A program made the translations under genes and the position numbers. Positions 1 to 64,000 of a stretch of DNA of 64,000 nucleotides are shown one piece after another. This DNA is from Amphirosellinia nigrospora (Eukaryota > Ascomycota > Sordariomycetes > Xylariales > Xylariaceae): positions 615,501 through 679,500 of the forward strand of contig SCHM01000008.1 in NCBI GenBank assembly GCA_004123355.1, given 5' to 3'. The notes under the pieces were generated by a model. That model did no database searches and was not told the DNA's origin. It saw nothing but the letters and a program-made list of their open reading frames with translations. Numbering within the stretch: position 1 is the stretch's first letter; each line of letters starts with the position of its first letter.

Positions 1-3000
1 CTAATTTAGTAAGACATTCGACTAATCATAAATCACAACATCTCTATACAAGTACCATCTAGTATGAGTATACTAGAAACCATTTGATGAGCTACCGTTC
101 ATTGTCTATTTACTTCCTATTATTGTATTCCTGTGTCCCATTCAGCAATGTGCGACTATTCTGGAGGATGCTGGCTCGGCCGGTTCGTGTATCTTCAGTC
201 ATGATACATATACATCGACAATATCCCCATTCTGCTCTTCACACTACCTAAAGTAGGCAGATCTACAGTTTAGGTTAGTTTGGTACTGGCAGTGTAGTAG
301 CAGTGGATGACACCAGGATTCCAGCCAAGCTTGCTTTGACCGGATCTTCGGTCGACTAGGCTGGGCATTTATTACAAGCCACATGTCTACAAAACCGCGA
401 CGCTATCCATGATATGTACACATTAATACCTCGCTTGCGACGATGGTACAATGACCTGGGGCTAATCTACTCAGCCCATCCGTTAAATGACGCCTCAAAA
501 GACCGTCAGCGTCACTATCGCTTGCTAACTTAGTAGTAGCTGGGTTGTTGTTGGTTACACAAGTAGGATCTGACTGCATCTCCCGTCTGGCTTATCATCG
601 GCTCATCCATCACCACCCATTGCCCATCACCCATCGTCTGACTACCTACTCATACATACATACCTCCTACGGCATACGCCACCCCCGAATCAAGCCCCCA
701 ACCGCTCCTCCTCCGTTTAGACCCAACCCCCGTTTTCTGCCTACTTGTACGTACTTCGGTCTAGCCCCTTGTTACCTATTACAAATAGCCTCAGGCCGGT
801 AGATAGTATCGGTGCGGGATCTCGACGGCACAAAATTGGTTAACGTTAGGGCTGGCGAGAACTCGGCTTTTTACACTGACTCGTCCGGTCCACATCCGAC
901 AAACAGTATAGCGAAGGGGTGCCGTCCGATTGGAAACATGCCGTGGCAACCGTATTCTTATGCTTGTAGGTTCTAGCCTCATAGCGTCGTCGTCATCGCC
1001 GACAATGTTAATCCAATATCACCCTTATGAGGCAGGTCGAGCCAACATGCTTAGCCAATGAAGAGAGCTACAAGCCACACGTTATGCAAAAGTACAAATC
1101 CGTAACAAGCAGCTACAAAATTCATGTCGTCCATTATCATTGTGATTCTATTACCAATTCGTCTCACCATGGAGCGTGTAACAAGAAGCAAGACAAATAC
1201 TAGTAGACCTTGCTGTCCTTTCGTAAGACGACAAGATGTAGCAATATCGAGACAATACGTTGTTAGGCCTTGCCCCTGGAATATTTGTATATAAGAGTAT
1301 ACTTGAGCGACTTGCCATTATATATGAACTAGTGACAATACCAACTCGAAGACTGAGGCTTTACCATACTTTTCATAAACCACCGTGCTCAGTAATAATG
1401 AGCATCATCCAACCTTCGATAAACGGTCGTGGAGCTGTACTTATAACTGTATCCCAGCAAGAGAATGCCAACACAGGTTTATATCTAAGTTTCAACACTC
1501 TTCTACGTCCAGATCGAAAGATACCAGCAATCCAAATAACGTCGCACAAGACTGATGGCCTAGAGAAATTCTTTTGTGTATGGTGACAGATGACCCTTAT
1601 AGCACGACCCCCTAACATCGTAGAAATAACAAGCTTACACACGCGCAATCTTAGGCGGTAGACACTCGTCTCCTGTTATATCCGCCTGTGAAAATACTCC
1701 GGCCTCCTTTTTCTCATCCCCCTCCCCCTACCCGTGTGGGAAAACGTGGGCGGTGTTCGACAAGTACAACTCGCACATCAGCCCACTCACTCACCCGAGC
1801 GGTTACTGCCGTGCGGCGGCTGGCATGAACGCTTCGTTACTCACGCACGCAAGCCCGCACGTACTTTCGTATACATGTGTATTGATTGTATTTTATTGTA
1901 ATGTTACGGCGGAACGCCGCAAACTTGCATCCCTCTCTCGCGTCGCTTGCTCGCCCCCTTTATGGAACTTGACCTCGTGGACGACGACTTGCGTTTGATC
2001 GATGTGCTACCAGACACCAGCCGGCTGCTAGCAGATCCCTCGGCCCTTTGCTTCTATCATGGGATGAATCCGCTCGCTTGGAATTGCCGGCTTCGTCTGT
2101 TGTTTGTTTCAATAGACGAGCTGCTAGGAGAGCCGCGTCAGTATCCCTATGCGTGGGCGATGATTTGTGTGGTGGCTCACTCGACATTCACCCATCCAGG
2201 GGCCAGCTCTCATCGAAGTCTTTCACGTCACACTGGTTCTCTATAGACAACCCACTAGGGATGCTATCTCTTTACCAGCTATATTTTCACCGCCTTGGGA
2301 GGGACCGTACGCTCGGGACTTTCGTCATATTTCATCACTTGCTCCCACGATACCCCATAGTATAGGAGTATGAAAACTTTTACGTCCTTAGCCGGAAGCC
2401 CATCGATGAGAACCCGGATGGCCGAACTAGCAAGTGGTTGGCCTTTTTCTTATGCCGAGAAGTTTGTGTATAGCTCCGTGGCACATGAATTCCCGGGCAG
2501 CGTTCCCTTATCATTTCCAACTATCTTCTAGACGCATTTCCCGTGCAACGTCGGATTTTGCCGTGACGGTTTTCGTACTCCCCTACCGGCACTGCATGTC
2601 TCGAAGAGCAACCTCAGCGACCTCTACCATTCGAGAACGCGTCGTCGTACAGGCCCCGGTTCTACAGAAACGGCGATGACGGACCCCCAGACCCCCCTCT
2701 GGTCCTACGTCATAGTAGTAGTCGCCGCCGGTCCCACCGTGTCTTGTCACCGTACCTGGGCGGCCGTTTTGGTGTGATGGGAAGGGAAGGATGGAAAGAC
2801 AAGATGTCACCTATTTACAGCTAGGACTTTTGGCTACGTCCTGTGGACGGCACAGGGTTTAGATGTGTCATTGTTACTGATACACGAGACATCAAGTGCC
2901 CATGGGAGTGAGGAACACAGTTCCACCCGTCTCGGAAGTTGCCGGTTCTTTGGTTGAGGTTTCTACCAAGTGAGGCGTGCAGTAGTCTTTCTTGTTCGTT

Positions 3001-3235
3001 GTAGGAGGTGGAGGTTGGGCCACGATAACCCACTCTCGAGTTCCACGATTAACTGCATGAAGAATCATTTATGTGTTTACACCGACATACACATAATCAA
3101 ACATAGCCAGGTCTATTTGCTGTCGTTTGATATCATCTATAAATCAATGATGTCAACTGGCAAGTTCCGATCCGCTGATTCGGTGTAATATACAGCGATC
3201 CAAATATATCATTTGTATATGTACTGTTTTTTTCT

Positions 3236-3273
3236 GCCCGCCATTTCACGTCTGGAAATAATAAATGGCGGGC
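3236..3273. repeat. perfect 11-bp inverted repeat (hairpin)
   Basis: The arm GCCCGCCATTT at 3236-3246 is exactly reverse-complemented by AAATGGCGGGC at 3263-3273, with a 16-base spacer. The core CCGCCAT/ATGGCGG recurs in the larger fold-back at 4577-4667. It could be the end of a small non-autonomous element or a regulatory palindrome; no gene sits next to it. Confidence 0.7.
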
Positions 3274-3334
3274 CTGGGTACTCATGATGTAGAGAGCAAC
3301 ACGGCGTATATCGCCCCACAGGAGTTCACATACT

Positions 3335-3357
3335 CACGCTTGACGTCGTCAAGTGTG
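3335..3357. repeat. near-perfect palindrome with TGACG/CGTCA core
   Basis: Two 11-base arms flank one T. CACGCTTGACG pairs with CGTCAAGTGTG with a single mismatch, and the inner seven bases match perfectly. The half-site resembles an ATF/CREB-type bZIP site with an odd spacing, but no promoter is evident nearby. Confidence 0.55.
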
Positions 3358-4576
3358 AATTAAGTGTGAGCCCTGTACACAGAGGATAGATCCGCGCCGC
3401 CGCATGACGGATTCATTTATCTTGACCGGTTGTGATTACGCGTTTACCCCTGAGAAAACCTCTGCCAGGACGATGCTTATCATCGGCGGGTAACGCGTCA
3501 GCTTATGCGAGAGACAGTGGATGTTTGAGAGACGCACACTTCGAAAAGGGGTGAGATGTGATGAAACGCGTATGTATGCGTGAGCGGCGAGACAGACGAG
3601 GCTAGTGGTGTGTAAGATGCGTGAGATTTAGCCTTGCTGACTGAGTGGGCTCCCGGTAGGCTGAGAGTCGATGATCTACCCCTTTTTTTTGTCAGCCTGT
3701 CATCTTACTTATCTGGTTTTAACAAAAGGGATCAATTCTTTTCTCGATAAATTTTTAGTAAATTAAAAATCTCTATATACCGTTACAGTCCTTATCAAGA
3801 GTTACCTCGCCCATGATGTGAAGCCTTAATATCTAAGTTGGACGACTCTAAATCTTCACCGTTAGAAAGGTGAGATAGAAACCATGTACCGTTTCTGATC
3901 GGCCTTAAAAATAGAATGAGGTTGCATTGTAAGCGGTTTCAATGAGGAAATTTTTAATGACTCATGGCCGATGTGTCTCGTCTCCTTGGAAATGATTACA
4001 TTGTATTATTGTCGATCTGTGCGCGGCAAATCTCCGAGCCCATATTGTTATTCTCATCACGACCAACCTGGCTGAATTTGGTAAACAAATGACCCAGATG
4101 TTGTATAGATGTTCTTGGACTCCGTACAGTTCAGATATCGCCTCGCAAATCTGCCGAACTTGAAGGGAAGGTCCGCAATCGCTATGACCGACGGACTCAA
4201 CAACTGTGAGGAGAAGTGACCGAAGTGGCAATGAACATTAAAAATTACAGGCCAACCCACACGCTCAAGAAAACCTGGTTGGTCTCGAAACCAAATATCA
4301 AAAGATCACGCCATGAGGGGAAACGGCCAAGAGGCTCTATATGCTCTATCTATAAGTAGACTTCCCTTTGATACAGCATTACGAAGTTCGATCAGCGACT
4401 GCCCTCATGTAGAAGGACAATAACCCTGGACCGTCGGTAGCATCATACCTAGCCGAGTTTCAAAATCCTTCTCAAAAGGACGGTTGTCGGCCCCAAACCG
4501 CCCTGATCGACCATGAAACCTACGCTGACGTTTATTTGTTGATAAGACAGGGGGAAATGCATTTCACGTTTCGTAG

Positions 4577-4667
4577 ATACCCGCCATCTGCTGTTAAGTA
4601 CGTAAAGAATCAAGTCGAGAAGAGTTGGCTATCAGGCGCTGATATTTCTTTGGTCGATGGCGGGTAT
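4577..4667. repeat. 91-bp fold-back with 12-bp terminal inverted repeats
   Basis: ATACCCGCCATC at 4577-4588 is the exact reverse complement of GATGGCGGGTAT at 4656-4667. The interior of about 67 bases has no open frame. The sequence GTAG flanks the left end and occurs just outside the right end, so a short target duplication is possible but not secure. It looks like a miniature inverted-repeat element; no autonomous partner is seen. Confidence 0.55.
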
Positions 4668-6092
4668 GGTAGTTGACACTCACTAGCGTGTTTTAATTGT
4701 ATGTGTAAACAATTTAGGAGCACCTATCTAAACATCAATTCGAGGTATTCAATTACTTATTCAGATGGTTTGATATATGTCCTTATTTTCTAGAAATAAT
4801 CCCTCGTCTTTCCTCCTTCAACCACACTCATCACTACCATTAACACCACCGAATATGAGTGAGCATATCTACCGTTGCAATAAGTATGTGAAGTTCTCTT
4901 TAACGAATCTCTTCGTCCTCCTTGACTGCCTGGTTGGCTGGGTCGTAGGGCTTTGATAATTCAATACCCAATCTTCGCAATATCCTTAGGCTTCGTGATA
5001 TATAATGGGCGCACAATACGGGCGATTTATTGAGGTTCTAGATCCGGCAGACGCCACGAACAGCAGACCCGCTACCTACTACACATCTCGAGTATTGAAC
5101 AGGTCAAGACCTGGCACAGCGGTTAAGGCCCGCTGCGAACCGGGCCTACGTGGCTACACGCGTCGTCAATTATGATGGCTGCAACCTGGTTTTAACAGTT
5201 CAGATTTATCAGGGTTGGGACTAATCCTTAGAAAATCATGAACTATATTCTTAAAGGAGTCGACGACATGAATTGGAATGAGGCCGCCGTGGGATTTCTA
5301 GTTCGGGTCGCGTGAAGAGCTCTCTATAAGAGTCGGAAGTAATATAAATGATTTCGTTTTTAAATCTTACACTAAACCTTCCAATCCTAGAGGTTTCATA
5401 CTAACTCTTCATCATATGTATGTTTGGTATTTCTGAGAACGTTCGATCCAAGGTCGTCGATCCCGATATTTAAAGCAAATGCTGCTTCGTGGTTATATAT
5501 AGTAACACTCTTGATAATTTGTTCTATGACTCAATAGGTTAGCACCCGCTTGGGCCTATGTTCAAGGGGCTTTTATATAAGGGCCCTTGCCATCGCAGGT
5601 ACACGTGAGGGAATTTCCCTTGTCACCTCACTGTTCTGAAGGTGATGGTTTTTAGTTTCCTCCCCGCTGTCCTTCAGTAGTAGACATAGGCTAGATAGTT
5701 AGAAGAGAGGATTGCGTTGGGTTGTATTTATTTGGGCTTTTTAATCCCCGGGTCTATATTCCAGCCCCAGTTGGGGGTCGGTTGCAACAACATACGGGGT
5801 GACGAAAGCGCACTAACCAGACCTCGAATAGTGCTCACGCTCCCTCAATATATATAGGTATTCAAACCAAATGCATGTGAATCCTATTGAGTGAATAGAG
5901 GTAGGGATAGTAGCTGTCCATCCCTCATTAGAACAGTCTACACTTAGCTTTTGGTTACTTTGTGTGGTTTTCGCATACTCTGAGCAGAGAACCTTCAGCC
6001 ATATCCTGTCCCTTCCTTCTTGTTCATCCAGAATTTCCAAATAATTGCTTTCCTTCTAGCAGCTTGGAATTGTTCAAGAAAACACCCTTAAG

Positions 6093-8014
6093 ATGCTTTC
6101 CAAAGATCAAATACGCATCCTGCACCTGATGCCCCTGCGCAAAACGATGTTGAGTCGCCGATCGTCTGCAAGATCAGCGCCGCATCGCGCTCCGATAACC
6201 CGGATTACGAAGCGCTCTCTTATGCGTGGGACGACGGCCCCCCCATTTACCATTCAAGTGTCTGACAACGAAGTGAATGTTTCTCCACGGCTATACGATG
6301 CGCTGCGCCAACTACGACTGCGCGACCGGATCAGGAACCTCTGGGTTGATCAATTATGCATTAATCAGTGGGATCTAGAGGAGAAGCGCTGCAGGTTCAA
6401 CTCATGCGCAGCACATACGCTTCCTGCAGGCGATGTCTGGTGTGGCTCGGAAAGCCGCCCGTCGATACCACTGCCGCCGACGCAGAAACGCCTTCGACAT
6501 CATTCGCTACCTGGCCGCAGCGTCGTCGGCTAATGATATGCACAGCACGCCCCTGCCCTCTGCCGTGGCGGATGATGGCTCGGCTTTCAATCGCGCCATG
6601 GACGCTCTGCGTGCCGCTGTCCGTGGACACAACCCCTGGTGGAATCGCGTCTGGACAGTGCAAGAAGCAGCGCTCCAGATGAGGTTCTCCTTCTTTTTGG
6701 CGAAGTGATGCTGCCTTGGGATGTTGTCACAGCGGCAATCAACACCTGGGTCACAAGGGGTATCCCGTGGCCTCTGAGGCAACGGCTCTCAAATGAACAA
6801 CATTATTATCTAAGCGAACTGATTGTTCATTTCGGTATGGATCAACGTAGCTAAGAAACGATATGATGACCCCCTTGAAACGATCAACAGATGGCGTTTT
6901 CGCTTAGCGACAAATCCTAGAGACAAAGTCTTTGGTCTGTTTGGTCTTTTCCCGGCAGGAAGTTGTAAGCTATCCATAGAGTCGTCTCTTCCTGTTTTAG
7001 CTCGTGGAGGCCAAATTCTCCTAATGATTCTGCAAACATGTTTCAAGAACATGCACGCTAAATTCCCGAGATATGTGTCTTTTACCTGAAAGGGTAATTA
7101 CTAATTCCAGTGTACCATAGTGCCCCGAACGGAAGAGTGTAGGTATGACATCCCAATTGCGGATGTGTTTAGCCGTATGACAGTTGAAATGATCGTGAAT
7201 GAGAAGGGTTTGCGACCTCTGGTCGGCAATCCTCGACTTGAGGCCTACAAGGCAACGCCTGGCATCCCTCGATGGGCTCTGGATCTTTCAGCACACCCTG
7301 ATCACGATCTCGATTGGTTTTTGAATGCTACGGCTACGATGTCTACAATGCGGACAAGGGACTCGAGCCACTCGACTTGGATGCTGTCTCAGCATGCGTG
7401 TTGAAGAAAGAGTTGAAGCTGAAAGGTGTCTGTATCGGGTCGGTCAAATGCGTCCAAGAAGGATATCGACAATTCCGCTCCGGATGGGATAGTATATTAT
7501 TGCATTAAAGGACACGATGCAAAAGTGGCTTGACATTGTAGAGGGCAAGGTCGGTAATTTGGCAGCGGTTGTTCCTGATCCATACCCAACGGGCTACCCT
7601 CGGTCGGAAGCTTTCGCGAGGTTGATGCTTGGCGATGTGATCAGAGACAACAACCAAAGACCTGAAACTTATGAGGTGGATAAGTATTTCGCCGATGTCT
7701 GGGCCTTGCTGAACTCTCAAACAGTCGACGAGGATGTCCATTTGACAGTACATGGCATGCTAGCCAACCAAGCACTTATAATAACGCAGACGGGCTTAAT
7801 AGGATCGGCACTCATTGACACGCAACTGGGGGACGAGATCTGGGTATTCGGAGGAGGGAATGTTCCTTTCACACTACGTCCTCGTGAGAATAGTCACAGC
7901 GCAGAATATGACTTTGTGGGCAAATGCTACATTCAAGGCATGATGCAAGGCGAAGCATTCACTAATCATGCTCCTTCACAAAAGCCATCTGAGCAGACGG
8001 TCATTATTTACTAG
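6093..8014 (+). CDS. HET-domain (heterokaryon incompatibility) protein
   Basis: HET-domain proteins trigger cell death when genetically different hyphae fuse; the domain is TIR-like in fold. The sequence shows the family signatures in order: YEALSYAWDD near 6217, RNLWVDQLCINQWDLEEK near 6332, a CLVWLG segment near 6436, NPWWNRVWTVQEA near 6633, FRLATNPRDKVFGLFGL near 6898, and a C-terminal GDEIWVFGGGNVPFTLRP block followed by GKCYIQGMMQGEA near 7830-7950. Together these cover a protein of about 600-640 residues, normal for the family. The coding signal is spread over all three plus frames, so as written the gene looks broken. The interruptions resemble those in the essential genes of this window, so it may be intact in the organism. 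The gene borders an AT-rich gene-poor flank, a common setting for HET genes. Confidence 0.85.
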
Positions 8015-9968
8015 GAAGTTAGCTCTTAATAATATGGCGCCTTTATAACAATGTTTGAACATATTTACTAGATGAAATTGAAGATATATCGTATGATGAC
8101 AGTACCGAGAATGAGGATCGGTCAATTATCGGAACAGCAGCGCTAAGGGGGTTCAAAGTCTATTAACTATTCAGAACCTCTTATAATACATTGATACATT
8201 AATATCAGTTTTCCTCCTTTACGAACTACACTTATCGCTACCACTACTACTGCCAATACAGCCACTAACGCCATCACTTTGCATGGTGGCGGGACTATTT
8301 TTTATCGGTGCTGAGTCTGTTCTTCTCCCAGCATTGCTTCGGGAATAGACATACGATAATCCGAGCTCAGAGACTGTAGAGAAGACAGGAAGCCACCTTA
8401 AAAACACTTTTTACTTGACTACAAGCGAGTCAGAATATCTTACGATGGCTTGAGCATGGCGACTACTAGCTACAACTAGCAGAACAGCGGCATTTCTTAA
8501 GGGTACGGCGAGGCCATCATCACTCAGGTAACCCGCAGTGTTTGACGAGCTGTAGTTCTGTAACACAGGCATTGATGACCTGTCTTGATCTCTAAGAGGT
8601 ACCATTATGTTTAGGGATTAACCCTTTCTTAATTACTGTAATATGATTGATAACAACCCCTTTTATGTTTATTTGAACTATTCGAAATTTTGTACCTAGG
8701 TTATTCAGAGGGACAATTTCCTTATCCCCTCGCCTCACCCTCGTGTACTAATACGCCTATTACCACACCCTCATATTCACCACAAGGCCGGCAACAACTT
8801 GACTGTCTACATTTCTTATGTGTGGCCATATCTCATTGTGCTTTGCGGCCACTTGGGCATTTCCATCGATCTCCGTTGCCAAAAGATGGATGGGTAACGA
8901 TGTTCACTAGATCCAGGTCTAATAGAAGAGATTGGATACGAGGGCAGCTTTTTTGATGGATGGCGCTAAGCCCGCATATTCGCAGACAACATTCCTAATG
9001 AAGCTTTAGTGAATTTGGTAAACCAGAGATTGCTTCCGGAGCAGACAAAGAGCCGACGCCCAAGACTACGTTGAGAATATTCGCATCTTTGCTGGCATAC
9101 AGTTCCAAGAGTTATTGCGGATTGGCGCCGAAGAGAAACTGTTGCCCAATACAGATTTTCCCATCTCATCCAGATGCCTTGTGTGCCTCGTGACAAGCTA
9201 AGGTTAGGATGTTGTAGTATTGCAGACAGGGTCAGCATTGCCCGAATACACCGCCCCTCTCCCTCGTTGAACCCCCCTTCCACTGAAAGTGCCACGTCTC
9301 GTGAATTTGTTATTTGTGTTAAATTATTGAAATCAATGAGTGTACAAAGCATAGGCACACGGACAGACATAGAGACTCCTTGTATAATTCTAGTCAGAGA
9401 GTTAGATGATGGTGGGTTGGAGACCAGCAGCACTCCAACTCTTAAAACTTCTAACAACGGCCATACTAGGGGTAAGGCGTATAGAATATTCAAATAAACA
9501 AACTACTCAAATCGAAAAAGTTGAGGAAACATGCCTCTTCTACTTCGAAATAGATCTCATCGACGCGCCATGGAGGTCAACTCGTCTCCAAAATCACTCA
9601 AACTCACAGCTGTGAAATCACAAATCAGTCAGATCGAACGCCAGTGAAAAGTAAATGTAAAAATTTCATGATTTGTATTTATCTGCTACATAGGTAAAAT
9701 GCAACTGATTCATGCTAAAAGGGACATCAGTCCCAAGATATCAATACAGACCCATCTGGATGGCGCACTCGCGAAGCGCTGCCCACTCATTCATACACTT
9801 TTCCATCCTCGCCTCGCTTTAACGTGTGCGTATATAGAAATATATCCCATGCATCGCATATACCCAAATCGGTGGCGAGAGGAAGCACCGAAGTCTACCG
9901 AGACCATATATTGGTCCCGGTGGCTTGCATCTCGACTTGAAGTTTGTACCACTAGGAAGACATGGTGA
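8015..9968. other. intergenic, no supported gene
   Basis: The longest open frame is on the minus strand at 8966-9493 (about 175 codons). It has no recognisable motif, and its start sits in a plausible but unremarkable context. The HET gene and the fumarate reductase gene converge here, so this is 3' flank on both sides. Confidence 0.5.
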
Positions 9969-12005
9969 CTATGAGCTCTTAGATCTCAAGGTAATCTTCT
10001 GGCCCTTGACGCGTCCTATTACCTGCTCTGGTGCATACTTGGGATCACCTCATCGTCGTGTAGCATCTCGAACTCCTCGGTGGCATCACGGCCCATGAAG
10101 TTCATGATAGCCTGAGGGCCACCGGGATGCTCATCGAGCCAGTTGGACAGATCCATGACAACACCCTTGACGACAACCCATAAGTCGTCCTTCTTGTTGT
10201 GCTTCGCAACCTCCTCCAAGGTGTACTCCTTCTCGGGGATCTCGAACTTCTTGGGTTGCGATGGCTTGGCGGTCTCGGTCGCAGGCGCAGCGCTCGTCGT
10301 CTGGCTGGCGGGCGACGTTGAGGCAGTAGCGCCGTTGGCCCACTCGATGGAGACCTTACCCGGTTGAGAGGGATCGATGTGGAGTGAGATCTGACCAAGA
10401 CGCTGAGCAGCGCCAGAGGTACCTGAAAGAGCTTGCTGGAACAAATAGTTGCTGGCAGTATCACCGGCAACACGACCGTAGACGACACAGCCTAGCAGCG
10501 AGGAACCACCCAGTCGGTTGGCACCATGGACACCACCAGCCAGCTCACCGCAAGCGTAGAGACCCTCGAAAGGCTGCTTGGACTGGTTCAAGACTTGAGC
10601 CTTGTCATTGATCTCGATACCACCCATGGTAAAGTGGAGCACGGGCTCCATGAGAGCGACGTGGAAGTCGTCGTTGATGTCAAGGGGCATGTTGTGGAAG
10701 AACTTCTTGCCCCATGGGTCCTTTTGCTTGCCATCAGCAATGGCGTTATAGGTTGTGAAGGTCTTTTGCAGGTGGTCGGGAGTGCAGCCAATCTCCTTGG
10801 CAAGCTGCTTGCCGGTCATCTTCTTCATCAAACCACGGCCAGAGTAGTGGCGAGTGTGAAGTCCAGCGTGTTGGAAGCCTTGGAGTTCAGGATCAAGCGG
10901 ATAGGGAACTTGTTCTTGTCCTTCTCCTTCCACATCATGCCGGAGACGTAATCTCTGTGGCCTAGCTCGTCGCAGAACCTGTCGCCGTCTGCGTTGAGCA
11001 ATAGACCACCCTCGCCACGTAGGGCTTCGGCAGCCAAGAACTTCCACTTTGAGCCGGGGTCCTTGGGTCAACGAGACCTGTGGGGTGGACTTGGACCTTG
11101 TCCATGTCAATACCGTTTCCGCCGATGGCCATGACCATCTTCTGGCCGTCGCCAGTGGCATGCGAGCCGTTTGTGGTAGCCAGGCCGTAGGTGTCAGGCC
11201 TGTGCTTCTTCAGCAGGGAGCTGTCGGTGAAATCGGCAGCGTAACCACCGGTAGCCAGGACTACGGGGCCGTCCACGCTCGAGGGCTGGCCGTTGAACTC
11301 ATACTGAACACCGGTGATCTTGTTACCCTCCTTGTTCAAGCCTGTTACGCGGCCTTCTTGATGATCTGGACTCGTTCGGGTTCGGTCTCGGCAAGCTCCT
11401 CTAACCGCTGCATCAGGGCGTATGTGATGGCCATACCGGGGAACTTGGCATCGTGACCTCTGTGTGTTCGGGCTGGGAGTGGCCACTAGCAAGTTGTTAG
11501 TAAAAACGTCCATTGCTTTCATTAGATTCAGTGAGTGCGCGCGTACCCAAGCCGTGAGACCAGAGTTAGGTCGAGGTTGAATACATCTTGTAGCCACTCC
11601 ACGGCGGCGGCAGACTTGTAGGTGAGGACCTTGATGAGATCGGGTCTGGCCTTGTCACGAGCCGACTTCAGGGTATCCTCATAAAACTGCTTGACACTGT
11701 CTTGGATCTTGTGGTCGACCTGAGTTCGGGTCAGGGCACCGTTAATGCCGGACGTGGCCTTGGTGGAATTGCCGCCAAAGAAGCCTATGATGACGGTGTC
11801 AGCGTGAGGTCACGATTCTTTCCGACGGTTTTCTTACCTTGCTTGTCGAGAACGACGACGTTACCACCAGCTAGGTAGATGGTGTGGGCGGCACTGAGAC
11901 CAGACACTAGATGAAGAGCACGAGTCAGCGCATCATACAACTGGTGTCGCGAGTATCACGGGTTTTCTTACGGCCACCACCGACAACAATCACACGAGGG
12001 GCCAT
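9969..12005 (-). CDS. osm1: soluble fumarate reductase with C-terminal cytochrome b5 domain
   Basis: FAD-dependent fumarate reductase of the yeast Osm1/Frd1 type, which reduces fumarate to succinate and reoxidises reduced flavin under low oxygen. Exon 1 (11972-12005) encodes the N-terminal FAD site (VIVVGGG, continuing LSGLSAA in exon 2). Exons 2 (11838-11906), 3 (11547-11784) and 4 (9969-11483) follow, with introns of 53-65 bases. The catalytic half includes [31 protein letters not shown] and [20 protein letters not shown]. After a Ser/Thr/Pro/Ala linker comes a cytochrome b5 domain with heme-binding HPGG in [12 protein letters not shown]. No signal peptide is seen, so a cytosolic location is inferred. 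At about 620 residues it matches filamentous-fungal homologues. Five single-base breaks (near 10035, 10860, 11072, 11350 and 11475) each read through if one C is restored, so the deduced C-terminus ends at 9969, not 10019. Divergence from Osm1 in the fused b5 domain is typical of fungi. Confidence 0.9.
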
Positions 12006-13845
12006 CTTGCGCCGCTTAACAATAGATATCCCGAGCGAAAGGAGATGTTAAAATGAACAGGCTAGAGGAAAAGGATAAGAGAGGAAGGGAGCCAAAGCGT
12101 TATGTTGGCTCGAGTAATGCGGAATGGATGGTGGGAGGATGGATGGATGATGGGAGAGAGAGAAAAAGGCAGAAACAGTACGAGAGACAGGAATGCGGCG
12201 AGTTGATATTGAGAACAAAGTGACGAAGCTAGCTTGCTCCAAGTTGGGGAATTGGGAATTGCTGACACGCTGATTCGTGCACGGCGGCGTCGAACAAGGT
12301 CTTCGCTGAGGGATGAGCCGAGGTCGTCTGTAACACCCCGGAGTCTTGACGTCGAGTCTCGCCTTACCGAATTAGTCTACTGCGGATACCTACTGTACTT
12401 GAGGTACAGAGGTTAGGCTAGGTAAGTACCTACCTAAGGTCCCTATATGTAGGGAGCATGTTCAGTGGGTTTAGCGCTCGAAATACAGTGTATGTACCCC
12501 AACCCCAGACAGAACGTCTACAGGTACCTAAGCAAGACCCAGGTACCGAATTTGGCAAATTTCGAAGTGGCTAAGCTACATGTAGCACCACCTGCGCAGG
12601 GTCTACATTTCGCTTTAGCGTCTTTGCGGTCGGGTACTCGCTGACTCGAGGCGGCCTACTGCATATGCTACATCAACTTATTATTTTGTTAATTTTTCAA
12701 TTGTCCAGTTAAACAGGCCAGAAATCTTCAATACTCGTGTCACTTACAAGTAATAGCGTTAAGTATCTAAGATATCTTGTCGCATCGAATGTTGTCTTTG
12801 GGTTCAATGAAGTCAAACGGTACAAAATTGCCGAGGCTGTATCCAAACGCGGCCGAGTCAGCCGACAGTAACTACAAGTACCCGATAATAGGTACCCACT
12901 AAGTCATTCCATCCATATCTTAGGTACTGTAGTACTATGGAGGTACCCCAAGTTCCATTATATCTAACTCCAAGTTGGCGTTTCCTCTTGCTTGTATCTT
13001 GATCCTGACTTCGGATACCTTACCATCAAGCATGTTTGCATTAGCAGACGATTGAGTTAACCTTGCATATAACCAACCTTACGAGATGTCTATATACCTA
13101 GAGGTAAGTAGATCGATGTACGCCGACGTCTGCTACGGCCAATGATGATGCAGTATTTGTAAGCGGCACATGACTGTGTACGCTGGTATCGGCTCATTTA
13201 TCAATTATTTGAGGCTGCATCTTTGTTTGTTGTGTGTACTGCAACAATGACCAAAAAAGCATGTGAATACTATACCTACTTCCCAATAAAAGTTCTTCGA
13301 CCGCCCAGGTTCCCCGGAATCTCTAATACCAACATCCAGCACGACTTGTCATCTGACCACTACCTAATAAGCCTTAACTGTGGGGAAGGGGATTGCCTGA
13401 CTCTGGTTCTCCGAATTGGTCGTCTCGAGAATTAGCAGCTGATCCGTCTTGTTTTTTGAGCCGCTTATGTACAGTGTGCTTGCCTGGATGTAATTGGATG
13501 GCCTGCGCGGACCCATTGACATGTGAAAGTCCGTAAAATAAGTGATGACAACGAACTGGCAGTACGCGCTGCGATGGACAGCTGCCAAAACACGTGACCG
13601 AGTTGTCTTCAATACCTTACATGCAGCTACTCGTGCAACCGGCATTCGTGATAGAACATATACGAAGTAAGTAGGCAATATATACCTACTAAGTAGTCTA
13701 CACTGCTATGAATTGCAAATATAACCGACTTCCTATTTTCATAGCAAACTAAACTCCTCATTCCTTTCCGTCACTTTGAATAATGTAATAAAACGAGAGC
13801 AACCGACACTGGGATCTATCATGTCGCGGCAGTTCCACCAGCAGT
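12006..13845. other. promoter side of fumarate reductase; intergenic
   Basis: Just upstream of the fumarate reductase start, 12060-12190 is strongly pyrimidine-rich on the gene strand, a common feature of fungal promoters and 5' leaders. Further out (12370-13130) the DNA carries many copies of short TAGGTA/TACCTA words, several as the palindrome GGTACC. No coding signal was seen. Confidence 0.5.
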
Positions 13846-15305
13846 TCAACCAGCAGGATTTCCACCAGCGGGATTTCCACCAGCAGCCTTTAAAGCATCA
13901 GCCCTCAGTGCACGAAAATCGTGCCACGTCCTCATGCTTGTTTTAGCCTGCTTCTGTACGCATTTGAACACTGGACCGACTCTTGTTAGCACTTAGAGCG
14001 CGACCACGAGCACGATGATCTAATATCCCAAGACGGACAGTTGAGCTCCGAAAGAAAGCAATCTCTCGTCTCGTCTCAACAACAGATGACTACGTGACTT
14101 ACTTTCATGTGTATCCGACCATGCCACTCTCGCCACGGTCGCCGCTTCTTTAATATATCGGTAATCGCTTTTCGCGTGTGCTGCCGCTGCTAGCACGTCG
14201 CCGCCGCCAAGGTTCACGTCCATCCAGTAGGCACGCCACCGTCCATGGGTTGCCGACGCTTCCATTAATCTTCCCGAGTCCTTGTTAGTGCAAGCTATCC
14301 GGCATAGGCCATTGACTTGTACTTACGCCATTGCTAATTCTCTTGAACGGTACTTTTTCTCCTCGGGACTCGACGCCCCGTTGGCAATAACTCTCAGTAA
14401 ATCCACTCGAGTACGCATTTGGGTAGTCATTGTCTCATCAGTATCTCCATAGCTGATCTGTCGGACCATGCCCCCGTCAGTCCCAAGCGCTATATTCCGT
14501 GCTCGTTCGAGCGACGCTGTGTAGACGTCTAGCCCTGCGGTACACTTAGGACAATCACATATGAACCCCCACGATGCCATCGAGCTCTTCTGCCGCTCTG
14601 CCCTTGTGCTATAGTTACTTAAGTAACTAATCGTCAGCTCCTCTCCTTCTTGAATAAGACGGTTTGCCCGGCCAACCCAACGGTGTGGGTATGTATCGCA
14701 TTCGTACGTCACATTCGGGTCACACTATTACGTTCCAGCGTTAGCAAGGCCATCTAGATCTATCCGCGGATAGACAATGCCCAACTGGCCAAGCAAGAAT
14801 CTCCATCGAATAGATAGAAACAGGCAGCATAAAAAAAGAGGCGACTGTAGAGGATACTAACTGAATGGTTAAATCTAGACGCGTCGGGATACAATACAGA
14901 CGCTTCCAGTACCTCGGCCACCGTGTTAAAGGCGTTGCTCTCATACGCCATAATCAAATGCACATAATTATCCTTCTGCGCTTCGGTCAAAACTGTCCCA
15001 TCCGGTCTCGGCCTATCTAAGAGTGCTCTGTATTGACCCGCTGCGTTGTCGTGGTAGCTGGCGTAGAGTGCACCCCACTCTGCTTTCTCATCGAAACTCA
15101 AACGCTCATATAAGTCGATCAGAAGATTAAGTCTCGGCCATGCACCCTTGGTTTCGTAATAAGACATTTTAGTGTATGTGGCCAAAATTGTTTCGCCGGG
15201 TATTATTTCCCTTGTCGCAAAACAGCCCATGCCTCTCCCGCCTCCAGCGTCTCTCACCTCGAAAGGTTCGCCACTGCTCGCGACGTCTGAGATATCGGAA
15301 TCCAT
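13846..15305 (-). CDS. SET-domain protein with post-SET zinc motif
   Basis: Predicted SET-domain methyltransferase-like protein of about 377 residues in four exons: 14862-15305, 14327-14724, 14103-14269 and 13846-13970 (introns 137, 57 and 132 bases). The N-terminal part begins FEVRDAGGGRGMGCFATREI, the usual SET opening with a G-x-G turn. The hallmark RFNHSCDPNVTYE spans the first splice junction (NHS and PN residues contact S-adenosylmethionine). EELTISYL and the post-SET cysteines CDCPKC follow. The middle of the domain carries an insertion, as in SMYD/SET5-like proteins. The last exon ends with GGNPAGGNPAG before the stop. The first two exons are well supported; the third and fourth rest on splice sites and branch sequences (CACTAAC, GCTAAC) and are less sure. 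No frame breaks are needed. The substrate cannot be told from sequence; histone or non-histone lysine are both possible. Confidence 0.85.
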
Positions 15306-15827
15306 AATCTACGCTTTCCGCTAGACTATAGTGAAAATCGGTCTTATAGTGTAGGGATATGGAAACTAGAAAACGAGATACGAAATGTGCTAGGACCGAG
15401 TTTCTAACGTAACCTAGCATCTCTATCCAATACTGATCGGGCTGACGACACTCAATGTCCATGTACGAAAAGCGGATAAAGAAACGAGTCAAATTTGGGC
15501 CATACATAGGGTTACCGGAAACGGCCCCGAGCCCTTAATACCGTCCCCCGGGCTACTTTTGCAAAATCTATGTTAATGCGACTTTGCAACATCACCAATG
15601 CGCTACCATGTATTTTGCTTTGTCTCGAGGACGTCTTAGGCCGAAACCGGTCAGTGCTTTGAGGCCTTTGTAGTTGTATCATAATTTTATTCGCTTTGTT
15701 GTGTCGGTTACTTGGCTACCCATATTTTGTGCCTTGTTTTGTCATTTCTAGAAATCTAGGTGTCCAAGGCTTCTGTTTCGAATAACACCTAATTGACTGC
15801 TTTAGTCACAGACTGCAAATTGGTATC
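15306..15827. promoter_or_regulatory. divergent promoter region
   Basis: This 522-base interval separates the divergently transcribed SET-domain gene and the low-complexity protein gene, so both promoters must lie here or overlap it. No clear TATA box or repeated operator is visible. An open frame on the minus strand at 15169-15507 is an antisense extension of the SET first exon in another frame and is not counted. Confidence 0.45.
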
Positions 15828-18742
15828 ATGGCGGTTCAAGCTCCGAAATCATCTCAAGAGAGGTTGGACGAGCTGACTGGCCGTGTCGATACCCTCGAGG
15901 CTGCGTTTCAAGCGCAGTTTCAAGGATGGACCCAAGCTAACCAACCGAATGCCGCACGATATTTCTTATGGGGGTACACGGAGACGATCCAGTTGATGGA
16001 GCTTATCAGAGCTGAGAATTATAAGAGCGACGTCGGCCCGAGCCTCAGAGCGGATTCAGACGGGCTTTTCCAACGAGTTATCAGACTCCTCCCTGAGGCG
16101 GTTGCGTATGTCAAAGTAGCGAGATCGCAGATTACGCGAGTGCACAAGGAACTATTAAGAAATGTGCACCGTATCAATAATACCCCTGATATTAACAACG
16201 AAGGTTTCAACTTGCACCAGATAAGAATGGGTAACGCAATAAGACAGTTCCGTCCATTTAATCGAGCAGCTTGGAAAAAGGCCGGAAGAGACCTGAAGCC
16301 GAACGCCGATTTCGAACGTGTATACCAGGATTTCATTAGCATAAAAAGGTCTCCGCGAATCGCGCAAACCTGTCACGAGATGTACGCTCGCGAATCATGG
16401 CTACTGTTACAGGCTGCGATGGAGGAGCTTGACATCCCGGGGATCGAAGTCCTACCCGATGACAATTTCTTCGATAATGACACTCGATGGACGTTTGTTG
16501 ACTACCCTTACGGCAGCGACGAGTTCTTCTACGGGAAGAATGGTCGACCGGGAATGCTTACCCTCAAGAATAGGTTAGGAGGACACCTTGGTAGCGCCGA
16601 CAGGGCACGAATTGACAAAGAAAAAGGGGACGTGCCCGCCCAGGCCAAGGCAATGATGGGAGGGGCGGTCCAATCAAGTATCAAGCAAGAGGGAAGACGA
16701 ACAAGAAGAAGGAACAGGAGAAGAAGGAGAAGGAGAAGGAGAAGAAGAAGGAGAAGGAGGAGAAGGAGAATGAGAGAAGAAGGAGAAGAAAGAGGAGAAG
16801 GAGAAGGAGAAGAAGGAAAAGGAAAAGGAGAAGGAGAAGAAGAAGGAGAAGAAGCAAAACTCAAAGAAGAACAAGAATAATCCAATCGACGAGACCGGCC
16901 CAGACCCGAAGAAGCAGAAGACCGGGTCGGGAGGGTACACTATGAACATAGTGAACGCCGTGGCCGACGTCGAGGACTGCCTTCGCGCCGGCAGATCCAT
17001 GGATACGTGGGAGGCCAATGTCAACCGACCAGGGGTGGATCGGCTCGTGACGCCGACCGTGGACATAATCCGGCAGACACTGGTCTCATACGGCGAGGAA
17101 ATACAGCTCATCATCGACGAGGTCTACAAGAAACGTTTCCGCGCGCCGTTCAGCCAGGCCAAGCTCCCGCAGACGGCGATGGACCGCAGGGAGTGGCTGT
17201 CCCGTGCAAAGAGGGATCTCGTATCTGCGCACGCGGGCGTGCACAGCCTCATCGATTCGGTGACTACGCCGGCCAAGGCGAAGGCGCTACGTCTCGCTGC
17301 GTACAAACTCAAATTTGTGCGCACCATGTACACCGTCGGGCTGTTATCTGGTGACCCCGTTGCGTCGGCCAAGGAGATCAAGGAAGGTCTCATCGGACGC
17401 CTCGATGATTGGATCTTGTACGAACAGGCGTGGAATGCGGCGGAAGAGCTCGTCATGGGACGGCCGGGTCTCAGGCAGGACACATATGATAATCTCAGCG
17501 CCCAGGTCGACGAGCGGGAGGCGAATATCAGGCGGTGGAAGAAGATGCGGGCTGAGGTTGAGAAAGGGTCTATGACTGGAGGGAAGACTAAACCTCCTGG
17601 GCTTGAGATGTTCTTGCCGAAAAAGACGAAGAAGACGAAGACGAAGACGAAGACGAAGACGAAGACAAAGAAGACAAAGAAGACGAAGAAGGCCCTTTTT
17701 TCACCTCCAGACAGCTCTGATCATTCAGACAGCTCCGATGATGAAGTGAAGCAGGAGCAGGACGGCGAGGAAAATCAGTCGAAGGAGGGGATGTCTGAGT
17801 ACGGGGAGAGCGAGTTTAACTACAACGACGAGGATGACGAAGATGTTGCAGATGAAGATGAAGATGAAGAAGATGAAGATGACGATGATGACGACGACGA
17901 CGACGACGACAATGGTGGCGGCGGCGGCGGTGGTGGTGGTGGAGACAAGGAGTCTGTAGACGAGGAGTCGGGGCAGTCAGGGCATTCAACGCCTTCGACA
18001 CCTTCAACACCTTCGGCACCTTCAACACCTTCGGCACCTTCAACACCTTCGGCACCTTCAATACCTTCGGCACCTTCAATACCTTCAGAGGAATCAGAGC
18101 TATCGGATCACACGTTGAACTCGAAAACCTTGAAAGCCTCGAAAGCCTCGAAGGCCCCAACGGTCTCAGTTCACTCAGGTGTGGCGGGCCATTTCGAGGT
18201 GATTGATACTGAGGTCGCAGAGTACTACAAACCAGGCGGCACGGAGATAGCGAACTATTTTAAGGTCGAGGATGACTTAGTGAAGGACAAGGATTCGGTT
18301 ACAGACTATTACAAGGTCGGGATGGCACTGGGGAGGTGGCGCAGTATTACGAGTTGATAGAGACGGAGAAGGCTAACTACTACAAGTTCCCTGAAGAGAA
18401 GGTCGATTACGGCCAGGACGTCTCGTTCCAAGACATCAACAACGGCTGGGTCCTCCTATCTAACATACTGCGCCCGTGCATGAAGCTGCCCGACGCCAGC
18501 ACCTACGTGCTCGACTGGCGGGAGGAGAGGCGGCGGCGCAATTATTTCAGGGCCGTCGCGAAAGCCCAGCTGGCTGGCGAGCCGCTGCCCCGTGGAATCA
18601 CCGTCGCATCATAGATATCTTCCAGGCCGGCGGTCCTCCTAACTACCACAATCTCCCCACCAAGACCGCCTGGGACCGGCTCCAGTATATAATCGTTATG
18701 ACGTACTGGCGGTTTTACCAACTGCGGTTAATGGAGCCATGA
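15828..18742 (+). CDS. uncharacterised multi-repeat, charge-segregated protein
   Basis: I do not recognise this protein. Read as one gene it is about 970 residues. The order is: an N-terminal helical region starting with the heptad-like ERLDELTGRVDTLEAAFQAQ (to about 16660); a Lys/Glu-rich tract of about 75 residues (16690-16890); a second helical region (16942-17600); a run of Lys-Thr repeats (17620-17690); a Ser/Asp patch and long Asp/Glu tract (17700-17910); ten glycines; repeated TPSTPSAPS units (17990-18090); five YY/YF-containing repeats (18205-18385); and a C-terminal globular end with DINNGWVLLSNILRP and a basic WREERRRRNYFRA segment. The two halves lie in different frames joined through the Lys/Glu tract. 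Further breaks near 18322 and 18597 read through if one G is restored. Alternatively 15828-16880 and 16942-18742 could be two genes, but the K-rich frame upstream of 16942 is open and argues for one. There is no signal peptide or membrane segment; a nuclear or scaffold role is only a guess. Confidence 0.65.
16690..16890 (+). repeat. purine-only microsatellite tract (GAA/GAG/AAG)
   Basis: Nearly uninterrupted A/G sequence inside the uncharacterised coding region. Depending on frame it reads as Lys/Glu, Arg or Glu/Gly runs. The Lys/Glu frame connects best with the sequence on both sides. Such tracts change length easily and are also prone to sequencing error. Confidence 0.8.
17990..18090 (+). 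repeat. in-frame Thr/Ala-Pro-Ser repeat
   Basis: Repeats of the 9-base word CCTTCAACA/CCTTCGGCA encode (S-T/A-P)n. They lie between an acidic-glycine tract and the YYK repeats of the uncharacterised protein, and likely form a flexible, O-glycosylatable or phosphorylatable linker. Confidence 0.75.
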
Positions 18743-19550
18743 TGGATGAAAGCCAGTGTGGCGGGTTCAATTAGGCTTTTCTATGCTAGGTGTGGTTGTA
18801 TTGTTCATTATGTTGGACTAGCAATGTTGGTGAATGTAAGGCTATGATGTTGTGAAGCCCTCGACCAAAAGGAGGTAGATTATCTCGTTGTTGGCAATAT
18901 GACATCAGGATGTGGAGGCGTCGTTGGCTGGGTCTTCTTGTTGTATTAATCTCTGGATTGCGATCTGTAGTTGTTCCCAGTCACGTTGGCTAGTATAAAT
19001 GGAAGCAATATGAATAAAAACATGCCTCGCCAAGGTCCAGGTTGACAGCTAGATAGCAACCTAAGCTTTGTGATTCGAGTGCGGATAGATGCGGTATTAG
19101 TGGGTACTCATGTGCGTAAGATACGGCTTCTTTAATACTTCTGACTTATTGGCTATCGTGAGAACCTGCGCACTACAGGTATCGTGGCGTCGTTGCTTAT
19201 AGAAATCATCATCCCTCGCGTAGCTTTACTATTATTGATAAGCAATGAACTTTCTTGAAATCTTTTCTAACTCATCGCCTCTATATTTTTACGTTTCTTT
19301 ATGTCTCTCAATATTTGAAGAATTGAAGGGAAATATTATTGACTTGAAGATGAAGTTGTCGTGCGTGGTTTCAGGGGTAATCGACGTCAGAAAAGGGGCA
19401 GTACATGGTCCTCAGCCGCCAGCTGGCGACACTTGTCTCTCAGCCGCAAATAGTCTCACAGTGATGTCATCCCAGACGACATGCGACTTCCAAGTATCAC
19501 ACTCAATAACGCGACACACATACGACAGCAATCATTTCTATGCCACCAAA
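18743..19550. other. intergenic, no supported gene
   Basis: This is the 3' flank of the low-complexity gene and the promoter side of the FAS1 gene, which point the same way. An open frame from 19245 only becomes meaningful at the signal peptide starting at 19551. No repeat or RNA gene was recognised. Confidence 0.5.
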
Positions 19551-20249
19551 ATGAGGCTCTCATCAACATCCCTACTTCAAATACTAGTGGCATCAACAAC
19601 CGCCCAACTTCTAGCGTTACCAAAGCTCTTCACGCACGACACAGACAGCCAAACCCCCTCATCATGGACCCCGTCGGCCCCGCCATGCCGCCATCATCAT
19701 CAAAGGAACCCGCGGAACAACCACCCACGCAGGGCGGCGTGCTGATATCGGACGTCATGGGCCGGGACCGGAGCTTCAATGTCTTCGCCTCCACCGCGCG
19801 CGACGTCGAGTCGATAGCGAGACGGCTGGACGACGGCGCCAAGAACAGCACCGTCCTCGCACCCTCAACTCGGCCATCGAGAAACTCCCGGGCAAGCCGT
19901 GGGAGGACCCGGGCGACTACAACGCCCTCGGTGCCACCGCGTACGACGGCGACGACGGGCAGCAGCGCGCCAGGCGGAATATCCGCCGCTTTGTCGAGGC
20001 CCATGTCGTGCCCGCCAGCCCCTGGCGCAGGGCGAGAAGACGCGGTCGCTGCTGGATGGCGATCGCGAGATATGGTGGGAGAAGAAGGATGGGAAGATGA
20101 CGGTAAGTCTTTGGCGTTTGAGATGGGGTGGCGTGTCCTTACTTACGGTGTTATAGCTCCAGCCTGATGGGATCGAGATCCAGAGTGTTGCGAGCCGGGT
20201 GGGGAATGGCGAGGTTTGGGTTATCAAAGCGGTGCGCAACTATTCGTAG
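19551..20249 (+). CDS. FAS1 (fasciclin)-domain secreted protein
   Basis: Protein of about 215 residues beginning MRLSSTSLLQILVASTTAQL, a clear signal peptide. A FAS1 domain follows: ISDVMGRDRSFNVFASTARDVE, then the H1-box-like NSTVLAPLNSAIEKL, the insert KPWEDPGDYNALG and the H2-like RRFVEAHVVPASPW, ending GNGEVWVIKAVRNYS. FAS1 proteins mediate cell adhesion; this short single-domain form is conserved across filamentous ascomycetes and is probably vacuolar or cell-surface. One intron lies at 20103-20156 after WWEKKDGKMT. Three breaks (near 19655, 19862 and 20022) fit loss of one C or G in a run. The start at 19551 is chosen because it opens directly into the signal peptide. The function is not known in detail. 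Confidence 0.8.
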
Positions 20250-23200
20250 GCGCGGCTTATGATGTGGTGTAGGTGTCAGATGCGGATTTCGAGATTGTCT
20301 TTGCGATACCCTATTGGAATAAATCTTGTCGATGACCTTTCGACGTCTCTTTTATTATAGTACTTGTACATAATACTCATTTATAGACTATCTTTGATTA
20401 CATCGGCTTGATGCGAGGGGATTCCCTTATATGCGCCGGCGTGCTCGCTGTCCCCATCTTAGCATTAATCTATCAGCCGTGGCTTCTGCCGCCTCTGGAA
20501 CACCGACGTAATAAAGGAGGACAGGGACCACTATGCTAGCATTATTAGCCGTCAATATTTCCCAGACCAAATGTTATTATATAGCTATTATACCGAATAT
20601 TAGGTGTCCGCCTTGGCTCTCGTTTCTTAGTATTACAACTAAAAAGGGCAGTTAAACCAGCCATCCAGGTCCCAGCCGCTCCATAATTGAAAAAAGCTAC
20701 GGTCTACAAATAGTTGCCTGGCAGATGTCACAGGTCAAATGGAGGTGAGGGTGAGGGAGAAGCCTCGTCACGTCTGCAGACCTAGCATGCAAAATACAAG
20801 GCGTAATACGGGAGGTTAACCCTGTAGAGCAGGCCTGTATTGACAATATGACTTCAATATAGGGCTATATCCTCCTGCCCATTCGAGCAGAGATGGATAC
20901 ACACCTTATAGGGGCAGGAAGGTACTGCCGAGAATTTGAACCATTATGTTGAGCATCCAGTCTTATTCATATCTTATGCTCCCGCTTCTTCCAATCGATT
21001 CTATTCTTATCCTTTGATTATGATGTTTCCACTCGACGTATATAGACTTGACTTGGCCAAGATGCACGTTTGTGAGTAGCAGCGCCTTAAGCAGCGAATT
21101 CCTCTGCTCTAGAAGAGCAATGTGGGTGAGTCTGGTAGGCGCTACTACTGCCGCTGTGATCGCATGGAATAAGAAATATACCGATGGTCGTCTCCCCGAC
21201 TATGGTAGACAGCACCGAAATGCAGGTCTAATTTCAGCCAACAATCTTCCAGGGAGTCAAGGGGCTGTGAAGGTCTTGTACTCAGTATCGCTCCCTTGAA
21301 GTAAGAGATCTCCAGTCTATGTAGTCGATGTCTCCTTACTTCCTCGCTTTCGTATAGCTGTCTCGGGGGTCAGGAAATACACGGGTAACTGGATAGCTGA
21401 TGTCTCAGGTTCGCGCCCCAGTTTCTTAGTACGTATGGCACCGATAGGTAACCGGACCATCGAGTAGTTTTGGGGTGGTGTTGGTACTGCCGTTTCTGTT
21501 TTGCTGCTTCTGCATTAGTATGCTAGTGTGGGCCAAGAAAGGAACCAGAGAGTGTGTCTGCTAGGTAGAATATTGTTGTCTATGGGCGGCTACTGATTCA
21601 AAGGGTTTCCAAACAACTGCATGACCCAAAGCTTTCCATTTGGGTAATATAGTACTTCGGGTCTGCCACAGTTCTCCCAGAGAGCACGAAGGAGAAGATA
21701 CTGGCGGTCGTCGAAGTAGGAGCCCGAGCGATGTAAGTAATCATCGTGGATAGACAGGTTTTGTGGACAAAGTATCTCGATGAGTCTCCTGGCTTCATGG
21801 TATCTCCTGTAATGGAGCCGGTGAGTGCATCGCAAGAGTTGGCCCTCATCCTGACGGTGCAGAGCAGGCTGGCAAAATGACAAGCTTAGTGAATTATAAG
21901 GTTGATTGTTCTCGTGAAGTACACCGTCTAGCCAGGTCTTTATCTTATGAAGTTATTGGACCCTTGGCAATTGCATCAGGGGTAGCCACAGAGTTTAAGT
22001 AAGTCGATCCCAAGACAACCTGAACTTGCACTGTCCCGCCCATCTGTCATTCTCTAAGTGGTTTCAAGAAATTTAATCGTAGTACTGTACAAGAACACGA
22101 CCGTGTTTATCAAGCTACAACTAATCTTGTAAATAATTCCTAATCGCTGTGTGCCTCATAAGGCTGTAGGCAAGGAGCAGACGAACCGGATTGGGTGTTG
22201 TGATGGGAGTTTGGCGGTAGCATTTAGCTCTTGTGATGTCGGTAATCAAGCTGGCATAGTTACAAGTAAGGGGGCTTGGTAGGCTTGTTTGATGTAAAGA
22301 ATTAAATCCTCAATAGTTGGATTGTCTTTCTACTATAATCTCTGTCACACCTTGATATGAAAGGGATGTGAAAGGAACAGAACTTCAATACACTCTCGTC
22401 GCTAGTATTGTCTACGTAATTTATTAGTCACGACAAGATTACCTAAGCTTCCATCTTTGCAAGATAAAGTTGACAAGAAGGTTGGCAAAATTCATTGCAG
22501 ATTTTGTTGGCTTGTAGTATAAACAACATCCCAAGAATAACCCACGCCAGAAAATTAGGGCCAGGAAATTACAATTTACGTCGTCAAGAGCTTTTATTGG
22601 CTCAGCCTTGAGATCAAGGAAGCCCTGAGACACTCATGAATAGCCAAGGCGAGCCTTGTTCGAATAAGTAACCGTACTAGACGAGAAACATTCGGCGTCG
22701 AGCAATATGGTACAGCACAAGATTGGCTCGGGCTTGGCAAGAATCACGTACTAACCTGTTTCAGAAAAAGGGCAACAGACTAGCCCGAGACAAACAAGAC
22801 AAACAGAACAAGGCAAAGCCGAGAGCGGTGGGAAGCGAGGGATGATGATGAAGAAGTGGGCTGGTGCCGAGTTCTGCCGTGTCTGACCGCCCGGGCGGGC
22901 TTATCAACAGCCTATCGGCAGCGCCCGAACCCCGGCCCTACCCATTTCTGCCAGGCCTTATCGCCTTTATCGCCTTATCGGGCTTATCGTTGGGGTGCCT
23001 CAGGAGATGCCGTGGTCTGGGATCCGCGTGCGACAAGCTCTCTCAACTGCGCTGGCCTGATGTCCTCATTTTTCCCGAGCTCTCATCGTCGCCATCCCTC
23101 GTTTATACCCCGTCTGTGAAACCTATGCGCCTCCTTCGTCCAACCCTCCGTCCAAAAACCCTATCTTCCATGTAGAAAGTGAGTCAAGCAGTGCAGCGAC

Positions 23201-23433
23201 CTTTTCTTTGGGCGCTTCTTGTTGTCCTTTGTTGCTGAGTGGTGTCGCCGTTACGCTGCGATTTCGCGCGACCGACCGACATCGTCGTCGTAACTTGGTT
23301 TCAGCCTCGTCAACATGCCCCTTAACGTCATCAACCGTACCGCTCCCGACCCGATTTTCATAGCGACGATATGTGTGAAGGTTGAGCTTGTGCTAACTCT
23401 TGTCCGTGGCCAGTTCGTCGACGGCGAGGAGCA
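20250..23433. other. intergenic, mostly without genes
   Basis: A 3.2-kb interval between the FAS1 gene and SIN3. One minus-strand open stretch at 21590-21960 is listed separately as a possible exon. The 300 bases before the SIN3 start (23120-23430) are CG- and CT-rich and likely hold its promoter and 5' leader. Nothing else could be supported. Confidence 0.5.
21590..21960 (-). CDS. possible exon of a hypothetical protein
   Basis: An open stretch of about 120 codons on the minus strand reads as well-mixed protein (IKTWLDGVLHENNQPYNS, then YHEARRLIEIL, DDRQYLLLRALWENC and ending KLWVMQLFGNPLNQ before the stop). It is stopped upstream near 21960, so a start would need an upstream exon. No family is recognised and nothing on the other strand competes. 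It could equally be a gene remnant or chance. Confidence 0.25.
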
Positions 23434-26400
23434 ATGAACTCTCACGCAGACGACGTCTCGCATCGAGATCGCGAGTCCGCCGAGCGGCATCATCGCGAAC
23501 CCTACCCGACCGGCACACCCCATCATAGCAACACCGCATCCCTCCAGATCCACCAACCCGTAGCCTCGCGCATCGCCGGCGTCATCCACAGTCCCGGTGG
23601 CCTCCTCGCGAATCATGGCGGCTCCGGCCCTCCCATCTCCCTAGGCGCACCACCAGGATCGGTGAACGCGTTCGGCGGGCCTCTGCAGAACGAGACGAAT
23701 CGCCCTCACCAACATAATGCCCAGAACGCGTCGAACCAGATGTATGGTGCCCTCGGTGGCGCAGGTCCCTCGGGGTCTGGTGGTGGCGCTGGCCCCGTCT
23801 TCGGCGGGCCGTTGCAAGAGAATACCCGTCCTAGCCAGGCACTACCCTTCGGTGGTGGTGCTGCTGCTGTTGCTGGAGCAGCTATTGCGACGTCTAATCC
23901 TGCCATACCTGCTGGCGGCGCCGGTGGCAGCAATGGGGCGATGCAACAAGGCCAACAGCCTATTCTCAATGTAAGCTCCGCATCTTTTCAGACCTCCACC
24001 AGCCACAAAGTTGTCCGCGTCGGGACTCGTCGTATATCTCCATGTCTCCGTTCTCCCCACTATCCTGACAAGTCCCGTGGGAACAACCTTCCTTTTTTAC
24101 TTTGTTTGAGCTTGGAAAGGCCCTTACTCTTCTGGTGGTCAAGGTTGCCCGTTTTTAGTGTGACGCTACGTAGCTCGGGCCAAGCTAACTTATAACCTTA
24201 CAAAGGATGCTCTTAGCTATCTCGACCAAGTCAAAGTGCAGTTTGCCGACCAGCCGGATGTGTACAATAAATTCTTGGATATTATGAAGGACTTCAAAAG
24301 TCAGACGTAAGGACGAGTATCCCCATTTATCCCTCCGCCATGCAAGTTCTGACGTTTATTTGCTCCTAGTATTGACACGCCGGGTGTGATCAATCGCGTC
24401 TCAGAACTTTTTGCTGGCCACCCCACCCTTATTCAAGGCTTCAACACATTTCTACCTCCTGGTTATAGGATTGAATGCGGCGCAGGTAACGATCCCAACA
24501 CGATCCGGGTCACCACGCCTATGGGGACCACGGTGCAGTCTATTACTGGTCGAGCAAGCCAGGTCGACGGCGCACACGGACCATCCGGCCCCAACGCCTT
24601 TTTCAACCACCGAAGCAGCAACTGGCAGCAGTCCCAACCGCACAATAGCATCGAAAGCCCCGAAGCCCAGTTCAGCGTCCCCGTCGCGAACGCAGTGAAC
24701 CTGGTCACCTCTGCTCACCGCGAGCCCGTGCCATTCGATGCGCCTGCCGGAAGCAACAGCGCGCATCCGCAACGATCGACTGCACAAGTGCCGAACAATT
24801 CGACAACCCCCAGCGCGCAGCCGGCCGCCCGCACCGCCTTGACACCCACGCCGGGCATACCGCCGAGCAGTGCAAACGGAGGGAGCAGCCAGCAGGCTAG
24901 CATGGAAAAGCGCGGACCCGTCGAGTTTAACCATGCTATTAGCTATGTAAACAAAATCAAGGTGAGGCACCTTGCCCCCACTTCACCCGCCATTTAAAAC
25001 TTTTCTGTATGAAGACAACGCAATACCTACACCCACTCCGCACGCATTCTAACATTCTTCTCTGCGCAGAACCGTTTCCAGGATAAGCCGGAGATTTATA
25101 AGCAATTCCTCGAGATCCTCCAAACGTACCAACGCGAGTCGAAGCCTATACAAGAGGTGTACGCCCAAGTCACCAGTCTATTTAGCACGGCGCCCGATCT
25201 TCTGGAAGATTTCAAGCAGTTTCTTCCCGAGTCAGCCGCCTCGAACAAGAACGGCACACGAGCCGACGACGTCCTCGCCATGACCGGCTTGACCCAGACT
25301 ACACCCCAACCCGGCCACACAGCTAAGGATAACCAGAAGATGCCTCCCGTTGGCAATTTTGCGCCGCCCCGAGCGCGACCAAGGATAACAAGAAGCGCCC
25401 GCGGAACGACAAGCTGCCCCAAACCAATGCTTCCACCGCCGCAATCGACAGCCCTGCACTTGCCTCTCGCTCCATTCCAACCGTTGGTCCCGCTAACAAG
25501 CGCGCCAAACTTAACCACAAGCCGTTGGCGACCGATGCACCTACCATCGAACCGACTCTCACACCAGTCCTTCCCGGTCCACTACCACCGACTTCGTCAG
25601 CTAATGCAACGCAAGAGGAGATCGGATTCTTCGACAAGGTTAAAAAATACATTGGAAACAGATCCACCATGAATGAGTTCCTAAAGTTGTGTAACATGTA
25701 CTCGCAGAGTCTTATCGACACAAATGATCTCGTGCACAAGGCAAGTCAGTTTATCGGTGGTAACCCGGAGCTCATGAACTTCTTCAAGACCTTTGTAAAC
25801 TATGAAGGCATAGACGAGATTATCGAGAATCGTCCTCGACCTCCCCGGGGAAGGTATCATTGAGCAACTGTCGCGGCATAGGCCCCAGCTACCGCTTACT
25901 ACCTAGACGAGTAGGTCTTCCATCCAGACCATCGACCATGAGGTTGCTATTAACGCAAAGGTTTCTAGGAAAAGCTTAAGCCCTGCGGTGGTAGGGACGA
26001 GATGTGCAATGCCGTACTCAACGATGAATGGGCTTCTCACCCTACCTGGGCATCTGAAGACTCGGGATTTGTCGCTCACCGTAAGAATGCCTTTGAAGAG
26101 GGCCTTCATCGGATTGAAGAAGAGAGACATGATTACGACTTCCACATTGAAGCGAATACCAAGTGTATTCAACTTCTTGAACCCATCGCACAACAAATGC
26201 TCAATCTGACCCCTCATGAACGGGAAAGCTTTCAAATGCCCCCAGGACTTGGAGGCTCCAGCACTTCCATCTATAAGCGTGTTCTCAAGAAGATTTATGG
26301 GCCGGAGAAAGGCGCTGAAGTTGTCAACGAGATGTTCGGCGATCCCTTTGCCGTTGTGCCAGTAATCTTAGCTCGACTCAAACAGAAAGACGAGGAGTGG

Positions 26401-28283
26401 CGGTTTACGCAGCGAGAGTGGGAGAAGGTTTGGCAGGCCCAGACTGAAATCATGCATCTCAAAAGTCTTGATCATATGGGCATTCAAGTCAAACAGAATG
26501 ACAAACGGAGTCTTTCTGCCAAACACCTTGTCGATCTCATCAAGACCAAACATGAAGAGCAACGACGATTGCGAAGTACTAAAGACCAAGTCTCGCGATA
26601 TCAATTCGCCTACGATCTTGGTGATGAGGATGTCCTGTTATACCTAGTACGTTTCATGGTACTCTATGGCATGAACAACGGCCACCATAGCACTGCTGAG
26701 AAGGAACGTATCGTCGACTTTTTTGAGTCATTCATTCCGCAGTTCTTCGAGTTGCCGGAGGACAAGGTGCAAGAGCGCCTGAACGACATCGATCGCGACT
26801 CTGGAGAAGACGATGTTGAGGATCAACTTCCAGCTGAGCTGACCAATGGCCGTTCTCGACGGAATGGCAAGAGGTCTGATCTACTTCGTGGCGTTTTAGA
26901 TCCCGGTCGCAACACCACGAAACCACGGACCCGGAAGGAAGATAGTGCAGCATCTGGCAGCAAGGAGACCACACCTGATGTTGGCTCCGCCAATGAGGAA
27001 GAAAATGGTTGATGCACCGGAAGACACAGCACCATCGGATTTATCTAACGAGCGATGGCTTCCAATTATTCCTCGTGCGACGGTTATCAAAGGCGACAAT
27101 TCTTACTTGATGCCGATGGCGAACTAAAAGCTGACGGCTTTTTCCCTCGGCCGTGGTATAACTTTTTCTGCAACCAAACTATCTACGTCTTCTTCAGCAT
27201 CTTTCAAACCTTGTACAAACGGCTGAAGGAGGTTAAGGAGAGCAGAGACGACGTCCTGACCGCGATCACCCGTTTGAAGAGTAAGAAGCCGGCAAAGGAG
27301 CTCGGAATTACTATTAACGAAATTAACTACTTTGACGAGAATGATCCTGCCTCTTTCTGGCCCAAGACGGTTGAATTAATCGAAGACTACATTACCGGCG
27401 AGATCGACGAGAATCGGTACCAGGAAGTCTTCCGTCACTACTATTTGAGGAAGGGATGGAAGCTATATACTATTCTTGACCTCCTCAAGACCCTCTGCCG
27501 TCTTTCTTTAACCTGCACAAGTTCCGATGCCAAGGAGAAGACACCAGACCTTATTCAACAGTTCCTGAGCAGCCGCCAGCAGGAAGAGACCAGTTATCAG
27601 ACGGAGATCAGCGCACGCAAGTTTGCCGAAAAATGCATTAAGGATGGAGACATGTTTGTGATCTGCTGGGTACGTTATATTGCATCCATCTTGAAGTGAT
27701 GAGCTTGCTAACAGTCCTAATTTAGTTCCCCAACAAGCGTGAGGCTACTGTCCGCTGGCTGCAAAAGGACGAGACCACCTTTTACATAGATGAGATGGAG
27801 CGCCGCGATCAGTGGCAATATTATATCTCCTCCTATATGCGTGTCGAACCGACAGAAGGCGTGAGTAGGAATCGCTTGCAAAAGACGGTGCTTGCCCGCA
27901 ACCTCCCCTCCAATGACGCGGATTCAGACGACGGCAGTGCACCAAAGCCTTTGAAATATGATGAAGGCCTGGTACTTCGCGTCTGTCTCAACTCCAATAA
28001 AATCGTCTGGGAGAAAGACACCTCGGAGTACTTCATCTATAATGTTGCTTCCGAGGACGAGGAGGAGAGGAAGAGGGCAGAGGAGCATGCGCAAGCCGTC
28101 ACTGAGCACCGGAAACAGGTATTCCGGGAGAAGATGGTCATGAACAACGCTTGGATGCGTGGACTGGGACAGAGCGAAGTCCAAGAAGTGAACGAGAAGT
28201 TTGCAAAATGGTTGAATGATGCTATTGCGCCCACTTCGAACGTTCGAGGAGATGGAGATGAGGAGATGCAGGGCACGACATGA
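23434..28283 (+). CDS. sin3: SIN3 transcriptional corepressor
   Basis: Scaffold of the Rpd3-type histone deacetylase complex, nuclear. The Gly/Pro/His-rich N-terminus is followed by PAH1 ([20 protein letters not shown], about 24206-24470), PAH2 ([27 protein letters not shown], about 24930-25240) and PAH3 ([20 protein letters not shown], about 25620-25840). The HDAC-interaction region follows (PSYRLLPRR, then [19 protein letters not shown] and EEERHDYDF, about 25880-26160), then the C-terminal SIN3 domain from [18 protein letters not shown] (27150). Five introns are inferred: 23971-24205, 24307-24369, 24962-25069, 25911-25968 and 27670-27725. The protein is about 1440 residues, usual for the family. 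Frame breaks near 25365, 25840, 27007 and 27110 interrupt conserved text and look like single-base losses. The start at 23434 is the first ATG in frame; an upstream exon from 23314 cannot be excluded. Confidence 0.92.
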
Positions 28284-29791
28284 GCCACAATCTAATGGTT
28301 CAGTGTCTGGGATGTCGTCCTTGGAGATGGCCCTCTGTTTGGGCTGATTTGACAGAGCCCTTCTATCATCTACATCGACTCGAAAGCATTGGCGTTTTTT
28401 GGTGCAACTTTGCGGCAGGGGATGACTACATTATACATCTTACTCCACTTCCGATCGGCGTTCAGGCGTTTGCCCTCTGGCGTGGATCCTAACGAACATG
28501 TCACTAAGGAGGGGACACCGATGGTATAGGTATACCTAATGTTTGCGCTTGCGAAAAACTTGCATGCATAGCGTTGCGCAGAGATTCTGCATTGCTTGCT
28601 TTTGCCTTTTGCCTTTCTATTCATCCGTCTCGGCATTGCGGTAGTTTTTTTTTCTTTTTTTTTCTTTTTTATCATTTGCGAATATCTATTGATTGCGAGG
28701 CGAGGACTGAAGATAGACGGATAGACAGATCTGAGAGGAAGGGTGGTTGGTGGTTTAACACGATGAATTTGTTTGTTTTTTGGTGGCTGATGGAGAGTGA
28801 GTGGTTCTAGCCTGCTGCTTGCTGGGCTGAAAAGTTGGTTGGTCGGTTTCCTCTTTGTAACAGCGATACTACCAATCTACTACTATACCAAACTTATGTA
28901 CCTCTCTATTGTAGCGATGAATCATTATATTTTACTCTTATGCAGTAGTTTGATTGAGTGCTCGTGATGTATGGCGCCTCTATGTGACTGTGAGATGGAC
29001 GGTGGATTGGACCTTGTGCTAAAGGGATACATACCGATGGAGCTGTCTAGATATATCTGTCAAAGACTCGGTAGTATAGGGGTACGCAGATCAATGATAC
29101 CTACTCGTTGCACGCATGAAGATCTCTTCTGGCCATGTACAAGGAATCTCTTGTCTTCATTTTAATACCTCGCGGGCATAGATAGATAGATGCCAAACCC
29201 TCCGGGGTTGTCATCATACAGGGCTAGCTCTCTCTATTATGTACTCAACCACAACCTCCTCCCTGTAATGTGTGCATGTGATTGATTAGATGATGTAGTA
29301 AGTAGGTAATCCAAGTTATTTATGGATAGCGATTAGGTAGTCGACAGTCACTCTCGACATCATGTATCAGCACATATAATAAGATTTGAGCGTCAAGAAA
29401 TGCTGTTTGTTCTTTTCTCATTAAGCGACCAAGAAGATCTACCAAGATATAGATTATCTAAGCTACCTTGCTTCCGTCTAAAACGCGCATGGCGTGACGT
29501 AGTGCAGGTAGGTAGCCCCAATGGGTACGTCCTATACCTGGATTCATTTTTACCTCGTCTCTCGTCATGTAGTTAGTCGTCAAGTGGTAAGCCACCTGTA
29601 AAACCTGAACTAGACTAGACTGGTTCATATATAGGCTTATATGCTTTTTGTTGACCCAAATATGGCATTTGGTCTTTCCTATTTTCCTCTTTTTTGGTCT
29701 AACCGACACCCTTGGTTCCGTCCGTCTAGCTCTTGGGGGTATAGATGGGATGGGATAGGTTTATAATAAGGATGGGAGTGGGATTGGGGAT
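28284..29791. other. convergent intergenic region
   Basis: SIN3 and ERG10 converge here, so this holds both 3' flanks. A T-rich run (28640-28675) lies about 360 bases after the SIN3 stop. Short open frames at 28574 and 28971 have no protein character. A TAGGTA-rich patch is present near 29300 and 29510. Confidence 0.5.
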
Positions 29792-31266
<1,475 letters not shown>

Positions 31267-32056
31267 GTTGACTGGCTACTTGCTTTTATGGTGGACGAAG
31301 TAAAGTCAAGAGAGGGGAGGGGAGGGACGAAGTGGGAGGATAAAAGAGAGGAAGATGTTTTTATCTTAGGTAGTCGACGGGAAAGATCCCTCTTCCCTTT
31401 TCCCACTTAGCACTTAGCTAAGAATAAAGCACACCGCCGCTCCTTTACGTTACTGTAGTACTACACCCGTGCAAAGGAATACTTGATTACTATTTGTCAA
31501 GGTAAGCAGATATCGTAGTGTCAGTCCCCAGTTCGAAGCTTGGGGTGACCAGTAGGTAACGCCGTGTCATGCTAGAGAGCACCGGTCCTGGAGGGGTGCA
31601 TGTGCTGTCGGTGCTGTCGGTGCTGTCGCTGTCGAGGTTTTGGCGGGGAATTGCTTCAATCGGTAAGTGGGGCGGCACCGATAACCACCCACCATCATCT
31701 TCTTCGTCTTATCGTCTCTCCGAATCGGCAACTGCCCAAAAAGGACCCGCCGAAATCACCCTAGTGCAAGACATAGCTCGAAGGGTCGCCCAGCCCATAG
31801 CCACCAGCCATAACTTAGCCACAAAGTCTACAGTGCCGATAACAGTGCGTGTGCCTTGCATTATCCGCCACGCGCTAGAACAACAGGGGTAGCAGCTGCA
31901 CGCCAGCCTTGCCTGCGCCTTGTCTGAGCTACTGCGCGCGGCTGCTCGATACAGGGCACTTTTTTTGAGCTGGGAGAATTGGACAATTGAAAGTTCTGAT
32001 CTTGTCGCAACCCAAAACTACGCCAATTCGAATAACCCTAGCACATTTCAGACGCC
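31267..32056. promoter_or_regulatory. shared divergent promoter region of ERG10 and SNU114
   Basis: Both genes start away from this 790-base interval. The ERG10 side (31280-31400) is purine-rich on the plus strand, that is, CT-rich on the gene strand, as in many fungal promoters. A short GTGCTGTCG repeat (31600-31630) is also present. No TATA box is convincing. Confidence 0.45.
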
Positions 32057-34976
32057 ATGGATGACCTCTACGATGAGTACGAATATGAATTCCGACGCTT
32101 TTCTCCTTTCCTCCCTTCCTCCCTTCCGTAGCCTGGCGGAGCATTGAAGAGCTAACAGACGCCGCGACAGGTTCGGCAATTTTATCGGGAGGATGCCGAC
32201 GCATCAGAGGAAGAGTCCCAGCACGGCGTGGATGCGGGCGCGTATCTCGATGACGACGTATCCCGAGCAGGCGCCCGAGACGACAGGCCAAGAGTTGATG
32301 GAGGTCGATGATGAGGGTCCCTCGAATGCCGTTATACTTCACGAAGACAAGCAGTATTATCCCACAGCACAACAAGTCTATGGCGCCGATGTCGAGACGC
32401 TCGTGCAGGAGGAGGATGCGCAACCCTCTCTGAGCCCATCATCGCCCCGGTCGAGGTCAAGAAGTTCTCCGTCGAAGAGGCCGACCTGCCGCCCGTGTAT
32501 TTCGACCGCGGCTTCATGACCGATCTCATGAACTTCCCCGACCAGATACGGAACATTGCGCTGGCTGGTCATCTGCACCACGGCAAGACTGCTCTGATGG
32601 ACATGCTCGTGCTCGAGACACACAACATCGCCGACCGGCTGGAGAAGCGGACCGGAAAGAAGAGAGACGAGCAGTTGCGATACACCGACACACACATCAT
32701 GGAGAGGATCGGGGCCTCTCCGTGAAGGCTGCGCCTATGAGCCTCGTGCTTCAGAGCACCAAGGGCAAGTCACATCTCTTTAACATCATCGATACCCCAG
32801 GACATGTGAACTTCGTCGACGAGGTAGCCGCGAGTTTGCGTCTCGTCGATGGCCTCGTGCTGGTTGTGGATGTGGTCGAGGGGTGCAGGTCAACACTGAG
32901 CAGATCATCAAACATGCGGTGCTTGAGGACATCCCGATGACACTAATCATCAACAAAATGGACCGATTAATATTAGAGCTAAGACTACCTCCGACCGATG
33001 CCTTCTTCAAGCTAAAGCACGTGGTCGAGGAAGTCAACACCATCATCGAGAATACGAAGCCGGGAGTAGGCGAGGCCAAGCGCTTGAGCCCGGAAAAGGG
33101 AAACGTCTTGTTTGCCTGTAGCGAGATGGGATGGTGTTTTACGCTCCAATCATTTGCCAAGATGTACGCCGATAGCTTTCCCGGTGTCAACACGGAAGAG
33201 CTCGCAAAACGCCTTTGGGGCGATATCTACTTCAATCCCAAGAAGCGAACATTTAGTCGAAAACCTTTGCCCGGTGAAACGGGAGCAAAGAGATCTTTTA
33301 TCAATTTTGTCCTCGAACCTATCTACAAGCTCTTCTCTCACACAATCAGCCAAAGTCCAGAGGAGCTCAAGCCCATATTAGCGTCCTTAGGCATACAACT
33401 CAAACCCTCACAATACAGGATGGACGCTAAGGTACTACTCAAACTCGTCTGCGAGCAGTTCTTCGGCCCGTCCGCTGGATTTGTAGACATGGTTGTCAAA
33501 CATATCCCCTCACCTGTAGAGGCTGCCGAGGCCAAACTGGAACGGTATTACACCGGGCCCTTGGATGGCAAGGTCGCCGAGTCTATGAAGAAGTGCGACC
33601 AAGATGGGCCCTTAGTAATTCATGTGACCAAGCTCTTCAGTACGGCTGACGCAAAGAGTTTCTACTCGTTTGGCCGCGTCATGAGCGGTGTCGCTCGGCC
33701 CGGCATGCAGGTACGCGTGCTAGGAGAAGGATATTCTATCGATGACGAAGAGGATATGGCGATGGCAACAATAGGTAATGTTTACATTGCTGAGACACGT
33801 TATAACGTCCAGACGGACGGCATCCCGGCCGGTAGCTTGGCGTTACTAAGTGGCATCGACAATTCAATAGTGAAGTCAGCCACGGTCATCCCACCCAAGT
33901 TCGAGGACGACGAGGATGCATATATCTTCAAGCCAGTTTCCCATTTCACAGAGTCAGTTCTCAAAGTAGCCGTCGAGCCCATCAACCCGTCGGAGCTACC
34001 GAAGATGTTGGACGGCCTGAGAAAAATCAACAAAAGCTACCCTTTAATAACAACAAAAGTCGAGGAGTCAGGTGAACACATCATCCTCGGCACTGGCGAA
34101 CTGTATATGGATTCCGTCCTCCACGACCTCCGCCGATTATACGCAGATATGGAGATCAAGGTCTCCGATCCCGTTACTCGTTTCTGTGAGACAGTCGACG
34201 AAATGTCGGCTACGAAGTGTTACGCTGAAACCCAAACAAAAGAAACAAGATTACCATGATAGCTGAACCGTTAGATGACGGCATCGCCGAAGACATCGAG
34301 AATGGCCGTGTCCACATGCGGGACGGCGCCCGGAAAGTTGGCAAGTTCTTTCAGGATAATTACGGCTGGGACTTACTAGCTGCACGGAGCATATGGGCCT
34401 TTGGTCCGGATGAGATGGGCCCTAACATACTACAGGACGATACGTTGGCCGAGGTAAGTCAAGCCGTCTCTCTGTCCTACCCTCCTCTCGTTATCGACCT
34501 GGGGCTAGAGGCATGTTGGTGTCTTACTATACAAATTTTCTTGGGGGGTTGCCGCGCGTACCCGCATGTGGCAATCCTCTCATGCTCCTAGCCTCAGCTC
34601 AAAAGTTCAAACTTGCGAATGATACCTAATGTTTTGGGCAGGTGGATAAGACGCTACTGAGAAGTGTGCGGGAGACGATTCGTCAAGGCTTTAGTTGGGC
34701 AACCCGGGAAGGCCCGCTATGTGAAGAGCGTAAGTCACATCGATTTCATACTTACGTTATTTTTGTTTTGCCGCCTTTCCATTACTAGCTGGCCCCATGC
34801 CTCTGGATGAGGTTACGCATATGCGTGAGACCCTTGTCGTCCCTGCGCCTGGTCCAGTCCTCCATGAACATGCCCACGGCTCGAAGAAAACTCCAAGTTT
34901 CATCCAGAGTGCTCTTAACCACGGGTTGGTTCCCAACAGCATCATCCCGACGATTCCGTTGATGAGAAATCGCCAT

Positions 34977-35010
<34 letters not shown>

Positions 35011-36053
35011 CGTCTCTCAGGGGGTCACCAAGGGGAGTAAGACACCGCGCTGGCGAGCAGGGGGCCACAATTCTCGATGTGCCTAGCTTAAAGGAGCAGT
35101 TAACGGTTCTGGGATCAGGGGGACGCTAGAGCATCCTTGCCCTCACTCCCTGTCCTCGCCCGCGCTGTCTATCCAAGTCATGTCTGTTGGTCGTCGTGGA
35201 ATATTCCGTGCTCTCATCCCCACTGTGGAGGCTTATCTGTGTGGTCAAGCTTACAGGGAGATGAGAGGTGGGTTACCACAGGGCTGCGTTCTACATACCC
35301 TCAGACGAGCTCATTACCAATAGTTTCAGTCATCTCGTCGGCATATCGCCTAGACGACAGAATCATGATGCAGGATTATACCACGAATCCCCTTGGCTTG
35401 CAGCGGTACCTCATGCTGACTGGCCTAATTTATGATTTTATACCTCCGAGGTACGTATGGTGCAGCTATACTAATGTCTCTTATTTGATAGCTATCCGCA
35501 ATACCAAGTTTCGTATCACAGACGCCGTCTTAGCCCAGGAGGCTATCTTCAGAGGTGGTGGTCAGATCATCCCGACGGCGCGCCGCGCGTGTTACAGCTC
35601 ATTTCTGATGGCGTCCCCCGCCTCATGGAACCGTTGTATTCATGCTCGATGGTCGGACCTCAAGACGCCGTGCCGATGCTATATAACGTCCTCGCGCGGC
35701 GGCGTGGACACGTCCTCGCCGACGGCCCTATCGCCGGTACCCCATTATACCGCGTTCACGGCCTCATCCCGTCATCGACTCGTTCGGGTTCGAGACAGAC
35801 CTGCGTATCCAGACCGAGGGCCAGGCAGTCGTGAGTCTGGTCTTTGATAAATGCAGAAGGTCCCGGCGATCCGCTGGATAAAGAGGTTGTGTTGCGCCCC
35901 CTACAAGCCGCCGATGCGCAAGCTACAGCGCGGGACTTTGTCCTCAAGACGAGAAGGCGCAAGGGCCTCAGCGAGGACGTCAGCGTCGCCAAGTTCCTTG
36001 AGCCCGAGTTCTATCAGAGTCTCATGGAAAGTGGGACGTTGGGAAGTCCGTAG
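32057..36053 (+). CDS. snu114: U5 snRNP GTPase Snu114/Cwf10 (EFTUD2)
   Basis: EF-2-like GTPase of the U5 snRNP that controls Prp8/Brr2 during spliceosome activation; essential in yeasts. The first exon (32057-32076) plus the next gives MDDLYDEFGNFIGE, the family N-terminus. Signatures follow in order: [14 protein letters not shown] (P-loop), [12 protein letters not shown] (G3) and [14 protein letters not shown] (G4); EF-2 domains II-V follow, with [19 protein letters not shown] and [18 protein letters not shown]. The C-terminus has [22 protein letters not shown] and [17 protein letters not shown]. Introns: 32077-32170, 34454-34641 and an oversized one at 34730-35491. About ten single-base breaks (near 32188, 32260, 32432, 32706, 32884, 34231, 35618, 35768, 35849 and 35862) each sit in conserved text, mostly at C/G runs. 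Since the gene is essential, they are best read as sequence errors. The full length is near the usual 980-1000 residues. Confidence 0.93.
34730..35491 (+). other. oversized intron of snu114 (possible insertion)
   Basis: The donor GTAAGTCAC at 34730 and the acceptor TTGATAG at 35491 (with branch-like ACTAAT 20 bases before it) join CEE to PIRNTKF exactly as in the family. The 762-base length is far above the usual 50-140 here. Inside are a CT dinucleotide run (34979-35007) and complete-looking inner splice ends: an acceptor-like CATTACTAG near 34790 and a donor-like GTACGTATG near 35452. The inner 660 bases could be an insertion or an unrecognised alternative exon. No transposase or repeat end was found. 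Confidence 0.6.
34979..35007 (+). repeat. CT dinucleotide microsatellite
   Basis: About fourteen CT units in a row inside the large snu114 intron. It is length-variable by nature and could serve as a polymorphic marker. Confidence 0.9.
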
Positions 36054-38674
36054 CCTGATGGGCGTTGTAGATGATTTATTTAGATACAAGGTGAGGTAAT
36101 TAATGAGATTGAGGATATCTACTCTATGGCTACCTCCTTCAATAGGATACGCCACAGATCTATGCATCGCGTTGTTGAGGATGTAGTGGTTTAGGAACTA
36201 TATGCTCGTGAGATATATACCCTCGGGAATGTGTAATTACGACACCAAGTTAGTGGCTACACGGTGTTTAGAATGATACCACCACCTTGTAAGTTACAGG
36301 TATGCTAGAATTAAAAATTTACCTATTGCTTACTGAGAGCCGCTGCGACGGGCATGTATGTACCTACACCGAGAAATATCACGAGTTGTCCCATCTATGC
36401 TAACGAGGTACCCGAGCGTTCGGGGTGCTCGGTTGAGTTCAGTCGAGCTAAAGAGGAGGTATCGGTATCTTGCCGATGTCTCGAGTAATGTTAGCTAGCT
36501 ATCATACCGCACATACCATACCATACCATACCATACCATACCATACCGTATGTACATGCTACACAACAACGCAACACGATTCCGCACTCTACACCGCTAA
36601 TAGATTGATCGGGATGTCATATCCAGCTCTTTTCCGCCTTTTCCGCCGTTTCTCTTTTCTCTCTCTGACGACATCGTATGACCCATCTATAGCTTATCAA
36701 TCTATGTAGAAACCCATAGGTATGGTAACGCAAACCCTCTAGCTCTAGCGTAGCCGATCTATATAAGCGTCGATCGATAGAAAAGCCGGTAAACCCCTCA
36801 CTCGCTCGCTCGCTCACTCACTCAGCCCTCTCGATCTAGTGTCGTGTAATGTAGTGTCGGCAGAAAGGCCTCGAAGTTACCTAGCTGGGTAGATAGTGTG
36901 TGGCACGGCCCCCGGAGATACACCGGCTTCGACACCCACCGAGTAACCGGCCGGCCGGCAGTGGTCAAGTGCCTGCCTGAAGCATTTCTTGTTGTGGTGG
37001 CGTGTCTGGGTGAGATGGATGAAGGTCCAGATGTTCGGGTTTCGTAGCACGCAACTGCGATTGCGATTGCGGTATTAGCACCCTGAGGCTTGAATCGAGG
37101 TCATTCAGTGCAGTAATGAAAGGCTGGGACTCAGACGGAGAGTGAGTGGCCAGTTACGAGTTTACTTAGGAGGTGCTACACAGATACTTCATGCGCGTAA
37201 GCCACGTTTCTTTGCGGGCAGCTCGCAGATTGTTGTAGAAGGTAACGTTGCTTGCTGCTCTCTTAGTGATACAAATTACGAACTCGTAAAAAGTTGTCCA
37301 ATATTCGCCCCCAAATCAGGGGGGATACTGTAGTACTACAATACGCTGTATGCCGACTAACAACCTATAGGGTTGCAAGGCTGTGTATCCCATGATGATC
37401 GTAGTGTACAATTTAGGTAGTAATAACTGGAGCGACCTACTTAATAAAATTAGTTGGCATTATTCAAGCATGCTTCCGTAACAAAATCCAATGACATGAC
37501 AGTACATTGCCTTGACATGGCGGGATATACCGTCGTTGTGTAGATAAAAGGAATGTACACACGAAATACATACAAAGTTAAGCACTAGCTCCAGATATTA
37601 GTAGCGTTTTAATATAGATAGAATGGTCTGACTAAAATATAGATTTCTAAAATCATTCGGTAATTGAGGCCGGCTGCTGGGCCATGTGTTTCTGGGACAT
37701 ACATGCATTAGGTAACGCTAGCATGGGAGGAAAATACGTTACCCACTATGTAAGGTCCTTTTTGTCGCCTTAGCGTAGGTTGCTAGAAAAGGAGACATTC
37801 TCGAGGTTTTCATACTGTATTTAGTGCAGAGTATATTGTTGCACATAGTCGTTCCTTGCAGATGAATTGTGTGAGGCGTCAATGCAGGAACCCGATAACC
37901 CTGGGGCAAATGACGTGGAATCACACGTGTACGAGGAGTATTCTTGTATTGATCTCCAGGGACGTCGGTCAACCATCTCGGAATCGGTTTCTAGCCCGAT
38001 AGCCCCAGATAGATTAATAATTGGGCCCCTACAAAATCGATAATTCTGCACTTGTAACACATGTTGTAAATTTAGCTGCGTGGTCATATAAGGAAGATCT
38101 TATTGGTATGGATTTCGACCTCATTAATTTGTCCGACTAATGAATGCGGAGAAATATTTGGACAACGCTAAAACTGGTGATTCCGCATGTAGTTCAGGGT
38201 GTGCTGTCCGCATCCTGGCCCTCAACGAGCCTGACGTGTTGCGTTGTTGCAAGCACATACATCAGACAATGTTGAAGAACTGTCCGTTCAATAACATCCA
38301 GGATTGCTACGCTTGTAGTATTGCTTGGTGTTGGACCGCCTTGGTGTTTGATCACGTTTGTAAGATGTTAGAGATATATCTCAGACCACTTTGTATAGTG
38401 ATTGTCGTCAGACCCGTTTCCATACTAATTTTAGGATCAATATTTGCATAGATGCATGGTGGGCGTAGCCATAGTGAGCGATCCCGGGATTTGACTCGTG
38501 GTGATTCCCCTTATGGTAGTACCTGAGTAAGTAATTCATAGAACCGCGCATTATTGGCGTGGTTGATGATAATTACGATGATGGATTGTATAGCCAAGCC
38601 TAGAGACGCCAAAGATATTGGACCTCGTATCATGCACAAGCGCCGGGATCTTAGGTCCACCAGGACGCTGCCTC
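36054..38674. other. convergent intergenic region
   Basis: The region between the SNU114 and CIA2 stops. It holds a CATAC repeat at 36512-36547. An open frame of 103 codons at 38140-38451 is cysteine-rich (about 11 Cys) but has no signal peptide or known pattern, and is not called as a gene. The rest is AT-leaning without coding signal. Confidence 0.5.
36512..36547 (+). repeat. CATAC pentanucleotide microsatellite
   Basis: Seven consecutive CATAC units, ending in a diverged CCGTA. It lies in non-coding DNA about 460 bases after the snu114 stop. Confidence 0.9.
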
Positions 38675-39676
38675 TCATATGCACGTCTCTAGCATCTTGT
38701 CTAGTACTCCTTTGAGTGTGGCATTTTCCAGAGCAGCGGCTACTCTCTCCTTGTCGGCCAGCTGCTTGTTGACCTGATCGTCTTGGCTGTGGGTACTCCT
38801 TAATCATGACATCGACACGATAATTAGGAGGCAGTGCCTGTTCGAGGCGAACCCTGATACCAAGTCCAATGACGGTGGCCAGGGAGCAGTGGGTAATAGT
38901 CGGTGTGATCTTGACCAGTACCTGGGTCAAGGTGTTGGGATCCGCAGCTACAGAAGGTGAAGGGGTGATGTGGATGTCTGGCAGATTCACCACGGCGAGC
39001 TGGCCTAGCGACAATGGGTGTTCCGGGTCAGAGATTGTCGAAATGAGATCTGCGAAACGTCAGTCGTCTGATGTCCACAGGGGGTCTAACAATGAGGCGG
39101 CAGTTGAGGAACTCGGGCACAGAACAGCGGGAGCCGCCCGGAAGATGGCGTGGAATATGAAATTCACTAAGAATAGAAGTTTCTTAGTGCAATCAAATGA
39201 TATGATGCATCATTTCTGCCAATACGCGCTGCGTGGCCGATCATAGCTATGTTGAAACGTGCAGTGACAGTCCTGGTGCTGGCGAGCGCCGTACTGCCCG
39301 TGTTACTTCTAAGCGCCCCTATCATGACACGGAGCACGTAATCCGGGAGCAATGAATGTATTTTGCTAATCGGAGATAATGCAGCCTTCCAAGTTGGACC
39401 TCGAGAAAGGGCAAAGCGTGAAAAAGGTGAATGATAGAACCCACCATAAATCTCCTGTTCGTCTATGGGCTCAATAGTAAAGCCGTCTTCGCTGTCTGTG
39501 TCATCTGAGGCCCAGGGCAAGTCACAGAGAGGCGCAGAGAGGTAATCTGGCCTCCTCAGGATGATACCCAGGTCTAGGTCAGTATTCTTGCCCGTTGCGG
39601 CAGCCTTCTTCTTGTTCTGTCTCGTGGGTAGTTCCGAGGCGTTCAGGATGGTAGGGTTGGCATTGTCCTTATCCAT
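38675..39676 (-). CDS. cia2: CIA2 (MIP18 family) cytosolic Fe-S targeting factor
   Basis: Part of the CIA targeting complex (Cia1-Cia2-Met18/Mms19) that delivers iron-sulfur clusters to cytosolic and nuclear proteins. Exon 1 (39445-39676) encodes MDKDNANPTILNASELPTRQ and an acidic SDDTDSEDGF stretch ending EPIDEQEIYD. Exon 2 (38675-39049) carries the MIP18 core: LISTISDPEHPLSLGQLAVV, VKITPTITHCSLATVIGLGI (with the reactive cysteine in THCSLAT) and RVRLEQALPPNYRVDV, then IKEGTHSQDDQVNKQLADKE and a C-terminal LDKMLETCI. The frame near 38797 is two bases short (IKE-GTHS), fitting loss of two Gs. The intron of about 395 bases is unusually long for this window. The reconstructed length is about 200 residues, as in homologues. 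Confidence 0.88.
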
Positions 39677-40696
39677 CTCGGCGAGACTATGGGGAAATCA
39701 AGTGTTGGATGTAGGGATCGTCACGGATGGGTGGGTTTGAAAACTCTTCAATGCTGATATGATATGTGTGCAGATGGGTCGATCAATTATCTAGCTTCGA
39801 GTTCCATGAATCGTGTTGAATGAAGTTCTGATGTTGATGATAGCGGCTTTTGATATACCTAGCAGAGCTGAGAGATGATAGAGGTGGCGGCGGGGTACCG
39901 CACTAGCGATGGCGATAAGGCCAGCTGGTGGCCTATCAAGCCAGCTGAACCCTGGGAGGCTGCTGCTGGTTGATGTCATGCATGCGCTACTATCAATTAA
40001 AAATGCACCCCTTCAACACTAAACAACAACGTCTCCGCCATCATCACAATTAGCTATCTGACATCGAAGTAGGTAGACACTGTACTATTCATCAATTTGC
40101 TATAGCAGCACAATATGTTTTTCATCTCATTATCCGCTCAGTCGAGGATCGGTCGATCATTGGCGCATCAATTCTTCCGCCGGCGCAATGGGATCTACGG
40201 TCCTATACGTCTATCTATATTGCTTGCTTGGGTTCTACCTAGGTATTATCCGCTTACCAAGTTCCCCCGATCGCGTACTTTTAATTGCAATGCCAATGTT
40301 GTTATGTTATAACGCATCAAATTTATCTCGAGGACCCCATCTCGCGGCAATCGGCAGGGACCTAGCATGTATATGTATAGGCATTATGTAGGTACGGTGC
40401 GGTGCTGGTATGTAAGTAATTTAACAAGAGGTCCTGCATCATCCCGTCGTTCTGCGCCGCGCGCATTCTCGGACCTTGCTCCTTTTGACCCTGTACGCCG
40501 TTGTAGGCCAGAGTCCGTCCTGACCAGATCTAGACGGCCGCTCGATCCTCACTGGTCGCCTTAACAATGGTCTGGACCAAGCCGATGCATTGGGTCGCCG
40601 ATGCGGCTCCTTGTCTAGTCGAGTGATCAATTCAGCCATCCATCCATCGATTGATAAGGTGTCGAGTAATGGCAATAGGTCAACATCCCCAGATTG

Positions 40697-40728
40697 AGAT
40701 TTGCGGATTTGCAGATTTGCAGATTCGC
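40697..40728 (+). repeat. short tandem repeat, GATTTGC-type
   Basis: Four imperfect copies of an 8-9 base unit (GATTTGCG, GATTTGCA, GATTTGCA, GATTCGCT) in non-coding DNA. Confidence 0.7.
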
Positions 40729-43700
40729 TGAGTTGACCCGGTTTACCCATCTGCACCCTACAAGTACCTGCAGCCTGCGAGATCGATCCTGATGGATGAA
40801 ACTACTACTCTACTACAATACTACAGCATTGTCATGCCATGGTGGAAGTTTTCGCCTAGAGTTGCTAGTGAACTACCTTAGGTAGAGCTAGCTAGTTCGT
40901 TCTCATACCGCCATTTGATGTTGAATTCGGCAAGCGCCGTCATTCTCGACATCCACCGATTACTGTCAGTATAAGTGCAGGTATTATAATTCCAATGCCC
41001 TCGTCCCAACAGCATGACTACACATACTCCCCTGCAAGCCAAGAAACCAGACGTTCCAACACGCCGACACGCTGCTGTGGGTGCATGTCGCGTGTGACAA
41101 GGAACGCCTCACGAGCCATGCATGATGGTTGAGTAATAACCCTAGCACGCCTACTGTACACTACCTTACTATGTACATACACATTTGAGGCGTCTAAGAC
41201 GCATCGAGGTACCCAAGCCCAAGTCTTACGCAACGCGGTTCCTAAGTAGGTAGGCTACTTTCCCCCACCTGTAAGCCCGCCACGGCCCTTTTTCGATTTC
41301 CCGAGTGGGGGGAGCCGCTAACCGCAGATACTTTACAAAAGTCCTAAATCTAAATGTATCTCTGGACTGGACTCGGTATGTGTTTGGTAAGGGCTACCTG
41401 GGGAAGCGTGCTCATAATGCCATCCCGTCTTGTCAGACAACTCCGTAACTCCGCGACGAACTGTCGGTGCGTCACGTTCACGAGTCCTATAACTCTTTGG
41501 TCTTACACAACCCACGAGAAGCCTCGGCAGTGAGCCTGTGCCACTGGTAAAGTGGCTGTTAGATGAGAAGTGAGGCCGAATTACAATGTCACCACCGGGC
41601 AAAGCACTATAAAAGCAGCGCTGTCGAGAGACGTGTTTGGGCTGCATCCGCGCACTATTCGCACGGAAATGGCACTTGGAAGAGGGGACTTTTGTGTGGC
41701 ATCTGTGCTACTCTTCAGAGCCACATGAGAAAGCCGCTCTCGTGCTACGTTAAGAAGTCCGTGATTATCCATCATCCATAGATAATGATGGATGGGAACG
41801 ACGAATTATTCCGGTAATTATGATTCTGGATTCTGGCCGCAAAAGGCCGAATGGAACTTCTTCGCCTTCCACGCCCCATGGCACCGGATATGGACCGTTA
41901 CTAATTATAATTTGTAACATTGACCGGTTGCTTTCGCGAGTGGTATTCGGTGTTAAGCTTGTCAATCTGTACCCCAGGCTTGTCAAGCACCAAGGGCTGT
42001 CAAATACTTTTCGGTATCTTCCTCGTGTTGAGGTGACGTTGGTGAACGGTAATCCGTTTGGGTAGTGAAATGAAATAGTGATCATCGCTCAGTCATGCGA
42101 ACCATTCGTCTCTACTCTATCAACAAGATATGGTTTGCATTCGACCTACACTACACTACTAATGCAGGCGACAGCAGGCTCGCTTAGCTCGAACGCATGG
42201 AATTGCCGCATCGCAAGCTTGGTATTTTTGTGGTGGTGAGAGGGCGGGAGCCGGCCGTGGTTGGGGTTACGTTGGATGCTGCCGAACGTAGTATAGAGAG
42301 TAACCTTCTTGACCATCTGCCGCAGAAGCAAATGGTATTTGTTTGAAGGTTAAGAGGCGTCCCGAACAACGAACGACATTTCTCCGGCACTTATGCGCAG
42401 TCCATGCTGGATAATGGATTACACTAGCAACATTGTAGCAAGTGCCAATGTTTACAAATGGGCACCGTCCGTCGTACGTGACGTGAGAGCCAAATCTTGC
42501 GACGCTACAGGATTCAAGTCGTTGGCATTTATTCCCGAGCCATACATACTATGTAGATCGAAGGCTGGTGCACACCAGAGATACAAATTGTGGTGCTCTC
42601 CACACATACTAGCCACGGTAAGTAGCTAACACATGGACACAAGAGATCCGAGAGCAAGAACGACATAGACTAGTTAGTCACCAGGAGTTGGGATGACATT
42701 GGTGATTCGAACTGTCTACAGTAGCCGACCAATACTAGCACTTAGTGTCTAATGAGACAAACTGGCCTGGGCATCTAAGCTCGCACTAACATTTCATTCA
42801 TCGCGATGACGCTCTCACGGCTGGTTAGCAGTTTGTGACAAGAGCACGACTCACACCACTTCTTCGCGATAGATCTTGTGCCGTTTATATTGTGCCTGGC
42901 GTTAAGCCCTCCAGTAGGTTATGAAGTACCCGGCGCCCCAAACCCTGAGGTTTCACCTTATTAGATGGATAAATTAATAGTGGTCTTGGTCGAGCCGGCT
43001 TGGAAGCCGATATCCCTTACCTTACTGTAACGGTACTCGGCGTATCATTCGGCCGAGGGACGAAATTCGCTCGAGAAGCAGTGAGCAAGTATCAATAATG
43101 AGCCGCGAAAATATGTTGAGCAGCGCCAGGACAATAATAAAGTGTATATATATGTCGTTAGCTCCTATATGATAATGATGTGCGTATATGAATTCCCGTC
43201 GTGCCAAGCATGATTCATGTCAAGGTAACACCATGATGCTATAGCACGTGCAACTATTTTGGGGCAATATGTATAATACGCCTAACAGTCTACTGCCTGT
43301 ACCTACTTACACTAGTATACCTAACCTGCACATCACGTACCTCTGCCACCACGCATACCGTGATGAGGGTATGTCGGGCGCGTAATTCTGGCTGTATCCT
43401 GATGCTATAGGTTAGCTAATGATCGAGAATAGGGACCCAGAGCAGGTCTACCTGCTGTAATACGTTAGTAAGGTGTTCCATTCCCACATAGTATTCAGCT
43501 GGTTATCTCCGTTTCACACATACTATTACACAACAGAGTGTGAAAAGCAGACCACTTCGAGGCACAAGAAACCAACGCCAAGGTGTTTGTCTAGAGTAAT
43601 ACCGGTAATCTTCGAGTTGAATCTTGTCATATCGACGCAGGGGTCAGCAAATCGGACGTGCAACAGAGCTTGACCGAACAAAACCCCTGGACCAAGGGAG

Positions 43701-43949
43701 ACCAGTCCATCGTCATACTTATATTCGCCCTTTTTCCGCCCCCAATCAAGTGAGATGGAGAGGGGAGGGTTGTCTGGTGATGAGGCACTTGAACATGTCA
43801 TACTTTCAAATCAATCCAATACAGCACATGAGACGAGAATGATGAGAAACAACCTTTGTGTGCGTAATTCTGCATGTATGGCCATGTTTCGGGTCGAGAT
43901 CTGCCAGATGGGGGAGAGCCGTACACCAGTAGTCTAATTCTCCCACCGA

Positions 43950-43979
43950 GACTTGGACTGACTTGGACTGACTTGGACG
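43950..43979 (+). repeat. 10-base tandem repeat, ACTTGGACTG
   Basis: Three nearly perfect copies in a row, ending in ACTTGGACGG. Non-coding location. Confidence 0.85.
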
Positions 43980-45197
43980 GGCCATCACCACCTATACCCG
44001 CTTACAGGATAAGGTATCGTTAACCACCCCCACACACAAACCCTCGTGCATACCTCGCTACTGCTGTGTTAGTAGTAATATTGTAGATCGCATCGAAAAC
44101 TTGGCGGTACTGCAAGTACTGTAGGCAGTATATTGATTGTGTAGTATATATGTAAGTCGACTCTCGATTCCAATGGGAGAGACGTCCACGTCCCGTACCC
44201 TTGACACATAGACGTAACATACATAAATAACTACCCAGCCCGGGTAACCTCTTCAGACTACTTACATGACGGGCTTCCTTGTAGCCAAGCCACGTTGGAA
44301 CAGTTGGTATGGGCACTACTGTACACCGTTAGTTGCGATACAGCGACAGAAACAGGCATACCTGGTATAATACCACGTTGGTACGCTAACTGGATCCTCT
44401 CCCGCTCTGCAGCCACTGGAGGCACGAGACAGGACAGGAGAGCACCTGCAGCAGAGCAGGGAGCAGGGATACAGGGGGTGGGTTATACACAACCCCCGCC
44501 CACGCCGAGCCCACCCCTCTTTTTACTGTGTACCTACCTACCTAGTAGGTAGGGTAGCGCACTTACTGCTGTACCACCTCGCCTTGCTAGGGATGTAGTG
44601 TAGGTACCTCCCACGCACCTACAGGCTACCTTACAGGCAACCTTGCAGCAGGCTACATACAGGCCACAGGCCACAGGTTACAAGGTAGTGACAAGTACAC
44701 CAGCATGTCGCTTCTGCCCCCCCTCGTCCCAGTCCCTGCCAGACCCTGCCTTCCAGGTTGTCCCTCCTCTGACCGGTGGGCTACCAGTCCGAAATGGCCC
44801 GGCTCATTGGATGTGTGGATGTGTGGATGTGCTAGCTTAAGGTACAGCAGCACTACACACTACCTAACACTGCACCAAACTACCCGCTGAAACTACCGCC
44901 GTCGTCATGTACCGCCGCGCTGTCCCTCCATGTACCTGCCATGCTTTGGCTTGCCTGCTTGCCTGGGACCACTCCTCTCCTCCCACCTGCGCGCCCAAAT
45001 GGCCGAGTCTTGATAATAAGGACTTTGTCCCCTCACCTGTCAAAACCCCGAAAGCCGGGTCCTTCCCTGGCGCCGGTTTACTTAGACGACACGACATTAC
45101 AACTTAACCTGACCACGGCACACTCGATTCTCCAGCGCTAACTATCTCATACCACGGCAGGGGAACAGGCTATTTGGCTAAGAGCTGATTGAGAATT

Positions 45198-45221
45198 GTG
45201 AAGAGTGAAGAGTGAAGAGTG
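45198..45221 (+). repeat. 7-base tandem repeat, GTGAAGA
   Basis: Three perfect copies of GTGAAGA and a partial fourth, upstream of the Zn2Cys6 gene. Confidence 0.85.
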
Positions 45222-45703
45222 CGGTACATGAGCTGAAAAGGGCAAAGAGTGAGGCTACACTCTCGGTGGCGCACGCGCAAAGGCAAAGGCGATACTTTTA
45301 TCTTGAGACGAGCGCCATCCTTTAGCGATATTCCTCCACTGGTTCCTCCTCTGGTCCTCCTCTGGTTCTTCTTGCTTGCTTGGCTTTGGTCTTGGTTTCG
45401 GTTTCGGTTCAGTGTATTTATTGTCACTCCTTCAACTACTGTGGCTTGGATCGCATCACCACCACCACCACCGATGCTTCGGTACCCGGACACCGACAAC
45501 GACGCCGACTTATTTTAGCATTGCGACGACATAACCTCCGGGTTTTCAGAGATCAGTCGTCGTACACGAACCGCTTGCCGTCTCGCCACTTCCGTCACTC
45601 CGTTGGATATCTGGTCAACCTATATAGGCCTTCGCGCATGACCGGAGTTTAGGGTTTGCGCGCGACGAAACGTCGAGGGGTGCCGCGATAGTTGGTCAGC
45701 AAG

Positions 45704-45734
45704 TCAGTCGGCCAGTCGACCAGTCGGCCAGTCA
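45704..45734 (+). repeat. 8-base repeat CAGTCGGC in the 5' leader
   Basis: Units CAGTCGGC, CAGTCGAC, CAGTCGGC and a partial CAGTCA sit within 40 bases upstream of the ATG at 45740, so they are probably transcribed as 5' leader. A role in translation or as a binding array is possible but not shown. Confidence 0.7.
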
Positions 45735-45739
45735 CCGCC

Positions 45740-48700
45740 ATGTCGTCCAACGATCCCGCCGCGCGCAGAATACTGCCGCAGAGCGCACACGTGAACTCGT
45801 TCTCGTTCGTGCCGCCGTCATACCAGCCTCCACGGGAGACCCAGAAGAGTTCGCTTTCCGAAACGACCCCATCGCATCTGAGTTCGGTTGTTCTAACCTT
45901 ATGCGTCTAGATTATGTCTTCGTGGACGAACATAATCGGCATAAACGGTTAAAGGGTATGAGATACCCTTGTTGGCGCCGTCCTTAGTCAACATAGCTAA
46001 CGAATTCGTGAACTCTAGTGATGAGGGCTTGCGAGGGATGTCGGCGGAGAAAAATAAAATGCGACGCTGCTACGACTAACACCTGGCCGTGCTCGGCTTG
46101 CATCCGTCTGAAGCTTCACTGTGTGCGCCCTAATGCCCAGTATGAGGGATCCCCGACGATACGCAGTCGTACGAGCCCTCGAGGGCCGACTTTGAGGCTG
46201 GACAGGATAGCTTTCGACAGATGGCCATGCAACAACCCGCTTCGCAACACATGATGGCCGGCGGTCACCACCCCAAACCCACCATGTATGCGCCACCGTC
46301 GAGTTCATATCCTAGCCATCAAGCAGTGTATCCACTATCACAGTACGGAGATGCAAGTGGAGTGCCTCAGCATTTGTCGTATGGATCAGTGCCTCCTCCC
46401 GTCGGTGTATTAGATCAGTCCTATCCACCTGCGCATGTTTTTCCCACGCCGCCATTGCCCGAGATGGCCGCCCCCATTCCGAATCATCACCCGAATCTCA
46501 TTATACCGATCAGTATGGTCATAATGATTTAGCAGATCTTCTCGGCCCGCTAAAACTCGATGAGAGGGGCACGGGTGAGCCGATCGTTCATAGAGACTAT
46601 TGACTAGCAACGCTAACTTGATTTTAAGCACCTTATCTAAATAATAAGCAAGCCTTAGCCTCACAAGAGGAAGAACCTGCTATCGAGGAAATTGATGAAT
46701 TCAAGAATGCGTTACCACCCATACATGCCGGTCCAGGGTCCAAAATACGAATCCCACCCGAACTCATGCCAGACGAAGATGCTATTAGGCATTATTTCGA
46801 TCTTTATTTTACTCACGTACATCCTTATGTGCCAGTTCTCAACAAAGCACAACTATATCACCAATGGAATACGAATCGCGAATCCATTTCTCCTTTATTA
46901 CTAGAAGCAATCTTCGCAGTCGCCGAACGACTTGCCGATGAGCCCGCCCAGGGTCAGCAGTGGATCGCACTCGCCTCAAGTAAGCTTTCCCAAGGACTTG
47001 AATATTATGATGGCACGGCTACGGTCAATGCTGATGCTGATGTTGTGCAGAACATGCCGATTCTTTCATGGACGTCCCACGGTTAAGTACCCTCCAAGCA
47101 CTTCTCATCATTCTCAAGGCCCGGGAAGCAGTGCCAAAGCGTGGCTACTATTATCGGTCGTGGATGTCTATCGTCCATTGTGTGGCCATGGCACGAGATC
47201 TAGGCCTGGACGAGCATTTTCAGAACCACAAGGCCGGAAAACCATGTGGTTCAGCTCCAGCTGATTGTCTAACCAAAACACGGGTGTGGCAGACAATATT
47301 CATTTGTGAGACCATGATTGCCGCTCCACAAGGTATGTCTCTGATTCGTCACTGTGATGTATGATTGCTAAGTCGTGTTTCAGGGCGGAATGACCTGTCT
47401 GTTGAACTCGAGAGTCTCGACTTTAGTGTGCCTCAACCTATGCCTGGCGTGGATGAAGACGAACATCAAGTCTCTCGGGAATTCATATTCTTTGCTCGAA
47501 TTGTACGCATGATTCACAAAATGAACACGACATACATCAAGATCAAAAAGAAGAAGGATTGGGGTCTGGATCCCGAATTTGTGCAGCTTAACCCACAACT
47601 TAGGGCCTGGTTGAATGAGCTTCCACCACATATGGCTGTTTCCTTTCCGCGAGATGGATCACCACCATGGCTAGCATCGCATTTCATCGGAAACATACAC
47701 TCCTATTATCATTTGGCCACCATCTTACTTCATCGGCCACAACTGACATTTTTAGAGCCGATAAGCATTGATGGGCAGTGGAAGTCGCATATGGTGATAT
47801 CATATGCCTCCGCAAAGGCCCTGTGTCGCTTACAGGAGTCCATGTTGCAAACTTTCGGTTTGAGTGGACTTCAATGTATGCAAAGAGGCATCAGCTTTAC
47901 GATATACGCCATCTTGTCCTGCATCGTTCTTCACCTCGTATGTCGTTTATTTCTTGTTTCTTGTCTCAATTGATTTGAAGAAACGAAGAACGATTCTAAC
48001 AGATGAATAGGTCGCATTAACGTCGCCAGATCCAGAAATCAATACTGATGCCAGGGACTACTTCACACGCCATATGAGAATCCTGGAGAAAACCATGAAT
48101 TCTTGGCCACTACCAGAAATGTTGAAACAGATTGATGCCGTGAGGGAGGCCTTTTCTGCCGATACCAGGAAGCCGTTTGTCCTAAAGCCCAGTTTCCCTT
48201 ACGGCAGCCCACATCCCAGTACGCAGTCGAGTCCGCCTCGGGCCACCACTTTCAAGCCACCTATGCTACGGACCAATTCCTTGGATCCAAACATGGATGT
48301 CCACGGTGGTCCCCATTCACACGTCAGTTACCATCCCATCACGCCCATCTCTGTAACCTCGGCGGACGGCAAGGGTGACTCTCCATCTGTACAGTCGCTA
48401 TCCATGCTTGGTGCTGGTCAAAGTACACAGCCACCACTTTCCCACGCAATACCGCTCGTAGATCATCCTACATGGAATCCATCTCGAATTTTTGAGTAAG
48501 TGTCGCCCTCCTATACTATCGTAAATTGAACATAGATAACCACAGTACCATTTACTAACAACACCGATAGTCAATGGAACTCAACGTTTGGTACGCCGCT
48601 TCCAACACAACCGGCCACGGTGACTTCACAGTCCAGTTCTCTAAACGTTTCCTCAGGTGCCCCGAAGTCCCTACGACGCAGGATATAGCCATCGCCAGTG

Positions 48701-48888
48701 CCCCCCTTTCAGCGCCGCCGCCACAGCTGCCTCCTCACCCGCAGTACTCAGCTCCCCCTGTGCAGACCTTTGTCACGCCCGCCATGTGGCAGGAGTCGGT
48801 GGCCAGCGTCTATGAGTCCGGCGGTCTGAAGCGACATTGGGATTACGATGGAGCCTCGATTGCCGAGACGATGAACAAGCGCCGCTAA
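45740..48888 (+). CDS. Zn2Cys6 fungal transcription factor
   Basis: Nuclear DNA-binding regulator of about 880 residues. The N-terminus MSSNDPAARRILPQSAHVNS leads to a conserved-looking block EFAFRNDPIASEFGCSNLMR. The binuclear zinc cluster CEGCRRRKIKC...WPCSACIRLKLHC follows (six Cys with usual spacing; a longer loop between the halves). A Gln/Pro/His-rich stretch comes next, then the fungal_trans domain (PDEDAIRHYFDLYFTHVHPY, RSWMSIVHCVAMARDLGLD, FICETMIAAPQGR), and a Ser/Pro-rich C-terminus ending KRHWDYDGASIAETMNKRR. Introns: 45956-46018, 46575-46628, 46980-47050, 47333-47383, 47938-48010 and 48496-48570. Breaks near 45832, 46150, 46497 and 48663 fit single-base losses. The zinc cluster spans the first splice junction (KV-MRACEGC). 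I do not know its target genes; sugar or plant cell-wall regulators share this architecture. Confidence 0.87.
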
Positions 48889-51800
48889 GCTGCGATTAGG
48901 ATGGGTTTGCTGCCGCACCCAACCTTACTATACATTGAAGAAGAATGAATCTCAATCTCTATTTCTTCATTATTATGGGTATATACGATTCAGCTGGCTC
49001 GACTTGGCCGACTTATATAGGCACGTGATGTAAGAAACAAATTTACGTTTGACGGGTGTATTATAACAGATATGGGAATGGATATATGGGCTTGGAATTT
49101 ATTTTACGATGATAAAATACCTATACCTAACACTTTTTTTGGTTTGTGGATGCGGCGGCGTGATGGATCTGGCATAAAATAGGGGCATGGGATTTGGGAT
49201 TGATTCATCTCGCATTTCATCTACGTCTTCGGCCGTCTGTTATGTCTTGGGGGTTGGTGGAGTTTTTTTAAGAGACGGGGAAAGAGATGGGAAGAGAAGC
49301 GATGAGACGGGGAATGGGGATGTGTGTATGCTGTACGATTACGATATACACAATAAGATCAGATGAGAACTTCCATGTCGATTCTGCCCCCGTGCGTGCA
49401 TGTTTTAAATATTTGTGCAACAAGGGCTCGTAAGAGGGCTTGTAATAGATTCATTATCTACGGAGCCAAAAGTGCTATGGAGATCTATCTTCTCTATGTC
49501 TCTAAGCTGGAGGATTCTGTGCTCAAAATAGCCTTGCGGACCTCTGTGGACTTGTGTGTATCCGGAGTATGCCTGTCTCGGTGCTCGATCTCGGTGTTCG
49601 GTGAAAGCCTGAGACTTATGCGACTAGTTGGCCTCGTGTTATATCAATAGACGATATCCGTGTGACGGTTTTTCTCGCTCTCGTTTCAAGGCCGTGATAT
49701 GTATGCTTCGACGCGCTGTATCTGGTCGTTGTAATGGCTAGTTTTGATTTTTGGTAGAGCTTCTCATCCTGCTTTATTGGTGCAGAAAGACTTGGGAAAC
49801 CGGCAAGGTTGCATTGTTGATATATTGCCTCTAATACAGCTGTAAATATCCCCTTGCCATTGATATTACAAATTGTTGGTTACATTACAACCACGCCCCT
49901 TATCGAAACTGAAGTCTGCGTCAGGACTTTATTCTATAGTTTACACAACTCACACGCCCATTGGTACTGCGACTCCGCATCATCCCTTTCAAAAGGACTC
50001 CTCTAGAATTTTGTGTCCATCACTCTAAAATCAACATTAGAGTCAACGTAGTAGGGTCTCATTCTGGCTTCCTAGTTTTGTGGCCTTTACTACTTGTCTA
50101 TAGACAGACCCAGAACCTCATGGAGCCTCCAGCACTGGGCTCTTCGAGAAGGGCTCGTACGGCAGGAGACTATCTCGACTAAATACCTCTTTTCTACCCC
50201 CTCTGTATGTCTCGGACTTCGTAAGACGGATCGGAGTTTGCTGGGCCAGCTAAGCAATCTGGGTGGCGAGAGAGGCCCTATGACTCATGGCTTACTTTCC
50301 CGTTACTGTCAGGACCTTTGCAAGGGCCATAATACCTCTCGTCACGTGGATAACTCACAGAGGACACCGATGAAACTGCCCTGGCTAAAATACAAGTATT
50401 AAAGCTAGGTGTCTAGGGCTAGTCTTTAGGTAGTAATGCCTTGCGTTGTCTAAGCCGGTTCTCCTTGTAGAATTATGCAGTATAGCCCTCCACTCACGCT
50501 GTTTCACTGTGAACGTGAACGATAAGTTGCGAGGAAATCCTTCGGCTATTTACCTACAACATACTACCTGGATGGAATTCGATTCAGTCATATTAGCCTT
50601 CAGTGTGTAGTTAATGAACTGTCACGGGTGTTCCTACACGGTTGGAAAAGTATTCAAATTATGATAGTACTCATGGGGACCATAGGGTCTGTCCCACCAC
50701 TCCTTCAAAATAGGATATTTCCAGTTTCTGTATACCCTAAAGTCTTCGTAAAAACTTGCTTCCTTATTGTGGTTTCGGAGGTCGGGGGTCACTCTCGGAT
50801 ATACCCAACTTATAGTCCGAGACCTGCTGTATGTCTATATACATACATGTACCATTGCCATGTTTAATTCGAATATACTTGTCAAATAATAGCTTCAAAG
50901 GACGATCATAGAATGAAGATATCAGCTGCTTAGACTATGTACCTAGGTTGTTTGAAAATAGATTAATACGAGCTTTGTTCGTGACACTATATTTTACCAG
51001 CATCAAGTATAAATTTATCTTGAAGTACCTAGTCTATAGTGACTTTGATCATGAATCTTAAAAGGCGAGTGACACGTATCGCCACAAAGCAGCGAGGTTA
51101 TCAATTAAGGCCTGCTGTGCTTATCTGCCCACTTGTTTCGCAAGGGTGTGAGGATGCTGGTTGACATGTTGTAGACATGTACTATTTCATTTAAACATAG
51201 CTACTTTATTTGTCTTGAAGACAGAAAATTATTGTATTAGTTGGTCAACATATTTAATTGGCCATGAAATAGCCTGGGAACTTTGTAAGAGGGTCTAGGA
51301 GTAATAAAATGATGTGTAATAGTAAGGAGGGTGTTGTGTTATTTTTGGCACATGAGCTTCCCTTTCTTCTCTCGGGGCGTGAGTACTTAGAACAGCATGC
51401 TAAAAGTTACACCCATCATATAGCGTCATAGTCGCGGGAAAGATTGATGACGTCTTGTCCAACTGCGGAAGTGAACGGGCATAAGTTTCAAGTAAACTCG
51501 GAACTGAGCCGAACAAGGCGGGACCTGTCGTTGCTCGCCTAGTCTCGGTTTCCCTCGGATGAGATATCCAATGTAGTGATGCTGATTGCATCATCATCGT
51601 CCCTGTTGGCGATTCGGTGGGGTAGAACGGCCTGCCTTTCTAGAAGGTCTTGGGCATGTGTGTGGTGGAGGTCGAGTCGTTCCGAGATATGAACGGTGGG
51701 GGGCTTCCTTGACGTTGGACTCGCCTCGCTTAACAGCTGGCGGATTTGGTGGGTTGGTGGGTAGGTGAGTAGGAAGTAAATATAGTAGATATCTAGGCAT

Positions 51801-54011
51801 GTGTTGCTCGGCATTCTATATCGGCATACAACAGTATATTGGGTGGATTGATATGCGTCGGGATGAGCATGCATGTGTCAGAATACTCGACGTTGTACCG
51901 AGTCCCTGGCATGAAGATTCCTTTGACCTACGACCTTCCTTACTTGGGCACTTACTTACTTCACCTCCGGTCGTTTGGTCACTTATAGTAGATAGCGTCA
52001 TGATTGGTTTACCTTGTATATGATTATGTAATAGGGGTGGGCGTTCGTTGTTGTTTGTGCTCGACCTTATCATCCTACATGATGGATAGTGCGTAGCATA
52101 GATGCGTTGTGTATTGGGGTCACTGCGAGATAATGATTGATGCTGTTTTGCGTTGATAGGTGGGTGGCCTGTTCGTTCGCAAAAGTATCCCAACTACCTT
52201 AGATAAAGCTCGAGGCATGATATTTACCTAGCTCCTCGGAATCGGAGTGATGAAGCTGAAAAGAGAAAGTCCGTCTGCTATTCCATCAGACGCATGAATT
52301 GAGATATTACACTAAGCAGAGGAGGATTCAAAAAGCAACGTGCTGTACTGTAGACGGATAGATAGTAGGTCGTAGGAATAAGTAAGTGTGTATAAGCATG
52401 TGAGTTGTCGTCGTTCGCTCGAGATAGCAGCAAAAGAACGTGCCATCTAGAAGCCTTCCTATTTAGGAATGATGGGGATAAGGCGACAGGACAATGATAC
52501 CATCCAACCCACCCTTCTATCAACGCAGCAGCTAGCCGCACTTTGCATCGCATCACAGCACGCATAGGTGTATCTATGTGTATGATGTGTGTGTGGGTTG
52601 GTTCGCTTGCTTCGTCATCTCCAGCCTCAGGTACCTAAGCTACAGCAGGTAGTTGGAGTGGACGGTAAGGTATACGTTTCCGATAGATGACGACGGGGTC
52701 TATGTTTGGTTGAAAAAAAGGTACGAGCTCGGAACCATGACGACGTTGTTTTTGGGGCTCAAATCACGGGGTGAGGTTGGCTGTAGGTTACCATTGATCC
52801 CTTGCTCGACCATAGATCTCGATTGTCTGGTTCGCTCGGGAGGAGGGACACGGTCGGGGTGTTTGTAAAACTATATCGACATGGGGACTGGGGACCTGAT
52901 ATGGGGACATCGGGGGGTCGAGCACAAACATACCTACATACTCGGTACATATGCATGTATGTACGCACTTACAAGTATCATGATGCATACCTCTTACATA
53001 TTTTAGCACAAGCACACAGTTATGGCGATGGTGTGGCCTAACTTGCCTCGCTTAGACACCTGCTCCACTGGCTTCTTGGCTCTGCGTGTTTAAAGGCCAT
53101 GCCACGCCCATGCCCATACCATGCTTCTCCTATATGCCCTGTCTGCACTACTGTATGTGTGTAAGTAGTTTGGGTGTGGTGCCTTGGGTATAGCGTGGTG
53201 TGTGATGTGGTTGTTGCATGGTTGTAGGTAGGTAGTGTAGCGCTGCATGCGTGACACTTCCAAGACATGGATACATGTAGGTACCTGCCTACAGTGGTAA
53301 TGGGCATATCCGGCGGGACTTGGGACTCGGGGTTTGGGGTGAAGTGCATAGTCCGGTATGTATGGAAACGTCTGGAAGGCGTGACGATGTAATGTTGTTT
53401 GTGATTATGTGTTTCTCTGCTCTTCCGTTGTGGTATTCGCGAGTGTGTGCTATATGCTGCATCCAGCTGGTATAGTGTAAGTCGATATTGGTCTGCATGG
53501 GCGTAACAAAAGCATCGTGAGCTTGACTCGGGTAAGGCTTGGCATGTACATGCGTATACTTATACGCGAACATGAGATATACTACTTGCATACTTAAGTA
53601 TCTGGTGCGCTCGGGATGTGGGCGATGGGTGATGAATACGTGCGCAGTCTTACGACTGGCTTATATAAGTATCGACTTGATTTCTTTTTCTTCTTCGCTA
53701 ACGACGTATATAGCTAAGACTTTGCGGCAGCGGTTGTTAGCGTACCTGCAAGAAACTGAATAGAGTTGTTCTTTTGAGCGCTTGTGATAAGTTCATGTTT
53801 CGCATGCCGGAAGTGAAACGATTCTAAGCGGGGTTAAGTGAGATGTTAGACTGCTTACTCACTGAGTAAAGCTAAGGAACTCTCCATTATGTCACCGCTT
53901 GCTTTGTAGATATGGTTGAGGTTTGTACTTGTCCTCATTCCATATTTCTGAAACCTGCTTAGAGAGGTCGGTTGAAAATATAATTGCTATCAAACCGAGG
54001 ATTGTCAATAA
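48889..54011. other. 5-kb gene-free region
   Basis: No coding signal beyond short, mutually overlapping frames. The segment 49130-49330 is G/A-rich. The segment 52560-53600 carries scattered GTAGGTAC/TACCTAC words. No repeat family or RNA gene was identified before the tRNA at 54012. Confidence 0.5.
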
Positions 54012-54093
54012 TCTCGATTGGTCTAGTGGTCAGGATACCTGCTTGTCATTGAACAATGCGCAGGTGGCCGGGGTTCGATTCCCCGATCGAGAG
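54012..54093 (+). tRNA. tRNA-Asp (anticodon GTC) with 10-base intron
   Basis: Acceptor stem TCTCGAT (54012-54018) pairs perfectly with ATCGAGA (54086-54092), with G as discriminator base. The D-arm GTCT-AGTGGTCA-GGAT matches fungal tRNA-Asp. The anticodon stem CCTGC/GCAGG encloses loop TTGTCA-C interrupted after position 37 by TTGAACAATG, the usual place for a nuclear tRNA intron. The T-arm is CGGGG-TTCGATT-CCCCG (B box GGTTCGATTCC). The mature length is 72. A T5 run at 54097-54101 serves as Pol III terminator. Anticodon GTC reads Asp codons GAC/GAU. Confidence 0.9.
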
Positions 54094-54681
54094 CATATTT
54101 TTACATTTTGTACACATGATTAACACTTACGATCAGACACTATATTTGATCTTTTTGTGCAATAAGAACTTAGACAGAGCAGATCAACTCCAATATCATA
54201 TGTGCATCGCGAGAGGCGCACCATCATCCCCGCATCAAAGTAAGAAAACGGTCTGTCCGTCAATTGGTGTAAAGATTTCTACGCCACACGGACCTCACTT
54301 CCGAACTCCCGATCGGATACGTGCTCCGAACTAGACCAGACCAGACCGGGCTGCCTCTGGCACAGATATGTATGCGAGTTGGTTATCGTTCGGCGGTCCC
54401 GTCTATGTAACATAAGCCATAACTCATTCCAAGCTAGCTGGGATCCATTCATCACCGGTACACGTCCGGAGCATACACATAGACGAAAGAAGCGTAGGTA
54501 CGGTTGACTTCCCGGCCGGCCAGCCGGAACGGAGCTATGTCATCCGCAAATAATCATCTAATGCCGGCGGAGGTGTTATATAAGCGGCACACTTTGCCCA
54601 TGACCTGCGAAGGCCTCTCAGTAGTAGGCAGAGCCAGCAGTGTATTCATAGGCAGCAAATAGACGGATGATCACTATCATC
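54094..54681 (+). promoter_or_regulatory. promoter region of the CE1 esterase gene
   Basis: Between the tRNA and the esterase start. A TATATAA box lies at 54577-54583, about 100 bases before the ATG, the normal distance for a strongly regulated secreted-enzyme gene. A CCGGCCGGCCAGCCGG patch near 54510 is GC-palindromic. No secure carbon-catabolite or xylan-regulator sites were identified by eye. Confidence 0.55.
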
Positions 54682-56140
54682 ATGCGTGTCTTCAGCAGCA
54701 TCCTCGCACTATGTGGGCTCGCGGCCGGTGCCTCGCTACAGCAAGTGACAGACTTCGGCGCCAACACGTCCGGCACCAAGATGTACACCTACGTGCCCGA
54801 CAAGTTAGCAACCAACCCGGCCATCATTGTTGCTATCCACTACTGCTCCGGCACCGCATCCGCGTACTACACCAACACGCCGTACGCCACGCTCGCCGAG
54901 GAATATGGCTTCGTCGTCATCTACCCCGAGTCGCCGTATAGTGGCACTTGCTGGGACGTCTCGTCTAAGGAGGCTCTCACGCATAATGGTGGCGCGGATA
55001 GTAATTCCATCGCCAATATGGTGACGTATACATTAAATAAGTGTAAGTCGTTCTGTATTTGAACCCAGCATGCTTGTGGATCATGCTTGAAATGGCGATA
55101 ATTGACTTTGAGCGTTGTAGACAACGGGGACAAATCTCGGGTGTTCGTCACCGGAACATCGTCCGGTGCCATGATGACGGTGGGCCATGCGCCTCTCACC
55201 CACCCCCTATTCCCCACGTCACTAACACTACCCAGAACGTACTGGCAGCAACATACCCCGATGTGTTCGCCGCAGGCATCGCGTACGCCGGGGTGCCCGC
55301 CACCTGCTTTTACACGGGTACCGTCGACGGGTGGAACAGCACATGCTCGCAAGGCCAGCTGAATCTCAGCCAGGAGTACTGGGCCGATGCGGCGAAGAAC
55401 GCGTACCCTGGGTATACCGGTGCCCGACCGCGCATGCGGATTCACCACGGCACGGCGGATACCACGCTCTACCCGCAGAATTACTACGAGACGATTAAGC
55501 AGTGGACTGGCATCTTTGGATACTCGACTACGCCCACTGCTACGTATCCCAACACGCCTAGGAGTCCGTATACGCGCTATGTGTTTGGACCTAATGTTGA
55601 GGGTGTTTTAGGCGAGGTGAGTGAGCTAGTTCTCCCTGAGTTTCTACTCCCGGGGCTAGCTTAGTGTCGTGGTGGTAAAGGGCAAGGTACTGACTTGGCT
55701 TATTAGGGCATAACTCATAGTATTGATATCTTTGGTGATGCTGACATGGAGTGGTTCGGGTTTACGGTAAGTTTTTCTGGCCGTGACATATAGTTGTTGA
55801 ATCAGAGCAGCGACAATCCACCAACTGACTGTCGTAGGATTCGAGTACCACGACCACGACAACGGGACCGACTTCCACCATAACGACCACCACAAAAGCG
55901 ACGGCTACACCAACGGCGGGAGCTGGGGAGCGCAATACGCTCAATGCGGTGGTATTGGATGGACGGGTGCGACCACGGTATGTCTTTAGCGGCTGTTTTG
56001 ACTCCTGAAGAAGCTAACCGGGCTTCTTGTGCAGTGCGCGAGTCCATTCACATGCAAGAAATTAAACGACTGTAAGTGAGATCTCGTCTTCGGGGGTTTG
56101 CCTGGCTAACACGAAATTAGATTATTCTCAATGCCTTTGA
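54682..56140 (+). CDS. secreted CE1 esterase (acetyl xylan/feruloyl) with CBM1
   Basis: Removes acetyl or feruloyl groups from plant xylan, extracellular. The ATG at 54682 opens a signal peptide (MRVFSSILALCGLAAGA); an in-frame ATG at 54667 only adds MITII. The mature part starts SLQQVTDFG, the CE1 pattern, with the YVPDKLATNPAIIVAIHYC oxyanion region, CWDVSS, the nucleophile motif GTSSG (VTGTSSGAMMT) and a late catalytic histidine expected in GITHSIDIFGDADMEW. A Thr/Ser/Pro linker leads to a C-terminal CBM1 (QCGGIGWTG, then CASPFTC and YYSQCL), which binds cellulose. Introns: 55043-55120, 55180-55235, 55617-55706, 55767-55837, 55978-56034 and 56072-56120. One break near 55926 fits loss of one G. 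The length is about 350 residues. Acetyl xylan esterase is favoured over feruloyl esterase, but the two are close in this family. Confidence 0.87.
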
Positions 56141-56496
56141 TACGGCGATGGAGCTTAATGAGGTTGCCTGATATTGTGTCTAGTGGATTATTCATTTCCG
56201 TGTAAGCGCCTGGGATAGGGTGCGTTGAGATGATGTTGGACGATTATCAATAAAGCTGTAGCAATAAGAGCATTGAACATACTGAGTTCAGATCAATATT
56301 CGTCAGGAGCTGTATATGGCGAAGATGGTCACTTTGTCTTCAATAAAGTTATCTAGAGCTGTCCATGCTCGTAGCCCAGGAAACTGTGATTCAAGCGCGC
56401 GTATCCGGCGCACGTTGCGCACCCGTAGGAACCACCATTTTCATAGCATGCGTCATTCGAGTATTAATGTCGTCGATTATGTCGTGAAGCCCATGC
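56141..56496. other. convergent 3' flank
   Basis: The short interval between the esterase and the F-box-like gene, which point toward each other. No coding signal. Confidence 0.5.
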
Positions 56497-57389
56497 TCAA
56501 GAATTTCGAGTGGGCATAGGTAAAGGTTGTGATGTAATCGGGTTAGAAGCTTGTACGGCTCGAACATTTCGGAAAAGTCGGAGCAAATGCTTCTGATTCA
56601 CCCGCAAGCGCTTGGACTTGCCGCCCCACGAGCCACCAACACAGGGAAGCTTTTGCTGGTGGGAGGAAAACTTCCGGTGACATTCGCACCAGAAGTTGTA
56701 ATGGTCTGCGCCGGAAATATACAACAAGACCTTGGGGATACGCGGGTCGGAGATGAAATCTAGGAAGGTCTGAAAGAGTTGAGTGGCTAGAAAAGCCGGG
56801 CCTGAGTAGTCAATATCGGTCTCGGGACCGATAAGCAGCGGAACCTCGGTCTCGCAAAACTCTTCGTCGTCAGACCAGTGGTCGGTCCAGAAATCCAGGT
56901 GAGGGAACCTGCTGTTGATTTCTAGGCGTAGGGTATGGAGGCTGCCTTGGTCTGCCATCCGCGTAAGAGAGGCACATAAAACTCATTGAAGGAGTGGAGG
57001 TTGTTCTTTGGGTATATCTTGAGATCCATGGTCCGGACGTGAAGTCTCGGCGATAAGTGGGAAAGTGGTCCGGCTAGTAGACCGGGAGGCTCGGTGCGGT
57101 CCGTGAGATCTAACCGGATGTGATGGTAGAAGATCTCGGCGGCCTCTGCGTATAGTCTCTGGGATACTAAGAAGATCTGTAGCACTTGGGCCTGTTCCTC
57201 ACAATCTAAAAGAGCCGAATTGAAAATTTGAGCCCGTAGTTCAGGCGGGAGGTCGAAGAGACGAAAGTGACCTCTGGGTTTCCATTTTGTTGCGTTTGAT
57301 AGTCCATTAGATGGTTTGGGCCTCAAGGCGATGGATTTGCTGCCGAAAGATCCCCTTTGGATAGACCATCTATCTGAGTCTTGGCCCAT
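56497..57389 (-). CDS. F-box-like protein
   Basis: About 297 residues from the ATG at 57389 (MGQDSDRW). The only recognisable part is an F-box-like N-terminal segment FRLFDLPPELRAQIFNSAL (about 57200-57260), followed by VLQIFLVSQRLYAEAAEIFY, the pattern of the many fungal F-box/2EXR-type proteins that recruit substrates to SCF ubiquitin ligases. The C-terminal half (IPKVLLYISGADHYNFW) has no recognised repeat. A frame break near 56955 (LLRG-MADQGSL) fits loss of one G, so two apparent open frames are one gene. An upstream start at 57461 adds a low-quality extension. Confidence 0.6.
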
Positions 57390-58061
57390 ATCGTTCGTGG
57401 ACGAACGTATATGTGTATGATGGCCGCTATAATATACGATATGGGAATGCCGCGCTCTCAAGTGTTCAAGTGTAGGGGGCGTAACACGCGATGGCTAATT
57501 ACTTGTGAGGGCAATATATGGAGTGATACGCGAATTATTATTCATAACCCAACTTTTGTAATCAAGCCTGATTCATACCCCACATCCTCAGGTTGTTCAA
57601 GTACCTATGGTATGTCAATTGAAATTAAGTGATTATCATATGGAGGCCATATAAGCTTCGAGGCGGTGGAGCAGCCCATAACCCGAAGCGGGAGAACGGC
57701 CCCACTATATTGCCTCCTAATCCATGCTGGGGTAGAAGCTTAGGGTGGTACGGGTGGTACTGTGGTGATACTGTGGTGGACGTGCGCTACCTACCGAGGC
57801 ACGCACTTTAGCACACCGAGAGAGCCTAGACTTGTGCCTAGACTTGTGATCACAATCTACCCAAGATTTTACACGATCCTATCTACAAGTAACACGTCCA
57901 AGTCGCTCTCTTCTCCCCCACCTTCTACCTTATTATTACTATTCTTCGACAACAACCACCCGTTGCGGTCCACTCTCACTCCCGCTCCTCATGTTGCGTT
58001 AGTCCATTCATACAGGTTGTAGGCATCGTGGCCCGTGCAAGGGCATCCACAGTCACTCACC
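57390..58061. promoter_or_regulatory. divergent promoter region
   Basis: Lies between the F-box-like gene (-) and GUP1 (+). The segment 57880-58060 is CT-rich on the GUP1 strand and ends CACCATGG, a strong start context. Confidence 0.45.
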
Positions 58062-60244
58062 ATGGGTCTCTTCTCATTCCTTGGCAACATCTATGACCTA
58101 GACACCCTCGACACTCGCTTCATCGTCTCGTCCAACACTCCCTACAAGACCGTCATAGAGGCGCGCAACGACACGGCCGCTGCTGCGAGCAAGGAACGGG
58201 CCGCGAGATGGAATAGCAGGCCACAGTCGAGATCAAGGTGGAACACGCCCGAGTTTTACTTGTACTATGCCGTCTTCGCCTTTGCCATTCCTGCCATGTT
58301 CTGGGTCACATACAATGCCTCCAAAAGTACGACCTCGACTCTGACCCCGAACCCGATGCGCCAATCTATCTTTTTCTTATGGCACTGATTGACCATCTGT
58401 CCCTCCACAGCTACGCATCCCAATTACCGCAACTATGAACGTGCCCTGTCGCCCGGCTGGATCCCCGGCCGCAAGATCGTAAGGCACCTTTGCGCCCGTC
58501 CGTGATGCGCGCGCCTGCTGACGAGTCGAAGGATGTCACCGATGCGCAATACCGCACCTTTCGAAATAACATGCCCTACCTCGCCGCCCTGGTCGTCTTC
58601 CACCCCCTGATTCGGAAACTATATAACCTGGTCGTATACCGCGTCAACTCGGGCGGCCAGGCGTTGCGCCCGACCTTGGAGGAGGCAGATCAGAGGCTAA
58701 ATCAACGGGCCTCATTCGACTTTGGCTTTGCCATCATATACCTGCTTGCTCTGCATGGCGTTTCGGCTTTCAAGATCCTTGGCATTCTTTATCTGAATTA
58801 CAAGATCGCGACCTCTCTACCCCGCAAGACGGTACCAGTTGCCACGTGGGTGTTCAACGTCGGCATCCTGTTCGCAAACGACCTGGGCAAGGGCTACAAA
58901 TTCATGAAGATGGCCTCATTTTTATCGTCCCTCCTCTCAGGCGGCGTGGTGAACCAATCACATGGTAGTCTCGTGCACTGGGGAGCCTGGCTGGATGGTT
59001 ATGGTGGACTCATAGGTCGTTGGGAGATTCTCTTCAACATCACTGTCTTGCGTCTCATCAGCTTCAACCTCGACTACTACTGGAGCCTGGAAAGGAGAAG
59101 CTATAGCCCGATTGAGGTATGATACTATTCCCCCATATTTATAGTTTACCAGTGGTCCGTCCGTCTAACACCCAAGAAGAAGCAGCTTGATCCCTCTTCG
59201 TTGAGCGAACGAGACCGAGTCTCGACACCTGCCCAAGACAAGGACTTTTCCTTCCGCAACTATATCGCATACGCTCTTTACGCGCCGCTGTATCTAACGG
59301 GGCCCGTTATCACTTTCAATGACTACATATCACAGCTCCGATACAAACCCGCGACCGTCGAGATCTCGCGTACTATCCGTACGGTCTGCGGTTTGCGCTC
59401 GCGCTCCTGGCCATGGAGGTTATCCTACACTATGACTACGTGCAGGCGATTGCCAAGGTCAGCCCGCGATGGGCCGACTACTCGGCCTCGCAGCTCACCC
59501 TCTTCAGCTACTTCAATCTGCACCTGATTTGGCTGAAGCTCCTGCTGCCCTGGCGATTCTTCCGCTTCTGGTCTCTTATCGACGGCATTGACCCCCGGAG
59601 AATATGATTCGCTGTGTGAGCAACAACACAAGCACTCTCGCCTTCTGGCGTTCGTGGCACCGCAGTTTCTATCGATGGTCCCTCCGCTACATCTACATAC
59701 CGCTTGGCGGGTCGAGCTTCGCCAGCACACGTGACGCTGCCCGTTCTGTGTTCACCTACGTTCTCGTGTTTACCTTTGTGGCTCTCTGGCACGACATCCA
59801 GATGCGTCTGCTCATCTGGGGCTGGTTGATTGTGTTTTTCATGTTGCCCGAGATGGCGGCTGGCTCGCTGTTCCCGAAACGTCGCTGGAATCCCGCCCCA
59901 CGGCCTATCGCATGTTATGCTCTCTCGGGGCCGTGGGGAATGTCCTTATGATGATGACGGCTAATCTGGTCGGGTTTGCGTTTGGGGTGGATGGGCTACG
60001 GGCTGTCCTGGCGGGGATATTTAAGCATTTCACTGGTGAGTCTCACCTATCTCGCCTCATCCTCCGCCTGATTTTTCCTCTTGCGCTGTTCTTTTTACGG
60101 CATGACTAGACTTGGGCCCTGCTAACGCGTTTTATAGGTTACGTCTTCTTGGCACTGTTTTGTACGGTCCTGTTTGTTGGTGTCCAAATCATGCTTGAGA
60201 TTAGGGAAACGGAGATTAGGCGAGGTATTAACATAAAATGCTAA
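58062..60244 (+). CDS. gup1: GUP1-like MBOAT O-acyltransferase
   Basis: Multi-pass ER membrane protein that adds long acyl chains to GPI-anchor lipid; also called glycerol uptake protein 1. The start MGLFSFLGNIYDLDTLDTRF is family-typical. MBOAT features: FRNYIAYALYAPLYLTGPVI, SFYRWSLRYIYIPLGG, and the catalytic histidine in FVALWHDIQMRLLIWGW. The C-terminus ends in a final membrane helix (VFLALFCTVLFVGVQIML) and the stop at 60242. Introns: 58327-58410, probably 58479-58523, 59117-59176 and 60036-60137. Breaks near 59377, 59597 and 59900 fit single-base losses. The length is about 610 residues, as in fungal Gup1. It neighbours another lipid-related membrane protein in convergent orientation, with no sign of co-regulation. 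Confidence 0.9.
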
Positions 60245-60755
60245 TGTAGTAGTGTATTAATTGCCTCGGGTCTGTCTGGGTAGGGCGTTATGGTGGGGGC
60301 TAGGTGGGATAGATTTGTACAAGAAAAGTACCTACCCATGTGAAGAACGAATATTCGTGAAGATGAGATGATCGTTGAAAGATAAAGCACGAGTGTCATC
60401 CAGGTCGGAATGTACCTTGGTATATGTACGGTCTAATATGTATGTATGTATGTGTATGTATGTAGCTAGGTATACTGGTAAGAGGTACCATTGTCATATA
60501 ATTATACACGAATCTCCCACAGACGCTCTCCGGGCGTTGGATCATGAGCCAGCTCATCTAAAACTCTTCCTCGACGCCGCCTCTCACCAACGCTCTCGTG
60601 TACGTAGGTGTGTGGATGTATCATGAGCTAGCTCTACGCCAACCTCTCCCCAACGCCGCCCTCACTCAACACTTTCTCTTCTTCTTTAATTCTTTAGTTT
60701 CTTCTTTAGTTTTCATTTTTCTTCATGTCTCTTTTTTTGATTATGTCTGTTCGTC
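60245..60755. other. convergent intergenic with imperfect repeat
   Basis: 3' flanks of GUP1 and the AIG1-like gene. It contains a TATG microsatellite (60437-60463) and two imperfect copies of a segment of about 60 bases around ATCATGAGC (60537-60597 and 60613-60677). Confidence 0.6.
60437..60463 (+). repeat. TATG tetranucleotide microsatellite
   Basis: About six TATG units with one GTG interruption, in the 3' flank of gup1. Confidence 0.85.
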
Positions 60756-61746
60756 TCATGCAGCATGAGGAGCAGGCGTCACATTGCCCAGCTCATGTTC
60801 CTTATCCACATCTCTGCTGCCGCCGGCGGTGCCGAGGGCCCTCTCCTCGTCGCCCTCGAGATCCATGACGTGGTCCGCGTGTCTCCTGCTGTCCTTGCGG
60901 GCGAAGACGCCGCGGCACCCGAACTTCTCCTCAGTGAGCCACAGGCGCAGCAGGATGAGACCCTGCGAGACGGCGAAGAGGACGACGAGGCCGGCGGCGA
61001 TGCCGAAGACGTAAGCCGCCACCAGGGGGCCCTGGAGCCGCGGGTCGAGGAACGAGTACGTGTAGAACCCCTTGGTCGCATACGTGATGTAGGCGAGCGC
61101 GAGGTATAGCGACACGAGGAAGAGGTGGGCCGGCAGGAACACCCACGGCGAGGGCAGCGTGCGCGGGAGCACGATCTCGACGACGGCGAAGGCCGAGTTG
61201 AGGACGTGCTCCGAGATGTTGCTCCAGGCCGAGTACGGCGTCGACAGCGTTCCGGGGGCGGCCAACAGGGCCCAGAACACGATGACGACGATCAGCGGGA
61301 ACGAGGTCGCGGTGCTGTAGTAGAGGGCGTGCAGCCACTGCAGCGGCGCCGGCCACGAGTTCAGCGGCGGATACCCCCGCCGGATGTACATGAGGGTGTG
61401 GAAGGCCGAGACTAGGAAGTAGAATGCCAATCCCCAGTACGTCAGGACGGTGAAGAACGAGAATGAATTCCGTGCCGTGGTGCAGCCACCTAGAGAGGGG
61501 TGTGCGCAGGTGTAGCCGATGTTGAAGAACAGGACCGTGAATGCGTAGAGGGACTGCCGTGTCACATTGGTTAGTTGGACTATCCGATCACTAGCACGAG
61601 AGGAGGGATGTATGTATGTAAGGGAGACGGCAACGTACTATTAGGGCCCGGATGAAGAATAATACCAGAGGTGACACCAGCCATGACGTCTCGAACCGGT
61701 GTGTCGGGTCGAAGGGACGCGGCAAGAATAGTGGGATGCGCGCCAT
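60756..61746 (-). CDS. AIG1/FAR-17a (UPF0641) family membrane protein
   Basis: Multi-pass membrane protein of about 301 residues. Exon 1 (61639-61746) gives MARIPLFLPRPFDPTHRFET and the first helix; exon 2 (60756-61553) gives the remaining helices, with a donor-acceptor pair joining RALI to SLYAF. Five to six hydrophobic helices are visible (for example FLVSAFHTLMYI, FPLIVVIVFWALLAA, YVFGIAAGLVVLFAV). The conserved EHVLNSAFAVVEI carries the histidine that in animal AIG1/ADTRP forms a Thr/His lipid hydrolase of fatty-acid esters of hydroxy fatty acids. Whether the fungal form has this activity is an inference. The C-terminal tail is charged and cytosolic-looking. No frame breaks. The start at 61746 is preferred over an in-frame ATG at 61776. 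Confidence 0.82.
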
Positions 61747-63461
61747 TTCGATTGATGTAAGGGTTCTACTACCCAACGATGCGAAGTAGCCAAACTTGGG
61801 ACTTATATAGAGTTGCTTGTCGTTGCGTGTGAGGGTTTCAACAACACGTTCCAGATCGTAGCGGAAGGATGCTTTGACTAGGTTGGCGATCTTGAAGTTG
61901 CTACTGTATATATGAATATGAATATGAATAGTAATTCAAGGAAGACTGAATCGCCGACACCGATCGATATGCTCGTGAGACTTGCTTGTCGGCGGCGGAC
62001 GGCAACGGGACAGATCCGTCCGACAGAGTTTCCGACCACGTAGGTCCAAGACAATATCGTTCGTCAGCCTTGTCAAGAGACGAAACAGGTCGATCAAGGC
62101 TGAGAATTGCAGGTTGTAACCTACTCTGCCCACGTGTACGTGTATACGTATGACGGAGAAAGTTCAAGCCCAACCCAGCTTACGTGTGTACCTTATCCAA
62201 CCAAAAAAACCCTATATTAGTGAACGACTTGAAGCCACAAAGTTCCTTGACAGACAAAGTTCCAAATTAGGTAGACAGACAGACATGAAAACCTAACCCA
62301 GAAATGTGAAGAAGAAATAACTGCCCGATTACTCGGCACCCGTACCTTCCGTCTGCTGCGCCTGACCACGCGCGAAATAAGAAATCCAATTCCCTACCTA
62401 TCTAGAAAGGGGAAGACAAAAATAGCGTGCCGAGGTACACTAATACACTACATCCAACTTCAGTAGTGCTTAGATAGTCCCGTCTAGTTTAGCACATGTT
62501 GTGAACCTGCATACATACAGTAGTGTAGTATCCATACCTGTCTCTGTACAGTATAAATATAACCAGCAGATTACTTCCACGCCGAACATGCGAGCATCCG
62601 CCTGTTGCTTGACGTTCCGGGCATTCGGCACCCCACAAGGTAGTGTAGATCTACCAATGACGGGCATAACTATCCCAGGGCTGGAGGGGTCTAATGCCCC
62701 CAGAAGATCCCGCGTATTGCCCGTGTCACGAGCCATCGAAGCAAACTAAATCCCGCTGGAAACTTCAATTGAAATTGTACGTGCCGACAACCGAGAATGC
62801 AGAAGAAAGAAACAGAACTGTGAGAGGTCATTCATCATGAGGAATAGTGCATTATGTTGTATCTAAAATCCCGCTAATGATCCATGCCAACCCGTTTTAT
62901 CGCGTCGCTATGCTTTTCGGTCTCCGAATGAAAACAATAAAGACATGTGTATCGTACATGATTATAAAATCGTAGTCGTTGATTCTTCTCGTATATTGAA
63001 TCAAGTCAATTATCATAGCCTTTTGAAGGAAGGCCATCTTCTTGTGCCTTGGCAACACTGCTGCCGGCTATTATTTGGGTTGGCTGTTGGGTGGCCAGCA
63101 GAGTGGTGATTCTACTTGTACCTCTTACAAGTCGGCTCGTCCATGTTCTGGGCCAGTTCTATTGGCCAAGTCTAAATCGGAACGAGTGATGGTCGATCGA
63201 CTAGATCGCCGCACCAATACGAATTCGAATATCCATCCATTTATGGAATCCGGAATCCGGAATGATTAAAATCAATTCCATGGAAAATAATTCAGCCATT
63301 CAAGATTGGGTCAACTGCTAAGCATTGTTGCCCAGTCCAGGTGTCCCCTGCAAAAGTGCGGCATGGGCCTGTCGATCTTGTCGATCAATTTCACATGATG
63401 CCATTTCCCAATGCGACTCTGCAAAGGCTCCATTGTCCAATTATCCATTTTAGTATTATCA
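61747..63461. other. intergenic, no supported gene
   Basis: Promoter side of the AIG1-like gene and 3' flank of the next gene. A TGAATA repeat lies at 61911-61931. Short open frames (for example 62470-62736) have no protein features. Confidence 0.5.
61911..61931 (+). repeat. hexanucleotide microsatellite, ATGAAT-type
   Basis: Three and a half copies of a 6-base ATGAAT-type unit, about 165 bases upstream of the AIG1-like start. Confidence 0.8.
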
Positions 63462-64000
63462 TTATATTCGATAGGCCGAGCGAGTAGACGGGGCCGGTGT
63501 TCCGCGCCTGGGATCTGGCAGACGTTTCCCGTCAAGAAACTTCGGGCTGCGCGCTTCATAGTAGGGGTTGAGCGCCTGTTGTTGCTTTCTCGCCCGGAAC
63601 TCTTCCTTCTCCTCCTCATCCAGCGTAAAGGCTTTCCTCAGCCAGCCAAATGCGCTCTTCTTCTTTTTCACCTTCTTGCCGTCTTGGCCTGCGATAGTTG
63701 TGACGTTACTTAGCATGCTCATGCCCATCGCCGACCGTTGGTCCCGTACATGAGCCGCGTGTGACGTATGCGGCCGAGCAGTTGCAGACGTATGTGGCCG
63801 TTGCTGCAACGGCGAGTGTGGACTGGCCCGCACTGGGTAGAAATATTGTTGTTGATCAGACCGTGGTGACGGTATTGTATTGGTGAACCTTGGCACCGAC
63901 ATGCCACCTGGAGGGTCTATCGGTGAGTGATGCGCCGAGTGATATGACGGCTGACGCGGCGGATGCACCTCGAGGCCGGACACATATTCGGCGTTACGAC
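63462..64000 (-). CDS. small conserved fungal protein, 5'-truncated by window edge
   Basis: The open frame runs off the right edge without an ATG start; its first visible residues are RNAEYVSGLEVHPP, so the gene is partial. A Pro/His/Ser/Gln-rich region is followed by a basic KKVKKKKSAFGWLRKAFTLD segment, then EEEKEEFRARK and NPYYEARSPKFLDGKRLPDP near the C-terminus. I recall this C-terminal block (FGWLKKAF...EEEKAEFEARK...SPKFLDGKR) as conserved in filamentous ascomycetes, without known function. The basic amphipathic stretch could bind membranes or nucleic acid. Confidence 0.65.
   Translation of the reverse strand, partial: RNAEYVSGLEVHPPRQPSYHSAHHSPIDPPGGMSVPRFTNTIPSPRSDQQQYFYPVRASPHSPLQQRPHTSATARPHTSHAAHVRDQRSAMGMSMLSNVTTIAGQDGKKVKKKKSAFGWLRKAFTLDEEEKEEFRARKQQQALNPYYEARSPKFLDGKRLPDPRRGTPAPSTRSAYRI

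Follow-up and report, generated by a model that had tools for sequence, protein, structure and literature searches.

In nanopore-only assemblies of Drechmeria coniospora, most errors were homopolymer indels that broke reading frames, and polishing added more insertions than deletions, with the authors seeing no clear pattern in the excerpt of the report available here (PMC7500977). Nanopore assemblies of yeast contained, according to a partial text of that study, far too few 5-base runs, and their leftover indels amounted to about 11 per kb vs. 1–4 for PacBio (PMC5479803). For MinION bacterial assemblies, the available part of the Kastor report describes gene-fragmenting deletions after homopolymers of 2–8 bases and puts the errors at G/C runs at about half of those at A/T runs (PMC12007338). 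In the accessible portion of a polishing benchmark, leftover errors were A/T-biased in the best pipelines and biased to G and C for ntEdit (PMC11232133).

The window analyzed here is a 64-kb stretch of genomic DNA, probably of a filamentous ascomycete, with genes for SIN3, SNU114, ERG10, CIA2, a HET-domain protein, a Zn2Cys6 factor, an MBOAT-family protein, and an esterase; GT–AG introns are present and the match to a SET domain is weak. A preliminary description had claimed about 37 frame breaks in at least ten genes between positions 6093 and 60244. We found support for 19 frame changes in six genes, some of them seen by one method only: nine in SNU114, three in an OSM1-like gene, two each in SIN3, the HET-domain gene, and the MBOAT-family gene, and one in CIA2. 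Three lines of test were combined, namely frame- and intron-aware alignment, positions of Pfam profile matches, and a codon model. For the alignments, we wrote a protein-to-DNA aligner that permits one- and two-base frame changes, GT–AG introns, and in-frame stops, using PDB matches as references. The set aligned residue by residue consisted of six genes (SNU114, OSM1-like, ERG10, SIN3, esterase, and CIA2; 8393 aligned bases), and none of the six alignments used an in-frame stop.

SNU114 is an essential splicing factor, and successive parts of solved SNU114 chains match three different frames of its gene (32166–36050, + strand). The alignment of 978 codons places nine frame changes, near 32190, 32255, 32427, 32705, 32884, 34227, 35614, 35766, and 35852, consisting of seven one-base losses, one gain, and one two-base loss. 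The result was unchanged across three penalty settings, no in-frame stop occurs over the 978 codons, and five of the nine changes were recovered by the stricter codon model. As the homologous text is unbroken and has no spare bases at the changes, no intron fits there, and the claim of single-base changes inside conserved text, with an essential gene included, is borne out. Identity to the reference is 756/968 scored codons; it amounts to 186/251 at most 15 codons from a break and 570/717 elsewhere, in agreement with the earlier statement that the protein text around the breaks is spared. Two introns were placed on the same strand, at 34454 (188 bp) and at 34730; the latter, spanning 34730–35491, has a consensus-like donor and, at 762 bp, is long for such a fungus. 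At 35544–35625, an out-of-frame reading of the window matches residues about 842–866 of PDB 9l5r_C (SNU114), whereas a conserved motif is read there in human SNU114 and in the proper frame of the window. To judge from these sequences, the reference protein itself may carry a frame-shifted stretch.

The OSM1-like gene encodes a fumarate reductase with a cytochrome b5 domain (approximately 10022–12047, − strand); three of its frames match PDB 5glg_A/6ku6_B, and cytochrome b5 chains match as well. Its three supported changes comprise two losses shown by alignment, near 11063 and at 10878–10836, and one near 11347 shown by the codon model only, the calls of the model being at 11347, 11066, and 10836. 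An intron lies near 11546. Two rows were dropped: a gain at 11475, judged an intron-end effect, which borders an unaligned stretch in which a longer intron (87 bp) is placed by the codon model, and a loss at 11805, called by the stricter codon model, that the first, lenient one explained by an intron. For the SIN3 co-repressor (23386–28283, + strand), alignment and codon model together support two changes, near 25831 by alignment and near 25361 by the codon model only, and introns at 24307, 24962, 25911, and 27670. At 25.83 kb, the aligner gives one change but the codon model disagrees, calling a gain together with a loss. Its calls at 23432, 23941, 25828, 25880, 27010, and 27075 were dropped as lying in linkers or conflicting with the aligned change; among the intron proposals, those at 24533 (378 bp) and 25231 (221 bp) were set aside as linker-length effects and that at 27008 (123 bp) is doubtful. 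CIA2 (MIP18 family; approximately 38400–39697, − strand), analyzed by alignment and codon model, had been named among the broken genes: its 74 aligned codons are unbroken, and the one change that can be upheld, near 38792, comes from the codon model only.

In the HET-domain gene (approximately 6060–8011, + strand), profile positions 17–66, 66–104, and 120–146 match in three successive frames, the first stretch passing the Pfam cut-off and the second and third falling below it. One change is located near 6386, the other in the interval 6502–6556. With spacings of −4 and 53 nt between the stretches, an intron has no space in one case and little in the other, and at the first change the homologous text runs on without spare bases, such that an intron cannot fit. 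In the MBOAT-family gene (approximately 58056–60241, + strand), profile positions 22–112 and 213–303 match in different frames 247 nt apart. This shows one net change of frame within 59347–59595, which we counted as two, as the open middle frame suggests; model calls at 58323, 58415, and 58479 were excluded from the 19. The codon model gave no segment over the HET-domain gene, nor over the MBOAT-family gene past 59081.

Several genes, or the aligned parts of them, are clean, and the statement that nearly every conserved gene is broken is not confirmed. The acetyl-CoA acetyltransferase ERG10 (29795–31266, − strand), earlier listed as broken, aligns over 396 codons in one continuous reading, and its interruptions are three introns, at 31198 (115 bp, weak donor), 31033 (69 bp), and 30888 (88 bp), with no frame break; this is the only gene for which the interruptions previously counted as breaks can be identified. 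The absence of changes from ERG10 fits the pooled rate (P = 0.14). No frame break was found over the 134 aligned codons of the acetylxylan/feruloyl esterase-like gene (54652–55661, + strand), which contains two introns, one of 78 bp at 55043 and one of 56 bp at 55180. Further intact text for comparison is provided by the aligned part of CIA2 and by an unbroken 293-aa ORF at 60759–61637 (− strand), for which no Pfam family was found. The 293-aa ORF, the esterase, and ERG10 are also free of calls by the codon model. A tRNA-Ser (GCT) gene, identified by ARAGORN and Rfam, is located at 54012–54094.

Losses dominate gains among the supported changes: 16/19 belong to the one-base-lost class (two-sided p = 0.0044), and among those with direct alignment or Pfam evidence the proportion is 12/15 (p about 0.035). 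Over the 8393 aligned coding bases, we set 14 changes (nine in SNU114 and five in the others), a density of ~1.7 per kb, where two codon-model-only changes among the 14 sit in unscored stretches or beside aligned parts. SNU114 is more densely hit, with 9 changes per 2923 aligned bases vs. 5 per 5470 in the five other genes (p = 0.026). The codon-usage model, which needs no homologs, was trained on 2787 aligned codons and is not fully independent, as the training set includes the same genes. The version used has stricter introns; a first model with lenient introns was set aside as it joined unrelated genes via spurious introns. In simulated controls, 40,000 intact codons yielded 0 false calls, and 79/80 single losses were detected. 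Across the window, the stricter model called 34 changes, 26 losses and 8 gains, with antisense and low-complexity segments included. The 19 exclude six calls in a low-complexity gene (15.9–18.7 kb), two single calls (56924 and 19860), and the calls on the strand opposite to genes (11804, 61104, and four at 17.5–18.0 kb). The low-complexity gene (15786–18686) has Lys/Glu/Asp-rich stretches and, at 17985–18086, an 18-bp unit in 5.7 tandem copies.

To describe the base context, aligned one-base losses were localized by the flanking codons only, leaving the broken codon unscored, and compared with random placements. For the nine aligned losses, the posterior mass next to C/G runs of at least three bases was 2.32 vs. 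0.87 at random (P = 0.0098, uncorrected for six classes) and that next to C/G runs of at least four bases 0.94 vs. 0.18 (P = 0.021, uncorrected), while A/T runs of at least three bases showed no enrichment (0.75 vs. 0.65, P = 0.37). This enrichment supports the earlier statement that losses fall at C/G runs, with the modest power that nine losses give. The aligned exons hold 178 C/G runs of three or more bases. The run-length spectrum of the window is suggestive only: we observed 10 C/G runs of at least six bases, compared with about 20 under an order-1 model and about 14 under an order-3 model, and 24 A/T runs of that length, compared with about 20 and about 28, slightly low against the latter.

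We consider it very probable that the organism carries intact genes and that the consensus text is wrong, C/G runs having been shortened in a long-read consensus and left uncorrected. An error-prone read technology would undercount the length of homopolymers, mainly at C/G runs, and the removal of single bases would break the frames of several genes; long reads without short-read polishing would be the most likely source. An essential gene, SNU114, carrying nine changes beside clean neighbors is best read as the product of consensus error. The frame changes, their prevailing direction, the enrichment at C/G runs, and the lack of nonsense codons in the aligned parts are shown directly, and that the true genome differs from the present text, like the kind of platform, is inferred. 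Points that speak against consensus error are the uneven distribution of breaks between genes, a C/G bias unlike that of the nanopore cases cited above, the smaller deficit of long C/G runs under the order-3 model, and the limits of the codon model. The proposal of a systematic sequencing or assembly error stands as the best supported reading, although its spread is uneven and ERG10 was wrongly named in its favor. Ordinary spliceosomal introns could explain much of what had been called breaks, and 12 interruptions in five genes are indeed better read as GT–AG introns of 56–762 bp (three in ERG10, two in SNU114, two in the esterase, four in SIN3, and one in the OSM1-like gene). We regard this as possible but somewhat doubtful as a general account, since no intron fits the SNU114 changes or the first HET change and the 19 supported changes stand against 12 introns. 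What survives of the original observation is that frame changes exist, are C/G-biased, and are mostly one-base losses; support was obtained for about half of the number claimed, and a dozen interruptions are introns.

The uneven density between genes would also be compatible with real gene decay, in which case the window would be a relic copy with genuine mutations as its indels, and replication slippage likewise yields indels at runs. Decay is expected to bring nonsense codons and loosened protein text, whereas the aligned parts lack nonsense codons and identity is high beside the breaks; a clean ERG10 and mostly well-formed introns are moreover found beside the heavily broken SNU114, and we consider decay very unlikely. 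Still harder to credit, and in our judgment extremely improbable, is that the breaks exist in the DNA itself and that the fungus still obtains whole proteins, either by programmed frameshifting or by editing its transcripts at short runs of C or G. The consistent direction of the changes and their C/G context would suit such recoding, but intact ORFs and normal introns occur in this host too, and a small share at most of the C/G runs in the aligned exons is affected. No recoding signal stood out in the alignments, profile matches, and codon-model results. Under consensus error, the pattern serves as a quality flag and not as biology. Annotation of this contig will leave real genes fragmented or missing, which could be mistaken for pseudogenes or gene losses, and counting introns as errors would inflate the apparent damage.

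A literature search gave no clear match to a platform whose deletions are biased to C/G runs only, which does not deny that one exists. Within the available portions of the reports, the window resembles the Drechmeria coniospora assemblies in that conserved genes of a filamentous ascomycete are broken by frame changes, and differs from them in that C/G-run losses dominate (PMC7500977). As in the part of the Kastor report on MinION assemblies available here, genes would be fragmented by spurious base losses in short runs; unlike there, only C/G runs are enriched (PMC12007338). The damage in the window is best read as an artifact of a known kind, for which nothing biologically new is needed.
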